DNA from: Nonomuraea rhodomycinica
Lineage (GTDB): Bacteria; Actinomycetota; Actinomycetes; Streptosporangiales; Streptosporangiaceae
Reading direction: 5' to 3'
Assembly (NCBI RefSeq): GCF_013363995.1
Contig: NZ_JABWGO010000001.1
Span: forward strand, 558,001 to 622,000
Length of the DNA: 64,000 nucleotides
Both the position numbers and the translations under genes were made by a program. Positions 1 to 64,000 of the stretch are shown here, in pieces. How positions within the stretch are numbered: position 1 is the stretch's first letter; each line of letters starts with the position of its first letter. The notes beneath the pieces are model-generated. The model had not been told where the DNA came from, did no database searches, and worked only from the letters and a program-made list of their open reading frames with translations.

Positions 1-291
1 CCGGCCGGTGGAGCGGGCCACGCCCCGGTAGGCGCCCGTGACGACGACGGTGCCGTCGGTGGCCTCGTGCCACGTCTCGGCGTACGGGGCGGTGTCGAAC
101 GCGGCGTCGATCGGGCCCCAGATCCCCGCCATCGCCTCCCGCGGGCCGTGGAAGCAGCCGCCGGCGCCGCACGGCAGGCCGGGGGCGGTACGGGCCTCGA
201 ACGCGGGATGCAGGATCGCGAGGATCCCGGCTCCGTCACGCGCCTGCGTCGCCTGGTAGAAGCGCTGGACGATCTCGGTGGACCGGCTCAT
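1..291 (-). CDS. SnoaL-like / NTF2-fold protein, C-terminus cut by window edge
   Basis: The reverse strand reads MSRSTEIVQRFYQATQARDG from an ATG at 291 and stays open to base 1, so about 97 residues are visible and the C-terminus lies outside the window. The opening helix (EIVQRFYQA), the ILHPAFEAR stretch and the later VVVTGAYRG strand are typical of the SnoaL/NTF2 cone fold, which includes polyketide cyclases, ketosteroid isomerase relatives and many proteins of unknown role. No catalytic assignment is possible. It is divergent from the TetR gene at 356 with a strong palindrome between them, so it is probably that regulator's target (inference). Confidence 0.6.
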   Translation of the reverse strand, partial: MSRSTEIVQRFYQATQARDGAGILAILHPAFEARTAPGLPCGAGGCFHGPREAMAGIWGPIDAAFDTAPYAETWHEATDGTVVVTGAYRGVARSTGR

Positions 292-306
292 GCCACTCTC
301 CCTTTT

Positions 307-336
307 TAGATGGTAGATTCTAGAATCAGTCATCTA
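307..336. promoter_or_regulatory. Divergent-promoter palindrome, probable TetR operator
   Basis: A perfect 12-bp palindrome GATTCTAGAATC (316-327) sits inside a wider dyad whose outer arms TAGATG (307-312) and CATCTA (331-336) also match. It is an AT-rich island centred between the starts of the SnoaL-like gene (291) and the TetR gene (356). Position and symmetry fit an operator controlling both genes. Confidence 0.65.
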
Positions 337-355
337 ATATCACGGGAGGCGGCGG

Positions 356-958
356 GTGGGAAGGCCGGGCAAGTTCACCGAGGACCTGATCCTGGACGCG
401 GCGACGGCGATCACCGCCGAGGAGGGGCCCGCCGCGGCCACCATGGCCGCCATCGCCGGGCGGCTGGGCGCCCCGACCGGCTCGATCTACCATCGCTTCG
501 CCTCGCGCGACCTGCTGATGGCCGCGCTGTGGCTGCGCGGCGTGCGCCGCTTCCAGCACGGCGTGATCGAGGCGCTGGCGGCGGGGGACGTGGAGGCGGC
601 CGCCCTGCACACCCCGCGCTGGTGCCGCGACCACCTGGCCGAGGCCGCGACAGTGCTGCTCCACCGCCGGGAGCTGGTCGCCCGGTGGCCCGGCGAGCTG
701 GCCGGCGAGCTGGAGGGGGTCAACACCGGCCTGTCGGCGGCGCTCGACGTGTGCGCCGCCCGCCTTCCCGGCGTGGGGCGCGAGCGGCTGGTCTTCGCCG
801 TGGTCGACCTGCCCTACGGCGCCGTGCGGCGCCACCTGCTGGCCCGGCAGCCCCCTCCCCCGCTGGTCGACGAGCTGGTGGCCCGCGCCTGCCGGGCCGT
901 GCTGGAGCCCGCGCCGGAGGAGGGGACGACCGCGGAAGGCCCGGTCAGGGGCGGATGA
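356..958 (+). CDS. TetR/AcrR family transcriptional regulator
   Basis: 200 residues, usual TetR length. The N-terminal helix-turn-helix covers residues 10-55, with GRPGKFTEDLILDAATAI, a helix around TMAAIAGRLGAPTGSIYHRF and the closing SRDLLMAAL. The C-terminal ligand domain is not recognisable. The GTG at 356 follows a GGGAGG ribosome site by 6-7 nt. Its last 14 bases overlap the convergent aldehyde dehydrogenase gene. The palindrome at 307-336 suggests it represses itself and the SnoaL-like neighbour. Confidence 0.85.
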   Translation: MGRPGKFTEDLILDAATAITAEEGPAAATMAAIAGRLGAPTGSIYHRFASRDLLMAALWLRGVRRFQHGVIEALAAGDVEAAALHTPRWCRDHLAEAATVLLHRRELVARWPGELAGELEGVNTGLSAALDVCAARLPGVGRERLVFAVVDLPYGAVRRHLLARQPPPPLVDELVARACRAVLEPAPEEGTTAEGPVRGG

Positions 959-2381
959 TCGCCATGCGGGTGACCGTGAGCTCCTCGATGGCGAAGCGGG
1001 GGCCCTCCCGCCCGGCGCCCGAGTCCTTGACGCCCCCGTACGGCATGTTGTCCGCCCGGAACCCCGGCACGTCGTTGACCACCACGCCCCCGGCCTCGAT
1101 GCGGTCGATCGCCGCGAACGCGGTGGCCAGGGAACGGGTGAAGACCGCGGCGTGCAGCCCGTACCGGGAGGCGTTGACCGCGGCGAAGGCGGCGTCGAGG
1201 TCCGGCACGGAGCGCACGCACACGACCGGGCCGAAGATCTCCTCGTCCCACGCGGCGGCCCCGTCCGGCACGTCCGTCAGCACCGTCGGCGCGATGGCCC
1301 GGCCGTCGCGGACCCCGCCGGTGACCAGCGTGCCGCCCGACTCCCGCACCCAGCCGAGCACGCGCTCGGTGGCGGCCGGGTCGATCAGCGGCGCCACCCT
1401 CGTCTCCGGCGAGCGCGGGTCGCCCGCGACGACGTCCTTGACCCGCTCGGCCAGCAGCGCCACGAACGCCTCGCGCGCCGGCTCCTCCACCAGCACCCGC
1501 TGCACCGAGATGCACGCCTGGCCGGAGGCGTAGTAGCCGCCCCGCACCACCGCGTCGGCGGCGGCCTCCAGATCGGCGTCGGCGGCCACCACGAGCGCGG
1601 CGTTCGAGCCCAGCTCCAGCAGCACCTTGGTGGGCGCGGCGGCCCGCGCGATGGCGTGGCCGGCGGCGGCCGAGCCGGTGAACGACACCGCGCCGATCCG
1701 CCGGTCCTCCACCAGCGTCCGCCCGACCTCGACGTCACCGGTGACCAGCTGCACCCCCGCCGGGGGCAGCCCGCCCGCCGCGCGCAGCAGGTGCACCAGC
1801 CAGAGCGTGGCCAGCGGCGTCGCGGGGGCCGGCTTGACGATCACGGGGCAGCCCGCGGCCACCGCGGGAGCGATCTTGTGGGCGGCCAGCAGCAGCGGGT
1901 AGTTGAAGCCGGTGATGCCGACCACCACGCCGATCGGCCGCCGCGTCCAGAACCCGACCAGCCCCTCGCCCGAGGGCAGCAGGTCGAGCGGCACCGTCTC
2001 GCCGTGCAGCCGGGCCACCTCCTCGGCCGCCGTCGCGAGCGTGACCAGCGTGCGCGCCACCTCCACCCGGCAGTCCACCAGCGGCTTGCCGGTCTCCAGC
2101 ACGAGCAGCCGCTCGACCTCCTCCCGGCGGGCCGCGAGCGCGTCGTGCGCGCCCATGAGCGCGGCGCGGCGGGCGTGCGAGGGCAGCGCGGCCATGGCGG
2201 GCGCCACCGCGAGCGCCTCCTCCACGGCGCGCCGGGCCAGCTCCGGCGTGCCGACCGGCGAGCTCGCCACCACCGAGCCGTCGTAGGGGAAGACGACCTC
2301 GCGCGCCTGGTCCGTCTCCACCCATCCGTCGCCCACGGGCAGCCCGGACGGCCACGCCCCGTCGAGTTCGTCCACCGTCAC
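945..2381 (-). CDS. NAD(P)-dependent aldehyde dehydrogenase
   Basis: 478 residues, normal for the ALDH superfamily, oxidising an aldehyde to an acid in the cytoplasm. Catalytic Cys290 lies in YYASGQACIS and general-base Glu256 in LLELGSN; the GFNYPLLL and FTGSAAAGHAI cofactor-binding segments are present. The GTG at 2381 overlaps the stop of the P1 peptidase gene (GTGA) and has AGGGGGAG upstream, so the two are translationally coupled. It is the last gene of the eight-gene transport/peptidase operon, so its substrate is probably an aldehyde made from imported amino compounds (inference). The substrate cannot be named from sequence. Confidence 0.88.
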   Translation of the reverse strand: MTVDELDGAWPSGLPVGDGWVETDQAREVVFPYDGSVVASSPVGTPELARRAVEEALAVAPAMAALPSHARRAALMGAHDALAARREEVERLLVLETGKPLVDCRVEVARTLVTLATAAEEVARLHGETVPLDLLPSGEGLVGFWTRRPIGVVVGITGFNYPLLLAAHKIAPAVAAGCPVIVKPAPATPLATLWLVHLLRAAGGLPPAGVQLVTGDVEVGRTLVEDRRIGAVSFTGSAAAGHAIARAAAPTKVLLELGSNAALVVAADADLEAAADAVVRGGYYASGQACISVQRVLVEEPAREAFVALLAERVKDVVAGDPRSPETRVAPLIDPAATERVLGWVRESGGTLVTGGVRDGRAIAPTVLTDVPDGAAAWDEEIFGPVVCVRSVPDLDAAFAAVNASRYGLHAAVFTRSLATAFAAIDRIEAGGVVVNDVPGFRADNMPYGGVKDSGAGREGPRFAIEELTVTRMAIIRP

Positions 2382-3382
2382 GCCACTCCCCCTAGAGCGC
2401 TGGGAAACACGTCGAGGTACGCGGGCGCGCCCTCGCGGCCGGTCGCGGCGAGCATGGCGTGCGCCACGGCCCGGCTGAACACGTCGGCCCCGGCGGCGAG
2501 CACGTCCTGCAGCCCGCCGGGGTCCGGCGCGGGCTCGCCGCAGGTGGCCAGCCCGAAGACGGTGTCGCCGTCGACCATGGTGTGGGCCGGCCGGATCGCC
2601 CGGGCCAGCCCGTCGTGGGCGACGCCGGCCAGCTTGCCGCACTGCGCCTTGGTCAGGGTCAGATCGGTGGCGACGACGCCGATCGTGGTGTTGAACGAGG
2701 TGACGGCGGCCGGCCGCCAGGCGTCGGACTCCGCGGCCGACGGCTCACGCAGCGGCCCGAACTCGCCGGGCAGGCCGTACCGGGTGCCGGACAGGAAGGC
2801 GCGGCCCGGGTCGAGCACCGAACCGGCGGCGTTGACCACGGCCAGCGCGGCCACGGTCACCCCCGAGGGCAGCACGGCGCTGGCCGTGCCGACGCCTCCG
2901 GCCAGCCCGCCCGCCACGGCGCCGGCGCCCGCGCCGACCGACCCGCTGCGCGCCTCGGCGGCCGAGGCGGCGTCGTAGGCGGCGGCGCCCAGCGCGGCGT
3001 CCGGCACGGCGCGGAACCGGCCGCCGCGCCCGAGGTCGTAGATGACGGCGGCGGGCACGATGGGCACGACGCCGCCCTCGACGGGGAAGCCGATCCCGGC
3101 GTCGGCCAGCCGCTCCATGACGCCGCAGGTGGCGCTCAGGCCGTACGCGCTGCCTCCGGTGAGCGTGATCGCGTGGACCCGTTCGACGAGGTTGCGCGGG
3201 TCGAGCAGCTCGGTCTCGCGGGTGCCCGGCGCGGCGCCGCGCACGTCCACCCCGGCGACCATGCCGCCCGGGGGCGCGAGCACGACGGTCGTGCCGGTGC
3301 GGTAGCCGCCGCCGACCCGCTCGGCGTGCCCGACGCGCAGCCCGGCGACGTCCACCAGGGCGTTGGCCCGCCCCGCCTTCAC
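2378..3382 (-). CDS. P1 (S58/DmpA-NylC type) family peptidase
   Basis: 334 residues. This N-terminal-nucleophile family cleaves itself at an Asn-Thr/Ser bond, and the new N-terminal residue is the nucleophile. Here the site is Asn231-Thr232 in SFNTTIGVVATD, followed by the conserved LTKAQ segment; LTGGSAYGL near residue 75 is the other family signature. Members include beta-aminopeptidases, D-/L-aminopeptidases and nylon-oligomer hydrolase. GTG at 3382 is preceded by GGGAGG. It lies 43 nt after the M20 peptidase gene in the same operon, which suggests intracellular breakdown of an unusual imported peptide or amide. Confidence 0.85.
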   Translation of the reverse strand: MKAGRANALVDVAGLRVGHAERVGGGYRTGTTVVLAPPGGMVAGVDVRGAAPGTRETELLDPRNLVERVHAITLTGGSAYGLSATCGVMERLADAGIGFPVEGGVVPIVPAAVIYDLGRGGRFRAVPDAALGAAAYDAASAAEARSGSVGAGAGAVAGGLAGGVGTASAVLPSGVTVAALAVVNAAGSVLDPGRAFLSGTRYGLPGEFGPLREPSAAESDAWRPAAVTSFNTTIGVVATDLTLTKAQCGKLAGVAHDGLARAIRPAHTMVDGDTVFGLATCGEPAPDPGGLQDVLAAGADVFSRAVAHAMLAATGREGAPAYLDVFPSALGGVA

Positions 3383-3425
3383 GGCCGCCTCCCGGCGGCG
3401 GGCCGCGCGGCTCCCGGAGCCCGGC

Positions 3426-4607
3426 TCACGAGGCGCTCCCGGTCAGGAAGCGGCGGGCGGCCTCGGCGAAGACGCGGGCGCAGCGCACGATCTCCTCCAC
3501 CTCGACGTACTCGTCGGCCTGGTGGGCGATCCACTTGCCGCCCGGCCCGTACACCACGGACGGCACGCCGCCCCAGTGCGTCAGGACGGTGCCGTCGGTC
3601 GAGCCGGGCACACCCCCGTAGACGGGCTCCTCGCCGGTGACGGCCCGGTGCGCGCCGGCCAGCGCCACGACCACGGGGTCGTCCAGGGGCACCTCGACCG
3701 GCGGCCGGTCCACCAGCACCGACACCTCGGCCGCGATCCCGTCATGGGAGGCCAGCTCCCGCACCCGGGCGGCGACGTCCTCGTGCGCCAGCCCGGGGAC
3801 GGTCCGCACGTCCACGAAGACCGACGCGACCGCCGGGATGACGTTGACCTGCTCCTCGGTGCCCGCCCGCACCACGGTCGGCGTCACGTACACCTCACCC
3901 AGGTGCTCGTGCGCGGGATGCGCCGCCTGGAGCTCCTTCTCCAGGGAGCGCAGCCCCACGAGCAGCTCGCCCACGGCCTGGATGGGGTTGCGGCCGTGCT
4001 GGGGCATCGCGCCGTGCGCCATCCTGCCGGTGAGGTCCACGCGCAGCCGCAGCGCGCCCTTGGCGACCGCGCAGATCTCGCCCGCCTCCGGCTCGGCCAC
4101 GATCGCGCCGTCGACGTCGGCGGCCAGCCCCTCGGCGACGAAGTGGTGGGCGCCGATCATCAGGCCCTCCTCGTCGGCCAGCGCGCACACCTTGATCCGT
4201 CCGGGGAACGGCCCGGCGAGCTGGAGCGCCCGCGTCGCGTAGAGGGCGGCGGCCAGGCCGGACTTCATGTCGGCGCTGCCCCGGCCCCACAGCTTCCCGT
4301 CGCGGATCTCGCCGCCGAACGGGTCCACGGTCCAGCTCGACAGGTCGCCCTCGGTCACCACGTCGGTGTGCCCCTCGAACATGAGGGTCGGCCCGTCACC
4401 GCCGCCGCCCTCGACGACGGCCACCACGTTGGGCCGTCCGGGCTCGACCTCGTAGACGCGCGGCTCCCAGCCCCACTCGCGCATCCTGGCCTCGACCAGC
4501 TCGGCGGCCGGCCGCTCGCAGCGTCCGCGCGCCGGGTCGTTGGTGCTGGGGATGCGCACCAGCGCCTGGGTGAACTCCACGACTCCCCGGGCGTCGACGT
4601 CGATCAC
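3426..4607 (-). CDS. M20 family metallopeptidase (ArgE/DapE/CPG2-like)
   Basis: 393 residues. Metal ligands of the M20 fold are visible: His80 and Asp82 in FEGHTDVV, Asp113 in GRGSADMKSG, and the Glu146-Glu147 pair in ALADEEG; a late His in KWIAHQADE fits the last ligand. The family hydrolyses N-acyl amino acids or small peptides with two zinc ions. The GTG start overlaps the ABC ATPase stop (GTGA) and has GGAGGG upstream; a longer upstream reading would overlap the ATPase gene and is rejected. Its place behind a peptide importer suggests hydrolysis of imported substrate. Confidence 0.87.
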   Translation of the reverse strand: MIDVDARGVVEFTQALVRIPSTNDPARGRCERPAAELVEARMREWGWEPRVYEVEPGRPNVVAVVEGGGGDGPTLMFEGHTDVVTEGDLSSWTVDPFGGEIRDGKLWGRGSADMKSGLAAALYATRALQLAGPFPGRIKVCALADEEGLMIGAHHFVAEGLAADVDGAIVAEPEAGEICAVAKGALRLRVDLTGRMAHGAMPQHGRNPIQAVGELLVGLRSLEKELQAAHPAHEHLGEVYVTPTVVRAGTEEQVNVIPAVASVFVDVRTVPGLAHEDVAARVRELASHDGIAAEVSVLVDRPPVEVPLDDPVVVALAGAHRAVTGEEPVYGGVPGSTDGTVLTHWGGVPSVVYGPGGKWIAHQADEYVEVEEIVRCARVFAEAARRFLTGSAS

Positions 4608-5476
4608 AGCAGTCCCTCCAGGGTCGGTACGGCCGCCAGCAGCGCCCGCGTGTACGGATGGCCCGGCGCCTCCCAGACGTCGTCCACCGGGCCGGACTCC
4701 ACGATCAGCCCGTCGTGGACGACCGCGACGCTCTCGCACAGGTGCCGGACCACGGCCAGGTCGTGCGAGACGAAGACGAGGGTGAGCCCCAGCTCGTCGG
4801 CCAGGTCGGCGAGCAGGTTGAGGATCTGGCCGCGTACCGACACGTCGAGGGCGCTGACCGGCTCGTCGGCGACGAGCACCTCGGGGCGGGGGGCGAGCGC
4901 GCGGGCGATCGCGATGCGCTGGCGCTGCCCGCCGGAGAACTGGTGCGGGTAGCGGCCGGCCGCCGAGGCGGGCAGGCCGACCGCGTCCAGCAGCTCGGCG
5001 ACCCGGCCGCCGACGGGCTCGCCGAGCGCCACGAGCGGTTCGGCGACGAGGTCGCGCACCCGCATGCGCGGGTCGAGGGAGCTCATCGGGTCCTGGAAGA
5101 CGATCTGGAGGCTGCGCCGCAGGAAGCGCAGCGACCGCTCCGGCAGGCCCGCCACCTCCCGGCCGGCGAAGGCGACGGAGCCGCTGGTGGGCCGGTCGAG
5201 GGCGCAGATGAGGCGCAGCAGGGTGGACTTGCCCGAGCCCGACTCGCCCACGATGCCGAACCGCTCGCCGCGGTGGACGGTCAGCGAGACGCCCTTGAGC
5301 GCGTGCACGGCCTCGCCGGGGCGGGTGAGGGAGGTGCGGGGGCGGCGGTAGACGCGGGTGAGGTCGCGCACCTCGATCAGCGGCTCGCGGACGGGGTCAG
5401 CGGCGCCGGCGGTGGCTGGGGCGCCGGCGGTGATGCGCGCGGGGTCAGCGGCGGGGGTGCCAGCATGCGAAGGCAT
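4604..5476 (-). CDS. Dipeptide/oligopeptide ABC transporter ATPase (DppF/OppF-like)
   Basis: 290 residues. Walker [10 protein letters not shown]-loop VFQDPMSSLDP, signature FSGGQRQR, Walker B VLVADEP and switch His in FVSHD are all present. The C-terminus lacks the Cys-rich extension seen in its partner. The N-terminal 30 residues are Ala/Pro-rich and built from small DNA repeats (GGGGTCAGCGGC, GCGCCGGCGGTG) where the gene overlaps the preceding ATPase by 32 bp. ATG at 5476 follows GAGGAG. It powers the DppBC-like permeases upstream. Confidence 0.9.
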   Translation of the reverse strand: MPSHAGTPAADPARITAGAPATAGAADPVREPLIEVRDLTRVYRRPRTSLTRPGEAVHALKGVSLTVHRGERFGIVGESGSGKSTLLRLICALDRPTSGSVAFAGREVAGLPERSLRFLRRSLQIVFQDPMSSLDPRMRVRDLVAEPLVALGEPVGGRVAELLDAVGLPASAAGRYPHQFSGGQRQRIAIARALAPRPEVLVADEPVSALDVSVRGQILNLLADLADELGLTLVFVSHDLAVVRHLCESVAVVHDGLIVESGPVDDVWEAPGHPYTRALLAAVPTLEGLL

Positions 5477-6389
5477 GGCCGTCTCCTCTCGGCTCCGGGC
5501 CCGTCAGGTCGGGGTCGGTCAGCGCCGGGGCGGTCGCGCAGGTCTCGGTGGCGTGGGCGCAGCGGTCGCGGAACACGCAGCCCCCGGGGAAGCGTCCGGC
5601 GGCGGGCACGGCGCCGGGGATGGTGGCCAGGCGGGTGCCGCGCGGCGCCAGCCGGGAGGCGGCCAGCAGGCCCTCGGTGTAGCGGTGGCGGGGATGCTTG
5701 AACACCTCGCGCAGGGGCCCGCTCTCGACGACCCGCCCGCCGTACATGACCAGCACCCGCTCGCAGAGCGAGGCGACGACGGCGAGGTCGTGCGTGATGA
5801 ACAGCAGCGCGGGCGCGACCTCGGCGATGAGCTCCAGCATCTGCTTCTGCACGGTCACGTCGAGCGCGGTGGTCGGCTCGTCGCAGATGAGCAGGTCGGG
5901 CTCGTTGGCCAGGGCGATGGCGAGCATGACGCGCTGGCGCTGGCCGCCGGAGAGCTGGTGCGGGTAGGAGCGGGCGATCCGCTCCGGGTCGGGCAGGCGG
6001 ACCCGGCCGAGCAGCTCGGCGGCGCGCTCGCGGGCGCGGCCCGCGGCGACGCCGTGCAGCGTCATGACCTCGGCGACCTGCGCGCCGACCCGCATGAGCG
6101 GGTTCAGCGCGGTCATCGGCTCCTGGAAGACCATCGACACCGTACGGCCGCGCAGGTCCTTCAGCCGCCGCTCGGGCACGCCCACCAGGTCGCGACCGCC
6201 CAGCCGGGCCGTGCCGGACGCGGTGACGCCGTCGGGCAGCAGCCCCATGAGCGCGAGCGCGGTCAGCGACTTGCCGGAGCCCGACTCGCCGATGAGGCCG
6301 ACCCGTTCGCCCGGCCCGATGCCGAACGACACCTCGCGCACCAGCTCCAGGTCGTCGGCCCGCACGCTCAAGCCCTCAACCGTCAGCAC
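5445..6389 (-). CDS. Dipeptide/oligopeptide ABC transporter ATPase (DppD/OppD-like)
   Basis: 314 residues. Walker [10 protein letters not shown]-loop [11 protein letters not shown], signature LSGGQRQR, Walker B LLICDEP and FITHD are seen. The C-terminal oligopeptide-transporter domain has spaced cysteines ([15 protein letters not shown]), which in OppD/DppD proteins can hold an iron-sulfur cluster. GTG at 6389 overlaps the permease stop by 7 bp with AGGAGG just upstream. It pairs with the second ATPase to form the motor of the importer. Confidence 0.9.
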
Positions 6390-7234
6390 GGCTCCTCCTG
6401 ACCACGGGCACTCCTCAGCTTCGGGTCGAGGTGGTCGCGCAGGCCGTCGCCGAGCAGGTTGAAGCCGAGGACGGCCAGCGCGATGGCCAGGCCCGGCCAC
6501 AGGGCCAGGCGGGGCGTGGAGAACAGCAGCTCCTGCGACTCCTGGAGCATGCGTCCCCACGACGGCGTGGGCGGGCGGGTGCCGAAGCCGAGGAACGACA
6601 GCGCCGCCTCGGCCAGGATGGCGATGGCGAACGACACCGACGCCTGGACGATGAGCAGCGAGCCGATGTTCGGCAGCACGTGCCGCATCGCGATGGCCGG
6701 GCCGCGGCGGCCGGCCGCGCGCGCCGCGAGCACGTAGTCGGTCACCATGACCTGCATCGTCGCCGCCCTGGCCACCCGGGCGAACGCGGGCACGGTGGCC
6801 ACCCCGATCGCGATCATCGCGGTCAGCGTGCCCGCCCCGTAGACGGCGCCGAGCATGACGGCCAGCAGCAGCGCCGGGAACGCGAACACCAGGTCGTTGA
6901 CCCGCATGATGAGCTCCGACAGCCAGCCGCGCGAGCGGGGCGCCATGCCGGCGGCCACGCCCAGCGGCGTGCCGACGACGGCGGCGATGCCCACGGCCAC
7001 CACCCCCACGTAGAGCGTGGTGCGGGCGCCGACCATGAGCTGGCTGAGCGTGTCGCGGCCGAACTTGTCGGCGCCGAGCAGGTAGCCGCCGCCGGGCTCG
7101 CGCAGCTTGCCGGCCGCGTCGACGAGGGTGGGGTCGTGCGGCGTCCACACGAAGGACACGAGCGCGGCGGCCACGACGACGCCGACCAGCGCGCCGCCGG
7201 TGACCAGGCCCAGGTTGAGCCGCCGGCCGCTCAT
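6383..7234 (-). CDS. ABC transporter permease (DppC/OppC-like)
   Basis: 283 residues with about six membrane segments; TM1 is near residues 8-28 (GGALVGVVVAAALVSFV). The periplasmic LLGADKFGRDTLSQLM segment and the cytoplasmic EAA loop near residues 180-200 (ARAAGRRGPAIAMRHVLPN) are hallmarks of DppC/OppC. ATG at 7234 overlaps the DppB-like stop (ATGA). It forms the membrane channel together with the gene at 7231-8178. Confidence 0.9.
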   Translation of the reverse strand: MSGRRLNLGLVTGGALVGVVVAAALVSFVWTPHDPTLVDAAGKLREPGGGYLLGADKFGRDTLSQLMVGARTTLYVGVVAVGIAAVVGTPLGVAAGMAPRSRGWLSELIMRVNDLVFAFPALLLAVMLGAVYGAGTLTAMIAIGVATVPAFARVARAATMQVMVTDYVLAARAAGRRGPAIAMRHVLPNIGSLLIVQASVSFAIAILAEAALSFLGFGTRPPTPSWGRMLQESQELLFSTPRLALWPGLAIALAVLGFNLLGDGLRDHLDPKLRSARGQEEPC

Positions 7235-8178
7235 CGGGCGCCCCGCAGCCGGGGGTCGAGGACGGCGTAGCAGACGTCCACCACGAAGTTGATCAGCAGG
7301 ACGGCGGCCACCAGCACCATCACCACCCCTTGGACGAGCAGCAGGTCGCGCCCGGCCACGCCGTTGAGCAGCAGGTCGCCGAGCCCGGGGATGACGAACA
7401 CCCGCTCCACCACCACGGCGCCGATCAGCAGGGTGGCGAGCTGGAGGCCGAGCACGGTGACCACGGGGATGGAGGCGTTGCGCAGGCCGTGCCGCCACAG
7501 CGCGCCCATGCGGCCGCGGCCCTTGGCGCGGGCCGTGCGCAGGTAGTCCTCGCGCATCACGTCGAGCACGGCGCTGCGCACGTACCGGGTGAGGACGGCG
7601 CCCTGCACGAGGCCGAGCGACAGCCACGGCAGCAGCAGGCTCCGCAGCCACTCGGCGGGGTCGTCGGCGATCGGCACGTAGCCGCCCGACGGCAGCGCCT
7701 GCGCCTTCACCGCGAAGACGAACACCAGCAGGATGCCCGCGAGGAACGCGGGGATCGCGATGCCGACTTGGCTGGCCGCGCTGATGGCCGCGCCGAGCGG
7801 GTCGCGGTGGTGGACGGCGGCGAACGTGCCGGCCGGGACGGCGACGAGCAGCGCCACCACCATGCCGCCGAGCACGAGCACCACGGTCACGCCGAGGCGG
7901 TCGGCGATCTGCGGGCCGATGGGCGAGCTGGTGACGTAGGAGGTGCCGAAGTCGCCGTGGGCCAGCCCGCCGAACCAGTCGAGGAACTGGGTGACGGGCG
8001 GCCGGTCGGTGCCGAAGCGGGCGCGCAGCTCGGCGACCGCCTCGGGCGTGGCGTTGACGCCGAGCGCGATCTCGGCCGGGTCGCCGGGCAGCACGGCCAT
8101 GAACGCGAAGACCGCCACGCCCGCGGCGGCGACGCTCGCGAGGAGCACCGCCAGCCGCTTGAGCAGGTAGACGATCAC
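7231..8178 (-). CDS. ABC transporter permease (DppB/OppB-like)
   Basis: 315 residues. It starts with the typical LLKRLAVLLASVAAAGVAVF helix and VLPGDPAE, then the extracytoplasmic loop with FGTDRPPVTQFLDWF, and the EAA loop (YLRTARAKGRGRMGALWRHGLRN). GTG at 8178 overlaps the stop of the binding-protein gene (GTGA), so expression is tied to it. About six membrane segments. Confidence 0.9.
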   Translation of the reverse strand: MIVYLLKRLAVLLASVAAAGVAVFAFMAVLPGDPAEIALGVNATPEAVAELRARFGTDRPPVTQFLDWFGGLAHGDFGTSYVTSSPIGPQIADRLGVTVVLVLGGMVVALLVAVPAGTFAAVHHRDPLGAAISAASQVGIAIPAFLAGILLVFVFAVKAQALPSGGYVPIADDPAEWLRSLLLPWLSLGLVQGAVLTRYVRSAVLDVMREDYLRTARAKGRGRMGALWRHGLRNASIPVVTVLGLQLATLLIGAVVVERVFVIPGLGDLLLNGVAGRDLLLVQGVVMVLVAAVLLINFVVDVCYAVLDPRLRGAR

Positions 8179-9665
8179 TGCTTGGCGAGCCCGGTGAAGT
8201 CGAAGGACTCGGCGATGGCGTTCTGGGGCAGCCCGGTGACGCCCTTCCTGGCCACGATCAGGTTGGGGAACAGGAACAGCCAGTCGGCGGCGGCGTCGTC
8301 GGACAGCAGCTTGGCGGCCTGCTTGAGGTCGTCGCTCTGCTGCTGCTCGCTGCCCTCGTCGGCGGAGGCGAGGAGCTTGCCGAACTCGGGGTTGTCGTAC
8401 CTGAAGTAGTACGACTTGTCGGCGAATATGCCCATGTCGCGGGGTTCGACGTGGTTGATGATGGACATGTCGTAGTCGCCCTGCTTGAACACCACGTCCA
8501 GCCAGCGGGCCGGGAACTCCAGCGGCTCGATGTCGGCCGTGATGCCCACCTGCGCGAGTTGCGACTTGACCACCTGGGCCGAGGCCACGGCGTACGGCAG
8601 GTTGGGGATGCGCATCTTGACCGTGTACGTCTTGCCGCCGAGCAGCTCCTTGGCCTTGGCGGGGTCGTACGGGTAGTCGCCGGTGCGGTCCTCGTACCAG
8701 GGGTCGGTGGGCGGGACCATGGAGCCGATCAGCTTGCCGCGCCCGGCCCAGGCCGTGTCGAGCAGCGCCTTGTGGTCGATCGCGTACCGGACGGCCTGGC
8801 GCGCCTTCTTGTCGTCGAACGGCGGCCGCCCGTTGTTCATCGACAGCACCACCTCGCCGTTGGTGGTGCCCTCGACCGTGGTGAACCGGTTGGGGTCGGC
8901 GAACTGCTGCAGCGACTCGGGCGCCTGGACGCTGGAGATGACGTCGATGCCGCCGGTCAGCAGCGCGTTGTTCATGGCCGTGGCGTCCTTGAAGTACTTC
9001 AGCGTCACGGCGCTCACCGCCGGCTTGGTCCCCCAGTACTTCGGGTTGGCGTCGAGCCGGATCGAGTCGCCCCGCTTCCAGACGCCGAGCTGGTAGGGGC
9101 CGGTGCCGACGGGCTTGTTGGCCAGGTCGGCGACGCCGGTGCGGCTGAACATCGCGCCGAGCCGGGTGGCCAGCGCGTACAGGAAGCCGTTGCTCGGGCG
9201 CTTGAGCGTGACGACCGCCGTGGTGTCGTCCTTCTTGTCCACCTTGTCGATGACGTCGAGCTGCGTCTTGATCTTCAGCTTCCAGTCCGTCCGCACGCGG
9301 CCGAGGGAGAAGACGACGTCGTCGGCCGTGAACGGGGCCCCGCTGGTGAAGGTGACGTTCTTGCGGAGGGTGAAGGTGTAGGTCCTGCGGTCGGGCGAGA
9401 CGTCCCACTTCTCGGCCAGCAGCGGCTGGATCTTGCCGTCCTGGTCGAGCTTGACCAGGCCCTCGTAGACGTTGACGAGCAGCGCCTGGGGGATCGCGGC
9501 GCCCTCGGTGGAGGTGAAGTCGAGATTGGCCGGCTCGGCCACGAACCCGACCGACAGCGACTCCTTCGCCGCCGTCCCGCCGGAACGGCCGCCGGAGCCG
9601 CCGCCGCACGCCGCTGTGCCCAGCAGGAGACCGCCCAGGGCGATCCAGATGCCGATGCGCCTCAT
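8175..9665 (-). CDS. Peptide-type ABC transporter substrate-binding lipoprotein (SBP_bac_5)
   Basis: 496 residues. A short signal peptide ends in the lipobox LGTAAC, so the mature protein is lipid-anchored on the outer face of the membrane. The body matches family 5 binding proteins: FVAEPANLDFTS, TFTLRKNVTFTSGAPFTADD, and the KARQAVRYAIDHKAL segment. These bind di-/oligopeptides, nickel or opines; ligand not determinable. ATG at 9665 has GGAGG 7-8 nt upstream; earlier in-frame starts would add non-signal sequence before the lipoprotein signal. First gene of the operon, just downstream of the FadR-type operator. Confidence 0.9.
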   Translation of the reverse strand: MRRIGIWIALGGLLLGTAACGGGSGGRSGGTAAKESLSVGFVAEPANLDFTSTEGAAIPQALLVNVYEGLVKLDQDGKIQPLLAEKWDVSPDRRTYTFTLRKNVTFTSGAPFTADDVVFSLGRVRTDWKLKIKTQLDVIDKVDKKDDTTAVVTLKRPSNGFLYALATRLGAMFSRTGVADLANKPVGTGPYQLGVWKRGDSIRLDANPKYWGTKPAVSAVTLKYFKDATAMNNALLTGGIDVISSVQAPESLQQFADPNRFTTVEGTTNGEVVLSMNNGRPPFDDKKARQAVRYAIDHKALLDTAWAGRGKLIGSMVPPTDPWYEDRTGDYPYDPAKAKELLGGKTYTVKMRIPNLPYAVASAQVVKSQLAQVGITADIEPLEFPARWLDVVFKQGDYDMSIINHVEPRDMGIFADKSYYFRYDNPEFGKLLASADEGSEQQQSDDLKQAAKLLSDDAAADWLFLFPNLIVARKGVTGLPQNAIAESFDFTGLAKQ

Positions 9666-9700
9666 GTTCAAGCCTCCTGGCTGATAGCCCTGGCTAGTGC

Positions 9701-9715
9701 ACTGGTCGGACCAGT
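9701..9715. promoter_or_regulatory. FadR/GntR-type operator
   Basis: ACTGGTCGGACCAGT is a 15-bp palindrome around one central base and contains TGGTCGGACCA, an exact match to the FadR-subfamily pattern T-N-GT-N3-AC-N-A. It lies between the transporter operon (start 9665) and the divergent FadR-type regulator (start 9764), where it could repress both. Confidence 0.75.
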
Positions 9716-9763
9716 AGGCTACGCACACTGCCAGCCGACGACGGCTCAGGTCAAGGGGGCTTC

Positions 9764-10537
9764 ATGAGTGGTCCACGCTTCGAGCCGGTGCGCACCGTAC
9801 GCGCCTATGAGCGGATCGTGGAGCAGGTCGAGGAGGCCATCGAGAGCGGCGCCCTGTCCCCCGGGCAGCGGCTGCCGAGCGAGCGCGACCTGATGGGCCA
9901 GTTCTCGGTCAGCCGGTCCACGGTGCGCGAGGCGCTGCGCGTGCTCCAGGCGCGCGGCCTGGTGCGCTCGCGTCCCGGCGACCCCAACGGCGCCGAGGTC
10001 CTGCCGTTCAGCCCGGACGCGCTGCAGAGGTCCATGGCCTCGCTGGCCCGGGTCGAGGGCCTGTCGCTGGGTGAGCTGGTGCAGTTCAGGATGGTGCTCG
10101 ACGGGTCGGCGAACCTGCTGGCGGCCCGGCTGCGCACCCCCGGCCAGCTCGCCGAGATGGAGGCGGCCATCGAGCGGATGCGGGAGGCGGTCACGCGGGG
10201 CTACGACGAGTTCAGCGCCGCCGATTTGGCCTTCCACGACGCGGTGGCGCGCGCCAGCGGCAACAAGCTCATCCAGATCTGCGTCGAGGTGGTGCGCTCG
10301 ATCGTGCTCGGCCTGGTGGCCGACCGGCTCGCCGACGCGCCCGACCGGGAGGCGCTCATGCGGCGCAGCATCCGCCACCACGAGGAGGTGCTGGCCGCCG
10401 TCCGCGACGGCGACGGCCCGCTCGCGGCGCGGCTGGCGCGGCGGACGATGTACGACTACTACGCCGGGTACGTGCCGGCGGCCGAGCGCCCCGCGCTGCG
10501 CGCCCTGCTGGACCAGCCGCACTCCGCGCCGGAGTAG
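9764..10537 (+). CDS. FadR-subfamily GntR transcriptional regulator
   Basis: 257 residues. The winged helix-turn-helix (residues 12-80) has LPSERDLMGQFSVSRSTVREALRVL, and the C-terminal all-helical FCD ligand domain (95-235) carries the usual Asp/His positions (FHDAVARASGN, HHEEVLAAVRDGD). ATG at 9764 follows AAGGGGG. It is divergent from the peptide-transport/peptidase operon and a matching operator is in the gap, so it probably senses an intermediate of that pathway. Confidence 0.88.
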   Translation: MSGPRFEPVRTVRAYERIVEQVEEAIESGALSPGQRLPSERDLMGQFSVSRSTVREALRVLQARGLVRSRPGDPNGAEVLPFSPDALQRSMASLARVEGLSLGELVQFRMVLDGSANLLAARLRTPGQLAEMEAAIERMREAVTRGYDEFSAADLAFHDAVARASGNKLIQICVEVVRSIVLGLVADRLADAPDREALMRRSIRHHEEVLAAVRDGDGPLAARLARRTMYDYYAGYVPAAERPALRALLDQPHSAPE

Positions 10538-10600
10538 GCCCACCCCCCGCCGGAGGGGCCGGCGCCGCGCCGGAGGAGGCCCGCGCCGCGCCGGACCGAC
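10528..10600. repeat. Tandem repeat at the 3' end of the FadR-type gene
   Basis: Four imperfect copies with a 20-21 bp period; the core GCCGGAG/C recurs at 10528, 10549, 10569 and 10590. The first copy encodes the regulator's last codons and its TAG stop. Very GC-rich. Confidence 0.7.
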
Positions 10601-10689
10601 CTCCTCGGGCGATCGGGATGGAGCGGGACACGTCCGATCACCTTGGGATTTGGACGCGCTATCTGCCGTTAACGGTGTATCTTGCAGCC

Positions 10690-11658
10690 GTGGCTCGCGA
10701 GGATTCGGACGGGCTCGTCGAGGCGTTCCTGCGCGAGCCCCGTCGCTACACCAGCCACCAGGTCGCGGAGATGGCCGGGGTGCCGGTCTACCGCGCGCGC
10801 CGGTTCTGGCGCGCGCTCGGCTTCCCGAACGTGGCCGACGACGCCGTGGAGTTCACCGACTCCGACGTGGAGGCGCTGAAGACCCTGCTCGGCATGGTCT
10901 CCTCCGGCGCCTACGACGAGGAGCACGTGCTGCTCATCGCCCGCTCGCTGGGCCGGGCCACCACACGCCTGGCCGAGTCGCAGGCGCAGCTCGGCGTCGA
11001 GGAGCTGGACCAGGCGGGCGTGCCGCTGGCCGAGCGGGCCCGCGCCTGGCGCCGCCGGGCCGACCGGGTGGTGCCCCCGCTCGCGCGGCTGCTCGTCTAC
11101 TCGTGGCAGCGCCAGCTCGCCGCCGCGGCCGGGCGCATGGTCGACCAGGACCACGGCGCGGTCCGGCTGGCCGTCGGCTTCGCCGACCTCGTCGGGTTCA
11201 CCCGGCTGAGCCGGCAGATCACCGAGCGGGAGCTGGCCACGCTGGTCGACCGCTTCGAGGGCCGTTCGGCCGACGTCGTGACCTCCTCCGGCGGCCGGGT
11301 GGTCAAGACGCTCGGCGACTCGGTGCTGTTCGTCTCGGGCAAGGCGCACGAGAGCGCCGAGATCGGGCTGCGGCTGCTGGAGACGCACGCCAAGGTCCGC
11401 GGCATGCCGGAGCTGCGCGTCGGGCTGGCCGCGGGGCCGGTGATCTGGCGGATGGGCGACGTGTTCGGCACGACGGTCAACCTGGCCAGCAGGCTCACGG
11501 CGCTGGCCCGGCCCGGCACCATCCTGGCCGACCCGGAGATGGCCGAGGAGCTGGAGGGCGACCGCGCCTTCGAGCTGCGCCCGGTCAACCGGCTGTCGGT
11601 GCGCGGGCTGGGCGAGCTGGCGCCGTTCGCGATCGCGCGCGCGGGCCGCGCCCGCTGA
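10690..11658 (+). CDS. Class III adenylate cyclase with N-terminal regulatory helix domain
   Basis: 322 residues from GTG 10690; ATG 10618 and GTG 10675 are in-frame alternatives. Residues 1-75 form a helical regulatory domain (RRYTSHQVAEMAGVPVYRAR) like that of actinobacterial cyclases such as Rv1264. The cyclase domain follows: metal Asp in FADLVGFTRL, second metal Asp in KTLGDSVLFV, adenine-selecting Lys in that motif and Asp in GDVFGTTVN, and transition-state Asn/Arg in VNLASRLTAL. It should therefore make cAMP from ATP as a soluble dimer. TATCTT about 7 nt before GTG 10690 could be a -10 box for a nearly leaderless transcript (weak). Confidence 0.87.
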   Translation: MAREDSDGLVEAFLREPRRYTSHQVAEMAGVPVYRARRFWRALGFPNVADDAVEFTDSDVEALKTLLGMVSSGAYDEEHVLLIARSLGRATTRLAESQAQLGVEELDQAGVPLAERARAWRRRADRVVPPLARLLVYSWQRQLAAAAGRMVDQDHGAVRLAVGFADLVGFTRLSRQITERELATLVDRFEGRSADVVTSSGGRVVKTLGDSVLFVSGKAHESAEIGLRLLETHAKVRGMPELRVGLAAGPVIWRMGDVFGTTVNLASRLTALARPGTILADPEMAEELEGDRAFELRPVNRLSVRGLGELAPFAIARAGRAR

Positions 11659-11781
11659 TGCTCCGCGGTGCCCGGCCGGGCAACCGGGCGGGCGCGTCGA
11701 TGCGTCACTAGCCGCAGTGGCCCTCACCCGGAGGGCCGCAGGACACACGTACGGCGCGCCGCGCCGGCGGGAGGCGGACTG

Positions 11782-12270
11782 GTGGCGGACAGGGCGATCT
11801 ATGAGGCATTCGTGCAGGCGCGGTCGGACCGCCTGTTACGCACGGCCTACCTGCTGACCCGCGACTGGGCGCTGGCGGAGGACCTGCTGCAGGAGTCCCT
11901 GGCCAAGGCGTGGTTCGCCTGGCCCGGCGTGCAGGACCCGGAGGCGTACGTGCGCCGGGTGCTGGTCACCACGTACACCTCGTGGTGGCGGCGCAGGTGG
12001 CGGCGCGAGCTGCCCAGCGACGACCTGCCGGACACGCCCGTGGACGGCGGCGCCGAGCGCGCCGGCGACCGCGAGTCGCTGTGGCGGGCGGTCGGCCGCC
12101 TGCCGGCCCGGCAGCGCGCGGTCATCGTGCTGCGCTTCTACGAGGACCTGCCGGTGGCCGAGGTGGCGCACACGCTCGGCTGCGGGACCGGGACGGTCAA
12201 GAGCCAGACCGCGAAGGCCCTGGCCAAGCTGCGTGTGGACGAATCGATCCTGGAGGAGGTCTCCCGATGA
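11782..12270 (+). CDS. SigE-family RNA polymerase sigma factor (ECF type)
   Basis: 162 residues. Region 2 is residues 5-70 (RTAYLLTRDWALAEDLLQE, the DxAEDLxQ hallmark; then KAWFAW, YVRRVLVTTYTSWWRR) and region 4 about 100-155 (LPARQRAVIVLRFYEDLPVAEVA, GTVKSQTAKALAKLR). GTG 11782 has GGGAGG 7 nt upstream. Its stop overlaps the start of the membrane protein gene (ATGA), the common arrangement in which the second gene may act as a partner or anti-sigma factor. Confidence 0.9.
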   Translation: MADRAIYEAFVQARSDRLLRTAYLLTRDWALAEDLLQESLAKAWFAWPGVQDPEAYVRRVLVTTYTSWWRRRWRRELPSDDLPDTPVDGGAERAGDRESLWRAVGRLPARQRAVIVLRFYEDLPVAEVAHTLGCGTGTVKSQTAKALAKLRVDESILEEVSR

Positions 12271-13325
12271 CCGTACGCGATCTGCGGGACGTCCTGCGCG
12301 AGCACGGCGACGCCGCTCCCCCGCCCAACCCCGCCCGCCACGACCAGGTGCGGGCCCGCATCGGCCGGATCCGGCTGCGCCGGCGGCTCATGGCGGCCGG
12401 GACCGCCGCGGCCGCCGTGGTCGCCGTGCTGGGCGTCGTGGTCGTGCCCGGCGGGCCCGATCAGCGCGGCGACACGACGGTGGCTGTGGCCCCCGCCGCC
12501 ACCTCGGCCGCGCCCGAGGGCACCCCCACGCCGAAGCTGCCGGAGACCTTCACCGCGCCCGACGGCACCGTCTACCGTCGCCTGGCCCTGACCTCGATCG
12601 GGATGACGGGGAGCAGGAAGGCCACGGTCACCGTCCCCGTCACGGGCAAGCCGCTGGACGTGGCCGGGGTGTGCACCCCCCAGGGAGAAGCGAACCCCGG
12701 CGTCCAGATCCGCGTCGACGGACGGCCGACGGGCAGGAGCGGCCTCTCCTGCCGGCGCGGGTTCCCGCACCAGCTCCAGCTTCAGGCGATGGTCCTGCCC
12801 GCGGGCGCGGACCGGGTCACGATCACCTTCGACACGACCACGCACGGCTGGGGGTGCACGCGGCCCGACCCCAAGGGCGCCTGCCGCCAGGTGAAGGAGT
12901 TCCGTGTCCCCTGGAGCCTGGCCGTCTACGAGTGGACGCCCCCGGACCCGCCGGCCGAGCCCGCCGCGCTCAGGCCGCTCCCCCGCAAGAGCGCCGGCTG
13001 GAAGCTGGCGGACACCCGGAGCGGCACCTGGCCGGCTGAGAAGTCCCTGACGTTCCGCGTGCGCGGCGACGGCCGCCCGGTCGGCCTCGACCCGGTCTGC
13101 ACCGGCGACCTCGCCGGCCGCCTGTGGTTCAGCTACGCGATCGACGGCAAGAGCACCGGCTCGAGCAGCGCGTGCGGCGTGTGGGAGAAGGGCCCGTTCC
13201 CCATGGCCTTGAGCCTGTTCGAGGTCCCCAAGGGGAAGACGGTGACGATCACCGTGACGTTGTCCATGCAGTCGCCGGCCGAGGGCCGGCCGGTCCGCTG
13301 GTCGGTGGGGCTCTTCCGGCGTTAG
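12267..13325 (+). CDS. Membrane-anchored protein coupled to the sigma factor, possible anti-sigma partner
   Basis: 352 residues. A basic cytosolic N-terminus (1-46) is followed by one membrane helix (LMAAGTAAAAVVAVLGVVVV, about 46-66) and a Thr/Pro/Ala-rich linker. An extracytoplasmic part has two similar beta-rich halves (residues about 105-215 and 245-350), each with paired cysteines (DVAGVCTPQG/GLSCRR; LDPVCTGD/SSACGVWEKG). The N-terminus lacks a recognisable zinc anti-sigma motif. Overlap with the sigma gene supports a functional pair; the role is inferred from position only. Confidence 0.7.
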   Translation: MTVRDLRDVLREHGDAAPPPNPARHDQVRARIGRIRLRRRLMAAGTAAAAVVAVLGVVVVPGGPDQRGDTTVAVAPAATSAAPEGTPTPKLPETFTAPDGTVYRRLALTSIGMTGSRKATVTVPVTGKPLDVAGVCTPQGEANPGVQIRVDGRPTGRSGLSCRRGFPHQLQLQAMVLPAGADRVTITFDTTTHGWGCTRPDPKGACRQVKEFRVPWSLAVYEWTPPDPPAEPAALRPLPRKSAGWKLADTRSGTWPAEKSLTFRVRGDGRPVGLDPVCTGDLAGRLWFSYAIDGKSTGSSSACGVWEKGPFPMALSLFEVPKGKTVTITVTLSMQSPAEGRPVRWSVGLFRR

Positions 13326-13500
13326 GCGCGGCGCGGGGAGGGGCCCCTGGAGCGGTCCCGGCGAGCGGCGTGGAGGGCGCGCGAGCACGAAATCACCCGG
13401 CGGTTGTTGGCAACTGATCGGCTTGCGCGCCCCCACGGCCCCGGGTGATAACGGCATGTCACCCCAACAAACCCGGGCAACACCCACAAAAGGGGGTTCC

Positions 13501-15696
13501 ATGGCGCGCCACCGGATCATCGGGCTCGCAGCCACGCTCCTCGCCTTACCCCTCCTCACGGCCCTTCCCGCCACCGCGGAGGCCGCGCCGAAGGCCCCGG
13601 CGCCGTCGGACGTGCGGGAGCTCACCCGCAAGGACTTCACCCTCGACGGCAAGCCCGTCAAGGTGCCCTCCGCGTACAAGGCCAAGCCCAGTGTCAGGGC
13701 CGAGGCCGCGGACACGCCGCCGGTCGGCACCGTGCGGCAGTGGCTCGGCATGGACGACTTCAACGGCCGGCTCTACCGCAAGGACTACACGCTGCGCGCC
13801 GTCGGCGCGAACATCGAGGTCTGGGTCGCCAACGACCTGGCCTTCCCGGCCGGCGACTGCCGCGCGCAGATCCCGAGCAGCACGCAGATCACCGACGCCC
13901 AGGTGGCCGACCTCGCGCGCGAGTTCGACACCAACATGTACCCGAAGGAGACCGCGGCCTTCAGCCGGCCGCCGGACCGCGACGGCACCAACGCCGTCCT
14001 CGGCCCGGACGCCAACGGCAACGGCGGCGTCTACACCGGCGCGGGCAACCGCACCGTGACCCTCGTCGACAACGTCAGGGACGACAACTACTACCAGTTC
14101 CCGGCCGCCCCGACCTACATCGCCGGATTCTTCTCCGCGCAGTTCAACGAGCTGCTCGACCGCAACGTCATGACGATCGACGCGTTCGACTGGCTGCACC
14201 GCACCGGCGCCAACCCGCCGGACGAGCCCACGGCCGACCTGTGCACCTCGCGGCCGGCGCGGCCCCGCCAGTACGAGAAGACGTTCGCGCACGAGTGGCA
14301 GCACCTTGCCCACTACTACACCGACCCCCTCGAGACCACCTGGATGAACGAGGGCCTGTCGGACTTCGCGCAGACCATCACCGGGTACGCCGACGCCCAG
14401 GCCACCGTCTTCGACCGGGGCGCCGACAGCCACATCTTCTGCTTCCAGGGCTTCGGCACCGTGCAGAGCCCGTACAACACCAACCCGCGTGACTGCGGCG
14501 GGCCGGAGAACTCGCTGAACCTGTGGGGCGAGGGCGCCGACGCCAGCGGGGTGCTCGCCGACTACGGCAACGCGTACTCGTTCATGCTGTTCCTGTACGA
14601 CAGGTACGGCACGGACTTCATGAGCCGGCTGCACCGCGACGGCGACCTGCAGGGACTGGCCAGCCTGCGGGCGGCGCTGGAGGCGCGCGGCGTGAAGAAC
14701 ATGTACCAGGTGATCCACGACTACCAGACGATGACGCTGGTGGACAAGGTCGTCGGCGAGTCGGCCCGGGGCGTGATGCTCGGCGTGCCGAAGAAGCGGG
14801 TGACGACCGCGAGCCTGCGCTCCACGGTCAACCTGGACAACCCCGCCGCGTACAAGACCGCCGGGGCCGCGCCGAACGGCGCCGACCACGTGCCGCTGCA
14901 GAAGGCGGACGGCAAGGTGCTGCGCGGCGCCGACCTGCGGTCGCTGTCGTTCGAGGGCGCCAAGACGCTGCCGCCGCAGCCGCTGGCCTGGACCGTCGTC
15001 TCCGACGACCCGGACCGCTCGGGCAACCCGGTGCTCTGGTCGGGCAACGCCAGCAACCTCGACGCCGCCGCCGTGACCAAGCTGACGGTCCCGGCCGCGG
15101 ACCCGACGCTGCGCTTCCTGGCCAAGTACGGGGCGGAGGCCGGGTTCGACTACGGCTACGTGGTCGTCTCGACGGACGGCGGGGCGACCTACACCGCGAT
15201 CGCCGGCGACCGCACGGTGACGGGCCCGCTCGGTCCGGCGGTCAACGGCACCACCACCGGCTTCCAGCCGCACACCTACTCGCTGGCCGCCTACGCGGGC
15301 AAGGAGGTCCTGCTCGGCTTCCGGTACGTCAGCGACGGCGGCGTCAACGAGGGCGGCTGGAAGATCGACGACGTCACGGTCGGCGGGACGGCGGTGAGCG
15401 ACGGGTCGAGCCTGGAGCCGTTCGACTCGCCGACGGAGATCTACCCGACGCCGGTCGCCAACTGGAACGTCCGCCTCGTCGGCCTGGACGACAAGCACCA
15501 GGTGGCGCTGCAGCTGGAGTCCGACGGGCGGCGCACGATCACGCTCAACCGGCTGCAGCTCGCGGTGATGACGCCGTTCCCGAAGGTGGTCGCGATCGTG
15601 GCCTACGACGATCCGACCGAGCAGGTCGGGCAGTACGCGCCGTACACGCTGAAGGTGAACGGCGTCACCCAGCCGGGCGGCGCGGCGCAGCCGTGA
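13501..15696 (+). CDS. Secreted zinc metalloprotease, immune-inhibitor-A-like, with C-terminal jelly-roll domain
   Basis: 731 residues. A signal peptide (about 1-29, ends ATAEAAP) is followed by a propeptide-like segment. HEWQH at 264-268 gives two zinc His and the catalytic Glu, and Glu284 in WMNEGLSDF fits the third ligand of a gluzincin. Residues about 470-640 form a beta-rich module (VVVSTDGGATYTAIAG, GGWKIDDVTVGG) as in M6/choice-of-anchor-J proteins. The ATG follows AAAGGGGG. Secreted protein or peptide degradation is likely; exact peptidase family uncertain (M6 versus relatives). Confidence 0.82.
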   Translation: MARHRIIGLAATLLALPLLTALPATAEAAPKAPAPSDVRELTRKDFTLDGKPVKVPSAYKAKPSVRAEAADTPPVGTVRQWLGMDDFNGRLYRKDYTLRAVGANIEVWVANDLAFPAGDCRAQIPSSTQITDAQVADLAREFDTNMYPKETAAFSRPPDRDGTNAVLGPDANGNGGVYTGAGNRTVTLVDNVRDDNYYQFPAAPTYIAGFFSAQFNELLDRNVMTIDAFDWLHRTGANPPDEPTADLCTSRPARPRQYEKTFAHEWQHLAHYYTDPLETTWMNEGLSDFAQTITGYADAQATVFDRGADSHIFCFQGFGTVQSPYNTNPRDCGGPENSLNLWGEGADASGVLADYGNAYSFMLFLYDRYGTDFMSRLHRDGDLQGLASLRAALEARGVKNMYQVIHDYQTMTLVDKVVGESARGVMLGVPKKRVTTASLRSTVNLDNPAAYKTAGAAPNGADHVPLQKADGKVLRGADLRSLSFEGAKTLPPQPLAWTVVSDDPDRSGNPVLWSGNASNLDAAAVTKLTVPAADPTLRFLAKYGAEAGFDYGYVVVSTDGGATYTAIAGDRTVTGPLGPAVNGTTTGFQPHTYSLAAYAGKEVLLGFRYVSDGGVNEGGWKIDDVTVGGTAVSDGSSLEPFDSPTEIYPTPVANWNVRLVGLDDKHQVALQLESDGRRTITLNRLQLAVMTPFPKVVAIVAYDDPTEQVGQYAPYTLKVNGVTQPGGAAQP

Positions 15697-15716
15697 CGCC
15701 GGGGTGACCCGTGAGG

Positions 15717-15749
15717 GAAGGCGCCTGCCGCGCTGCGGCGGGCGCCTTC
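15717..15749. terminator. Strong hairpin between convergent genes
   Basis: GAAGGCGCC (15717-15725) pairs with GGCGCCTTC (15741-15749), and the inner GCCGC pairs with GCGGC around a 3-nt loop, giving a 14-bp stem. It lies 20 bp after the protease stop and just before the stop of the convergent membrane protein, so it can end both transcripts. Confidence 0.8.
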
Positions 15750-15756
15750 TCGCGCC

Positions 15757-16569
15757 TCATCTGTTGGACGCTGCGGGCCCTGAAGAGCCATGGAGCAGGG
15801 GCAAGGACCGGACGTCCCACTGCTCGACCTCGGGTTTCACCACTTCACCCGACACCACATTGACCTCGTGCAGGCACTCGAAAGGCTTGCCCGACCTTAC
15901 GACGGGGTGAGCGAGAAAACGCTTGTCGTCGAGGATCCTGAGGCCGGCGAGCGTCGCGTACCCATATCCTCCGGCAACAATGAGCATGCGCCTGCGCGGG
16001 TTGAACGGGTTCTCGGCGAATACAATGATGCCGTAGTCGACGACGACCTCTCCACGGCGAAAGAAATGTCCCGGCGTTCGCTTCGCGATGTACGTACGAC
16101 GATTTCGGGTGTCGTGAAGACGCACGGCGGTCCGACCGCCTCCCTGGAAGGCCAGCCCTACGCGCCTCATCCGGCCAAGTCCGTCGAGCGCGTCGCGGGT
16201 GACCTGGTTCACATCGGGGCCGCCGATGAGGATGAGATTCCCGTGGATGTCGTTCCTGCCGATATCGGCCCCGTACACTGGACGCGCCAGAGGGAGGTGC
16301 AGGACCGCCCTGATCCGCTGCAATTCGGCGAGGGCCTCTACGTCACCGGCCCCATACAGTCCAGAGGGCTCCCAGGCGACATGGGATCGCCGACGATGCG
16401 GCGCTATGACAACGCGGACCCCGCCATCCCCGAGCCGCCTCCAGAAGCTGTTCGCGACTCTGTTCCGGTAGTGCCTGACCAGTCCACGGGATACGCCCGC
16501 CAAGAAACCTAGAAGTGAGAAGATGAGGGCCGCCGTCAGGTTGATCGCCACATCACGAAGGTCGTCCAT
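15757..16569 (-). CDS. Membrane-anchored protein of unknown function
   Basis: About 270 residues, ATG 16569 (GTG 16572 also possible). One N-terminal membrane helix (NLTAALIFSLLGFLAGV) is followed by a cytosolic alpha/beta domain with GNLILIGGPDVNQVTRDAL, VDYGIIVFAENPFNP and IVAGGYGYATLAG. The GGPxxN and hydrophobic-strand-glycine pattern suggests a Rossmann-like fold and I have seen similar uncharacterised actinobacterial proteins, but I cannot name a family. Base composition is visibly less GC-rich than its neighbours, which suggests recent arrival. It stands alone between a terminator and a 240-bp AT-richer spacer. Confidence 0.72.
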   Translation of the reverse strand: MDDLRDVAINLTAALIFSLLGFLAGVSRGLVRHYRNRVANSFWRRLGDGGVRVVIAPHRRRSHVAWEPSGLYGAGDVEALAELQRIRAVLHLPLARPVYGADIGRNDIHGNLILIGGPDVNQVTRDALDGLGRMRRVGLAFQGGGRTAVRLHDTRNRRTYIAKRTPGHFFRRGEVVVDYGIIVFAENPFNPRRRMLIVAGGYGYATLAGLRILDDKRFLAHPVVRSGKPFECLHEVNVVSGEVVKPEVEQWDVRSLPLLHGSSGPAASNR

Positions 16570-16808
16570 CACTCATCACCCGTCTTGGGCAATAGACCCT
16601 GGCCTGTACCCGCGCCCCGCGATTCATTTGATCTCAACGCAACACGTTATACCGAACTTTCCCGCTCAGCCATAAGATTCCAGGCAAATACTGACGGTCG
16701 CGCCACTCCCGCGAAATCTGCCAAGCGCGATCAGCGGCCTTCGGCGTGACCTGACAGATTGACGCTAGGCGCTTGTTGTGAACCGATTGACCTGCCGATC
16801 GTGAACGT

Positions 16809-17363
16809 ATGAGCTATGTCCGGATTCGGGCGGCCGCGGAGAAGGATCTTCCCTTGCTCGCGGGCGCCCTCGGGGAGGAGCCGTACTTCGTCACCCACCT
16901 CGCCCGGCAGCGAGCCGGGCACGGCGTGCTCCTGGTCGCCTGGCGCGCCTTCACCCCGGTCGGGCACGTGTACCTGTGGCTGGCGCCCGCCGAGGAGCCC
17001 GAGGTCCGTGACCGGCTGCCGGGAGTGCCGCTGATCGTCCATCTGCGGGTGGCGCCGCAGCACCGCGGGCGGCGGATCGGGAGCCGGCTGATGGACGTGG
17101 CCGAGCGGCGGCTGAGCGAGCTGGGCCACGCGCGGGTGGCGCTCGGGGTGGACCTGGACAACCATCGCGCCCGGGCGCTGTACCGGCGGCGCGGCTACCG
17201 CGACTGGCCGTACCCGCCGGTGCCGACCACACGGGAGGTGTTCCGGCCGGACGGGCGCGTGGAGGCGCTGGCCGACGTCTGCCACATCCTGGTCAAGGAT
17301 CTGCGGGAGGCGCCGCGGCCCTGCACCCGCCGTCCTGCCCCGGGTGAGGCGCGCCGCCTGTGA
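16809..17363 (+). CDS. GNAT family N-acetyltransferase
   Basis: 184 residues. The acetyl-CoA-binding motif A is VHLRVAPQHRGRRIGSRLMD (R/Q-x-x-G-x-G/A type), followed by ALGVDLDNHRARALYRRRGY, the usual motif B. Substrate unknown. The ATG at 16809 has no strong ribosome site. It converges on the LacI-family gene, ending 40 bp before it. Confidence 0.85.
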   Translation: MSYVRIRAAAEKDLPLLAGALGEEPYFVTHLARQRAGHGVLLVAWRAFTPVGHVYLWLAPAEEPEVRDRLPGVPLIVHLRVAPQHRGRRIGSRLMDVAERRLSELGHARVALGVDLDNHRARALYRRRGYRDWPYPPVPTTREVFRPDGRVEALADVCHILVKDLREAPRPCTRRPAPGEARRL

Positions 17364-17403
17364 GGCGGCTCCAGCACGGCAGGGGCGTTCCGGACACCGG
17401 ACG

Positions 17404-18411
17404 TCAGGCCGGCCTGGCCGTGCTCGCCCGGACGACCAGGGTGGTGGCCAGCTCGATCCGGGTGCCGGTGGACTCGCCGGGATGGGACAGCTCGTCGGCG
17501 ACCAGCCGGATGGCCTCGTTGGCCATGTCGCCGAGCGGCTGGCGGACGCTGGTGAGCGGGGGCGACATGGTCTCGCAGACCGGCGCGTCGTCGAAGCCCA
17601 CGACCGACAGCTCGCCGGGCACCCGGATGCCGCGCTCGGCCGCGGCCTGGTACACGCCGGCGGCCATCAGGTCGGAGCCCGCGAAGACGGCGGTGGGCCG
17701 CTCGGGCAGGTCGAGCAGTTCGCCGCCGCGCTCCTTGCCGCCGCCGACGAGGAAGTCGCCGAAGCGGGTCAGGCGGGGGTCGGGCTCGATGCCGAACGTG
17801 CGGTGCGCGGCGAGGTAGCCCTCCTGCCGGTCGAGCGTGCACCGGACGTCGCGGGGCCCGCCGACGAAGCCGATGCGGGTGTGCCCGAGCTCCAGCAGAT
17901 GGGTGGCCGCCATGACGCCGCCGGACCAGTTCGTGGCGCCGACCGTCGAGAGCCGGGGGTCGCCCTGGCCGACCGGGTCGAGCAGCACCAGGGGCACGCG
18001 CAGCAGCTCCTGGATGGCGGTGACCTCCTCCTGGCCGGCCCGCCACAGGACGAGCACGATGCCGTCGGTGCCGCGTCTGCGCAGGATGCCGAGCCACTGG
18101 CGCAGGTCGAAGTCGGGCCGCGCGGAGGAGGTGACGACGAGGGAGAACCCCCAGCGGGCCGCGGCCCGCTCGGCGCCGCTGATGAGGGCCTGCGCCCAGG
18201 GCGAGCCCAGGCCGCCGATGAGCAGGTCGACCAGGCCGGCCCGGGGCGCGCCGGCCGGGCGGGGCGCCTCGTAGCCGAGGGCCCGGACCGCGTCGAGGAC
18301 CTTCTCCCGCGTGGCGGCCGAGACGTGCTTCCTGCCGCTGAGGACCTTGGAGACGGTCGGGACCGAGACGGCGGCGGCGGCGGCGACGTCGGCGAGCGTG
18401 GCTCGTGGCAC
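17404..18411 (-). CDS. LacI-family regulator, probable repressor of the adjacent GH3 glycosidase
   Basis: 335 residues. The helix-turn-helix is at residues 4-25 (TLADVAAAAAVSVPTVSKVL) with hinge helix SAATREKVLDAVRALGYE, then a periplasmic-binding-protein-like sensor domain (60-330). It is divergent from a GH3 glycosidase, and the gap carries several GAAA/TTTC boxes of the type bound by actinobacterial xylan/cellobiose LacI regulators. It likely releases DNA on binding a short beta-linked oligosaccharide (inference). Confidence 0.87.
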   Translation of the reverse strand: MPRATLADVAAAAAVSVPTVSKVLSGRKHVSAATREKVLDAVRALGYEAPRPAGAPRAGLVDLLIGGLGSPWAQALISGAERAAARWGFSLVVTSSARPDFDLRQWLGILRRRGTDGIVLVLWRAGQEEVTAIQELLRVPLVLLDPVGQGDPRLSTVGATNWSGGVMAATHLLELGHTRIGFVGGPRDVRCTLDRQEGYLAAHRTFGIEPDPRLTRFGDFLVGGGKERGGELLDLPERPTAVFAGSDLMAAGVYQAAAERGIRVPGELSVVGFDDAPVCETMSPPLTSVRQPLGDMANEAIRLVADELSHPGESTGTRIELATTLVVRASTARPA

Positions 18412-18712
18412 GGGACCTCCTGTGACCGAAATATTTCGGGAAAAGTCCGCTGGGGCGAGGTTGCCCGCGGAGCGAGGCCGGTCGGCGTGGGGCGCGGCGG
18501 GCCGCGAGTATTGACACGCTGACGAGCGGGAGCCTAGCGTGACGCGACGGAAAAGTCACGGAAATTGTTCAGAAAGTTGGCCAGAAACTTTCCGAACCCT
18601 CTGCCTCTTCCCGAAACCCTTCGCACCTCCGCGCGTCCCCGTCCCCGCCGCCGGGTCGCGCCCGCCTGATGGGAGATGGCCGCACCATGAGGTTCCACGA
18701 GGACGGACACCG
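18412..18712. promoter_or_regulatory. Divergent promoter region with multiple GAAA/TTTC operator boxes
   Basis: This 301-bp gap holds no gene. CCGAAATATTTCGG (18426-18439) is a perfect 14-bp palindrome next to the LacI gene. GAAAGTT (18572-18578) and AACTTTC (18586-18592) form an inverted repeat that includes GAAACTTTC, the core of the CGAAACTTTCG box known upstream of actinomycete xylanase genes. CGAAACCCTTCG (18612-18623) is a weaker copy. These are probable operators for the LacI regulator on both promoters. Confidence 0.68.
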
Positions 18713-21052
18713 GTGAACGCCGCGGACCCGCAGAGCCTGCACGGCCGCCGGTCGCGGCGGGTAGAGGAGCTGGTGGCCGGGCTGTCGCTGGACGAGAAGC
18801 TCGCCCAGCTCGTCGGCGTCTGGCTGGACGTCGACCGCGAGGAGGGCGTCGTCGCCCCGCTCCAGGACGCGATGCAGGGCGAGGACGTCGAGTTCGAGAC
18901 GTTCGCCCGCCACGGCCTCGGGCACGTCACCCGCCACTTCGGCACCCGGCCCGTCGACCCCGGGTGGGCGAGCGCGCGGCTCGCCGAGCGGCAGCGCTGG
19001 CTGATGGAGCGCACCCGGCCGGGGATCCCCGCCCTGGCCCACGAGGAGTGCCTGACCGGCCTGGCCGCCTGGCGGGCCACGACCTACCCGGTGCCGCCCG
19101 CGTGGGGGGCGTCCTTCGACCCCGGCCTGGTGGAGCGGATGGCGCGGCGGATCGGCGAGGACATGGCGGCGCTCGGCGTCCACCAGGGTCTCGCCCCGGT
19201 GCTCGACGTGATCCGCGACCAGCGCTGGGGCCGGGTCGAGGAGTGCGTCTCGGAGGACCCGTACGAGGTCGCCGTGGTCGGCGCGGCGTACGTGCGGGGG
19301 CTCCAGTCGGCGGGCGTGATCGCCACGCTGAAGCACTTCGTCGGCTACAGCAACTCGCGGGCCGGCCGCAACCTCGCGCCGGTCCACGCGGGCCCCCGCG
19401 AGGTGGCCGACACGCTGCTGTTCCCGTTCGAGGTGGCGGTGCGCGACGCGGGCGCCGGCTCGGTCATGCACTCGTACGCGGAGATCGACGGCGTGCCCGT
19501 CGCGGCCGACCCCACGTACCTGACCGCGGTGCTGCGCGACGCGTGGCGGTTCGAGGGCACCGTGGTCGCCGACTACTTCGCGGTGGCGTTCCTGCACACC
19601 CTGCACGCGGTGGCGGCCGACGCCGGGGACGCGGCCGTCCAGGCGCTCACCGCCGGGATCGACGTGGAGCTGCCCACCGGCGTCGCCTACCTGGAGCCGC
19701 TGAAGCGGGCCGTGCTGGCCGGGCACGTCCCCGAGGACCTGGTGGACCGGGCGCTGCGCCGCGTGCTCGCCCAGAAGGCCGCGCTCGGCCTGCTGGACGA
19801 CGACTACCAGCCCGAGCCGTCCGGCCCCGTGGACCTCGACCCGCCCGCGTCGCGCGAGGTGGCGCGCCGGCTGGCCGAGGAGTCGGTCGTGCTGCTCGCC
19901 AACGACGGCGTGCTGCCTCTCGGCGGCGCGGCCGGGCGGCGGGTCGCGGTCCTCGGGCCGAACGCGGACAGCGTCGCCGCGCTGTTCGGCTGCTACGCGT
20001 TCGTCAACCACGTCCTGCCGCGGTTCCCGGACGTCGCGCCCGGCATCGAGGCCCCCACGCTCCTCGACGCGCTGCGCGCCGAGCTGCCGGAGGCCGAGGT
20101 GCTCCACGAGCGGGGCACGGGCGTGGACGACGGCGACCGCACGGGCATCGCCGCCGCCGCCCGGCTGGCCGCCTCCTGCGACGTGGCGATCCTCGTGCTG
20201 GGCGACCGGTCCGGGCTGTTCGGCCGGGGCACCTCCGGCGAGGGCTGCGACGTGGAGTCGCTGGACCTGCCCGGCGCCCAGGCCGAGCTGGCCGAGGCCG
20301 TGCTCGCCACCGGCACGCCGGTGGTCGTGGTGCTCCTGACCGGCCGCGCGTACGCGGTGCCCGGCCTGCTCGGCCGGGCCGCCGCGGTGGTGCAGGCGTT
20401 CTTCCCCGGCGAGGAGGGCGCGGGAGCCGTCGCCCGGGTGCTCAGCGGCGCGGTCAACCCCTCCGGCCGGCTGCCCATGAGCATGCCGCGCTCGGCGGCC
20501 GGCCAGCCGTACAGCTATCTGCACCCGCGGCTCGGCGCGGCCAGCTCCGTGAGCAACATCGACCCGGCGCCGGCGCTGCCGTTCGGCCACGGCCTGAGCT
20601 ACACCGCCTTCGCCTACTCCGGCCTGACCGCCGACGAGAGCGCGCCCGCCGCCGGCGGGTCGATCCGCTGCGCGGTGACCGTCCGCAACACGGGCGGGCG
20701 GCCGGGCGCGGAGGTGGTCCAGGTGTACGCCTCCGACACCGTCGCCTCGGTCACCCGGCCGCTCGCCCAGCTCGTCGGGTTCGCCCGGGTCGAGCTGGAG
20801 CCGGGCCAGGCCGCGCGCGTCGGCTTCGACGTGCCGCTGCGGCTGCTGGCGTTCACCGGCCGGGACGGGCGGCGGGTGGTCGAGCCGGGCGAGGTGGTGG
20901 TCTCGGTGCGCCGCTCGGCCGCCGACGTCGTCGCCGAGCGGCCGGTCACGATCACGGGGCCGGTGTACGAGGTCACCGGCGCCGAACGCCGGCTCACCGA
21001 GGTCAGCGTTCGCCTCCTGGCCGACCGGCCCGCCACGGAGGACCCGTCGTGA
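18713..21052 (+). CDS. Glycoside hydrolase family 3 (beta-glucosidase/beta-xylosidase)
   Basis: 779 residues from GTG 18713 (GAGG about 10 nt upstream); the open frame extends further 5' but that part is promoter DNA. The GH3 N-terminal TIM barrel contains KHFVGYSNSRAGRN and the nucleophile Asp in VVADYFAV. The second alpha/beta sandwich domain has ESVVLLANDGVLPL, and a C-terminal fibronectin-III-like domain starts at VTVRNTGGRPGAEVVQVY. There is no signal peptide, so it acts on sugars already inside the cell. The LacI neighbour and xylan-type boxes favour xylo- or cello-oligosaccharides. Confidence 0.9.
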   Translation: MNAADPQSLHGRRSRRVEELVAGLSLDEKLAQLVGVWLDVDREEGVVAPLQDAMQGEDVEFETFARHGLGHVTRHFGTRPVDPGWASARLAERQRWLMERTRPGIPALAHEECLTGLAAWRATTYPVPPAWGASFDPGLVERMARRIGEDMAALGVHQGLAPVLDVIRDQRWGRVEECVSEDPYEVAVVGAAYVRGLQSAGVIATLKHFVGYSNSRAGRNLAPVHAGPREVADTLLFPFEVAVRDAGAGSVMHSYAEIDGVPVAADPTYLTAVLRDAWRFEGTVVADYFAVAFLHTLHAVAADAGDAAVQALTAGIDVELPTGVAYLEPLKRAVLAGHVPEDLVDRALRRVLAQKAALGLLDDDYQPEPSGPVDLDPPASREVARRLAEESVVLLANDGVLPLGGAAGRRVAVLGPNADSVAALFGCYAFVNHVLPRFPDVAPGIEAPTLLDALRAELPEAEVLHERGTGVDDGDRTGIAAAARLAASCDVAILVLGDRSGLFGRGTSGEGCDVESLDLPGAQAELAEAVLATGTPVVVVLLTGRAYAVPGLLGRAAAVVQAFFPGEEGAGAVARVLSGAVNPSGRLPMSMPRSAAGQPYSYLHPRLGAASSVSNIDPAPALPFGHGLSYTAFAYSGLTADESAPAAGGSIRCAVTVRNTGGRPGAEVVQVYASDTVASVTRPLAQLVGFARVELEPGQAARVGFDVPLRLLAFTGRDGRRVVEPGEVVVSVRRSAADVVAERPVTITGPVYEVTGAERRLTEVSVRLLADRPATEDPS

Positions 21053-21144
21053 CCCCGGGCGCCGGGCCGTAGGCCGCGACGCGGCCCGCGCGGGAGGCTA
21101 GGATCGCCGAACATCGTTCTGGCCCCATGTGAGGATGTGCGCGG

Positions 21145-22674
21145 ATGACCACTCGCCGGCATGCCATCGGAGACCTCCTGCGCCGCACGGCCGCGCGGCA
21201 CCCCGCCAAGACCGCGATCGTGTACGGCGGGCTGAGGCAGAGCTACGCCGACCTCGACCGGGTGGTCAACCGCACCGCCAACGCCCTCGCCGCCCGCGGC
21301 GTGGGCAAGGGCGACCGGTTCGCGGTGTTCAGCCACAACAACCACGCGTTCGTGGTGGCCTACTTCGCGCTGGCCCGCCTCGGGGCGATCTCCGTGCCGG
21401 TCAACTTCATGCTCGGCGCGGCCGAGGTGGGCTACATCCTGGAGCACTCCGGGGCCACGGGCATCCTCGTGGAGGAGGCGCTGCTGCCGGTGGCGCGGGA
21501 GGCCGTCACCGATCGGGTCGCGGTCCGCGGCGTCATCGGCGCCGGGACGTCCTCCGGCGGCTGGGAGCCGTTCGAGGCGTGGGTGGCGCACGGCGACGAC
21601 TCCGAGCCGGACGTGGACATCGCCGACGACGACCCGGTGCAGCTCATGTACACCAGCGGCACCGAGTCGCGGCCCAAGGGCGCGGCGCTGTCCAGCCGGA
21701 GCCTGATCGCCCAGTACGTCACGTGCGTGGTGGACGGCGAGATGCGCCACGACGACGTCGAGGTGCACGCTCTGCCGCTCTACCACTGCGCGCAACTGCA
21801 CTGCTTCCTCACGCCCGGCGTCTACCTGGGCGCCACGAACGTCGTCCTGCCCGGTCCCGACCCGGCCGCCGTCCTGGCCGCGATCGAGGCGGAGCGGGCC
21901 ACCAAGCTGTTCTGCCCGCCGACCGTGTGGATCGCCCTGCTGCGCCACCCCGACTTCGACCGGCGCGACCTGTCGTCGCTGCGCAAGGGCTACTACGGGG
22001 CGTCCATCATGCCGGTGGAGGTGCTGAAGGAGATCGCCGCGCGGCTGCCGGAGGTGCGGCTGTTCAACTTCTACGGCCAGACCGAGATGGCGCCGGTGGC
22101 CACCATCCTCGGCCCGGACGAGCAGCTCACCCGCCTCGGCTCGGCCGGCCGCCCCGCGCTCAACGTGGAGACGCGCGTCGTGGACGAGGAGGACCGGCCG
22201 GTGCCGCCCGGGGTGGTGGGCGAGATCGTGCACCGCAGCCCGCACGCGATGCTCGGCTACTGGAACGACCCCGGCAAGACCGCCGAGGTCTTCCGCGGCG
22301 GCTGGTTCCACAGCGGCGACCTCGGTGTCATGGACGCCGACGGCTACCTCACGGTCGTGGACCGCAAGAAGGACATGATCAAGTCGGGTGGCGAGAACGT
22401 CGCCAGCCGCGAGGTCGAGGAGGCCATCTACGGGCACCCGGCGGTGGCCGAGGCCGCGGTGTTCGGGGTGCCGGACGAGAGGTGGATCGAGGCGGTGACG
22501 GCCGCGGTGGTGCTGCGCGAGGGAGCCGCGCTGACGGCCGAGGAGCTGATCGCGTTCCTGCGGGAGCGGCTGGCGCCGTTCAAGACGCCCAAGCGGGTGA
22601 CGTTCGTGGAGGCCCTGCCGAAGAACGCCAGCGGCAAGGTCCTCAAGCGCGAGCTCCGCGCCACCGTCCTGTGA
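21145..22674 (+). CDS. Acyl-CoA synthetase / AMP-dependent ligase (FadD-like)
   Basis: 509 residues. ATP/AMP-binding P-loop YTSGTESRPKG, adenylation motifs FYGQTE and GWFHSGDLGVMDADGYL, hinge DRKKDMIKSGGENV and the catalytic Lys near the end in NASGKVLKRELR are all intact. It activates a carboxylic acid to an acyl-CoA via an acyl-AMP; chain length unknown. It is a single transcription unit; a GC-rich hairpin just after the stop (22679-22695) may terminate it. Confidence 0.9.
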   Translation: MTTRRHAIGDLLRRTAARHPAKTAIVYGGLRQSYADLDRVVNRTANALAARGVGKGDRFAVFSHNNHAFVVAYFALARLGAISVPVNFMLGAAEVGYILEHSGATGILVEEALLPVAREAVTDRVAVRGVIGAGTSSGGWEPFEAWVAHGDDSEPDVDIADDDPVQLMYTSGTESRPKGAALSSRSLIAQYVTCVVDGEMRHDDVEVHALPLYHCAQLHCFLTPGVYLGATNVVLPGPDPAAVLAAIEAERATKLFCPPTVWIALLRHPDFDRRDLSSLRKGYYGASIMPVEVLKEIAARLPEVRLFNFYGQTEMAPVATILGPDEQLTRLGSAGRPALNVETRVVDEEDRPVPPGVVGEIVHRSPHAMLGYWNDPGKTAEVFRGGWFHSGDLGVMDADGYLTVVDRKKDMIKSGGENVASREVEEAIYGHPAVAEAAVFGVPDERWIEAVTAAVVLREGAALTAEELIAFLRERLAPFKTPKRVTFVEALPKNASGKVLKRELRATVL

Positions 22675-22774
22675 CGACCGGCCGGGCGGGCCGGCGTGGG
22701 GAGCGGTGATCTTTCGCGGCCGGGACGGACGACTCGGCCGCGGGTTGTCGGTGCCGGGGAGTAGGGTCGCTCCC

Positions 22775-23599
22775 ATGGATCGGCAACTCACCCTCATGGC
22801 CGTGCACGCCCACCCCGACGACGAGTGTCTGAGCACCGGCGGCGTGCTCGCCCGCTACACCGACGAGGGCATCCGCACGGTCCTCGTCACCTGCACCAAC
22901 GGCGAGCAGGGCGACGGACCGGGCGGCGTCAAGCCGGGCGAGGCCGGTCACGACGACGCGGCGGTGGCCGAGCGGCGGCTGGAGGAGCTGCGCGAGTCCG
23001 TGGCCCACCTCGGCATCGACCACCTGGAGCTGCTGGGCTACCGCGACTCCGGCATGGAGGGCTGGGAGACCAACCAGCACCCCGAGGCGTTCGCCAACGT
23101 CCCGGTCGAGGCCGCCGCGGCCCGGCTGGCCGAGCTGATCGAGCGCTACCGCCCGCAGGTCGTCGTGACGTACGACGAGACCGGCGGCAGCGGCTACAAC
23201 CACCCCGACCACGTGCAGACCCACCGCGTCGCCGTGGCCGCCGTCGAGGCCACCGGCATCCCCGACAAGCTCTACTACACGGCCATCCCGCGGGCGGCCA
23301 TCAAGCGGATGTTCGAGCTGATGGCCGAGTCCGGGGTCGACTTCGGCGACTTCCAGCCGTCCGACGACTTCGGCACCCCCGACGAGCTGGTGACGACCGT
23401 CGTCGAGGTCGCGCCGTGGGTGGAGCGCAAGTTCAAGGCGCTGCAGGCGCACGAGAGCCAGGGCGACAACATCTTCCTGCTCAGCATGCCGGAGGAGACG
23501 CAGCAGGAGGCGTTCTCGCACGAGTCGTTCACCCTGGTGCGCAGCCGCGTCGACACCCCGGACCACGAGGACGACCTCTTCGCCGGCCTGCGCCCGTAA
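22775..23599 (+). CDS. PIG-L family deacetylase/amidase, related to mycothiol conjugate amidase Mca and MshB
   Basis: 274 residues. Zinc motif AHPDDE near residue 12 and the second ligand in NHPDH near residue 147 define the family. The start LMAVHAHPDDE, the KLYYTAIPR segment and the closing SRVD...FAGLRP resemble Mca, which cleaves mycothiol S-conjugates during detoxification. Mca versus another PIG-L activity cannot be separated by eye. ATG 22775 is the best start since the zinc motif normally begins within 15 residues. Confidence 0.82.
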   Translation: MDRQLTLMAVHAHPDDECLSTGGVLARYTDEGIRTVLVTCTNGEQGDGPGGVKPGEAGHDDAAVAERRLEELRESVAHLGIDHLELLGYRDSGMEGWETNQHPEAFANVPVEAAAARLAELIERYRPQVVVTYDETGGSGYNHPDHVQTHRVAVAAVEATGIPDKLYYTAIPRAAIKRMFELMAESGVDFGDFQPSDDFGTPDELVTTVVEVAPWVERKFKALQAHESQGDNIFLLSMPEETQQEAFSHESFTLVRSRVDTPDHEDDLFAGLRP

Positions 23600-23609
23600 C
23601 CCGCGTCCG

Positions 23610-23669
23610 GCGCGTGCCCCGGCGCGGTCGCGGCGCGTGCCCCGCGCGGTCGCGGCACGTGCCCGGCGG
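23610..23669. repeat. Tandem repeat after the PIG-L gene stop
   Basis: GCGCGTGCCCC recurs at 23610 and 23633 and as GCACGTGCCC at 23655, a 22-23 bp period with GCGCGGTCGCG between. It begins 11 bp after the stop codon. Confidence 0.65.
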
Positions 23670-23719
23670 GCTCCGGCCCGCCGCGACGCGGACCCGGCCG
23701 GTCGTGTCATGATCACGAC

Positions 23720-24169
23720 GTGAGGTCAGAGCACCGCGCCGACCCGCGCGGCTACGTCCAGGCCGTCGCCGCCCAACTGGCGGAGACGGGCCTGGGCAAC
23801 GGCGGCGCCGTCGCCGTCGAGCGGCCGGGTCCGCCCAGGCGGGTTCTGGTGATCCGTCTCGACAGCGACTTCCACTGGGAAGCCGCGAGCCTGGCGGACG
23901 CCGACGCTCTCCGGCTCGAATGGGACGAGGAGCGCGGGTGGGCGTTGCACGAGGTCCACACCGTCGGCCACCTGCACTCGACCGCGTACACCTACTACGC
24001 CCTCGGCCTGGGGCTGGTGCCGGAGCCCGCCGAGGTCGCCCACGTCGTCAGGCAGTTCCTGGCCGACGAGCTCATTCTCGGCACAGGCCAGGGGCCGCGG
24101 CTCCGCCGCAGCGCCGACGACGACGCGGACCTGGAAAGGCTGCTCGCCACGTATCCGCCCGCCGGGTGA
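23720..24169 (+). CDS. Small conserved actinobacterial protein, possibly DUF6292-like
   Basis: 149 residues from GTG 23720. A YVQAVAAQLAETGL helix, a central beta region with VLVIRLDSDFHWEA and LRLEWDEERGWALHE, then a helical C-terminus. The W-D-E-x-x-G-W element and the overall layout recall DUF6292-type proteins, which occur in actinomycetes and have no known role. No signal peptide or membrane segment. The gap to the convergent SDR is 33 bp. Confidence 0.6.
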   Translation: MRSEHRADPRGYVQAVAAQLAETGLGNGGAVAVERPGPPRRVLVIRLDSDFHWEAASLADADALRLEWDEERGWALHEVHTVGHLHSTAYTYYALGLGLVPEPAEVAHVVRQFLADELILGTGQGPRLRRSADDDADLERLLATYPPAG

Positions 24170-24202
24170 GCGCGCCGCCGGACCGGCCATGGGCACCGGC
24201 GC

Positions 24203-24889
24203 TCAGGCGACCGTGAAGCCGCCGTCCACCGGCAGGATCGTGCCCGTCACGTACGTCGCGCCGATGAGGTAGCGGATCGCCTCGGCCACGTCGTCCGCGC
24301 GGCCGACCCGCTTGGCCGGCAGCCCGCCGGCCATCGCCGCGAACTGCTCCCGCCTGGCCTCCTCCGGCAGGAACGACCACCACGGCGTGTCGATCACCCC
24401 GGGCGACACCACGTTGACCCGGACCGGCGCCAGCTCGGCGGCCAGCGGCGGCACCATCCGCTCGATCGCCCCGTTCACGGCGGCCAGCGTCACCGTGCCC
24501 GGCAGCGCCGCCCGCGCGGAGGCCGCCGAGACGAGCACGATCGACTCGGTCACCTTGGCGTGCCGGATCGCCGACAGGTAGCCGAACAGCTTGCCCTCGA
24601 ACGCCGCCCGGACGTCCTCCGCCCCGGTCTCGGTGACCGGCCGGATGCCGCCACCGCCGGAGCTGAACGCGAGCACGAGGTGGTCGACCGGGCCGGTCCG
24701 GTCGAAGAAGGCGGCGACCTGCTCCTCGTCCATGCCGTCCACCGCCTCGGCCTGGGCCACCCGGTCCTTCACGGCGGCCAGGCGCTCCGGGTCACGGCCG
24801 GTGACGATCACCTCGGCGCCGTCGGCCGTCAGCCGCTCGGCCGTCGCCAGGCCGATGCCGGAGGTCCCACCCATGATGACAACGCGCAT
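24203..24889 (-). CDS. SDR-fold protein with a substituted catalytic Tyr/Lys pair
   Basis: 228 residues. The cofactor loop GGTSGIG and the closing VTGTILPVDGGF are classical SDR. The usual Tyr-x-x-x-Lys is replaced: the segment aligning with YSASKAALERL reads LAAVNGAIERM, so Tyr becomes Leu and Lys becomes Asn, although the preceding Ser (VLVSAAS) is kept. It may still bind NAD(P) but probably cannot do the standard hydride-transfer chemistry. ATG 24889. It is divergent from a TetR gene with two matching operators between them, so it is the likely target of that regulator. Confidence 0.8.
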   Translation of the reverse strand: MRVVIMGGTSGIGLATAERLTADGAEVIVTGRDPERLAAVKDRVAQAEAVDGMDEEQVAAFFDRTGPVDHLVLAFSSGGGGIRPVTETGAEDVRAAFEGKLFGYLSAIRHAKVTESIVLVSAASARAALPGTVTLAAVNGAIERMVPPLAAELAPVRVNVVSPGVIDTPWWSFLPEEARREQFAAMAGGLPAKRVGRADDVAEAIRYLIGATYVTGTILPVDGGFTVA

Positions 24890-24906
24890 CGCGCGCCCCC
24901 TTTTGT

Positions 24907-24955
24907 AGACACAGCGTCTCGATATGTCGTCAGACTAATCCGAGACACGACGTCT
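24907..24955. promoter_or_regulatory. Two TetR-type operators between the SDR and TetR genes
   Basis: AGACACAGCGTCT (24907-24919) and AGACACGACGTCT (24943-24955) share AGAC-N5-GTCT symmetry and lie 36 bp apart. Flanks also match when one is reversed (TGTAGAC... versus ...GTCTTGTA). One site is next to each gene start, fitting co-repression by the TetR at 24970. Confidence 0.7.
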
Positions 24956-24969
24956 TGTAAAGTGAGGCC

Positions 24970-25593
24970 ATGACGGATCAACGGGGCCCGGGGCGGCCCC
25001 GCAGCGAGGCGGCGCGGCAGGCCGTCCTCAACGCGGCGATGCTCGACCTGGACGAGCACGGCTACGCGGCGCTGACCATGCAGGGCATCGCCGCGCGCGC
25101 CGGGGTGGGCAAGCAGACGGTCTACCGCTGGTGGTCCTCCAAGGCGGACGTCGTGCTGGAAGCGCTGATCGAACGGGCCGAGAAGATCGTCGTCGCACCG
25201 GACGCGGGCACGCTTGAGGCCGACCTGGACGCGTTCCTGACGGCGACGTTCCGCGAGCACGGCCTGCGGCGGGTGCTGACCGGGCTGATGGCGCAGGCGC
25301 TGCTCGACCCGGAGTTCGCCGTGGCGTTCCGCGACCGGTTCCTGTTCAGCCGCCGCGCCGCGCTGCGGCAGATCCTCGACCGCGCCGCCGCTCGCGGCGA
25401 GATCCCCGGTGACGTGGACCGGGAGCTGCTCATCGACATGGTGTACGGGCTGCTGTGGTACCGGCTCATGCTGGACCACGCCCCTCTGGGGGAGCCGGTG
25501 GGGCGGCAGCTGACCGGCCTTCTCCTGCGCGCCGTCTCCGCCCCGCCTCCCGGCACCGGCGCCGCGTCGAAGCCCTCCGGCCCGATGTCCTGA
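24970..25593 (+). CDS. TetR/AcrR family transcriptional regulator
   Basis: 207 residues. DNA-binding domain residues 8-58: GRPRSEAARQAVLNAAMLDL, then TMQGIAARAGVGKQTVYRWW and SSKADVVLEAL. The C-terminal helices (ATFREHGLRRVLTGLMAQAL, YGLLWYRLMLDHAPL) look like the TetR_C_33-type ligand domain. ATG 24970 follows GTGAGG. It probably controls itself and the divergent SDR gene. Confidence 0.88.
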   Translation: MTDQRGPGRPRSEAARQAVLNAAMLDLDEHGYAALTMQGIAARAGVGKQTVYRWWSSKADVVLEALIERAEKIVVAPDAGTLEADLDAFLTATFREHGLRRVLTGLMAQALLDPEFAVAFRDRFLFSRRAALRQILDRAAARGEIPGDVDRELLIDMVYGLLWYRLMLDHAPLGEPVGRQLTGLLLRAVSAPPPGTGAASKPSGPMS

Positions 25594-25623
25594 CGCCGGG
25601 CCCCCGGTTCCGGCGCCTCAGGA
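25588..25623. terminator. Bidirectional hairpin between convergent genes
   Basis: TCCTGA (25588-25593) pairs with TCAGGA (25618-25623), and CGCCGG (25594-25599) pairs with CCGGCG (25610-25615). The stop codons of both convergent genes are inside the outer stem. Confidence 0.65.
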
Positions 25624-26187
25624 CGCCGAGGCGCGCAGCGCGTGGACGGCGGCCAGCACCTCCTCGCGGTTGCCCGCCGCCTTCATCCAGGCGGGCAGCC
25701 GCTCCAGCATCGTCTGCGACCCCGCCGTCACCGGCCGCTCCCGCAGCGGCGCCGCCAGGTACGCCTCCAGCACGTCCAGGTGCGCCAGGTTGTACGCCCA
25801 GAGCGTCCCGCCGCGGCAGGGCCGCCGCAACCACAGCGGCAGCCCGAAGTACGGGTCGTCCGGGCCGCCGAGGCGCGGCACCGCGTACGGGCCGCCCGAG
25901 GTGAAGTACGGGTCGCCACGGCCGGGCTCCCAGCGGGAGGGCGCCCGGTCGGCGCAGCGCCCGCACCCGCCGCAGGTCAGCCGGTGGGGCGCCGTCAGCC
26001 AGCCCACGGCGTACGCGTGCCGCTCCCGGTGGTCGGGGTGGACCGCCACGAGCGCGCGGCCGTCGCAGCGCGGGCACCGCACGAGGATCTCCCGGGCGAA
26101 GTGCCACAGCCGCCACCCCGGGTCCCGGAACCGCTCCCCCACGTCAGCGACCTCCCACCCGGCGCGCCCGCTCCCCGACCATCCCAC
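25618..26187 (-). CDS. Zinc-ribbon-containing protein of unknown function
   Basis: Up to 189 residues. Two Cys pairs, CPRCDG near residue 38 and CGGCGRC near residue 73, are spaced like a treble-clef/zinc-ribbon site; the rest is Trp/Pro/Arg-rich and ends in a short helical domain (LERLPAWMKAAGNREEVLAAV). GTG 26187 gives 189 residues; GTG 26142 has the better ribosome site (GGGAGG) and may be the true start (174 residues). It follows the LacI gene by 12 bp and may share its transcript. Confidence 0.68.
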   Translation of the reverse strand: MGWSGSGRAGWEVADVGERFRDPGWRLWHFAREILVRCPRCDGRALVAVHPDHRERHAYAVGWLTAPHRLTCGGCGRCADRAPSRWEPGRGDPYFTSGGPYAVPRLGGPDDPYFGLPLWLRRPCRGGTLWAYNLAHLDVLEAYLAAPLRERPVTAGSQTMLERLPAWMKAAGNREEVLAAVHALRASAS

Positions 26188-26199
26188 CGCAGCCCCGCC

Positions 26200-27222
26200 T
26201 CACCGGGACGGGGGCAGTTCGCCCGACCCCCTGGCGATGAGCCGGGTCGGGATCTGCTCGCGGTGGGCGGCGCGCGACGGCCGCCCGTCGAGGCGCGACA
26301 GCACGAGCTCGGCCGCCGCCGTGCCGATCGCGGCCGGGTCCTGGGCGACGACCGTGAGGGGCGGCTCCAGCACCTCCGCCAGCGGCAGGTCGTCGAACCC
26401 GACCAGCGCCACGTCGCGCCGCCGGGCCCGGGCCAGCGCGACGACCGCGCCCATGGAGGCGAAGTTGTTGGCCGCGAACAGCGCCGTCGGCGGGTCGGGC
26501 AGGGCGAGCAGCCGGACCACGGCCGCGCTGGCCGCCTCCTGGTCGTGGCCGCTCTCCACGAGTGCCCGGTCGAACGGCAGGCCCGCCGCCGCCAGCGCGT
26601 CGCGGTAGCCCTGGAAGCGTTCGCGCCGGGTGTAGAGGACCGCGGGCAGGTCGCCGACGAACCCGATCCGGCGGTGGCCGTGGGCGACGAGGTGGGCCAC
26701 GCCCTCCCGGGCGCCCTCGCGGTTGCCGCTGACGACGTGGTCGGCGGCCATGCCGACCGCGGGCCGGTCGAGGAAGACGATGGGCAGCCCGGCGGCCCGC
26801 TCGGTCCGCAGGTACCGGTGGTCGCCGGCGGCCGACGGCACGATCATGAGCCCGCTGACCCGGCGCGCCAGGAACGTCGCGACCAGGGAACGCTCCAGCT
26901 CGGCCGTCTCGCTGGAGGAGCCGACGATGAGGGTCAGCCCGCGCGGGCGCACGACGCTCTCGACCCCGCCCGCGACCGTGCCGAAGAACGGGTTGCCCAT
27001 CTCGGGGATGACCAGCCCGATCGCCGCGTCGCGCGCCCCGACCCGCATGTTGCGGGCCATGAGGTTGGGCTGGTAGCCGAGCTTGCGCACCGCCTCCATG
27101 ACGCGCTCGCGCGTCTCGACCGCGACGGGCCCGTCGTCGTTGAGCACCCGCGACACGGTCTTGGCGGTGACACCGACCTCGCGGGCGACGTCTGCCATCG
27201 TGGGGCGCCGCATTCCGACCAT
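26200..27222 (-). CDS. LacI-family regulator of the adjacent sugar ABC transporter/kinase
   Basis: 340 residues. Helix-turn-helix MADVAREVGVTAKTVSRVLN (9-28), hinge helix VETRERVMEAVRKLGYQPN, then a two-lobed sugar-sensor domain (GLVIPEMGNPFFG, VALVGFDDLPLAEVLEPPLT). ATG 27222 or 27213. It is the last gene downstream of the transporter genes on the same strand. The tandem TGTCATCGTTGACA palindromes upstream of that operon are of LacI-family type and are its likely operators, making this a local, sugar-induced repressor. Confidence 0.88.
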   Translation of the reverse strand: MVGMRRPTMADVAREVGVTAKTVSRVLNDDGPVAVETRERVMEAVRKLGYQPNLMARNMRVGARDAAIGLVIPEMGNPFFGTVAGGVESVVRPRGLTLIVGSSSETAELERSLVATFLARRVSGLMIVPSAAGDHRYLRTERAAGLPIVFLDRPAVGMAADHVVSGNREGAREGVAHLVAHGHRRIGFVGDLPAVLYTRRERFQGYRDALAAAGLPFDRALVESGHDQEAASAAVVRLLALPDPPTALFAANNFASMGAVVALARARRRDVALVGFDDLPLAEVLEPPLTVVAQDPAAIGTAAAELVLSRLDGRPSRAAHREQIPTRLIARGSGELPPSR

Positions 27223-27232
27223 GGTAGTGGCG

Positions 27233-28042
27233 TCAGGACAGGCCGATGGCCTCCGCGGCGCCCTTGTCCGCGACCACGGCCTTGCCGTCCGTGACGGTCA
27301 TCGCCCCGGTCATGATGGCCACGACCTCGGCCATGTTGTGGTCGGCCGGCTTCAGCTGGGCGACGCGGCGGCCGAGCCGCTGGACGTGGATGCGGTCGGC
27401 GATCTCGAAGACGTGCGGCATGTTGTGGCTGATGAGGACGACGGGGGTGCCGCGGTCGCGGACCCGCCGGATCATGTCCAGCACCTGGCCCGACTCCTTG
27501 ACACCGAGCGCGGCGGTGGGCTCGTCCATGACGACGACGTTCGAGGCCCAGGCCACCGCGCGGGCGACGGCGACGCCCTGCCGCTGGCCGCCGGACAGCG
27601 ACTCGACCGGCTGGGTCAGGGAACGCAGCCCGATCTTGAGGTCCTCCATGTGCCGGGCCGACTCCTCGCGCATGCGCTTCTTGTCGAGCATGCGGAACAC
27701 CGTGCCGAGCGGCCCGCGCTTGCGCACCTCGCGGCCGAGGAACATGTTGGTCGCGATGTCGAGCGAGGCGGCGACCGCGAGATCCTGGTAGACGGTCTCG
27801 ATGCCGTGCCTGCGCGCCTCCAGCGGGTCGCGGAAGCGCACCGGCTTGCCGTCCAGGAGGATCTCCCCCTGGTCCGGCTGCAGGGCGCCGGTCAGCGCCT
27901 TGATGAGGCTGGTCTTGCCGGCGCCGTTGTCGCCGATGACCGCGAGCACCTCGCCGGGCATGAGGTCGAAGTCGGCGCCGTCGAGCGCCGTCACGTGGCC
28001 GTAACGCTTGACCAGGCCGCGCGCCTGGAGCACGGGTGTCAT
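27233..28042 (-). CDS. Sugar ABC transporter ATPase, single-domain (FrcA-like)
   Basis: 269 residues, one ATPase domain rather than the fused double domain of RbsA/XylG, as in FrcA-type systems. Walker A GDNGAGKT, signature LSGGQRQG, Walker B VVVMDEPTAAL and switch ISHN are seen. ATG 28042 overlaps the permease stop (ATGA) with AGGAGG upstream. Family members energise import of fructose, ribose, xylose or inositol. Confidence 0.88.
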   Translation of the reverse strand: MTPVLQARGLVKRYGHVTALDGADFDLMPGEVLAVIGDNGAGKTSLIKALTGALQPDQGEILLDGKPVRFRDPLEARRHGIETVYQDLAVAASLDIATNMFLGREVRKRGPLGTVFRMLDKKRMREESARHMEDLKIGLRSLTQPVESLSGGQRQGVAVARAVAWASNVVVMDEPTAALGVKESGQVLDMIRRVRDRGTPVVLISHNMPHVFEIADRIHVQRLGRRVAQLKPADHNMAEVVAIMTGAMTVTDGKAVVADKGAAEAIGLS

Positions 28043-29010
28043 CGGGTCCTCCTGCGGGAGAGCTGGTCGACGGTGACGGCGAGGATCACCAGGATGCCGG
28101 TGATGAGTGTCTGATAGATCGACGGTACGCCCATGAGCTGGAGGCCGTTGCGGAAGACCCCCACGATGAGGGCGCCGATCAGCGTGCCGAGCACGGTGCC
28201 GCGCCCGCCGAACAGGCTCGTGCCGCCGAGGACGACCGCGGTGATGCTGTCGAGGTTGTCGGTCTGGCCGGCCTGCGGGTCGCCGACGCCGGTCCGCGAG
28301 ACCAGCAGCAGCGCCGCGAGGCCGTACACGAGCCCGGCCAGGGCGTAGACGCCCACGATGAGCCGGCCGGTGCGGATGCCGGTGAGCCGGGCCACCTCGG
28401 GGCTGTTGCCCAGCGCGTACACGTGCCGGCCCCACGCGGTGTAGCCCAGCAGGTACGCGAACAGCAGGAACAGCAGGATGGTGAGCAGCGAGCCGTAGGT
28501 GACGTTGGTGCCGCCGACCCGGAAGGTCTGCCCCAGGAACGTCATCTCCGGCGGCAGGTTCGTCACCGTCTGGTCCTGCGAGTAGATATGGGTCAGCGCG
28601 AACACCACGTTCAGCATGCCGAGCGTGACGATGAACGGCGGCAGGTTGATCTTCATCACCAGCAGGCCGTTGGCCAGGCCGAAGAACGCGCAGACGGCCA
28701 GGCCGGCCGCGATGGCCAGCAGCGGCGGCAGGCCGTTCTCCACGGCCAGCTTGGTCATCACGATCCCGCCGAACGCCATGATGGCGCCGTTGGACAGGTC
28801 GATGCCCGCGGTCAGGATGATGAGGGTCTGCCCGATGGCCAGCGTGCCGACGACCATCACCTGCTGGATGATCAGCGAGAAGTTCCCGCCGGTCAGGAAC
28901 TGGTCGCTCTTGAACGCGAAGAACACGCACGCCAGCACCAGCGCCGCCAGCGGCCCCGCGGTCGGCGTGGTCAGGATGCGGCGCGGGAGCGTCGCCTGCA
29001 TGACGGCCAT
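28039..29010 (-). CDS. Sugar ABC transporter permease (RbsC/FrcC-like)
   Basis: 323 residues with about nine membrane segments. The signature LTAGIDLSNGAIMAFGG and NLPPFIVTLGML are typical of the RbsC/XylH/FrcC group, as is GGTSLFGGRGTVLGTLIGAL near the C-terminus. ATG 29010 begins one base after the binding-protein stop. Confidence 0.9.
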   Translation of the reverse strand: MAVMQATLPRRILTTPTAGPLAALVLACVFFAFKSDQFLTGGNFSLIIQQVMVVGTLAIGQTLIILTAGIDLSNGAIMAFGGIVMTKLAVENGLPPLLAIAAGLAVCAFFGLANGLLVMKINLPPFIVTLGMLNVVFALTHIYSQDQTVTNLPPEMTFLGQTFRVGGTNVTYGSLLTILLFLLFAYLLGYTAWGRHVYALGNSPEVARLTGIRTGRLIVGVYALAGLVYGLAALLLVSRTGVGDPQAGQTDNLDSITAVVLGGTSLFGGRGTVLGTLIGALIVGVFRNGLQLMGVPSIYQTLITGILVILAVTVDQLSRRRTR

Positions 29011-29011
29011 G

Positions 29012-30001
29012 TCAGCCCCAGCAGTTCGCCAGGCCGAAGGCGGTGTCCTTGGCGTCGACGCCGGGGGCCGCCTTGTCGGTGATCAGCGTGACACCGGTGT
29101 CGGTGTAGCCGGAGGGCTTCTTGCCGCTCTTGGCATACTCGGCGACCGCGTTGACGCCCTGCTCGGCCATCTTCAGCGGGTACTGCTGCGAGGTGGCCGC
29201 GATCTGGCCGGCCTGGACGGCCTTGACGCCGGTGCAGCCGCCGTCGACGGAGACGACGAGCACGTTCTTGTCCTTGCCGTCGGCCTTGAGCGCGGTGTGG
29301 GCGCCGAGCGCGGCGGGCTCGTTGATGGTGTAGACGACGTTGATGTCGGGCGCCTTCTGCAGGCAGTTCTCCATCGCGGTCTGGCCCTTGGACTGGTCGC
29401 CGCGGGTGTCCTGCGAGCAGACGATCTGCGGGTCGCCCTCGGCGATGCCGAAGCCCTTGAGGAAGCCGTCGTGGCGGAGCTTGCCGACCGTGATGCCGGG
29501 GGCCAGGTCCAGGGTGGCGATCTTGGCGGGCTTGCCGGCCATCACCGCCTTGGCGTACTGGCCGATCAGCTCGCCGGCCTTGAAGTTGTCGGTGGCGAAC
29601 AGGGCGTCGGTGGCGTCCTGCGGCTCGGTCGGCGTGTCGAGCGCGATGACGACGACGCCGGCGTCGCGGGCCTTCTTGATCGCGGGGACGATGGCCTTGG
29701 TGTCGCTGGGGGTGATGAGGATGCCCTTGACCCCGGCGGCCACCATGTTCTCGATGGCGGTGATCTGGGTGGCGTTGTCGCCGTCGAACTTGCCGGCCGC
29801 CGTCATGAGCTCCATGCCGTCGGCCTTGGCCGCCTTCTCGGCCCCTTCCTTCATCTTCACGAAGAACGGGTTGGTCTCGGTCTTCGTGATGAGCCCGACC
29901 TTCGCGGCGCCGGCCTGCCCGCCGCCGCCTCCACTGTTGCCGCCGCATCCGGCTGCCAGCAGAGCGACAGCCAGGAGACCGGCCGAGAGCCTTGCATTCA
30001 T
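29012..30001 (-). CDS. Sugar-binding lipoprotein (type I periplasmic binding fold, FrcB/RbsB-like)
   Basis: 329 residues. A signal peptide with lipobox LLAAGC, a Gly/Ser linker, then the ribose-type binding fold (VGLITKTETNPFFVKMKEGA; GILITPSDTKAI; ALDTPTEP; TINEPAALGA). ATG 30001 follows AGGAAG. First gene of the operon after the LacI-type operators. Divergence from a PfkB kinase suggests a monosaccharide such as fructose or ribose as ligand. Confidence 0.9.
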   Translation of the reverse strand: MNARLSAGLLAVALLAAGCGGNSGGGGGQAGAAKVGLITKTETNPFFVKMKEGAEKAAKADGMELMTAAGKFDGDNATQITAIENMVAAGVKGILITPSDTKAIVPAIKKARDAGVVVIALDTPTEPQDATDALFATDNFKAGELIGQYAKAVMAGKPAKIATLDLAPGITVGKLRHDGFLKGFGIAEGDPQIVCSQDTRGDQSKGQTAMENCLQKAPDINVVYTINEPAALGAHTALKADGKDKNVLVVSVDGGCTGVKAVQAGQIAATSQQYPLKMAEQGVNAVAEYAKSGKKPSGYTDTGVTLITDKAAPGVDAKDTAFGLANCWG

Positions 30002-30057
30002 GGTGGCTTCCTAACAGAGTGGTCTCGGATTTAATCGTACTATCAGGGAGAACACGA

Positions 30058-30087
30058 TGTCATCGTTGACACATGTCATCGTTGACA
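30058..30087. promoter_or_regulatory. Tandem LacI-type operators
   Basis: The 14-bp dyad TGTCATCGTTGACA occurs twice, at 30058-30071 and 30074-30087, exactly 16 bp apart, with a central CG typical of LacI-family sites. It lies between the binding-protein gene and the kinase. Two sites in near-helical register suggest cooperative binding. Confidence 0.8.
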
Positions 30088-30204
30088 TGCGCCGTGTTGT
30101 GATGATGAACTCCGGGCCTGGAAACGTCAATGCTTTCGCCCCGTAACGAATCGGCAACAGGGGGAGACCCGGCCGTCGGGCAAGAGGGCGGAAAGGGAGA
30201 ACCG

Positions 30205-31161
30205 ATGATCGCTGTCCTCGGCGAGTGCGTGGCCGACGCCTTCGCCGAACCCGCCTCCTCGCGAGCCGGGTCCGGCGGGCCGGCCGGCGAGCTGACGCTG
30301 CGGGTGCACGCGGGCGGCGGCCCCGCCAACACGGCCGTGGCGCTGGCCCGCCTCGGCACGCCCACGAGGTTCCTGGGGCGGCTGTCGGGCGACGTGTTCG
30401 GCCGGCTGTTCCGCGACCGGCTCGCCTCCTCGGGCGTCGACCTGTCGGCGTGCGTCGAGGCGGCCGAGCCCAGCACGCTCGCGGTCGCCTCGCTCGACGA
30501 GCGCGGGCAGGCCGCCTACGGCTTCCACGCCGAGGGCGCCGCCGACTGGGCGTGGACGGCCGCCGAGCTGGCCTCCCGCGACCTGGGCGGGGCGTCGTGC
30601 CTGCACACCGGCTCGCTGGCGCTGGTCAGGGAGCCGGGCCGGGACGCGGTCGAGGCGTTCGCCGCCGCCGCCGCGCGGGGCGCGACGGTGTCGATCGACC
30701 CGAACGTACGGCCCAGCCTGGCGCCGCGCGTCGCCTACGACGTGACGCGCTGGTGCGCCTTCGCCGACATCCTCAGGCTCAGCGAGGACGACCTCGCCTT
30801 CCTCGCCCCGGACGAGCCGGTGGAGCGGGTCTGCGACCTCTGGCACGCCGCCGGGGCGCCGCTGGTCATCGTCACCCGGGGCGGGGCCGGCGCCCTCGTC
30901 TCGCTGAACGGCGAGCGGGCCGAGGTCGCGGCGCCCCGCGTGACGGTCGTCGACACGGTCGGCGCGGGCGACGCGTTCACCGCCGGGCTGCTGCACCGGC
31001 TCGACCGGCGCGGCCTGCTGGGCGGGCGGCTGGACGGGCTGGACCTGGCGACCGCCGTGGACGCCGCCGCGTTCGCCGCCCGGGTGGCGGCGCTGACCTG
31101 CGCGGTCGCTGGCGCCAACCCGCCGTGGGCGCGCGACCTGGACGACCGGGCCAGCGCGTAG
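30205..31161 (+). CDS. PfkB-family sugar kinase (fructokinase/ribokinase-like)
   Basis: 318 residues. N-terminal motif GGGPANTAVALARLG and C-terminal PfkB signature DTVGAGDAFTAGLL, whose Asp is the catalytic base, are both intact; SIDPNVRPSL is also typical. ATG 30205 after GGGAG is preferred over upstream frames because the fold starts at MIAVLGE. Sharing the LacI operators with the divergent importer, it likely phosphorylates the imported monosaccharide. Confidence 0.87.
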   Translation: MIAVLGECVADAFAEPASSRAGSGGPAGELTLRVHAGGGPANTAVALARLGTPTRFLGRLSGDVFGRLFRDRLASSGVDLSACVEAAEPSTLAVASLDERGQAAYGFHAEGAADWAWTAAELASRDLGGASCLHTGSLALVREPGRDAVEAFAAAAARGATVSIDPNVRPSLAPRVAYDVTRWCAFADILRLSEDDLAFLAPDEPVERVCDLWHAAGAPLVIVTRGGAGALVSLNGERAEVAAPRVTVVDTVGAGDAFTAGLLHRLDRRGLLGGRLDGLDLATAVDAAAFAARVAALTCAVAGANPPWARDLDDRASA

Positions 31162-31168
31162 AGGCCGG

Positions 31169-31184
31169 GCCCGCAAGCGCGGGC
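31169..31184 (+). terminator. Short GC hairpin after the kinase gene
   Basis: GCCCGC-AAGC-GCGGGC, a 6-bp stem 8 bp after the stop; no T-run follows, so it is a weak terminator candidate. Confidence 0.4.
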
Positions 31185-31253
31185 GCTCAACGGCACGGGA
31201 ATGATCGTTTGCCTGCGGCGGCGGTGGGTAGAGCCGGGCCGGAGGTGAGGGGG

Positions 31254-31670
31254 ATGGCCGAGTACGAAGCGACAAGAGAGATGCCCGCGGACAGCGCGAC
31301 GGTGTTCGAGGTGGCCTCCGACGTGGACCTCGTCAACCGGTGGCTCCCGCACGGGCTGCACGTGCGCGGCGGCGGCGAGGGCGTCGTCGAGGCCGCGGGC
31401 GACGTGGTGCCGGGCGGCGGGGAGCACGAGGGCCTGTTCGGGGCGTCGCGCGACCAGCTGCGCGTGGAGTGGGGCGGTCGCGACCACCCCGAGTACGCGG
31501 GCTGGCTCCAGGTGGCCGACCGCGCCGACGGGGCGAGCGAGGTGACCGTGCACATCTCGCTGCTCGACGAGCCCGAGGACGGGACGGCGCGGGAGCGCGG
31601 CGAGCAGGTGCGCTCCATGCTCGACGAGTCGTTGGACCGGCTGGCCGGCGAGGTCGCGCGGCGCTCCTGA
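31254..31670 (+). CDS. SRPBCC (START-like fold) family protein
   Basis: 138 residues. It opens with MAEYEATREMPADSATVFEV, the common first strand and helix of this fold, then a seven-stranded sheet and a long C-terminal helix (RGEQVRSMLDESLDRLAGEV). The fold binds hydrophobic ligands; the ligand is unknown. ATG 31254 has a strong GGAGG site. It is monocistronic. Confidence 0.75.
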   Translation: MAEYEATREMPADSATVFEVASDVDLVNRWLPHGLHVRGGGEGVVEAAGDVVPGGGEHEGLFGASRDQLRVEWGGRDHPEYAGWLQVADRADGASEVTVHISLLDEPEDGTARERGEQVRSMLDESLDRLAGEVARRS

Positions 31671-31682
31671 CCGGCGCCCGCG

Positions 31683-31754
31683 CGACCCCGTGCGGGTCAG
31701 GCGCGCACGACCTCCTGCGGGTCAGGCGTCGCGCGACCCCGTGCGGGTCAGGCG
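31683..31754. repeat. Three 21-bp repeats between convergent genes
   Basis: Near-identical copies at 31683-31703, 31708-31728 and 31734-31754, period 25-26 bp. Each contains GACC(C/T)C...GGGTC, a 5-bp inverted repeat, and the reverse strand of each contains TGA; the third copy supplies the stop codon of the minus-strand gene. Confidence 0.8.
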
Positions 31755-32116
31755 TCCTCGCGGTCCGGGTTCTCCAGGCGGAAGAAGTTGCTCTCCTTCC
31801 CGTCCTTCGTGTGCTCCTGGTAGATGAAGTTCAGCTTGCGCGCGTCGAACGTCTCGAACCAGTCGTCCCAGGAGATCTCCTGGAGGTCCTGGCCGCCGTA
31901 GCCGGGGAAGTCGAACCTGAGCACGCCGGCGCGTCCCTCGTGCTCCGTGCCCGGCACCGTGGCGGGACGAGCCTTGCGGTGCTCGGCCCACTGGCGGATC
32001 ACGTCGTGGTCGGTGGTGATGAGGCTGCGTCCGGGCCGCTCCTCATGCTCGTCCGGCGAGCCGATGTGCTGCTGGTACTTGTGCTCGCCCTCGACGGGCC
32101 GGTCCTGCTCTGCCAC
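31748..32116 (-). CDS. Conserved small protein of unknown function
   Basis: 122 residues, soluble, charged. The core LITTDHDVIRQWAEHRKARP, VLRFDFPGYGG and LQEISWDDWFETFD is a widespread short bacterial family with no established role; some databases mislabel relatives as glucan-branching enzyme. It contains no nuclease or ligand motif I recognise. ATG 32116. Confidence 0.7.
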   Translation of the reverse strand: MAEQDRPVEGEHKYQQHIGSPDEHEERPGRSLITTDHDVIRQWAEHRKARPATVPGTEHEGRAGVLRFDFPGYGGQDLQEISWDDWFETFDARKLNFIYQEHTKDGKESNFFRLENPDREDA

Positions 32117-32350
32117 GATTCCCCCCGATGAGTTTCCCCTGGTGACATGCCTTCCCGGGTCCGTTACCCCGCATCCCGTACGGCATGCGCGGGGGCTGGG
32201 GGCCGCCGCCGCGCCGGCCCGGTGCGCGGCGGCGAGACCGCCCTCGGCTCGTCTCGCCGCCGGCCCTTCGGCGGGCGGGCGAAACGCGTCCTCCCCCTTA
32301 TACGGTGCCGGGGACCGTTCGTCACCCCCGGCACGCCCATGGAGGACACG

Positions 32351-32914
32351 TCAGCTCGGGCTGTCGGCGCCGCCGCCGTCCTCCGGCGCCCGGTTGCGGT
32401 CGAGCGCCGGCTGTCCGAACCACGCCCACGCGGCCACCAGCGCCACGATCCCCGCCGTGATCATCGCGATCGCGTTGTGGAACAGGAAGTCCACCACCAG
32501 CATGGTGGCCGCGGTCATCGACACGGCCAGCGCGAGCGCCCCCGCGATGCCGTACCTGTTGGAGCGCCGTACCAGCGTCTCCTTCAGCCCCTGCCGGAAC
32601 AGCACGCGGTGCTGGGTCGCCGGCGCGATATAGCAGATGGAGGCGAGGGCCGCGCTGACCAGCGCGACGTAGAACAGCCGCCGGTCGCCCTCGCCCAGCC
32701 GGTCGAAGCCGGGCGAGAACGGCACCGTGAGCAGGAACGCGAACAGCACCTGAACCCCGGTGACCGCCACGCGGGCGCCCTGCAGCAGCTCGACGAAGTT
32801 GCGGTCGGCGCGCGCGCTCTCCGTCTCGTTCCTCCGCTTCAACCCCTGGTCCACCTGGGCCGCCCTTCCGCCTGCGATGCCGATCCGACGCGGTACGACT
32901 TTCCGGGTGCTCAT
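32351..32914 (-). CDS. DUF6328-family membrane protein
   Basis: 187 residues. A basic N-terminus is followed by FVELLQGARVAVTGVQVLFA, the family hallmark, and four membrane helices (about residues 45-65, 80-100, 122-142, 148-168) joined by TQHRVLFRQGLKE. The function of the family is unknown. ATG 32914 has GAGG 8 nt upstream. Confidence 0.78.
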   Translation of the reverse strand: MSTRKVVPRRIGIAGGRAAQVDQGLKRRNETESARADRNFVELLQGARVAVTGVQVLFAFLLTVPFSPGFDRLGEGDRRLFYVALVSAALASICYIAPATQHRVLFRQGLKETLVRRSNRYGIAGALALAVSMTAATMLVVDFLFHNAIAMITAGIVALVAAWAWFGQPALDRNRAPEDGGGADSPS

Positions 32915-32975
32915 GGTCGAAACCTCGTTCGGTACGCGTCCGGGCCGATCACCGTGGCGGGCCTCGGGGGCCGCC

Positions 32976-33590
32976 TTACCGCGGCCCCGGGGAGTAGAGC
33001 CAGGGGTCGCGCAGGTCGTGGTAGACGGGTGAGAGCTCGAACAGGCTCATCAGCTCCTCGAACTCCTCGCGCAGCCGGGCCGGCGGCTCCGCGCGCTCGC
33101 CCATCCGGGCCTCCCCCTCGGAGGTGAAGTACGCGGTCTCGACGTAGTCCCCGTCGGGCGACACGGCCGCCAGGCCGCCGATGAGGTCGGGCCGGAACCC
33201 GGCGAGGTCGGGCTCGCAGCGGCGCAGCAGTTCCCGCACGCGCGCCGGGTCGCCGACCCGGCCCTCGATCACCTGGACGAACCCCGCCGAGTCGGACCCT
33301 CCGCGCAGGTACACGTCCACCTGGTCGCAGTCGTGGAAGGTCACCTCGCCGGCGAACAGCTTGGCCGTCTCCATCCACCACTGGGTCTGCTCGGGCCGGT
33401 CGGAGTTGCGCCGCGCCTCCTCCCGCGACTCGAAGCGGGCCACGGCCACCAGCGTGCCGCCCTCGGTCACGCCGGCGGTCGTGCCGAGCCAGCCGTACGA
33501 ACCGGGCGCCAGCTCGCGCGCCCACCGGTCGAGCGCCTCGCGCGCCTCGCCCGTGTCGGCCACCGGCCCCTGGAAGACCTGGACGAACAT
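32976..33590 (-). CDS. Duplicated dimeric alpha-beta-barrel (ABM-like) protein
   Basis: 204 residues made of two similar ferredoxin-like halves: one starts FVQVFQGPVADTGEA (residue 2), the other FVQVIEGRVGDPARV (about residue 105). Each contains the ARFESREEAR/AYFTSEGEAR type helix of antibiotic-biosynthesis-monooxygenase-like domains. It is probably an internal dimer formed by gene duplication; no heme or catalytic residues can be assigned. ATG 33590 follows GGGAGG; the longer frame upstream has no ribosome site. Confidence 0.72.
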   Translation of the reverse strand: MFVQVFQGPVADTGEAREALDRWARELAPGSYGWLGTTAGVTEGGTLVAVARFESREEARRNSDRPEQTQWWMETAKLFAGEVTFHDCDQVDVYLRGGSDSAGFVQVIEGRVGDPARVRELLRRCEPDLAGFRPDLIGGLAAVSPDGDYVETAYFTSEGEARMGERAEPPARLREEFEELMSLFELSPVYHDLRDPWLYSPGPR

Positions 33591-33695
33591 CGCCGCCTCC
33601 CCTCTCCGGGTTGTCCCCGTAGGTCCCACGCTAGGAGCGGGCGCCGGACCCGGTCGACCGGCCGGTGCCCTCGGGGGGCCCAAGAGTTGGTGAGG

Positions 33696-34472
33696 CTATC
33701 GGTGGCGGGGGTCGGGCTCGTACAGGTCGGTGAGCGGAGCCAGCCGGGAGGCCGGGACGTTCAGCCGGAACCCGTCCGGACCGAAGGACTCCACCTGGTC
33801 CCGGCTCACCAGCCGGGCGGCGGCGAACCGGCCGCGCACGAGGGCGCTGACCAGCTTCGGGGCCCGGCCACCCGGGCCGCGCTCGTAGCCGAACAGGCGG
33901 GAGTGCCAGTGGGGCACCACGATCAGTTCGGCGACGGTGAACGCCTGCTGCACCTCCATCAGCAGCGGCCCGTCCTGGCGCAGCCGGACGTCGGCCACGT
34001 TCCCGACGCGCGTGCCCTGCGCGTCGAGCACCGGCTTGTCGAGGTACGCCCCGAGCCGCGCGGCCGGATGCCGTTCGTGGCTGACGGGCCGCTCCCGTGA
34101 CTCCTCCTCCTGGCCGCTGCCGGGGATCCTGGCGATGATGTTCCGCCTGGTCCAGGTCTCCAGCGCGGGCTCCTCCGGATCGCCGCCCACCTCGACGGCG
34201 CTGCCGAGCTCGGTGAGCAGGTGCATGGGGATGCGCCACGGCCGCGGGTCCTCCTGCGGGCTGAGCAGCTTCGCGACGGCGACCATGAGCCGGCCCGGCA
34301 CGCCGCCGATGCGGGGGCCGAGCGCCAGCGGACCGGCCAGGATGGCCGTCACGTAGGGCGGGTCGCCGGTCAGCTCCAGGTCGTCCACCTTGCACACGAG
34401 CTTGCCGGTGGAGGCGCGCACCACCTGCCGGTCGAGCAGGTGCAGCGCGGCGTGGATCTCTCTGGCTCTCAT
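33696..34472 (-). CDS. Protein with two PRC-barrel-like domains
   Basis: 258 residues. The first half starts with ALHLLDRQVVRASTGKLVCK and the second (from about residue 138) with ARLGAYLDKPVLDAQGTRVG; both have the small beta-barrel pattern of PRC domains, which mediate protein or RNA contacts. A helical linker (LMVAVAKLLSPQEDP) lies between. ATG 34472 overlaps the Nramp stop (ATGA), so it is the last gene of the four-gene transporter operon and may regulate or scaffold the transporter. Confidence 0.7.
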   Translation of the reverse strand: MRAREIHAALHLLDRQVVRASTGKLVCKVDDLELTGDPPYVTAILAGPLALGPRIGGVPGRLMVAVAKLLSPQEDPRPWRIPMHLLTELGSAVEVGGDPEEPALETWTRRNIIARIPGSGQEEESRERPVSHERHPAARLGAYLDKPVLDAQGTRVGNVADVRLRQDGPLLMEVQQAFTVAELIVVPHWHSRLFGYERGPGGRAPKLVSALVRGRFAAARLVSRDQVESFGPDGFRLNVPASRLAPLTDLYEPDPRHR

Positions 34473-35692
34473 TGCCCCGCCTTCGTCGCGATCATCAGCG
34501 GGATCGCCGCCACGGCGACCACCGAGAGGAGCACCATGTAGAAGGTGCCCAGCGCGTTGGTGAACCTGCCGTTGACGTGGTCGCCCATGTAGTCCGGGTC
34601 GTTGGCGATCATCAGGACGGGCAGGTACGTCAGCGGCAGCGCCGCGGCCGAGAACACCAGCGAGTACTCCGTGACCATGACCGGGTCGACGGTGGTGAGG
34701 ATGAGCGCGGCGGCCAGGACGACCGTCACCAGCAGCACCGTGTGGAACCGGGCGGCCTCGACGGGCCGCACCAGCTTGCCCCATTGCCAGCCGAAGTACT
34801 GGCTGAGCGTGTAGCCGCACGACAGCGCGGTCTCCAGGGTGGCGCCGAACGTGGCCGCGAACACGCCGAGGATGACCAGCGCGAGCCCGATCTTCCCCAG
34901 GCCCAGCCCGACCGGCAGCACCATCTGCGCCAGCGACTCGACCTGGGCCTGCACCGGCAGGAAGACGGTGGCCGCGCAGGCCGCGATGGCCAGCGACAGC
35001 AGGCCGCCGAGGGGGAAGCCGACGAACACGTTGGCCCGCGCGACCACGAGGTCCTGGCGGGTCCACTTCTCCTCCACGCCGCCGGAGGAGAAGAAGAACA
35101 CCTCGTACGGCGTCATCGCCCCGCCGAGCAGGGCCACGGCGTAGTACCAGTAGGTCGGCGCGCCCTCGGCCTGCGGCGGGGAGGTGAGCTGGCCCGCCAG
35201 CTCTCCCCAGTCGGGCCCGAGCGCCCACAGCGCGACCGCGAACACCACCAGCACCAGCCCGAGGAGCCCGAAGATGCGCTCCATGTTCTCGAACTTGACC
35301 CGCCACATCACCAGCCAGGCCACGAACGCCACGCCCGGCACCCACAGCAGGTAGTTGACGCCGGTGGCCAGCTCCAGGGCGAGCGACGCGCCGCCGACCT
35401 CGGCGGCGAGCGTGAGCAGGCTGACGAAGAACGACGCCGAGAGGTTGACCACACCGGCCCTGGGCCCCAGCCGCTCCCGGACGAGGTCGAAGACGGGGCG
35501 TTGCGAGGTGGCGGCGATGCGGCCGGACATCTCGGCGAACAGGCAGATCCCGACGACCCCGACGACGACCACCCAGGCCAGCGACATGCCGAACCGCGCG
35601 CCCACCAGCGAGTTGGCCACGAGGTCGCCGATGTCGACGAAGCCGCCGAAGGCGGTGAGGATGCCGAGCGTGACGGCGAACGCCTTCTTCAC
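34469..35692 (-). CDS. Nramp-family transporter with non-canonical metal-site motifs
   Basis: 407 residues, about 11 membrane segments, LeuT-type fold. Canonical Nramp carries DPGN in helix 1 and MPH in helix 6; here the corresponding stretches read GGFVDIGDLVANS and GGAMTPYEVFFFSS, so both signatures are changed. This matches a common actinobacterial Nramp-like subgroup whose substrate is not settled, not classic MntH. GTG 35692 overlaps the lipoprotein stop (GTGA). Confidence 0.78.
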   Translation of the reverse strand: MKKAFAVTLGILTAFGGFVDIGDLVANSLVGARFGMSLAWVVVVGVVGICLFAEMSGRIAATSQRPVFDLVRERLGPRAGVVNLSASFFVSLLTLAAEVGGASLALELATGVNYLLWVPGVAFVAWLVMWRVKFENMERIFGLLGLVLVVFAVALWALGPDWGELAGQLTSPPQAEGAPTYWYYAVALLGGAMTPYEVFFFSSGGVEEKWTRQDLVVARANVFVGFPLGGLLSLAIAACAATVFLPVQAQVESLAQMVLPVGLGLGKIGLALVILGVFAATFGATLETALSCGYTLSQYFGWQWGKLVRPVEAARFHTVLLVTVVLAAALILTTVDPVMVTEYSLVFSAAALPLTYLPVLMIANDPDYMGDHVNGRFTNALGTFYMVLLSVVAVAAIPLMIATKAGQ

Positions 35693-36099
35693 TGCAGCTC
35701 CCCCGCCAGCTTCTCCAGCCGCGCCGCCGCCTGCCGAGGCTGCTCGATCCCGCCCCGCCGGAGCTGGATGAGCAGCGCGTCGATCTCGTCCTCGGCCTGC
35801 TGCACCTTCTCCAGCGTGCGGTCGCGCACCTGGTCGGAGGCGTCGGAGGGCGGCTGCACGCCGCCGAACTGCTGGGCGACGTTGCCCAGGTCCACCGCCG
35901 CGTCGGTCAGCACGGTCTTGAGGTACGGCCCGTGCAGTTCGGTGGAGTGCTGGACGGCCAGCCGCGCCATCTCCACGACGGAGTGCGCCGTCTTGGTGGT
36001 CTCCTGCGCCTTGAGCGCGTAGTCGTGGTCGTCCCAGGCCGGGCTCACGCATCCGCCGAGCATGACCACCAGCGCGACGGCGGCCAGCAGGGCTCTCAT
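35689..36099 (-). CDS. Small lipoprotein of unknown function
   Basis: 136 residues. Signal peptide with lipobox VMLGGC; the mature part is almost entirely helical (YALKAQETTKTAHSVVEMAR, QVRDRTLEKVQQAEDEIDAL), probably a coiled coil. It sits between a tiny membrane protein and the Nramp-like transporter with ATGA/GTGA overlaps, so it may be an extracytoplasmic accessory subunit (inference). Confidence 0.75.
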   Translation of the reverse strand: MRALLAAVALVVMLGGCVSPAWDDHDYALKAQETTKTAHSVVEMARLAVQHSTELHGPYLKTVLTDAAVDLGNVAQQFGGVQPPSDASDQVRDRTLEKVQQAEDEIDALLIQLRRGGIEQPRQAAARLEKLAGELQ

Positions 36100-36191
36100 G
36101 CCCGCCCGCGCAGCAGGAAGTAGGTCAGCACGCCGAGCAGCACGAACAACTGCCCCCAGGCCATGAGCAACACCAGCCCCTCATCGGTCAT
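36096..36191 (-). CDS. 31-residue single-pass membrane protein at the head of the Nramp-like operon
   Basis: A short frame reads MTDEGLVLLMAWGQLFVLLG then VLTYFLLRGRA before a stop that overlaps the lipoprotein ATG (ATGA). An acidic N-terminus, one about 22-residue hydrophobic helix and a basic tail (RGRA) give a clear N-out/C-in membrane peptide. The ribosome site is weak (GGAAG). Coupling to the next gene and the coherent topology argue it is real. Confidence 0.6.
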   Translation of the reverse strand: MTDEGLVLLMAWGQLFVLLGVLTYFLLRGRA

Positions 36192-36232
36192 GGAGGCAGG
36201 CTTCCCGCAGAGCGCGATCATAGTCCCGCCGG

Positions 36233-37057
36233 TCAGTCAAGACGGGTGTCGCGGCTCACCTTCTCCCAGGCGGCGATCTCGGCGCGGACGGCGTCGAGGT
36301 GGCCCACGATGGCGTCCACGGCGTCGTCGCCCAGCGGCAGGCGCAGCGGGGTGTCCTCGGCCTCCAGAGCCGCGAGGACGGCCGCCGCCGCCTTGGCCGG
36401 GTCGCCGGGCTGCGTGCCGTCGCCGGTCTCGGCCATCCGCCGCGTCGGGCCTACCGTGGCGTCGTAGTCGCCGATCGGCTCGCTGGTGGTGATGTTGGCG
36501 AACAGTGCGGTGCGGAACGCGCCCGGCTCGACGATCAGCACCTTGATCCCCAGCGGGCCGACCTCCTGCGCGAGCGCCTCCGACATCCCCTCCAGCGCGA
36601 ACTTCGTGGCGCTGTAGGCCGAGAAGCCGGCGAACGACATCTGCCCGCCCATGCTGCTGAACTGCACGATCGCGCCGGAACGGCGGGCGCGCATGTGCGG
36701 CAGCACGGCCCGGGTCAGCGCGGCGGGGCCGAACACGTGCACCTCGAACAGGCCGCGCAGCTCGGCGTCGGTGGTCTCCTCGGCCGCGCCGACGTGGCTG
36801 CGGCCCGCGTTGTTGACCAGCACGTCGATCCGCCCGTGGCGGTCCACCACGTCGCGTACCGCCGCGTCGATCGCGGCCGGATCGGTCACGTCCAGGGGCA
36901 GCGCCTCGACCTGCCCGGGGTGCGCGGCCACCAGGTCGTCCAGGGTCGCCACGCGGCGGGCGGTGGCGACCACCACGTCCCCGGCGGCGACGGCCGCCTC
37001 GGTGATCGCCCGGCCGAAACCGCTGCCGGCGCCCGTGACCAGCCAGACCTTGTTCAT
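36233..37057 (-). CDS. Classical SDR oxidoreductase
   Basis: 274 residues. Cofactor motif TGAGSGFG, structural VNNAG, and catalytic Ser (VQFSSMGG), Tyr and Lys (FSAYSATKFALEGM) are all present. The Ser/Thr-rich C-terminal region resembles the SDR5 group often paired with LysR genes; substrate unknown. ATG 37057. It is divergent from the LysR gene, with a palindrome at that gene's start. Confidence 0.87.
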   Translation of the reverse strand: MNKVWLVTGAGSGFGRAITEAAVAAGDVVVATARRVATLDDLVAAHPGQVEALPLDVTDPAAIDAAVRDVVDRHGRIDVLVNNAGRSHVGAAEETTDAELRGLFEVHVFGPAALTRAVLPHMRARRSGAIVQFSSMGGQMSFAGFSAYSATKFALEGMSEALAQEVGPLGIKVLIVEPGAFRTALFANITTSEPIGDYDATVGPTRRMAETGDGTQPGDPAKAAAAVLAALEAEDTPLRLPLGDDAVDAIVGHLDAVRAEIAAWEKVSRDTRLD

Positions 37058-37137
37058 CCCGATTCCCCTTCCGGGTGGTGCTCTTTCCGTGACCCACCCT
37101 GCCCGGGGGCCGGGGCACGTGTCCAAGATCTGCCGTG

Positions 37138-37152
37138 ATAACCCATGGTTAT
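37138..37152. promoter_or_regulatory. LysR-type palindrome overlapping the regulator start codon
   Basis: ATAACC-CAT-GGTTAT, 6-bp arms around 3 bases. It covers the ATG at 37145 and ends at the alternative ATG at 37151, so binding there would block translation/transcription start of the LysR gene and could activate the divergent SDR gene. Confidence 0.55.
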
Positions 37153-38053
37153 GGACGTGCACGGGCGAGACCTGCGGTATTTCGTGACGACGGCCGAGGA
37201 ACTGCACTTCACGCGCGCGGCGGAGCGGCTGTTCGTGTCGCAGCCGGCGCTGAGCAAGCAGATCAGGATGCTGGAGCGGCAGCTCGGCGCGCCGCTGTTC
37301 GAGCGCGACCCGCAGGGCGTGCGGCTGACCCCGGTGGGGGCGGCGCTGCTGCCGCACGCCCGCCGGGTGCTCGCGGCGTGGGACGAGTCCTGGGCGGCGG
37401 TGGTCCGGGCCCGGAGCGAGCAGCGCGCGACCCTGGTCGTGGGCATGAGCACCAGTCCCGGACGGGGCGGGCTGCTGCCGGCGATCCGGTCGCGCTTCAC
37501 GGCCCTGCACCCGGAGGCCACGGTCAGGCTGCGGCAGGTCGGCTGGGAGGACCCGACCGCGGGGCTGGCCGACGGCGCGGCCGACGTGGCGTTCGTGTGG
37601 CTGCCGCTCCCGGCCCCCGAGCGGTACGCCTGGACCGTGGTGGCCGAGGAGCCCCGGCTGGTGGCGATGCCCGACGGCCACCGGCTGGCCGGCCACGAGG
37701 TCGTCGACTTCGCCGAGCTGCTGGACGAGCCGTTCCTGGCCCTGCCGGAGGCGGCCGGGCCGCTGCGCGACCACTGGCTCGCGCTGGACGCCCGCGACGG
37801 CCGGCCGGTGCGCGTCGGCGCCGAGATCGCCGGCACGGACGAGACGTACGAGGCGCTGGTGGACGGCCGCGGCGTCTGCCTGCTGGCCAGCGGCAACGCC
37901 CCGCTCCTGACGCTGGGCGGGGTGGTGACCCGGCCGGTGCGCGGCCTGTCGCCGTCCCGGCTGGCGCTGGCCTGGCGCGCCGGCGACCGGCGGCCGCTGG
38001 TCCAGGACTATGTGCGGGCCTGCCGCCAGGCGACGGGCGACCCTTCCGCATAA
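37145..38053 (+). CDS. LysR-family transcriptional regulator
   Basis: 302 residues. The winged helix-turn-helix (residues 5-65) contains LHFTRAAERLFVSQPALSKQ and the C-terminal effector domain (93-295) the usual two-lobed fold. ATG 37145 or 37151 (MDVHGRDL); the second may be correct because the operator overlaps the first. It likely regulates the divergent SDR. Confidence 0.88.
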   Translation: MVMDVHGRDLRYFVTTAEELHFTRAAERLFVSQPALSKQIRMLERQLGAPLFERDPQGVRLTPVGAALLPHARRVLAAWDESWAAVVRARSEQRATLVVGMSTSPGRGGLLPAIRSRFTALHPEATVRLRQVGWEDPTAGLADGAADVAFVWLPLPAPERYAWTVVAEEPRLVAMPDGHRLAGHEVVDFAELLDEPFLALPEAAGPLRDHWLALDARDGRPVRVGAEIAGTDETYEALVDGRGVCLLASGNAPLLTLGGVVTRPVRGLSPSRLALAWRAGDRRPLVQDYVRACRQATGDPSA

Positions 38054-38110
38054 CGGGGACGCGGGTCCCCGCGCGGCAGGTTCACCGGGAGTTCCGCGCG
38101 GGAGGTCCTC

Positions 38111-38209
38111 GCGCGGGTGGTTCACGGGCGAGTGGTTCACGGGCGAGTGATTCACGCGCGAGTGGTTCACGCGCGGGTGGTTCAGGCAGGAGTTCAGGCG
38201 GGAGTTCAC
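38111..38209. repeat. 15-bp tandem repeat array after the LysR gene
   Basis: Five consecutive 15-bp units (38111, 38126, 38141, 38156, 38171) of consensus GSGCGRGTGGTTCAC, then two 12-bp shortened units (38186, 38198). A related pair occurs at 38081-38095. No spacers, so not CRISPR. The 249-bp gap holding it has no gene. Confidence 0.85.
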
Positions 38210-38302
38210 GCGCGCGTTCCCCGGCGGCCACCCGGAGGCCGCGCGGCGCGGCGATCATGCTGGGTCCGCACGAGGAGCAGCCGCGACAGGAGAGGGACGC
38301 CG

Positions 38303-39403
38303 ATGCCCGCCTACCCCACGTCCGTGCCGTACCGGGCCGGCACCGAGGGCTACCACACCTTCCGCATCCCCGCCGCCGTGGCGACCCCGGCGGGCACGGT
38401 GCTCGCCTTCGCCGAGGGGCGGCGAGACTCCGCCGGCGACGCGGGCCGCATCGACCTGGTGCTCAGGCGTTCGTCCGACGGCGGCGCGACCTGGGGCCCG
38501 CTCCAGGTCGTGGCGCGCGAGCCGCGCGGCGGCACCGCCGGCAACCCCGCCCCGGTGGTCACGCGCGACGGCCGGGTCGTGCTCGTCCACGTGCGCAACG
38601 CCGCCTCCGCCACCGAGGAGCGGATCCGGCGCGGCCAAGTCGCCGCCGCCGACGGGCGCCGCGTGTACGTCCAGACGAGCCAGGACGACGGGACGACCTG
38701 GTCGGAGCCGCGCGAGATCACCTCCGCGGTCAAGAAGCCGGAGTGGCGCTGGTACGCCACCGGCCCGGGTCACGCCGTCGAGCTGCGGCAGGGGCCGGCC
38801 GCGGGCCGGATCGTGGTGCCCGCCGACCACTCGCTCCCGCCGGCGGGCACCGACAACGGCACGGAGGGCAAGTACGACGGCGGGCACGCGCTGCTCAGCG
38901 ACGACGGCGGGCGCACCTGGAGCATCGGGTACGCCGACGACCGGCCCGACGGGTACGTCAACGTCAACGAGACGACGGCCGCCGAGCTGCCCGGCGGCCG
39001 CCTCTACCTCAACTGCCGCACCGACTCCGCCGCGCCCGGCACCCGCGCCGACGCGTACTCGGCCGACGGCGGGCGCACGCTGGAGCGGCCCTTCCGCCCG
39101 CAGGCGGGGGTGGTCTGCCCGGTCGTGGAGTGCAGCGTCCTGGCGTGGGACGATCCTTCCGTGCTGCTGCTGTCCGGCCCGGGCGTCCCGGACGCGCGGG
39201 CCGTGATGACCGTGCGGGTCAGCCACGACGACGGCGTCACCTGGCGCGCCGCGCACACGGTGTCGGGGCTGCCCGCCGCCTACTCCGACCTGGTGCGCGT
39301 GGACGCCGCCACGGTCGGGCTGCTGTTCGAGACGGGCGAGTTCTCCCCGTACGAGACCATCGCCTTCCGGCGGGTGCCGATCGCCGATCTGCTGCGGACG
39401 TGA
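38303..39403 (+). CDS. Exo-alpha-sialidase (BNR/Asp-box neuraminidase)
   Basis: 366 residues. FRIP motif at 20-23 gives the substrate-binding Arg, followed by AEGRRDSAGD with the catalytic Asp. Five Asp boxes (SSDGGATW, SQDDGTTW, SDDGGRTW, a weaker SADGGRTL, SHDDGVTW) mark the six-bladed propeller, and LLFETGEFSPYETI near the end carries the Glu/Tyr nucleophile region. There is no signal peptide, so it would act inside the cell or be released otherwise. ATG 38303 has GGAGAGG; the upstream open frame is the tandem repeat. Confidence 0.87.
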   Translation: MPAYPTSVPYRAGTEGYHTFRIPAAVATPAGTVLAFAEGRRDSAGDAGRIDLVLRRSSDGGATWGPLQVVAREPRGGTAGNPAPVVTRDGRVVLVHVRNAASATEERIRRGQVAAADGRRVYVQTSQDDGTTWSEPREITSAVKKPEWRWYATGPGHAVELRQGPAAGRIVVPADHSLPPAGTDNGTEGKYDGGHALLSDDGGRTWSIGYADDRPDGYVNVNETTAAELPGGRLYLNCRTDSAAPGTRADAYSADGGRTLERPFRPQAGVVCPVVECSVLAWDDPSVLLLSGPGVPDARAVMTVRVSHDDGVTWRAAHTVSGLPAAYSDLVRVDAATVGLLFETGEFSPYETIAFRRVPIADLLRT

Positions 39404-39493
39404 GCCCCGCTCCATTGTGGAGATCGTTCCAGCGGAGTGATCATTGCCTCGGCGGCCGGGGACGGCCCGGCCGGTCGAGCGAAGGAGCCCCCC

Positions 39494-40261
39494 ATGAGCA
39501 CCGCCACGGGTCTGCGCGGCAGAAGCGTCATCGTCACCGGAGCCGGCTCCGGCATCGGCCGCGCGGCGGCTCTGCGCTTCGCGGCCGAGGGGGCGAACGT
39601 GCTGATCGCGGACCTGGACGGCGAGCGGGCCCGGGCCGTGGTGGCCGAGGTCGAGGCCGCCGGGGGCACCGCGGTCAGCGTGGTCGGCGACCTCGGCGAT
39701 CCGGCGGTCGTGCAGCGGGTGGCGGCGACGGCGGTGGAGGCGTTCGGCGGCATCGACGTGCTGGTGAACAACGCGGGCGTCATGGACCGGATGTCCGCGG
39801 CCGGCGACACCGGCGACGAGGAGTGGGAGACGGTGCTGCGGGTCAACCTGACCGCGCCGTTCCTGCTGACGCGGGCGTGCCTGCCGTACCTCATGGCCTC
39901 GGGGTCCGGGGCGATCGTCAACACCGCGTCGGAGGCGGCGCTGCGCGGCAGCGCGGCCGGCACCGCCTACACCGTGTCCAAGCACGGCATCGCCGGGCTG
40001 ACCAAGTCGCTGGCCGTGATGTACCGGGACAAGGGCGTGCGGGCCAACGCCGTCGCCCCCGGCGGCACCGCCACCAACATCCGGGTCGAGGTCGACCAGG
40101 ACGCGCTCGGGCCGTCGGTGGTCATGTCGTACCTGGCCAACGCGGGCCGCGTCTGCGACCCGGACGAGCAGGCCGCGGCGATCGTCTTCCTCGCCTCCCC
40201 CGCCGCGGCCAACGTCAACGGCGTGATCCTCGCGGTCGACAACGGGTGGTCCGCCGTCTAG
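39494..40261 (+). CDS. Classical SDR oxidoreductase (FabG-like)
   Basis: 255 residues. TGAGSGIG, VNNAG, Ser in VNTASEAA, Tyr/Lys in TAYTVSKHGIAGL and the closing VILAVDNGW. ATG 39494 follows GAAGGAG. It lies between the sialidase and the sugar-acid dehydratase operon on the same strand, so a role in sugar or sugar-acid oxidation is plausible but unproven. Confidence 0.86.
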   Translation: MSTATGLRGRSVIVTGAGSGIGRAAALRFAAEGANVLIADLDGERARAVVAEVEAAGGTAVSVVGDLGDPAVVQRVAATAVEAFGGIDVLVNNAGVMDRMSAAGDTGDEEWETVLRVNLTAPFLLTRACLPYLMASGSGAIVNTASEAALRGSAAGTAYTVSKHGIAGLTKSLAVMYRDKGVRANAVAPGGTATNIRVEVDQDALGPSVVMSYLANAGRVCDPDEQAAAIVFLASPAAANVNGVILAVDNGWSAV

Positions 40262-40267
40262 CCATAC

Positions 40268-40291
40268 TCGTATGACAACAGGCGAGGTTGT
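40268..40291. promoter_or_regulatory. FadR/GntR-type operator upstream of the dehydratase
   Basis: TCGTATGACAA (40268-40278) matches T-N-GT-N3-AC-N-A. An overlapping inverted repeat ACAAC (40275-40279) / GTTGT (40287-40291) extends to just before the ATG at 40295. The FadR-type gene of the same operon (41441) is the likely binder. Confidence 0.6.
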
Positions 40292-40294
40292 ACG

Positions 40295-41437
40295 ATGACG
40301 GGTATGACCTCCCCCTCCGACCGCGTCACCTGGGTGCGGCTGTCGTCCGTCACCCTCCCCCTCGACACCCCGGTCAGCGACGCCAAGGTGCTGACCGGGC
40401 GGCAGCGGCCGATGACCGAGATCGCGTTCCTGTTCGCCGAGATCGGGGCGGAGAGCGGCCACCAGGGCTTCGGGTTCGGCTACTCCAAGCGCGCCGGCGG
40501 CCCCGGGCAGTACGCCCACGCCCGGGAGATCGCCCCCGAGCTGCTCGGCGAGGACCCCAGCGACATCGCCCGCCTGTGGGACAAGCTCGTCTGGGCGGGG
40601 GCGTCCGTCGGCCGCAGCGGCCTGTCCACGCAGGCCATCGCCGCCCTCGACATCGCCCTGTGGGACCTCAAGGCCAGGCGCGCCGGCCTCTCCCTCGCCA
40701 AGCTCCTCGGCGCCCACCGCGACTCGGTGCGCTGCTACAACACCTCCGGCGGATTCCTGCACGCGCCCGTCGAGCAGGTCCTCGACAACGCCACCGCCGC
40801 CCTGGAGCGCGGCATCGGCGGCATCAAGCTCAAGGTCGGGCATCCGGACGCGCGGGTGGACCTGGCCCGGGTGAGCGCCGTGCGCGAGCACCTCGGCGAC
40901 GCCGTCCCCCTCATGGTGGACGCCAACCAGCAGTGGGACCGTCCTGCCGCGCAGCGGCTCTGCCGGGCGCTGGAGCCGTACGGGCTGGTCTGGATCGAGG
41001 AACCGCTGGACGCCTACGACAGCGCCGGCCACGCGGCCCTGGCCGCCTCGCTCGACACCCCGATCGCGACCGGCGAGATGCTGACCAGCGTCGCCGAGCA
41101 CGCCGAGCTCATCCGGGCGGGCGCCGCCGACGTCATCCAGCCCGACGCGCCGCGCATCGGCGGCATCACCCCGTTCCTGCGCCTGGCCGGCCTGGCCGAG
41201 CACGCCCGGCTCCAGCTGGCCCCGCACTTCGCCATGGAGATCCACGTGCACCTCGCCGCCGCGTACGCGCTGGAGCCGTGGGTGGAGCACTTCGAGTGGC
41301 TGGAGCCGCTGTTCGAGGAGCGGCTGGAGATCCGCGACGGCCGCATGCTGGTGCCGGCGCGGCCCGGTCTCGGCGTCACCCCGAGCGAGCAGGCCCGCCG
41401 CTGGACCACCGACCAGTGCGAGTTCGGCGGCCGGTAG
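40295..41437 (+). CDS. Enolase-superfamily sugar-acid dehydratase, L-talarate/galactarate type
   Basis: 380 residues. Catalytic Lys178/Lys180 in IKLKVG, metal ligands Asp209 (VDANQQW), Glu235 (WIEEP) and Glu261 (ATGEM), and catalytic His311 (APHFAMEIHVH). The FGYSKRAGGPGQYAHAREI segment and the spacing of these residues match talarate/galactarate dehydratases of the mandelate racemase group, which dehydrate the acid sugar to a 2-keto-3-deoxy product. A GntR regulator follows 3 bp later. GAGG lies 9 nt before ATG 40295. Confidence 0.85.
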   Translation: MTGMTSPSDRVTWVRLSSVTLPLDTPVSDAKVLTGRQRPMTEIAFLFAEIGAESGHQGFGFGYSKRAGGPGQYAHAREIAPELLGEDPSDIARLWDKLVWAGASVGRSGLSTQAIAALDIALWDLKARRAGLSLAKLLGAHRDSVRCYNTSGGFLHAPVEQVLDNATAALERGIGGIKLKVGHPDARVDLARVSAVREHLGDAVPLMVDANQQWDRPAAQRLCRALEPYGLVWIEEPLDAYDSAGHAALAASLDTPIATGEMLTSVAEHAELIRAGAADVIQPDAPRIGGITPFLRLAGLAEHARLQLAPHFAMEIHVHLAAAYALEPWVEHFEWLEPLFEERLEIRDGRMLVPARPGLGVTPSEQARRWTTDQCEFGGR

Positions 41438-41440
41438 CCG

Positions 41441-42121
41441 ATGACGAGCCGCACGCAACGCCTGGTCGACACCCTGACGGCGCGCATCAGGGAAGGAGTC
41501 GTGCGCCCCGGCGAGCGGCTGCCGACCGAGAGCAGCCTGGTCGAGACGTACGGCGTGAGCAGGACCGTGGTGCGCGAGGCGATCTCCCGGCTGCAAGCGG
41601 CGGGCCTGGTGGAGACGCACCACGGTCGGGGCACCTTCGTCCTCGCCCGCCCCTCCACCACCCGCTTCCCGGCCGGCCCCCAGGGGGAGGTCACGCTGGA
41701 GGAGGTGACGGGGCTGCTGGAGTTCCGGACGGCGTTCGAGGTGGAGGCCGCCGCGCTGGCCGCCCGGCGCCGCACGGACGCGCACCTGGCCGACCTGCGC
41801 GAGGCCCTGGACGCGTTCGCGGGCGCGGCGGAGCACCCGAGCACGGCGGTCAACGCCGACTACCGCTTCCACCTGCGCGTCGCCCTCGCGACGGGCAACC
41901 ATCACTTCGCCGACCTGATCTCCTCGCTGGGGCCGTCCATGATCGTCGTCCCGCGGGAGCGGCTGGACCCGGGCGGCCGGTTCGCGGGGATCGTGGCGGA
42001 GCACGAGCACATCTACGCCGCGATCGCGCGCGGCGACGCGGACGCGGCCCGCGCGGCCGCCCGCGTCCACCTGGCCAACAGCCGCGCCCGCCTGCTCCAG
42101 CCGGAACCCGGAGACGGCTGA
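41441..42121 (+). CDS. FadR-subfamily GntR regulator of the sugar-acid operon
   Basis: 226 residues. The winged helix (LPTESSLVETYGVSRTVVRE) and FCD domain are seen; the latter keeps metal-binding positions (DYRFHLRVALATGNHHF, EHEHIYAAIARGDADAA). It starts 3 bp after the dehydratase stop with no clear ribosome site, so expression depends on the upstream gene. Hexuronate or aldarate is a reasonable effector guess. Confidence 0.87.
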   Translation: MTSRTQRLVDTLTARIREGVVRPGERLPTESSLVETYGVSRTVVREAISRLQAAGLVETHHGRGTFVLARPSTTRFPAGPQGEVTLEEVTGLLEFRTAFEVEAAALAARRRTDAHLADLREALDAFAGAAEHPSTAVNADYRFHLRVALATGNHHFADLISSLGPSMIVVPRERLDPGGRFAGIVAEHEHIYAAIARGDADAARAAARVHLANSRARLLQPEPGDG

Positions 42122-42183
42122 CCGTCGGGTGGCGCGCGAATATTCGGTGGCGCGGCTTCCCGGCGCCCGGTGAGACTCGCCGG

Positions 42184-43461
42184 ATGCGAAGGGAACTGCG
42201 ATCGGCCGACGGCGCCGTCACGCTGTCCCCGCTGACCATGGACGACGCGCAGGCGCACCTGGCGGGCGAGGACGCCGAGCTGGTCCGCCACCTCAACGGC
42301 GGCCCCGGCACGCCCGCCACGGTCGAGGCGCACCTGCGATGGTGCGAGGAGCAGTGGCGGGCCGGCGGGCCCGTCCACGCGTTCGGCGTGCGCGCCGGCA
42401 CGCCGCCGGTGCCGGCCGGGACGATCGAGGTGCAGTTCGACCGGCCCTACCTGCCCGCCGGGGAGGTCAACCTCGCCTACGGGCTGTACCCGCGCTGGCG
42501 GGGACGCGGCATCGCCACCCGGGCCGTCGAGCTGGCCTGCCTGTACGCGGCGTCGGCCGGCGCCACCGTCGCCGTCATCAGGGTCGACCCGGACAACACC
42601 GCCTCGGCGGCCGTGGCCGTACGGGCCGGATTCGCCCACGCGGGACGGGGCGCCGACGGCTTCGACCGCTACACACGGCCGCTCACCGCCACGGACCTCG
42701 TCGAGCACTACACGACGGGGGCTTCCGAGAGCACCCGCCTGACCAGATCACCGCACGGCATGCTGGAGTTCCGGCGCACCCAGGAACTGCTGCGGCGGGT
42801 CCTGACGCCGCCTCCGGCGCGCGTCCTCGACGTCGGCGGCGGCACGGGCGTGCACGCGCGATGGCTCGCCGCGGACGGCTACGACGTGCACCTGGTCGAC
42901 CCGGTGCCCGCGCACGTCGAGGCCGCGGCGGCCCTGCCGGGCGTCACCGCCGAAGTGGGCGACGCCCGTCGGCTGCGTGCCCCGGCCGGGAGCGCGGACG
43001 TCGTCCTGCTGCTCGGCCCGCTCTACCACCTGACCGAGGCGGCCGACCGGGCGCGGGCGCTCGCCGAAGCCCGCCGGGTGCTGCGCCCGGGAGGCGTCGT
43101 GGTGGCCGCCGCCATCAGCCGTCACCTGTCGCTCCTGGAGGCCGGCACCACCGGGAGGCTCACCGAGGAGATGGCCTCCGCGGTGCAGCACCTGATCGCC
43201 ACCGGCGACTACGACGGGCATCTCGGCTTCCTGCCCACCCACTTCCACACCGCGGCGGGCCTGCGGGCCGAGTTGGAGAGCGCGGGGCTGACGGACGTGG
43301 AGGTCTACGGAGTCGAAGGACCCGCCTGGCCCGCGCTGGACGCCGCCGGGGAGGGAGAGTTCGACCGGCTCGTGGAGGCGGCGCTCCGGTGCGCCCGCAT
43401 CGCCGAGCAGGACCCGTCAATGATCAACAGCAGTGCCCATCTCCTCGCGGTCGCACACTGA
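42184..43461 (+). CDS. Fusion protein: GNAT acetyltransferase plus SAM-dependent methyltransferase
   Basis: 425 residues in one frame. Residues 8-160 are a GNAT domain (YGLYPRWRGRGIATRAVELA; VDPDNTASAAVAVRAGF). After a short linker, residues about 170-425 are a class I methyltransferase that begins like stand-alone members (GMLEFRRTQELLRRVL), with SAM motif VLDVGGGTGVHARWLA near 214 and the post-motif LRPGGVVVAAAIS. No stop or strong internal start separates the halves. The two activities could act on one small molecule, or this is a read-through of two formerly separate genes. Substrate unknown. Confidence 0.8.
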   Translation: MRRELRSADGAVTLSPLTMDDAQAHLAGEDAELVRHLNGGPGTPATVEAHLRWCEEQWRAGGPVHAFGVRAGTPPVPAGTIEVQFDRPYLPAGEVNLAYGLYPRWRGRGIATRAVELACLYAASAGATVAVIRVDPDNTASAAVAVRAGFAHAGRGADGFDRYTRPLTATDLVEHYTTGASESTRLTRSPHGMLEFRRTQELLRRVLTPPPARVLDVGGGTGVHARWLAADGYDVHLVDPVPAHVEAAAALPGVTAEVGDARRLRAPAGSADVVLLLGPLYHLTEAADRARALAEARRVLRPGGVVVAAAISRHLSLLEAGTTGRLTEEMASAVQHLIATGDYDGHLGFLPTHFHTAAGLRAELESAGLTDVEVYGVEGPAWPALDAAGEGEFDRLVEAALRCARIAEQDPSMINSSAHLLAVAH

Positions 43462-43524
43462 CGGACGGCTCCTCGCGGTCACACACTGACGGACCCCTCC
43501 TCGCGGTCACACACTGACGGACCG
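43441..43524. repeat. Three 28-bp tandem repeats covering the fusion gene's stop codon
   Basis: Copies at 43441-43468, 43469-43496 and 43497-43524 differ at only 1-3 positions. The first encodes the last six codons and TGA of the gene; the other two repeat them after the stop. TGA falls at 43459, 43487 and 43515, one in each frame. The rest of this 305-bp gap up to 43766 holds only the operators at 43677-43731. Confidence 0.88.
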
Positions 43525-43676
43525 CCTTCCCGGGCCGCACGCGGAAGACACGCCGGAGAACCGCCGAAGAAACGCCTTGTCGCCGTCGCCCGGCAAGACG
43601 TCGCCGCCGGACGGCCCCTGCCCCGCCGAGCGCGGCACCTCCAGCTCACGCGCGGTGTCACCGCTGCGAGCTTGCT

Positions 43677-43731
43677 AAGTGGGGTGCCCCCCCATATGAT
43701 CGCGACAACCAAATGGAGGGCCACCCCATTT
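43677..43731. promoter_or_regulatory. Pair of 21-bp dyad operators
   Basis: Two related sites at 43677-43697 and 43711-43731, 34 bp apart, share the pattern AARTGG...CCCCATWT; the second has AAATGG/CCATTT arms. They lie 35-90 bp before the NmrA-like gene at 43767. No regulator gene is adjacent, so the binding protein is unknown. Confidence 0.6.
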
Positions 43732-43766
43732 AATCGGCCCGCACGAGCGCAGAGGAAGACGAGACA

Positions 43767-44696
43767 GTGACGCTGACGAACAAGACCGTCGTGGTGGTCG
43801 GCGCGACGGGTCTGCAGGGCAGGGCCGTGACCCGGCACCTGCTGCGCGACGGCTGGCGGGTGCGGGCGCTCACCCGCGACCCGGACGGCGCCGGCGCCCG
43901 GGCGCTGGCGCGGGCCGGCGCCGAGCCCGTACGGGCCCGGATGGAGGACGTCGGCTCCCTGACCGCCGCCGCCGGGGACGCCTGGGGGCTGTTCAGCGTT
44001 CAGCCCACGGTCGGCTCCCCCGGCACCGCGCCCGACTTCACCACCGAGGACGAGGTGCGCTGGGGGGTGAACGTCGCCGAGGCCGCGCGTGCCGCCGGCG
44101 TCCGGCACCTGGTGTACAGCTCGGTCGCCGGCGCGGACCGTCACCCCGGCGAGAAGGTGCCGGCGAACCTGGTCAGCAAGTGGCGGATCGAACGGCGCAT
44201 CGCCGAGCTCGGCCTGCCCGCGACGATCCTGCGGCCGGTCTCCTTCATGGAGAACTTCACCGGCGGCTACGCGTTGCGCGACGGGACCCTGTCCACCGGG
44301 GTCGCGCCGGACACGGTCCAGCAGCTCGTGGCCGTCGACGACGTCGGCGCCGTCACCGCCCTGGCCTTCGCGCGGCCGGCGGAATGGATCGGGCGGGCGG
44401 TCTCGCTGGCCGCCGACGAGCTCACGCCGGTCCAGGTCGCCGAGGCCATCGGGGCGGCGCTGGGGATCTCGCTGCCCTATGCGCGGATCCCGAACGAGGT
44501 GATCAGGAGCGTGAGCGAGGACTTCGCGTACGCCATGCGGTGGCTCGACGAGCACGGCTACCGCGCGAACATCGCCGCCACCCGGCGGATCCTCCCGGCC
44601 GCCATGGACTTCGGCACCTGGCTGGCGCGCACCGGCGCGGCCCAGATCTCCGCGTTCCTGGACTCCGCGCGCGCAGCCGGACAGGGCGCGTGGTGA
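43767..44696 (+). CDS. NmrA/NAD(P)H-binding atypical SDR
   Basis: 309 residues. N-terminal Rossmann motif VVVVGATGLQGRAVTRHLL and HLVYSSVAGAD match the NmrA/isoflavone-reductase-like group, which binds NADP(H) and acts as reductase or redox sensor. GTG 43767 is preceded by GAGGAAG. Its stop overlaps the next gene (GTGA). Confidence 0.83.
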   Translation: MTLTNKTVVVVGATGLQGRAVTRHLLRDGWRVRALTRDPDGAGARALARAGAEPVRARMEDVGSLTAAAGDAWGLFSVQPTVGSPGTAPDFTTEDEVRWGVNVAEAARAAGVRHLVYSSVAGADRHPGEKVPANLVSKWRIERRIAELGLPATILRPVSFMENFTGGYALRDGTLSTGVAPDTVQQLVAVDDVGAVTALAFARPAEWIGRAVSLAADELTPVQVAEAIGAALGISLPYARIPNEVIRSVSEDFAYAMRWLDEHGYRANIAATRRILPAAMDFGTWLARTGAAQISAFLDSARAAGQGAW

Positions 44697-45574
44697 CGGC
44701 CCGCACCCCCGCCCTCGGCCGCGTCGGGATCTGGGCGGGGGACTTCGACGCCCTCCGCGCCGCCGAGGTCCGCCGGGCCGCGGCCGCGATCGAGGACCTC
44801 GGCTACGGCGCCCTGTGGATCCCCGAGACCACGGGCCGCGAGGCCGTCGCGCAGGCCGCGATCCTGCTGGCCGGCACCCGGGAGATCACCGTGGCCGCCG
44901 GGATGACCGACGTCTACGCGCGCGACGCGGTCACGGCCGCCGCCGCGCAACGCACCCTGGAGGAGGCCTTCCCCGGGCGGTTCCTGCTCGGCCTGTGGGA
45001 CAGCCACCCGAGCCTGGCCGAGGACGTCCGCGGACACCGCTTCGGCCCGCCCCTGGCCACCATGCGCTCCTACCTCGACGCGCTGGACGCCGCCCCGTTC
45101 GGGCCGCCCGGCACGACCGCCTCGCCCCACCGCGTCCTGGCCGCACTGGACCCCGGCATGCTCGCCCTAGCCGCCGAGCGCGCCCGGGGCGCGTGCGTGC
45201 TCGGCATGCCCGTGGAGTACACCCGTACCGCCCGCGCCACGCTCGGAGGCGACCGCCTGCTGGCCGTCACCCAGTTGTGCGTGCTCGGCGACGATCGCGC
45301 GCGCACCGCCGAACCGGCCCGCGCCACGGCCGCGGCCGCCCTGCCCAACCGCCGCGAACTGCTGCGCGGGCTCGGACATCCCGCCCCGGACGCGATCGAC
45401 GACCGCCTCGTCGAGGCGATCGTCGCCCACGGCCGCGCCGAGGACGTCGCCCACCGCGTCCGGCAGCACCTCGACGCCGGCGCCGACCACGTCAGCCTGC
45501 ACGTCGTGACCGCCGACCCCCACGTCCCCGCCGTCCGGCAGTGGGAGCGGCTGGCCGCGCACCTGCTCGCCTGA
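44693..45574 (+). CDS. LLM-class F420-dependent oxidoreductase
   Basis: 293 residues. Luciferase-like TIM barrel features: LGRVGIWAGDF, IEDLGYGALWIPE, FPGRFLLGLW and the C-terminal DAGADHVSLHVV. It fits the TIGR03620-type F420 family of actinobacteria. GTG 44693 overlaps the NmrA-like stop, so the two are co-translated and may act together in a reductive step. Confidence 0.82.
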   Translation: MTARTPALGRVGIWAGDFDALRAAEVRRAAAAIEDLGYGALWIPETTGREAVAQAAILLAGTREITVAAGMTDVYARDAVTAAAAQRTLEEAFPGRFLLGLWDSHPSLAEDVRGHRFGPPLATMRSYLDALDAAPFGPPGTTASPHRVLAALDPGMLALAAERARGACVLGMPVEYTRTARATLGGDRLLAVTQLCVLGDDRARTAEPARATAAAALPNRRELLRGLGHPAPDAIDDRLVEAIVAHGRAEDVAHRVRQHLDAGADHVSLHVVTADPHVPAVRQWERLAAHLLA

Positions 45575-45600
45575 CCCCGCACCGCCGATCGGCGCGGCGG

Positions 45601-45708
45601 CTCAGACCAGGGAGGCCGGCTCAGGCGAGGGAGGCCGGCTCAGGCGAGGGAGGCCGGCTCAGGCGAGGGAGGCCGGCTCAGGTCAGGGAGGCCGGCTCAG
45701 GTCAGGGA
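45601..45708. repeat. 19-bp tandem repeat array covering the APH-fold gene's stop codon
   Basis: Units of CTCAGGCGAGGGAGGCCGG type at 45601, 45620, 45639, 45658 and 45677, plus a partial unit from 45696 that is the last codons and stop (TGA on the minus strand, 45697-45699) of the phosphotransferase gene. Each unit repeats the TGA. Since 19 is 1 modulo 3, the copies give stops in all three minus-strand frames. Confidence 0.9.
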
Positions 45709-46548
45709 CGCCCAGGGCGCCGGTGGAGCCGAGGCGAAGAAGCGGAGCAGGCCCAGCAGCCAGCTGGCGGGCGGTGCGGTCCAGTGGCGTTCGCCCGGGC
45801 GCGGCACCGGGTCCGCCAGGCGGCCGAGGGCCCAGGTGAGATGGAACCACAGCACGCGCGCCTCCCAGCCTGAGGTCTCCTCGCCGCTCTCCTGCCGGTA
45901 GCCGTCGAGCGTGGCCGGGACGCCGGTCAGCGGCAGCTTGGCGAAGTCGGCGGCGGGGTCGGCCCACTGGGCGTCGCCCCAGTCCACGATCGCCTCCAGC
46001 CGAGCGGTCCCCGGGGAGATGAGCAGGTTCTGCGGAGCGATGTCGCCGTGGACCAGGACCACGGGAGGGTCCGCCGGGAGACGCGCCGAGAGCCGGTCGA
46101 ACCAGCCGGTGAGCCAGCGGGCGTGCTCGGCGTCGAGCCAGCCCTCCGTACGGAGGCGGTGGGTGAGCGTCCAGGGGTCGGCCGCGCCGTCGTCCACGGG
46201 GAGCGCGGCGAGGGCGGGGGCGGTGGCCGGGGACAGCCGATGCAGCTTGGCCAGCTCGCGCCCCACCTGGCGCAGGACCCGCTCCGTGCCGGCGGCGGGC
46301 AGGGCCAGGTCCGCGAGATCGCTCCCCCGCGCCCGGGTGAGCAGCAGGTACGGCACGTCCACCACCGAGCACGTGTCGTCGAAGAAGACGACCTCCGCAG
46401 TGCGCACCCCCGCCCGCCGGGCGGCGGGGATGACCACGGCCTCCTTGACCAGGTCGGGCAGGAACCGCTCGGCCCTCGGGACGCGCAGGACCAGGCCGTC
46501 CCCGAGCAGGTAGACCCGGTTGGCCGACCCCGCCGGAAGCGGGCGCAC
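45697..46548 (-). CDS. Aminoglycoside phosphotransferase (APH)-fold kinase
   Basis: 283 residues. The catalytic loop VLVHGDIAPQNLLI (HxD...N) and metal-binding DWGDAQWADPAADFA are clear; the N-lobe Lys-containing strand is LVLRVPR-like and weak. The family includes antibiotic kinases, homoserine/choline kinases and many unknowns; no resistance claim is justified. GTG 46548 is the only good start. The 3' end runs into the tandem repeat. Confidence 0.8.
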   Translation of the reverse strand: MRPLPAGSANRVYLLGDGLVLRVPRAERFLPDLVKEAVVIPAARRAGVRTAEVVFFDDTCSVVDVPYLLLTRARGSDLADLALPAAGTERVLRQVGRELAKLHRLSPATAPALAALPVDDGAADPWTLTHRLRTEGWLDAEHARWLTGWFDRLSARLPADPPVVLVHGDIAPQNLLISPGTARLEAIVDWGDAQWADPAADFAKLPLTGVPATLDGYRQESGEETSGWEARVLWFHLTWALGRLADPVPRPGERHWTAPPASWLLGLLRFFASAPPAPWASLT

Positions 46549-46617
46549 CCGCCCGGCGGCGACCCCGTGCCGTCCGGTCCCCCCGCCCGAATCCTCCCGA
46601 TCCCGGGCGAGCCAAAC

Positions 46618-46636
46618 TTGAACTGTTCCAGATTAG
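46618..46636 (+). promoter_or_regulatory. FurA-box-like sequence upstream of the furA remnant
   Basis: TTGAACTGTTCCAGATTAG closely resembles the AT-rich FurA box found before actinobacterial furA-katG operons (TTGACT-N-ATTC-type). It lies 18 bp before the ATG of the decayed furA. Confidence 0.55.
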
Positions 46637-46653
46637 AGGACTATGTTGGCCGT

Positions 46654-46895
46654 ATGGCGTCCGATTTCGAGGCGCACTTACGAGCCGTCTCGCCGCGTGA
46701 GACCCGGCCGCTGCCGGCAGCGCGCGCCGCGCTGTGCGTGCGCTGAGCAACGCCGGTCCGGCGCGGCGTGTCGAGCCCGCCGGTGCGAGCGCCCGCCACG
46801 AGGCACGCGTGGGAGACAACCACCGCCACGTCGGGTGCCGTTCCCGCGGCGCGGTCGCGGACGTCGGCCGCGCCACCGGCCACGCTCCTCAAAGG
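46654..46895 (+). pseudogene. furA: furA remnant (Fur-family regulator normally paired with katG)
   Basis: From ATG 46654 the frame reads MASDFEAHLRAVSPRETRP, like the first helix of FurA, then stops at TGA 46744-46746. In another frame (from 46791) RVGDNHRHVGCRSRGAVADV matches the FurA metal-binding segment RVGDNHHHxVCRSCG, with one zinc Cys changed to Arg. The roughly 57 residues between them, including the recognition helix, are mostly deleted, and the C-terminus is missing. This is a decayed gene in the standard furA position just before katG. Confidence 0.75.
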
Positions 46896-46903
46896 CATGT
46901 TGA

Positions 46904-49210
<2,307 letters not shown>

Positions 49211-49214
49211 CCTT

Positions 49215-49254
49215 TCTCCACCGATCTCCACCGATCTCCACCGATCTCCACCCG
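49215..49254. repeat. 10-bp tandem repeat after katG
   Basis: TCTCCACCGA occurs at 49215, 49225 and 49235 with a fourth partial copy at 49245. It starts 5 bp after the katG stop and leads straight into the terminator. Confidence 0.85.
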
Positions 49255-49293
49255 ACGAGCCCGGCCGAGTCACCATGATCGGCCGGGCTCGTC
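49254..49293. terminator. Strong terminator between katG and the convergent DUF11 gene
   Basis: A perfect 15-bp stem: GACGAGCCCGGCCGA (49254-49268) pairs with TCGGCCGGGCTCGTC (49279-49293) around a 10-nt loop. It serves katG, and possibly the convergent gene ending at 49320. Confidence 0.88.
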
Positions 49294-49319
49294 CCGCGTC
49301 CGGCGCGGCCCCTCTGTCC

Positions 49320-52300
49320 TCAGTACACCTCGCTCTTGTCGGTGACGATCTCGTCGAGCAGGGCGGTGGCGTCGGAGTACCGCTGGGCCGTCGAGCTGTC
49401 GACCGGCAGGGCCAGGGTGGCGAAGCCGTACCGGACGGCTTCGCCGACCGTGCGCGTCCCGAGCCGGCGGGTGAGCTCGCTGTCGATCCGCGTGGAGGCG
49501 TTGACCTGCCGCGCGGCGAGGTCGAGCAAGGTCGCCAGCAGCTGGAACCTGGCGGGACCCGGCTGCGGCCCGCCCGCCGAGAGCACGGCCCCGGCCTCCG
49601 CGTTGTCCAGCGCCCCGTCTCCCGAGCTGTCGAACTGCTGATAGGTGGCCTGAACCCGGGCCAGCAGCTCGGCGGTGCGCTCGTCCGGGTGGGTCTTCCA
49701 GTAGCCGTGCGAGCGCGGGTCACGGGTCGGCGTGACCTCGGTGATCGTCGTGGTGGCCGTCGCGGTCACCGGCTCGTAGGCGCAGCCGTTGACGTTGCCG
49801 TACGTCACGGAGGCCTGGTCGGCCAGTTTGTCCCCGGCGGAGAACAGCAGGCCGGGCCGCGCCGTGAACTGCACCGACCGGGTGGCGCCCGCGGCCAGCT
49901 CGCCCAGCGACCACGTCAGCGTCGTCGTCCCGTCGGCGTTGCGGGTGACCCCGGTCGGACGCGGGCCTGTGCCTTGGTCGAGGGCCTGGCTGTAGTAGAC
50001 GTCCTTCGGGAGCGTGTCGGTCAAGGCGACGCCGGTGGCCTTGGCGCTGCCGACGTCGGCCACCTTCAGGTCGACCGTGATCGCCTCGCCAGCGTCGACC
50101 GTGGCGGTCGCGCGCTTGTCGAGGGTGAGCCTGGGGGCGTGGACCTTGGTCGTGGCGGTCGCGGTGTTGTTGTCTGTTCTGGCCTCGGCTCCGCCGGCGA
50201 GGTCCTTCGCGGTCACCTCGGCCTTGTTGGTCAGCACGGCGGCGTCTTCGGTGGCGCAGGGGATCGTGTAGGTGAACGTCTCCGTGCTCGTACCACCCGC
50301 GCCCAGCTGTCCGACCTGGCGCGTTCGCGCGTCGCCGGTCGGCGGGGTGTCCGTCACGACGATCGCGGTCGCCTGGCCGGTGCCGATGTTATCGAGCCTG
50401 ACCGGGTAGGTGAGGGTGTCGCCGGGCTCGGCGTCGGCCTTGTCGACGGTCTTCTTCGTGGCGATGTCGGGGTCGTAGGAGTTGAAGAACGAGATCTCCT
50501 GGCGGATCACGGCGGCGAAGTCCAGTTCCTTCTCCACGCCGCCGCTGGCCCCGGCGCAGGTGGGCGCGGACGCGGGCCAGCTGCTGCACGCCCAGCCCAG
50601 GCGGTCCGGGGACTGCGCCCGGAACCTGATCGCGGGCCAGTCGTCGTGGTCCCTGAGGGTGGTCAGCCCTTTCTCGGCGTTGAGGTCCACGCTCACGTTG
50701 CCGGTGTCGATGATCGGGACGTTGGTGCCGGGCGTGCGGTTGTCGTTCCAGTTGAGCGGCCCGTTCCCGGCGCCCGCCCGGAGCGGACGGAAACCGCTGC
50801 CCGGGTTGGCGAGGTTGTCGGTCCACCAGAACGTCCAGTCCGTGCCGTCGCCGATTCCCGCGGACTCGTTCAGCCCGCCGTCCTTCAGGTCCTCGTTCAG
50901 CGGGGGCAGCTTGCCGTTGGACAGGCCCAGGCGTACCGCGCCCACCTTCCAGTCGCGGAGCTGGTTGACCAGCAGCGGCGGCGGGCTGTTCGGGATGCCC
51001 GTCTGGAAGAAGTAGTTCATGACGCTGAGGTAGTTGGGCTTGTAGTTGTCGTTGTTGTCGCCGCCGTGCCGCAGGGCCAGGGCGTGGAAGAGCTCGTGCA
51101 GGATGGTGCCGGCCTGGTCCTGCTCGGTGCCGACCTTGGCGTCGGCGTCGCCCGTGCCGGGGGTGAGCACCTGGATGTCGGTACGGTGGGCGCTGGTCGT
51201 GTCGCACCGGCGGTTGTCGCCGACGTGGATCTGGGTGCCGACGGTGACGTCGTCACCCCCTGCCGTGGTCTGCAGGGTGTCGTCGCCGCCGTAGTCGCGG
51301 GTGAAGTCGGCCACGCACATGGTCCGCCATGAGCCGAGGGTGACGATGAAGTCCTTGTTGTTGTCCCGGGTCGGTTCGCAGCACTGGCCCGAGGTGCCCG
51401 GGTCGCCGAGGAGGTCGTGGGCGAAGATCCCGTAGTGGGCGTAACGGGCCAGCTCGACGGGGAAGTCGGCGTTTCGCGCGTTCCGGTAGTCGTTGCTGTT
51501 CAGGCCCATCTGCTGCTGTTCGGCGAGTTGCGTTCCTTGCAGGTAGACGAAGTCGATGCCGGCGCGATGGGTCCCCGGATAGGGGCATGGATTCGTGGCC
51601 GGGAACGGAGCGGCGTCGAGGGTGTCGCGGACCAGGGTGATCGCGCCGGGCTTGGGCTGGTGGGAGTGCCGGGTGGCCGGGTTGGTGTCGGCCATGTAGT
51701 CGAGCTGCAGGATGATCGTCTTGCGGCACGGGTCGGCGCCGAGCGCGGGCAGGTCGGCGATGACGCCGCCGCCGCGGTTCCTGACGCCGGTCAGTTCGAC
51801 GATGTCCGGGATGCCGTCGCCGTCGGTGTCGGGCATCTCGGCGGTGGCGGTGATGCCGATCCTGGTGATCCGCCCGTCGTTGTCGCGGGGGAAGCCGTGG
51901 TCGCCGTCGCCCTCGACGCAGGTCTCCCCCTTGGCGGTCTGCCCGTCGGACCTCACGCAGGGCGTGCCGAAGACGATGTCGTCGCCCGACAACGTGCCGG
52001 AGCGCAGGTCGTAGACGAGGTTCAGCTCCAGGTCCTGGTCGCGGGGGCTGATGTCCATCCGGTCGTCGTTGGTGTTGAGCCCGCCGTCGTAGTCCCACAG
52101 CGTGACCGTGATGTCCACGGTCGGCTTGTCGCCCGGGAGGTCGTCTTTGGTGAAGGTCCAGCCGTTGGGGGCTTCCGGCAGGCCGAACGGTTCGAACTCG
52201 TCGTCCTCGATTCTCGGGCCGATCTCCAAGGGGCCGTCGGCGATCCGGACCTTGGGGTAGTAGTCGCCGTCGCCCACGCCGCCGCTGTCGGGGTCCTCGA

Positions 52301-52457
52301 TCTGGCGGAGGTACTCGATCTTGAAAGTGACCTTGATGCCGGGGGCGGCCGCGGCCGCGGGGGCGGCGAGCGCCGGGACCAAGGCCAGCAGCAGCACCAG
52401 GATCACGGCGAACGATAAAGGTTGTCGCGTGTCACGCCTGAACCGACTGAAGCCCAT
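49320..52457 (-). CDS. Large secreted metzincin-like protein with DUF11 repeats and EF-hand-like C-terminus
   Basis: 1045 residues. Signal peptide 1-38; calcium-type DTDGDGIPD repeat near 212; HELFHALALRH at 454-464 fits the metzincin HExxHxxGxxH pattern except Gly is Ala, with Met-turn YLSVMNY following. Two DUF11 cell-surface domains span about 665-890 (GDTLTYPVRLDNIGTGQA; GEAITVDLKVADVGSAKA), then HGYWKTHPDE near 918 and an EF-hand-like DSSGDGALDNAE loop. Probably an exported or wall-associated protease or adhesin. ATG 52457 has GGGAGG. Confidence 0.83.
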   Translation of the reverse strand: MGFSRFRRDTRQPLSFAVILVLLLALVPALAAPAAAAAPGIKVTFKIEYLRQIEDPDSGGVGDGDYYPKVRIADGPLEIGPRIEDDEFEPFGLPEAPNGWTFTKDDLPGDKPTVDITVTLWDYDGGLNTNDDRMDISPRDQDLELNLVYDLRSGTLSGDDIVFGTPCVRSDGQTAKGETCVEGDGDHGFPRDNDGRITRIGITATAEMPDTDGDGIPDIVELTGVRNRGGGVIADLPALGADPCRKTIILQLDYMADTNPATRHSHQPKPGAITLVRDTLDAAPFPATNPCPYPGTHRAGIDFVYLQGTQLAEQQQMGLNSNDYRNARNADFPVELARYAHYGIFAHDLLGDPGTSGQCCEPTRDNNKDFIVTLGSWRTMCVADFTRDYGGDDTLQTTAGGDDVTVGTQIHVGDNRRCDTTSAHRTDIQVLTPGTGDADAKVGTEQDQAGTILHELFHALALRHGGDNNDNYKPNYLSVMNYFFQTGIPNSPPPLLVNQLRDWKVGAVRLGLSNGKLPPLNEDLKDGGLNESAGIGDGTDWTFWWTDNLANPGSGFRPLRAGAGNGPLNWNDNRTPGTNVPIIDTGNVSVDLNAEKGLTTLRDHDDWPAIRFRAQSPDRLGWACSSWPASAPTCAGASGGVEKELDFAAVIRQEISFFNSYDPDIATKKTVDKADAEPGDTLTYPVRLDNIGTGQATAIVVTDTPPTGDARTRQVGQLGAGGTSTETFTYTIPCATEDAAVLTNKAEVTAKDLAGGAEARTDNNTATATTKVHAPRLTLDKRATATVDAGEAITVDLKVADVGSAKATGVALTDTLPKDVYYSQALDQGTGPRPTGVTRNADGTTTLTWSLGELAAGATRSVQFTARPGLLFSAGDKLADQASVTYGNVNGCAYEPVTATATTTITEVTPTRDPRSHGYWKTHPDERTAELLARVQATYQQFDSSGDGALDNAEAGAVLSAGGPQPGPARFQLLATLLDLAARQVNASTRIDSELTRRLGTRTVGEAVRYGFATLALPVDSSTAQRYSDATALLDEIVTDKSEVY

Positions 52458-52528
52458 GGTTTCCTCCCTTGGAGCGCTGCCACAAGGAAGCGTCCGCCGA
52501 GGGCGAGGCCCGCCGCCTGAGTACCCCC

Positions 52529-52933
52529 TACCTAAGTGGGTGTCACCGCTTCGGGGACACATCCGAGGTCGTTTCCGTGGGAGAGCGCGTCACCTGCGAA
52601 GTCCTCGCCTCCGACACCCATGACGGCGAAGCCCGCCTGTCGCTGCGCGCCACCCGGCCGGACCCGTTCCAGCAGTTCGCGCGCCGCGTTCACGTGGGGC
52701 AGATCCTGCACGGCCCGGTCACCAAAGTGGCGCCCTTTGGTGCCTTCGTCCGGGTGGCAGACGGCGTTGAAGGCCTGATTCGCCTCGGCGAACTCACCTC
52801 CCGGACCTCAGAGGTGTCAGGCGTCGCGGTTCAGGTCGGTGACGTGGTCACGGTGATCATCATCGAGATCGACACGCTGCGGCGCCGGCTCGCCCTGTCG
52901 GACAAGGCTCCTGTCTGGAGGCAGCGAAGATGA
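52529..52933 (+). pseudogene. RpsA-like S1 RNA-binding fragment
   Basis: The frame LSGCHRFGDTSEVVSVG, DPFQQFARR, VTKVAPFGAFVRV and EGLIRLGELTSR aligns with the end of S1 repeat 3 and all of S1 repeat 4 of ribosomal protein S1 (compare DPWQQFA, VTKLVPFGAFVRV). The first two and a half S1 repeats and the C-terminal end are absent. The only starts are TTG 52469 or GTG 52577. It is either a relic of a duplicated rpsA or a small stand-alone S1 protein starting at GTG 52577 (GAGG 10 nt upstream). Confidence 0.6.
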
Positions 52934-53210
52934 CAGTGGAGCCCGCTCCCAAGCTGAGCGCTGTCGCTTCGATGGGTGTCGAAATACCGGCGCTCCTGTC
53001 ATCGAAGTTGGCAGTATCCGGTCGAAGATCATTCCTCTTGAGCGAGGGCCATGACTCCGAAGTTCATGATTATTCTGGCCCAGGGTTGAGGCCGGCCCCG
53101 GGGCTGTGGCGCTCCCCCAGGGGCGTAGTTCTTCGCCGGCCAGGCGCAACGCGGCCCCGGGCGGGGTCATGGCCTTCGGCAGCATCACCACACAACGGAC
53201 CGCGACAGAG
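52934..53210. other. Gap without recognisable gene
   Basis: 277 bp between the S1 fragment and the TetR gene. Open frames on both strands (52930-53220 plus, 52817-53233 minus) have no recognisable protein features, and composition is lower in GC in its first half. Nothing functional seen. Confidence 0.5.
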
Positions 53211-53801
53211 TCAGTCCTGAGCTCCGGTGTCAATGCCGTCGACGGTCAGGTCCGTCAGCGCCGCGATGGCCGCGCCGACGGTGGTACGCCCCCGGTTCAG
53301 CTCCGCGGCGATCGCCTCGGCCGCGCCCAGCACGCCAACGCAGCGGAGCCGGAGGGCTTCCTGCGTGAGCCCGGTGTACGGCCGCAGCGCGGTGACCATC
53401 AGGTCCGTGTAGCTGTCCAGCAGCTCGCGCTCGATCTCCTCCATCTCCTGGCTCCCCTTGAGCGCGGCCGAGATGGCGGTCCACTCCGGCATGTCGGTGG
53501 CGCAGGCGAAGTAGGCGACGCTCAGGACGCGGGCGATTTCGCGAGGGACGGCCGGGGCGTCGCGCAGGGCCTCCTCCGCGGCGGCCCGGTGCCGCTCGTC
53601 GAGCCGCCGGTAGAGCGCGATCAGCAGGCCGGGGCGGGTGCCGAAGTGGTCGTAGACGATCGGCCTGCTCACCCCGGCGGCCTCCGCCAGGCTGAGCAGC
53701 GTGAGGCTGTCGGTGCCGTGGGCGCGCACGATCGCCATGGCGGTATCGAGCAACTGCTCCCGCCTGGCCGGCTTGGACAGGCGAGTCGATCCCGTGGCCA
53801 T
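53211..53801 (-). CDS. TetR/AcrR family transcriptional regulator
   Basis: 196 residues from ATG 53801 (GGGAGGACG upstream; the start 18 bp earlier lacks a site). DNA-binding part PARREQLLDTAMAIVRAHG, LTLLSLAEAAGVSRPIVYDHF, GTRPGLLIALYRRLDE; helical ligand domain beyond residue 75. It is divergent from a saccharopine-dehydrogenase-like gene with a near-perfect palindrome between. Confidence 0.87.
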   Translation of the reverse strand: MATGSTRLSKPARREQLLDTAMAIVRAHGTDSLTLLSLAEAAGVSRPIVYDHFGTRPGLLIALYRRLDERHRAAAEEALRDAPAVPREIARVLSVAYFACATDMPEWTAISAALKGSQEMEEIERELLDSYTDLMVTALRPYTGLTQEALRLRCVGVLGAAEAIAAELNRGRTTVGAAIAALTDLTVDGIDTGAQD

Positions 53802-53843
53802 CGTCCTCCCTTGCGTCACCTCTCAGCTTAAGCTACAAAATGA

Positions 53844-53862
53844 AACCTACAGAATGTAGGTT
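53844..53862. promoter_or_regulatory. TetR operator
   Basis: AACCTACA-GAA-TGTAGGTT, perfect 8-bp arms, just before the ribosome site (GGAGAGGGG) of the plus-strand gene. It can control both divergent genes. Confidence 0.78.
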
Positions 53863-53879
53863 AAGGAGAGGGGATCACC

Positions 53880-54887
53880 GTGGAGCACTCCGTACTGATA
53901 CTGGGCGGATCCGGCCAGGTGGGCGCCGGGACCGCGACCCTCCTGCGCCGGTGGTACCCGAAGCTGCGGCTGACGATCGCGGGCCGCGATCTCGGCCGCG
54001 CCCAGCGGGTCGCCGACGAGCTCGGTGGCGCGGCAGCCGCAACCATCGATCTGCGGCGAGGCGACCTCGGCCTCCAGGAGACCGAGGGCTACTCGGCGGT
54101 CGTGGCAACGGTGTGGGACAGCCACCTGAACGGACTGCGTTTCGCACAGGACCGCGGCCTGCCGTACGTCAGCATCTCCAGCGGCCTGGTCGACATCGGA
54201 CCCGAGGTCGTCGCCGCCGGCCTGAGAACCGGCGCAACGCCGATCCTGCTGGCCAGCCACTGGTACGCGGGGCTCGTCGTCCTGGCGGTGCTCGGCCTCG
54301 CCAGGGAGTTCGACCGGCTCGACACCATCGAGGTCAGCGGCGTGCTGGACGAACAGGACGGCGGCGGGCCCGCGGCCATGGCGGACATGGAACGCCTGCT
54401 GGGCGCCACCTCAGCGGGGCACATCCGCCGCGACGGCGTCTTCCACTGGGTCAGCGGCCCCGACGCGGAGGTGGAGGTAACCGGCGTCGACGGCACCGTG
54501 CTACCTGGCCAGATCGTCCCCATCCTCGATGTGCCAAGCCTGGCCCTCGCGACGGGCGCGCCCAACGTCCGCTTCGCGTTCGCGGTCGGTGAGTCGATGG
54601 GCAGGCGGCGCGGCGGGCCCGCGTCCGCGGAGGTCAGGATCGACCTCGAAGGCGTGGACCGCGCGGGCGCGCCGCTCAGGACGAGCCGCTACCTCTTCCA
54701 CCCGGAGGGGCAGCGCTCCCTGACGGCGCTCGGTGTCGCCCTCGGCGTCGAGCGACTGCTCGGCCTGCGCGGCGCCCCCGTGCCGCCCGGACTCCACACC
54801 CCCGAGGCGTTGATCGATCCCGGGTACGCGGCCGAGCGGATGGCGGAGATCGGCACCACCTTCGTCGGCGCGCACGGCGATCGCTGA
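53880..54887 (+). CDS. Saccharopine-dehydrogenase-like NAD(P)-binding protein
   Basis: 335 residues. Rossmann start VLILGGSGQVGAGTATLL, then TIAGRDLGRAQRVADEL and VVATVWDSHLNGLRFAQDRG as in the saccharopine reductase-like superfamily. The rest of the chain is not a match to lysine-pathway enzymes, so it is probably another short reductase. GTG 53880. The divergent TetR and operator point to induction by a small molecule. Confidence 0.72.
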   Translation: MEHSVLILGGSGQVGAGTATLLRRWYPKLRLTIAGRDLGRAQRVADELGGAAAATIDLRRGDLGLQETEGYSAVVATVWDSHLNGLRFAQDRGLPYVSISSGLVDIGPEVVAAGLRTGATPILLASHWYAGLVVLAVLGLAREFDRLDTIEVSGVLDEQDGGGPAAMADMERLLGATSAGHIRRDGVFHWVSGPDAEVEVTGVDGTVLPGQIVPILDVPSLALATGAPNVRFAFAVGESMGRRRGGPASAEVRIDLEGVDRAGAPLRTSRYLFHPEGQRSLTALGVALGVERLLGLRGAPVPPGLHTPEALIDPGYAAERMAEIGTTFVGAHGDR

Positions 54888-54915
54888 CTGCGGCGATCGC
54901 CGGCTGCGGCTATCG
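54876..54915. repeat. 16-bp repeat at the 3' end of the saccharopine-like gene
   Basis: GGCGATCGCTGACTGC (54876-54891) includes the gene's stop; a second copy GGCGATCGCCGGCTGC follows at 54892-54907 and a partial third begins at 54908. The junction with the decayed transposon lies just beyond. Confidence 0.7.
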
Positions 54916-54929
54916 AGAATCGCGGGCGG

Positions 54930-55169
54930 CTGGGCGCCCATCCCAGTAGCGGCCTCAACCGCCTCGCACATTTCCGCAGTCGCGACGATGCCGTATGCCA
55001 ACGTGCGGACATCACCAGAGGTCCCGCGGACATCCAGCCCTAACGCCTCGACGATCGCCCACGGCGGGCATCCATTGCGTACCGCCAACCGATCCACCCA
55101 GGATGCGAACGCCTCGCCAGGCACTGGAGCAACTACCAGCGCCAACTGCCGAGGCCTGATCGCCACCAT
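54930..55169 (-). pseudogene. TniQ N-terminal fragment
   Basis: From ATG 55169 (AGGAGG upstream) the frame reads MVAIRPRQLALVVAPVPGEA then FASWVDRLAVRNGCPPWAIV, the typical start of TniQ/TnsD-type transposition proteins (xLPLxVxPxPGESxxSW). It continues about 75 residues (GIVATAEMCEAVEAATGM), then loses similarity near 54,930 beside the neighbouring gene's 3' repeat. The zinc fingers and C-terminal part are gone. Confidence 0.62.
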
Positions 55170-55222
55170 CCTGGCTGAACCTCCTGCCGTACACGCGCCT
55201 ACTGACATCCCCGTGAGCGTGG

Positions 55223-55259
55223 GAGCGATAGATGGTCATGGGGAGCGATTGTTGGCCCA
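55223..55259 (-). repeat. Left-end transposase-binding-type repeats
   Basis: GAGCGATAGATGGTCAT (55223-55239) and GAGCGATTGTTGGCCCA (55243-55259), 20 bp apart. Reversed, the first matches the third right-end copy at 15 of 17 bases. Confidence 0.6.
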
Positions 55260-55375
55260 TCGCAAGAGCGGGTTACTGCCCTGCTGCGACCGCTGGTCCG
55301 GAGCCGGACCCCCGCCAGCAGACCGCGAGACGTAAGGAACCCGAACACTGCCTTGGAATTCGGGCATCTAGCGCT

Positions 55376-55963
55376 TCACCAACAGATCCAGGCGTCCGGT
55401 GCCGAGGGGCAATGCGTTGGCGGCCCCTTGAGGACGTTACGACCGAGGTGCACAAGGACGTTCACGAAGAAGTGCGCCGTAGGGACTCCGGCGATCTGCA
55501 AGATGATGAGGATCCCCACAACCTGGCCTGCTGCTATCAGGCGTTGCCAAGAGCTGGGGGGTCGCGGCAGATCAGGCACTTTCAACGTACGTCGAAGACG
55601 CGGGGGGAGCAGCCAGCGCAGAATGCGAAACGTTCGGATCGCTGGCCTCCAGCCAACGGTCGTGACGAAGACCTCAAGACTATAGAGACCGATCATCATG
55701 ACGATCATGGCCCAGCCCCACCAAGAGCGGGCTGGCAATTGCAACATGGCGGCCATGAACCAGAGCCCTAGCGCGGAAAGTATCGGCCGCAACGATTCCC
55801 GGATTCGGCCAATCGGAAGAGAAGCGTCTGCCGCGGCGGTCGTGGAGTCTGGATGCAGCGTGCGTATCTGGCCACGTACCTGCAGGTAAGCAAGCGCCAC
55901 CCCTACCACGGCCAGTACGACCGAGATGGCGCCAGCTATCGCTCCGAGAGCATCCCAGCTCAT
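55376..55963 (-). CDS. Multi-pass membrane protein inside the decayed element
   Basis: 195 residues from ATG 55963 (GGAGGAG upstream). Four hydrophobic segments: about 6-28 (LGAIAGAISVVLAVVGVALA), 65-82, 84-106 (WWGWAMIVMMIGLYSLEVFV) and 145-170. Cytosolic loops are basic (RRTLKVPDLPRPPSS). I recognise no family. It has the lower GC of the element and may be its cargo; the reading frame is intact, unlike the transposition genes. Position in a mobile element makes an accessory or defence-type role possible but nothing in the sequence proves it. Confidence 0.6.
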   Translation of the reverse strand: MSWDALGAIAGAISVVLAVVGVALAYLQVRGQIRTLHPDSTTAAADASLPIGRIRESLRPILSALGLWFMAAMLQLPARSWWGWAMIVMMIGLYSLEVFVTTVGWRPAIRTFRILRWLLPPRLRRTLKVPDLPRPPSSWQRLIAAGQVVGILIILQIAGVPTAHFFVNVLVHLGRNVLKGPPTHCPSAPDAWICW

Positions 55964-56153
55964 CCTGCACTCCTCCCCATCTGTCCTGTCCGTGTGACAA
56001 ACAGTGTGAGCAGCCACCTTGCGGTAGCCAAGGCGTAAGCAATCGAAATCGTCTACCTTCTCTTCTCCCTTCCCTGGGAGGAAGTGGCCCTCCATGGGAT
56101 AGGTGGCTGGCCCGGTTATTGAGGCACTGGTTGCGAGATCTCGGCTCGGACTG

Positions 56154-57066
56154 ATTAATTGTCGAGCGTGCTGTCGATGTGTTCCGCCAGCTGACGGGCG
56201 TGGCGCAGGAGGATCTCCTTCACGTGCGCATAGTGCCGCTTTGGGCGGACGGCTTGAAAGTGATACCAGGTGTCTTCGTGGCGCCAAGCTTTCCGGACGC
56301 CTGAGGGCTGTGCGGCCTCGATCGGTCGCGGGACGAAGAGGTGTTCACCTTAGGTGACTTGGGCCGAGACCAGCACGGACGCGGTTTGGCGCTTGCGATC
56401 TCCCAGATCTGGCTGGACGGGGCCCGGGGTTGGTGGGAGTTCGGCGACCATGGAATTCCACGTGTCCTGGTCCAAGGACCAGCGCCGAAGACCAGAGCGG
56501 CGGCGCTGAAAGTTCACCTTGTTCGGTGCGGCCTCAATAGTGTTCAGGACTCGCAGCACCGAGTCGTTGAACGCCTGCGGGTCCGGCGACCGTCTCGCCC
56601 AGGAGTGAACTGCTCCTGCTGCGGCATAGACGCTGCCGTTGCGCGAGTCGGAAACGATGCCGAGAAACGCAGCTGCGTCCCCGAGCGAACCGCCCGAGAT
56701 CATCTGGACAGGTCGGAGCATGACGGTTCGTCGCAGGAGTGCGGGGTTGATCTCGCCCAGGTGGCGGAAGTTCTGGTTATACCAGGGTTCAGGCAAGAAC
56801 GCCGGAATGAGTTCCAGCCTCAGCGTCGTCGTCGAGTGACTGGCGAGGCGTCGACCTCGGAGAGCGCCCTCGCCTCGGCGAAAGCCTGTGAGTAACGGAT
56901 CGCAAGCATCGTTCAGCCCATCGGAGCAGCGAGGCCGCATGCGCTGGATGAGATAGCCCCATGGGGTGAAGCGGGTTTGTCTTGTGCTTTCGGGGACGAG
57001 CGGTCGCAGTCGGGCCCGGACGTCGGCAGGGCTGGGAAGGCTGAGTATCTGGTCGGCGATGGACAA
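56154..57066 (-). pseudogene. TniQ-like transposition protein, interrupted
   Basis: The minus-strand frame contains LIPAFLPEPWYNQNFRHLGE, INPALLRRTVMLRPVQMISG and GDAAAFLGI, typical of TniQ C-terminal regions. It meets TAA at 56350-56352 (just after ASVLVSAQVT), yet the same frame continues with GEHLFVPRPIEAAQPSGVRK and VKEILLRHARQLAEHIDSTL to a natural stop at 56154, so the TAA is a nonsense mutation. The usual N-terminal PxPGES region is absent here. Confidence 0.65.
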
Positions 57067-57074
57067 CAGCCCGG

Positions 57075-57834
57075 AGCAGGCGCCCTTCCTGCAACAGGCC
57101 CGAGCCAGGGGTGTCGAGACCGATGAGGATGAGGGTGACGTGCATGCTCATGAACGCGCGGATGAGGTCGAGCACGTCCTGGTCATCGGCGCGGTGCGTG
57201 CGTAACCGGGTGATGTCGTCCAGCACGAGCACCTTCGTGCCGTGGTCGTTGAGGGACTGGGCGACCTGGCGGATCAGCTCGGGCAGCTCCATGTTCCCGG
57301 TGTCGGCGCCGTAGACGTGCATGGTGGCTTTGCAGGTGGACTTCGGTTTGGCGGTGATGGGCGTTTGGACGTAGGCGACCGGGGCGTGCAGATCCCTGGT
57401 GCCGGCGTGGCACTGGGCAGGTGCAGGTGTGCGTCCAGCCAGAAGTCCTCAAAGGCGGCGCAGACCTCGCAGACCGTCTCCGTCTTGCCTTGGAATCCCC
57501 CGCCGAAGACAATGATCCCGGATCGGGTGGCCGGCTTGTGCTTGAGCGCGTGGGACTCGATCCGGGCACGTAGCAGCTTTTCCACCGCGGTGCTCATTGG
57601 CGTCGCGATCACTGGCAGGTTGGCGTGCGTCGCAGCGCGGTGCAGGTCGTGGAGCATCCGTCGGCGCGGCGACAGCAGCCACCACTCGGCGAGGCCGAGC
57701 TGCGGGGCGGGGATGAAGAGGCCGCGGCTGGTCCGGTAGTGCTCCCTCCCGGCCAAGGGGTCCCGGAATGGGACCTCATCGGGCAGCACGAAGGACTCCG
57801 GGCCTCGGCCGTCCGCTTTTCGAACGGACGTCAT
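57075..57834 (-). pseudogene. TniB-like AAA ATPase, frameshifted
   Basis: ATG 57834 overlaps the preceding TniA-like stop (ATGA). Walker A GGGFQGKTET is followed by VCEVCAAFEDFWLDAHLHL; the frame then shifts by one near 57,410 and continues GTRDLHAPVAYVQTPITAKP, GADTGNMELPELIRQVAQSL and Walker B VLVLDDITRLRTHRADDQD, then DLIRAFMSMHVTLILIGLDT. The C-terminal third is missing where TniQ sequence begins. TniB supplies ATP and selects targets in this transposon class; this copy cannot be functional. Confidence 0.75.
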
Positions 57835-58140
57835 GGGCTGTCTTCTCCGTGCTCGGGCTGGGTCGGCAATGCCTCGTCATCGTCGTCGTGTATGAGGAAG
57901 ATGCTCTTGCGGCGCAGCGCGTCATGCAGAAGCGGAGGTGGTTGCGGTGGTGAGGTGACCACAGCCTCGCGACGGCGGCGCCGCTCCGCGTCGATCTCCT
58001 CTGCCGCCTGGCGGGCCTGCTGCGGCCAGGCCAGAATTCCCCCGCCGATGTCCGCCACATCGCGCTCCATCGCCGGGGCCACTGCGAGCCCAGCGCCAGC
58101 GACCCCAGCGATCGCTCGCCGGCGGTACGAGCAGAGAACA
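57831..58140 (-). pseudogene. C-terminal remnant of a TniA-like transposase gene (tentative)
   Basis: A frame ending at 57831, overlapping the TniB start by ATGA, contains RRRAIAGVAGAGLAVAPAME, DVADIGGGILAWPQQARQAA and an acidic tail DDDDEALPTQPEHGEDSP. Operon position before TniB fits the C-terminal tail of the DDE transposase TniA; no DDE domain remains. The identity rests mainly on position. Confidence 0.4.
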
Positions 58141-58289
58141 GCTCCTCTAAGCCACAGGTCTCCGACCGCACTTCAGGTAAGTCGCCAACCGTCACCACTC
58201 AACCACAGCACCCAGGAACCAGCCGTACCATCGGTTTCCGCAAAGAACACGGGCCTGTGAGGGCTCTGTCTCTCGTGACGGGGGCGGGG

Positions 58290-58348
58290 GTGGCCAACTA
58301 CCACTCTCAAAGTGGCCAGCTACTGCTCCCACTGGCCATCTATCGCTC
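58290..58348 (+). repeat. Right-end transposase-binding-type repeats
   Basis: GTGGCCAACTACCACTC (58290), GTGGCCAGCTACTGCTC (58312) and CTGGCCATCTATCGCTC (58332), spaced 22 and 20 bp. They fill part of the 286-bp gap before the TetR-ferredoxin gene, which otherwise shows no gene. Confidence 0.68.
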
Positions 58349-58484
58349 ATACGCTCACCCCGATGGCTTACTGCCGAGTCCGCTGACATCTCCCGTGCCG
58401 TACTGACATCTGCAAGCGCCTCAGACAGCTCCCTGGGACCGGCCGGCCCTTGACGCGTTAAATGAATGATCTTTTAATTCGTTC

Positions 58485-59315
58485 ATGGGGCGCATCCCCG
58501 GCGTCACGGCCGCAGAGACGCGCGAGCGCCTGCTGCGCGCCGCCGCCGACGTCTTCGCCCGGCGCGGGTACGACGGCACGCGCGTGGCCGACATCGCCGC
58601 CGCCGCGGGCGTCAGCAACGGCGCCCTGTACGCGCACTTCGGCTCGAAGGCCGAGTTGCTCGTCGCGGCGCTGCGCGCCCACGGGCGGCGGCTGCTGGCC
58701 GACCTGCTCGCCGCCGACCCCGACCGGTCGGTCGCGGACCTGCTGCTCGTTGTAGGCCGGTGGCTGCCCCGCCGCCGCGACCCCGACGGCCACCTGATCG
58801 TCGAGGCGCTGGTCGCAGCCCGCCGGGACGAGGAGGTCGCCCGGCCGATGCGCGACTACGTGGGCGAGCGCGCCGACTGGCTCGCCGCCCTCGTACGCGC
58901 CGCCCAGCACGGCGGAGAACTGGACCCCGCGCTGTCGCCGGACGCGCTCGCCCACTTCTGCCTCCTGCTGGCGATGGGCAGCGCGCTCGTCACGCCGGAC
59001 CTGCACGCGGTCGGCGACGAGGAGTGGGCCGCGTTGCTCACCCGGGTCGTGACCGCGCTCGCCCCACCCGACACCCGTCGAAGGACCCAGCGAAGGACCG
59101 AGGAGAGCATCGCGGTGAAAGTGCAGATCGACTCCGGGCGCTGCCAGGGGCACGGCCGCTGTTACACGCTGGCCCCCGGCCTGTTCGAGGAGGACGACGA
59201 GGGTTACGGCCGGGTGGCCCGCGACGGGGCCGTACCGGCCGGCGAGGAGGACGCCGCGCGCCTGGCGGCGGCCAACTGTCCTGAGCGCGCCGTCGACCTG
59301 GGCGAGGGGGCGTGA
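58485..59315 (+). CDS. TetR regulator fused in frame to a P450-type ferredoxin
   Basis: 276 residues without an internal stop. Residues 8-60 are a TetR DNA-binding domain (ETRERLLRAAADVFARRGYD; VADIAAAAGVSNGALYAHFG) and 65-200 its helical domain. Residues 211-276 are a single-cluster ferredoxin: Cys220-x-x-His223-x-x-Cys226 ... Cys265-Pro, a 3Fe-4S-type motif of P450 partners. GTG 59115 (residue 211), with GAGGAG about 9 nt upstream, could also yield the ferredoxin alone. Next gene is a P450, 1 bp after the stop. The result is either a redox-sensing regulator or one message giving two proteins. Confidence 0.82.
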   Translation: MGRIPGVTAAETRERLLRAAADVFARRGYDGTRVADIAAAAGVSNGALYAHFGSKAELLVAALRAHGRRLLADLLAADPDRSVADLLLVVGRWLPRRRDPDGHLIVEALVAARRDEEVARPMRDYVGERADWLAALVRAAQHGGELDPALSPDALAHFCLLLAMGSALVTPDLHAVGDEEWAALLTRVVTALAPPDTRRRTQRRTEESIAVKVQIDSGRCQGHGRCYTLAPGLFEEDDEGYGRVARDGAVPAGEEDAARLAAANCPERAVDLGEGA

Positions 59316-59316
59316 C

Positions 59317-60600
59317 ATGACGGCCGACGACCGTTTCGCCGAGGACTACCGCGAGCCGCGCGGCGACGCGCCGCTCCAGGGCACGCGGACCGAGCCCGTC
59401 ATCGGTCCCGTCTCGGACTGGGCGACCGACTTCTCCCACATGGAGCCGGAGTGGACGGCCGACCCGTACCCCATCCAGGACGACCTGCGGCGGCGCTGCC
59501 CGATCGCGCGCACCGGCCGCTTCGGCGGCGGCTGGCTGCCGACCCGCTACGAGGACGTCGCGGCGATCGCCTACGACACCGAGCGCTTCTCCTCCCGCTC
59601 CATCGTCATGAGCAACTTCCGGCCGCCCCGCGAGATCGCGCCGGTGGGCGGCGTGCCGCCGATCTCCTCGGACCCGCCGTTCCACCACGACGCGCGCAAG
59701 CTGCTGCTGCCCGCGTTCACCCGGACCGCGGTCTCGAAGCGGGAGGCGGCCACGCGGGCGTTGTGCCACGAGCTGATCGACGCGCTGGAGGGCCGCGACG
59801 TCGTGGACGCCGCCCGCGACTACGCCCAGCACATCCCGGTACGGGTGATCGCCGACATGCTGGGCTTCCCCGCGGACGACGGGCCGCGCTTCCGCGAGTT
59901 CATCGAGAGCTCCCTCGAAGGGGTCAACCTGCCCCCGGAGGAGCGCATCGAGCGGATGGACAAGCTGTTCGACTACCTGCTCAAGCAGATCCGCGACCAC
60001 GTCGCCCACCCGCGCGACGACCTGACGACGTACCTCATCGAGGCCGAGCTGTACGGCCGCAAGCTCGAACCCTCGCACGTGGCCGGGACGATCGCCCTGC
60101 TGCTCATCGCCGGGATCGACACCACGTGGAGCGCGATCGGCGCGTCGCTGTGGCACCTGGCCCGCACCCCCGCCGACCGCGAGCGGCTGGTCGCCGAGCC
60201 GGAGCTGCTGCCGACCGCGATGGAGGAGTTCCTGCGGGCGTACGCGCCGGTCACGATGGCCCGCCTGGTCAAGGAGGACATGCGCTGGGGCGGCGTGGAG
60301 ATGAAGGCCGACGACTGGGTGCTGCTGTCGTTCCCGGCGGCCAACCGTGACCCGGAGCAGTTCGACCGGGCCGGCGAGGTGGTCATCGACCGCGAGGTCA
60401 ACCGGCACGTCGCCTTCGGCCTCGGCATCCACCGCTGCGTGGGCTCCCACCTGGCCCGCATGGAGCTGCGGCTGGCGCTGGAGGTGTGGCTGGAGCGGAT
60501 GCCGGTGTTCGAGCTGGCGGACCCGGCGGCGGTGCGGTGGGCGCCGGGCCAGGTCCGCGGGCCGCGCACGCTCCCGCTGCGCCTCGGCCGAGCCTGCTGA
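59317..60600 (+). CDS. Cytochrome P450
   Basis: 427 residues. Heme-ligand Cys374 in FGLGIHRCVGSHLAR, I-helix oxygen-activation motif AGIDTT (265-270), and the ExxR pair in MEEFLRAYAP are intact. It resembles soluble bacterial class I P450s, which take electrons from a small ferredoxin, here the fused domain encoded directly upstream. ATG 59317 follows GAGGGGG. Substrate unknown; the convergent SDR may act on the same compound. Confidence 0.92.
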   Translation: MTADDRFAEDYREPRGDAPLQGTRTEPVIGPVSDWATDFSHMEPEWTADPYPIQDDLRRRCPIARTGRFGGGWLPTRYEDVAAIAYDTERFSSRSIVMSNFRPPREIAPVGGVPPISSDPPFHHDARKLLLPAFTRTAVSKREAATRALCHELIDALEGRDVVDAARDYAQHIPVRVIADMLGFPADDGPRFREFIESSLEGVNLPPEERIERMDKLFDYLLKQIRDHVAHPRDDLTTYLIEAELYGRKLEPSHVAGTIALLLIAGIDTTWSAIGASLWHLARTPADRERLVAEPELLPTAMEEFLRAYAPVTMARLVKEDMRWGGVEMKADDWVLLSFPAANRDPEQFDRAGEVVIDREVNRHVAFGLGIHRCVGSHLARMELRLALEVWLERMPVFELADPAAVRWAPGQVRGPRTLPLRLGRAC

Positions 60601-60637
60601 GGGCCGTCAGCTGAGGGTCGTCGGCTGAGGGCCGTCA
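60596..60637. repeat. Three 14-bp tandem repeats joining the stops of P450 and SDR
   Basis: GCTGAGGGCCGTCA (60596), GCTGAGGGTCGTCG (60610), GCTGAGGGCCGTCA (60624). The first holds the P450 stop; the third, on the minus strand, holds the SDR stop. Plus-strand TGA occurs at 60598, 60612 and 60626, one per frame. Confidence 0.88.
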
Positions 60638-61411
60638 GTGGACGGACAGGCCGCCGTCCACGAAGATCGACTGCCCGGTGACGTACGCGGACCCGGGCCC
60701 GGCCAGGAACACCGCGGCCGCGGCGAAGTCCTCGGCCAGCCCGTTGCGGCCGACCATGGTGCGCGCGGCCAGCTCCGCCACCTTCCCGGGGTCGGCCGAC
60801 AGCCGCGCGTTGAGCGGCGTCATCACGAACCCGGGCACGAGCGTGTTGCTGGTGACGCCGCGCGAGGACCACGCCTCGGCCTGCGAGCGGGCCAGCGACT
60901 CCAGCCCGCCCTTGGAGACGCCGTACACGCCGCTCTGCACGAACGCCCGGTGCGCCTGCTGCGAGCTGACGTGGATGATCCGCCCGTAGCCGCGTTCGGC
61001 CATGCCGGGGCCGAAGCGCCGGCCGAGCAGGTGGGGCGCCTCCAGGTTGACCGCCATGGTGCGGTCCCAGACGTCGTCGGTCAGCTCGTCCATGGGCGGG
61101 CGCAGGTTGATCCCGGCGCTGTTGACCAGGATGTCGGGCTCCCCGTAGACGGCGGCCGCCTCCTCGGCCGCGGCCCGTACGGCCTCGCGCGTGCTCAGGT
61201 CCGCGCTGACCCAGGCGGCGCGGCAGCCGTCGCCGGTCAGCTCCTCGACCGTGGCGGCGAGCTCCGGCTCACGGCGCGCCACGATCACCACGCTCGCCCC
61301 GGCGCGCGCGAGGGCCCCGGCGATGGCCCGGCCGATGCCGGAGCTGCCGCCGGTCACGACGGCGACCCTGCCGTCCAGGGAGAAGAGCTGGGAGAGGTAC
61401 GTCTGCGACAT
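60635..61411 (-). CDS. Classical SDR oxidoreductase
   Basis: 258 residues from ATG 61411 (GTG 61414 possible). TGGSSGIG, VNSAG, Ser in IHVSSQQAH, Tyr/Lys in GVYGVSKGGLESL, and YVTGQSIFVDGG. It converges on the P450 gene with a shared 3' repeat. Substrate not determinable. Confidence 0.87.
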   Translation of the reverse strand: MSQTYLSQLFSLDGRVAVVTGGSSGIGRAIAGALARAGASVVIVARREPELAATVEELTGDGCRAAWVSADLSTREAVRAAAEEAAAVYGEPDILVNSAGINLRPPMDELTDDVWDRTMAVNLEAPHLLGRRFGPGMAERGYGRIIHVSSQQAHRAFVQSGVYGVSKGGLESLARSQAEAWSSRGVTSNTLVPGFVMTPLNARLSADPGKVAELAARTMVGRNGLAEDFAAAAVFLAGPGSAYVTGQSIFVDGGLSVH

Positions 61412-61526
61412 CACGCCCGCACTCTAGAGGACGCCCGGCCCGTCCCGGTCGGCGGCTCTCCCGCCGAAACCGCCCCGGCCGTGCCCCGGCCGCACCCCGG
61501 CCGCCCCCCGGCCGCGCCCGGGGCAC

Positions 61527-61574
61527 GGCGGACACGCCGCACGGCGGCGGGGCGGACACGCCGCACGGCGGCCC
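61527..61574. repeat. 24-bp direct repeat in a divergent promoter gap
   Basis: GGCGGACACGCCGCACGGCG begins at 61527 and again at 61551. Preceding bases 61467-61520 are a run of CCCCGGCCG-type units. Unlike the other arrays, this one is between two gene starts. Confidence 0.65.
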
Positions 61575-61630
61575 GCGTGCGGCGGCGCCGCCTGATCCCT
61601 GGTTACGCTCGGTGACCGGAGGTGGGACCG

Positions 61631-62275
61631 ATGGGCGAGCCGGAGCGGGTGGCGCCGGGGACGACGCACGAGCGGGTGGGCGCGTTCGTCGACGCCGTGT
61701 TCGCCATCGCCATGACGCTGCTCGTCGTGGAGATCCACCGCCCGCCCGCCGACCTGGTCGAGGGCGACGAGCCGCGCCTGGTCATGGCGGCCCGGCTGTG
61801 GGGCTTCCTGGGCGACAACTGGACCACGTGGCTGGCCTTCCTCATCGCCTTCCTCATCCTGTGGGGCGTCTGGCGGGAGCACCACCGCACCCTCGACATG
61901 GTCACGCGCGTGTCGCCGCGGATCATGGCCAGGCACGTCCCGCTGCTGGTCGTCGTCGTGCTGCTGCCGTACGCCACGGGGCTCATCGGGGAGTCGGTGT
62001 CCAACCCGCTGACCGTCTGCCTGTTCGCCACGGCGGTGGCGGCGCTGCTGCTGGCCCAGGCGGCGCTGCTCCGGGCGATCCTGCGCGACGACGTGCTGAG
62101 GCCGGGCACGGACGTGGCCGCGCTGCGCGCGCAGGCGGCGACGCTCCTGGCGGCGGGGCTGTTCTGGCTGCTCACGGCGGGGCTGACCTGGCTGGTGGAG
62201 GGGGTGCCGCTGCTGTGGGTGCTCGCCCCGGTCGTCGGCGCCGTCTCGGCGCGCCGGTTCGCGGCCCGGGCCTGA
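61631..62275 (+). CDS. TMEM175/DUF1211-type potassium-channel-like membrane protein
   Basis: 214 residues, about six membrane helices. Helix 1 reads RVGAFVDAVFAIAMTLLVVE, where the usual family motif is R-x-x-x-FSD; here FVD replaces FSD. Bacterial relatives form tetrameric K+-conducting pores. ATG 61631 has GGAGG; it converges with the ABC ATPase gene 9 bp away. Confidence 0.8.
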   Translation: MGEPERVAPGTTHERVGAFVDAVFAIAMTLLVVEIHRPPADLVEGDEPRLVMAARLWGFLGDNWTTWLAFLIAFLILWGVWREHHRTLDMVTRVSPRIMARHVPLLVVVVLLPYATGLIGESVSNPLTVCLFATAVAALLLAQAALLRAILRDDVLRPGTDVAALRAQAATLLAAGLFWLLTAGLTWLVEGVPLLWVLAPVVGAVSARRFAARA

Positions 62276-62284
62276 CGGTGGCGC

Positions 62285-63442
62285 TCAGCGTTCGGTGAGG
62301 TTCTCGCCGGTCTTCGGGTGGAACAGGTGGACGGCCTGCGTGTCGTACCACAGCCGCACCGGCGCGCCCCGGCGCGCCCCCGACTTCGGGTCGAGCTGCG
62401 CCACGAGCTGGCACCCCTCCCCCGCCTCCTCCCCGCCCGCCTCGGCCAGGTGCTCCGAGCGGACGGCGCCGGTGTCGAGGGTGAAGTAGGCGAGCTTCTC
62501 CGGTCCCATCGACTCCAGCAGGTCCACGGTCCCGGTGAAGGTGCCGCCCTGGTCCGTGTCGTGCACCAGGGAGGCGTCCTCGAAGGACTCCGGCCGGATG
62601 CCGGCGATGACGTCGCGCGGCACGTCCGGGCCCTCGGTGGCGCGCCGCAGCCGGCCGCGCAGCGGGATGTCGCCGATGGGCGTGCGCAGCAGGCCCTCCT
62701 CCAGCCGCGCGGGCAGGACGTTCATCGACGGCGAGCCGATGAAGCCGGCCACGAACAGGTTGCGCGGATGGTCGTAGAGCTCCTGCGGCGGCCCGATCTG
62801 CTGGATCAGCCCGGCCCGCATGATGACGATGCGGTCGCCGAGGGTCATCGCCTCGGTCTGGTCGTGGGTGACGTACACGGTGGTGGTGCCGAGGCTCTTC
62901 TGCAGCCGCGAGATGGAGGTGCGCATCTGCACGCGCAGCTTGGCGTCGAGGTTGGACAGCGGCTCGTCCATGAGGAACGCCTTGGGGTCGCGGACGATGG
63001 CGCGGCCCATCGCCACGCGCTGCCGCTGGCCGCCGGACAGGGCGGCGGGCTTGCGGTCGAGGTAGGGGGCGAGGTCGAGCAGCCCGGCGGCCCGCTCGAC
63101 CCGCTCGTCCATCTCCGCCCGGCCCATCTTGGCGAGCTTGAGCGGGAAGGCGATGTTCTCGCGGACCGTCATGTGCGGGTAGAGCGCGTAGGACTGGAAG
63201 ACCATCGCCATGTCGCGGTCGCGCGGCGCCTTCTCGTTCATGCGCCGGCCGTCGACGCGCAGCTCGCCCTCGGTGATGTCCTCCAGCCCCGCGATCATGT
63301 TGAGGGTGGTGGACTTGCCGCAGCCGGACGGGCCGACGAGGATCACGAACTCGCGGTCGGCGATGCGGACGTCGAAGTCGTCGACGGCCACGGTCCCGTC
63401 GGCGTACCTCTTGGTGACGTGGTCGAGCACGATCTCAGCCAT
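62285..63442 (-). CDS. Carbohydrate ABC transporter ATPase (UgpC/MalK/MsiK-like)
   Basis: 385 residues. Walker A GPSGCGKST, Q-loop VFQSYALYPHMTV, signature LSGGQRQR, Walker B FLMDEPLSNLDA, switch YVTHDQ, and a C-terminal TOBE/OB regulatory region (220-385). It follows a MalG-type permease by 9 bp, so it is part of that sugar importer rather than a stand-alone MsiK, though such ATPases can serve several systems. Confidence 0.9.
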   Translation of the reverse strand: MAEIVLDHVTKRYADGTVAVDDFDVRIADREFVILVGPSGCGKSTTLNMIAGLEDITEGELRVDGRRMNEKAPRDRDMAMVFQSYALYPHMTVRENIAFPLKLAKMGRAEMDERVERAAGLLDLAPYLDRKPAALSGGQRQRVAMGRAIVRDPKAFLMDEPLSNLDAKLRVQMRTSISRLQKSLGTTTVYVTHDQTEAMTLGDRIVIMRAGLIQQIGPPQELYDHPRNLFVAGFIGSPSMNVLPARLEEGLLRTPIGDIPLRGRLRRATEGPDVPRDVIAGIRPESFEDASLVHDTDQGGTFTGTVDLLESMGPEKLAYFTLDTGAVRSEHLAEAGGEEAGEGCQLVAQLDPKSGARRGAPVRLWYDTQAVHLFHPKTGENLTER

Positions 63443-63451
63443 GGTGTGGCG

Positions 63452-64000
63452 TCATCCCTTCACCGCCCCGGAGGTGAGCCCGGCGACGATCCGCCGCTGG
63501 AAGAACAGCACGAAGATCACGATGGGGATGGTGATGACCACGGCCGCCGCCGAGATCGAGCCCGTCGGGTCCTCGAACTGGGTGCTGCCGGTGAAGAAGG
63601 AGATCGTCGCCGGAGCCGTCCTGGCCGCGTCGGAGGAGGTGAGGGAGATCGCGAACAGGAAGTCGTTCCAGCAGAAGATGAACGCGAGGATCGCGGTCGT
63701 CACCATGCCGGGCGCCGCGAGCGGCACGATGACCTGCCAGAACGCCTGGAACGGCGTCGCGCCGTCCATCTTGGCGGCCTTCTCCAGCTCCCACGGGATC
63801 TCGCGGAAGAACGCCGACAGCGTGTAGATCGTCAGGGGCAGCGCGAACGTGATGTACGGCAGGATCAGCCCCGCCCAGGTGTTGAACAGGCCGAGCGCCC
63901 GCTCGATCTGGAACAGCGGGCTGACCAGCGAGATCTGCGGGAACATGGCGATCAGCAGCGACACGCCGATGAGCAGCCGCTTGCCCGGGAAGCTGAGCCG
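63452..64000 (-). CDS. Carbohydrate ABC transporter permease (MalG-like), N-terminus beyond window
   Basis: About 182 C-terminal residues are visible. The EAA loop [20 protein letters not shown] with VPLAAPG identifies the MalG/CUT1 permease type; membrane segments include [20 protein letters not shown] and [15 protein letters not shown]. It ends in [11 protein letters not shown], as is normal. The gene continues past base 64000. Confidence 0.9.

Follow-up and report, generated by a model that had tools for sequence, protein, structure and literature searches.

Bacterial VNTRs, or minisatellites, are built of units of roughly 6–100 bp repeated head to tail. The MIRU elements of mycobacteria belong to a single dispersed family whose units are longer and related to one another; they stand in tandem at gene junctions and can carry stop codons. 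In archaeal Borgs, each tandem repeat region has an essentially unique unit, evolves rapidly and is flanked by partial repeats (PMC9879509). About half of these regions are intergenic or have their first unit (partly) within gene ends, and virtually all intragenic units have lengths divisible by three; the repeats are enriched in A and lie on extrachromosomal elements, and the authors interpret the intergenic ones as possibly regulatory (PMC9879509). Another paper describes tandem GGGAATC repeats in Xanthomonas and Nostoc, a single G-quadruplex-forming heptamer motif found near or overlapping stop codons and more rarely in coding and divergent regions (PMC4692102).

The arrays examined here, initially noticed in a window of 64,000 nucleotides of Nonomuraea rhodomycinica (positions 558,001–622,000 of the 2.4-Mb contig NZ_JABWGO010000001.1), are of a known kind, VNTRs or minisatellites, but are unusually dense. 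Like bacterial VNTRs, they consist of head-to-tail units (8–40 bp, our search range) whose presence and copy number vary among close relatives. Unlike VNTRs they represent no single marker family, since about one in six 3′-end junctions carries an array with another unit each time, and 55 of the 139 3′-end arrays overlap a stop codon. They share with MIRUs the tandem copies at gene junctions and the possibility of carrying stops, but the units are not homologous between loci. Like the Borg regions, they show near-unique units, flanking partial repeats (20/31), a frame filter and gene-end placement; they differ in having GC-rich units (by inspection), in their bacterial contig, and in a placement that is mostly accounted for by tolerance rather than by the regulation suggested for intergenic Borg repeats. 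In contrast to the GGGAATC heptamers, the units here differ from one another and fold no better than controls, as judged by an RNA folding energy that ignores quadruplexes. Among the matches listed, assessed by title and the start of the abstract, no paper described stop-spanning tandem arrays in actinomycetes.

Arrays in the window and their sister counterparts

Tandem Repeats Finder detected an array at all nine places in the window named by the initial annotation. The nine arrays are real, with 2.6–6.3 copies instead of the 2–5 originally given, and six of them (10520, 31679, 43441, 45598, 54875 and 60596) overlap the called stop, in agreement with the six loci originally said to copy the gene's last codons or stop. 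Counterparts were sought in two sister genomes, G072 and G068, which are about 95% identical and show the same array habit.

A 21-bp unit in 3.7 copies (10520–10595, +) overlaps the stop codon that ends the GntR/FCD regulator gene at 9788–10537; by eye, G072 has one copy and G068 about two degenerate copies. At 43441–43523 (+), 3.0 copies of a 28-bp unit copy the last codons and the stop of a GNAT/methyltransferase gene (42184–43461), where G072 has a single copy and G068 another array. A 19-bp unit in 6.1 copies (45598–45712, −) similarly repeats the end of an APH-family phosphotransferase gene (45697–46548, −), including its last codons and its stop, and is seen by eye as a single copy in both sisters. 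A 14-bp unit in 3.1 copies (60596–60638, no strand assigned) spans the stops of both a P450 gene (59317–60600, +) and a short-chain dehydrogenase gene (60635–61414, −); G072 carries a different 14-bp array of 3.0 copies, and G068 none. The P450 stop present in both sisters reads CGA here, and the predicted end lies three codons on, within the array. Stops in all three frames had been claimed for 43441, 45598 and 60596, and their units of 28, 19 and 14 bp, none a multiple of three, do place stop triplets in every frame.

Between convergent genes (31254–31670, +, and 31748–32116, −), 3.0 copies of a 26-bp unit (31679–31756, no strand assigned) overlap the minus-strand stop; no array was called in G072, where degenerate repeats resembling GGGTCAGG were visible by eye. 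A 16-bp unit in 2.6 copies (54875–54915, +) overlaps the stop of the gene at 53880–54887, which has a weak match of saccharopine-dehydrogenase type and whose tail is by eye in one copy in G072; the gap behind this gene exceeds 2 kb, so the array was excluded from the junction counts below. The 22-bp array of 2.7 copies at 23608–23668 (+) starts 8 bp beyond the stop codon that closes a PIG-L family gene (22775–23599), and at this site G072 has no listed array and apparently lacks the downstream gene. The description of all arrays as at or just after a stop needs amending for the LysR-type gene at 37151–38053: its main array (15 bp, 6.3 copies, 38091–38184, +) starts 37 bp past the stop, and overlapping weaker repeats extend from 38069, 15 bp past the stop, and to 38219.

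The 10-bp unit in 3.8 copies at 49215–49252 (+) follows a catalase-peroxidase-like gene (46907–49210), lying between its stop and a terminator-like hairpin (49256–49291, +, arms 49256–49268 and 49279–49291), which is outside the repeated unit. This junction was compared at 20 places, our own included, from 54 genomes. The array was absent from all 19 congeneric places and present only at its own; a similar hairpin was seen by eye at 17 of the 19, and the own hairpin is left whole beside the array. Window arrays of equal strength also occur away from 3′ ends, at 30052, 61471 and 61527.

Density, reading frame and turnover

In a 1.264-Mb sample of the own genome, arrays with units of 8–40 bp were present at 119 of 679 junctions with a gene 3′ end. 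By gap class, convergent gaps held 58 arrays, codirectional gaps 81 and divergent gaps 27. Five second-order Markov copies of the gaps yielded 0–2, 0–2 and 0 arrays, respectively, which rules out chance in GC-rich DNA as the source. Gene ends came from our own gene caller, and junction gaps of ≤0 or >2 kb were dropped; on two annotated Streptomyces stretches the caller recovered 61–62 of 65 stops and 41–42 of 65 exact starts, so that statements about starts are softer. The 139 3′-end arrays had a median unit of 23 bp, within the search range of 8–40 bp, and a median of 3.0 copies. Only 15 of 9,591 unit pairs were at least 0.8 alike, a figure without a chance control for similarity. This agrees with the earlier observation that the unit differs each time, and we rejected a single dispersed repeat family on the same count.

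The reading frame left a clear mark on repeats within genes. Unit length was a multiple of three in 168 of 172 intragenic arrays and in all 28 intragenic exact duplications of 14–60 bp, versus a flat distribution outside genes (12/15/14 for remainders 0/1/2). The C-terminus was unaltered at 17 of the 20 stop-spanning arrays in the own genome and at 12 of the 13 on the sister side (29/33 in total). The repeat extended at least 3 bp beyond the copies in 20 of the 31 exact duplications that had two copies, where about 8% would be expected from the distribution in the 10–60 bp set.

Between the own genome and G072, 174 conserved 3′-end junctions were compared, with 45 convergent and codirectional junctions with overlapping genes set aside. 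An array was present only in the own genome at 26, only in the sister at 21 and in neither at 120; at six both carried arrays of different units and at one the unit was identical, so that 1 of 54 array-bearing junctions shared its unit. Seven junctions thus had arrays in both, close to the roughly 6.0 expected under independence (worked out by hand). Kept separate from these and not pooled, the 32 conserved 3′-end junctions with G068 comprised 7 with overlapping genes, 3 own only, 3 sister only, 1 with different arrays in both and 18 with neither. The median gap-length difference between sisters was 51–60 bp with arrays and 2.5–3.5 bp without. Array presence or copy number thus differs between related genomes, each species being represented by one genome. 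For stop-spanning arrays, a single-copy match to the unit was found in the other genome in 19 of 32 cases, compared to 2 of 32 in the best of five shuffles; arrays off the stop had no clear single-copy ancestor (8/30 versus 9/30 shuffled). Unit length was equal in three of the six pairs with different units (14, 21 and 23 bp; p 0.005, given a chance of about 0.065 for each pair), and some of these pairs may represent one old array with replaced units instead of independent births.

We consider it likely that short tandem duplications arise genome-wide by slippage or misalignment and are kept mainly where they are harmless, at or just after stops. At the enzyme level, slipped or misaligned pairing of short direct repeats would probably be the route by which duplications are created throughout the genome. 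Inside a gene, a duplication would break the frame unless its length were divisible by three, and one hitting a promoter or start would disturb expression. A duplication running from the last codons past the stop would leave the protein unchanged, because the first copy holds the original stop. Arrays so placed would presumably be neutral. Support for this explanation comes from the density in the 1.26-Mb sample, the intragenic frame filter, the fit of an even-placement model in convergent gaps (see below), the unaltered protein ends, the near-complete turnover between sisters, the sister single copies at several loci and the flanking partial repeats. Counting against it are the excess of stop overlap in codirectional gaps (26/81), the lineage pattern, the lack of a single-copy ancestor for arrays off the stop (8/30), the shared unit lengths in 3 of 6 pairs and a slight excess retention of stop triplets at p 0.02–0.07.

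Placement at stops and candidate functions

The initial annotation had proposed a shared duplication process acting at gene ends. The shared process was supported by arrays of dissimilar units at 119 of 679 junctions, but action at gene ends was not supported. In a model that spreads duplications evenly over the gap and lets them reach across the stop, 27.8 ± 3.2 stop overlaps were expected in convergent gaps, and 29 of 58 arrays overlapped. Array edges did peak close to stops, with 84 in the 35.7 kb between −30 and +10 (2.35/kb), compared to 74 in 88.5 kb (0.84/kb) at 100–300 bp from stops or starts. In the sample, neither refuting outcome named at the outset, a lack of enrichment or an equal frequency in all intergenic DNA, was seen: arrays were enriched at stops over other intergenic positions, and we attribute this mainly to the tolerance of duplications there. 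A mutational hot spot at 3′ ends, produced for example by transcription termination or convergent transcription, could also yield this peak, and it would fit the mild excess in codirectional gaps, where 26 of 81 arrays overlapped a stop against 14.7–20.5 in the model, depending on the promoter buffer. We regard such a hot spot as unlikely, since convergent gaps fit the even model unaided, near-stop arrays per stop were similar in convergent (42/432) and codirectional (34/463) settings (p 0.23), exact duplications also exist within genes, where each of the 28 has a length divisible by three, and co-occurrence of arrays at one junction in two species was about that of chance.

Roles for the arrays themselves fared less well than tolerance. 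A backup-stop consequence, suggested earlier, is real as a by-product: stops in all three frames occurred at 11 of 52 stop-spanning ends compared to 25 of 676 array-free ends (p 1e-5). Selection retaining stop-spanning arrays as spare stops, in a GC-rich genome poor in chance stops, would explain this excess, the P450 gene whose end now falls within its array, and the slight excess retention of the stop triplet in later copies (0.58–0.60 versus 0.50–0.54 for neighbouring triplets). The p value of that triplet excess depended on the control (0.02–0.07), however, and none of the 39 ends with an array just past the stop had all-frame stops. Nor did unit lengths show the predicted enrichment for non-multiples of three (43/58, two thirds expected, p 0.27), and stop shifts were not significantly commoner with arrays (6/47 versus 17/223, p 0.25), so that we rejected both lengths chosen to shift the frame and stop relocation by arrays. 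Selection for spare stops thus appears very improbable. The arrays are still less credible as transcript-end elements, whether terminators or mRNA-stabilising structures, a role also raised at the outset. Some, such as that at 49215, do sit between a stop and a terminator-like hairpin, but the hairpin at 49256–49291 is distinct from the array and is found at most congeneric places without it, and units vary by junction and between sisters. Mean folding z was −0.47 for arrays (n = 139), −0.17 for single units (n = 123) and −0.53 for array-free 3′ ends (n = 332), with z < −2 in 3% of arrays versus 9% of array-free 3′ ends. A hairpin, terminator or REP-like role of the unit was rejected because arrays fold no better than array-free ends. 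Rfam gave no match in the window at gathering scores.

Contrast between lineages

Among the lineages compared, the own genome stood highest, with an array at 17.5% of 3′-end junctions (119/679), followed by 9.6% in Streptomycetaceae, 4.0% in farther congeners (8/199) and 1.2% in other high-GC loci. The panel consisted of one stretch of at most 22 kb per genome around a catalase-peroxidase-like gene, not of random DNA. The other loci were the best 80 of at least 586, of which 42 were kept after dropping those with ≤67% GC or ≤10 kb; among these 42 are a Burkholderia and two MAGs, one proteobacterial and one of unclear group. Intragenic array density was nearly equal in farther congeners (136/Mb) and the own genome (157/Mb), which, together with the fewer 3′-end arrays in the former, is not what a simple genome-wide rate difference would predict.

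The contrast was weaker on a stricter measure, N-free exact duplications of at least 14 bp. Outside genes these amounted to 249/Mb in the own genome (41 events), 250 in G072 (15), 412 in G068 (4), 243 in Streptomyces G037 (5), 198 in G010 (4) and 65 in the 42 other loci (10), with none in G057 and G069. Inside genes the values were 25.5/Mb in the own genome (28), 5.3 in the 42 other loci (4) and 22–76 in farther congeners (13 in total). Exact duplications of 10–60 bp were dropped as a yardstick, since first-order Markov copies yielded 22 of them and the 74 counted in Streptomyces were too many, probably owing to masked runs (300 N). Because the NucS and Ku families are both present in all 12 genomes checked, we set their loss aside as a cause.

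It is conceivable, if rather doubtful, that one Nonomuraea-like clade has an unusually active short-duplication machinery, with products filtered to 3′ ends, that would be rewriting many convergent junctions between one species and another, with spare stops in this GC-rich genome permitting loss of the original stop, as at the P450 gene (60589–60600), and thereby shifting protein ends. The span from 1.2% to 17.5% of 3′-end junctions offers a basis for mapping the cause of short tandem duplication. The pile-up of repeats at stops now has a measured null model, in which a function-like position is explicable by tolerance, and for stop-centred repeats such a null is needed before any role is claimed.

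Density and position of the arrays

All nine head-to-tail short tandem repeats (arrays) that the initial annotation reported at gene 3' ends were located where it had placed them, and their recurrence extends beyond the window. We sampled 1.264 Mb of the Nonomuraea rhodomycinica genome (GCF_013363995.1; 9.6 Mb in 90 contigs, including the window), comprising the window and three stretches of 400 kb each from its contig. Junctions holding a gene 3' end, convergent or codirectional, carried an array (TRF score of at least 60, unit 8-40 bp) in 119 of 679 cases (17.5%); the window, with 8 of 33, is above average. The 1,143 genes were called with a purpose-made codon-usage caller; of the 65 stops on two annotated Streptomyces plasmid stretches it recovered 61-62, and of the 65 starts it placed 41-42 exactly. 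The 16S rRNA is 97.7% identical to that of Nonomuraea gerenzanensis and 92% identical to that of Actinomadura spongiicola, which ranked first among five full-length matches in a set of 16 genomes.

Array density reached 2,318 per Mb in convergent gaps (58 arrays, 216 gaps), 1,050 per Mb in codirectional gaps (81 arrays, 463 gaps), 537 per Mb in divergent gaps (27 arrays, 235 gaps) and 157 per Mb inside genes (173 arrays). Five Markov copies of the gaps yielded 0-2 convergent, 0-2 codirectional and 0 divergent arrays. Gap GC in the same sample was 77.4% (convergent), 70.6% (codirectional) and 66.2% (divergent). Array edges were most frequent from -30 to +10 around the stop (84 in 35.7 kb) and scarce in the 40 bp upstream of starts (12 in 35.0 kb). 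An edge fell at -40 to +60 of the stop in 121 of 1,143 genes, and near the start in 32; arrays overlapped stop codons in 58 cases and start codons in 5.

Turnover between sisters and contrast between lineages

Much of the window has a syntenic counterpart, at ~95% nucleotide identity, in two sister congeners, G072 and G068, and alignments to them were frequently interrupted at arrays. At array 45598, on a minus-strand gene end, the stop and last codons are present sixfold in the own genome and as a single copy in both sisters. Array 43441 corresponds to one copy in G072 and to a different array in G068, and at 60596 G072 carries three copies of a different 14-bp unit and G068 none. Gene matching between the own genome and G072 over 500 kb, in two stretches with median protein identities of 94.6% and 96.3%, gave 174 conserved 3'-end junctions, with 45 holding overlapping genes excluded. 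Arrays were present only in the own genome at 26 of these, only in G072 at 21, in both with different units at 6, in both with the same unit at 1, and in neither at 120. The 7 junctions with arrays in both compare with ~6 under independence (hand calculation). Gap length differed between the two genomes by a median of 51-60 bp with an array and 2.5-3.5 bp without. In three of the six "both different" pairs the unit lengths were equal (sample A 80418, 23 bp; sample A 280393, 21 bp; window 60601, 14 bp), against 6.5% by chance (p 0.005), so in some pairs an old array may have had its units replaced; unit likeness was not detectable in these three (P 0.09, 0.57 and 0.39).

Behind a catalase-peroxidase-like gene, a terminator-like hairpin of one kind was seen by eye at 18 of 20 congeneric places fetched, the own genome included. 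The own array sits between the stop and this hairpin and occurs in the own genome only; two other places carry different arrays.

Other features of the window were compared with the same sisters. Unlike the 3'-end arrays, a palindromic-looking, two-copy 16-bp repeat at 30052-30087 is nearly constant among them, in a divergent gap that measures 203 bp in each of the three genomes; it looks like a putative regulator binding site. An inverted repeat 5' of an NmrA-like gene (43767-44696), with arms at 43677-43686 and 43722-43733, is mostly common to both sisters and resembles a putative operator. Both sister alignments skip 17370-21080, where a GH3 glycosidase gene and the gene beside it are located; this stretch represents either an insertion in the own genome or a loss in the sisters. 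The GH3 protein shares 80.6% identity with one from N. gerenzanensis. The 3.6 kb at 54890-58440 has lower GC and no confident gene calls, and gave no BLASTN alignment longer than 150 bp to either sister stretch.

The fraction of 3'-end junctions with an array was 13.7% in G072 (42/306) and 11.5% in G068 (7/61). Compared with the own sample, it was lower in N. gerenzanensis (10/115, 8.7%; p 0.019), Streptomycetaceae (27/282, 9.6%; p 0.0015), three farther congeners pooled (8/199, 4.0%; p = 3e-7) and 28 other high-GC loci (4/323, 1.2%; p 4e-17). The contrast is smaller for in-gene arrays, at 157 per Mb in the own sample, 136 per Mb in farther congeners and 65 per Mb in the 28 other loci. Outside genes, the own sample (249 per Mb) and one Streptomyces stretch (243 per Mb, 5 events) hold exact duplications at similar density. 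The contrast may therefore reflect either more frequent duplication or less effective removal. NucS and Ku were present in 12 of 12 genomes.

Formation and placement

Among two-copy exact duplications outside genes, the repeat continued for at least 3 bp in 20 of 31, against ~8% by chance. Such run-on beyond two copies suggests that short direct repeats misalign, as they do in slippage, with the enzyme-level route inferred. It resembles the partial repeats that flank Borg tandem repeats (PMC9879509). For stop-spanning arrays, a single-copy match to the unit was found in the other genome in 19 of 32 cases (2 of 32 when shuffled); arrays lying wholly in the gap gave no such signal (8/30, shuffled 9/30). 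Rapid turnover of gap sequence, if real, would account for the missing signal, which is itself no evidence for turnover.

The initial annotation had proposed a shared mutational process acting at gene ends. We compared stop overlap with an even-placement model, in which each array is collapsed to one copy and units are spread evenly over the gap, stop overlap permitted. Convergent arrays overlapped a stop in 29 of 58 cases, matching the 27.8 ± 3.2 modelled. Codirectional arrays did so in 26 of 81, a mild excess over the 14.7 modelled without a promoter buffer or 20.5 with a 60-bp buffer. Per stop, an edge at -40 to +10 was found for 42 of 432 convergent and 34 of 463 codirectional ends (p 0.23); this lack of a significant difference argues that convergent transcription is not required. 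All 28 exact in-gene duplications of 14-60 bp had lengths divisible by three, and those outside genes were spread evenly over remainders 0, 1 and 2 (12/15/14). A duplication running from the last codons to beyond the stop would leave the first copy intact and the protein unaltered. The arrays hold up sample-wide, and a process specific to gene ends is mostly unneeded. We file the arrays as a dense, rapidly turning-over set of ordinary bacterial minisatellites, whose location at stop codons is mostly due to what selection tolerates.

Effects on stops, proteins and RNA

The C-terminus was unaltered at 17 of 20 stop-spanning arrays in the own genome and 12 of 13 in the sister. Every frame met a stop inside 45 nt at 11 of 52 ends spanned by an array, compared with 0 of 39 whose array lies just past the stop and 25 of 676 array-free ends. 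These extra stops arise as a by-product of duplicating a stop in units that show no length bias: of 58 units, 43 were not divisible by three, where two thirds were expected (p 0.27). Nor were stops relocated significantly more often in genes with an array (6/47) than without (17/223; p 0.25). The fraction of later copies that retained the stop triplet was 0.58-0.60, a slight difference at most from the 0.50-0.54 of neighbouring triplets (p 0.02-0.07; 70-77 arrays, three genomes). As to an mRNA-end role, arrays folded no better than array-free 3' ends, and Rfam gave no match within the window.

What spare stops could do is exemplified by the P450 gene at 59317-60600. In the stretch 60589-60600, the own genome reads CGA (60589-60591) where G068 and G072 have their TGA stop, and the predicted end of its frame lies three codons further on, within the tandem array.
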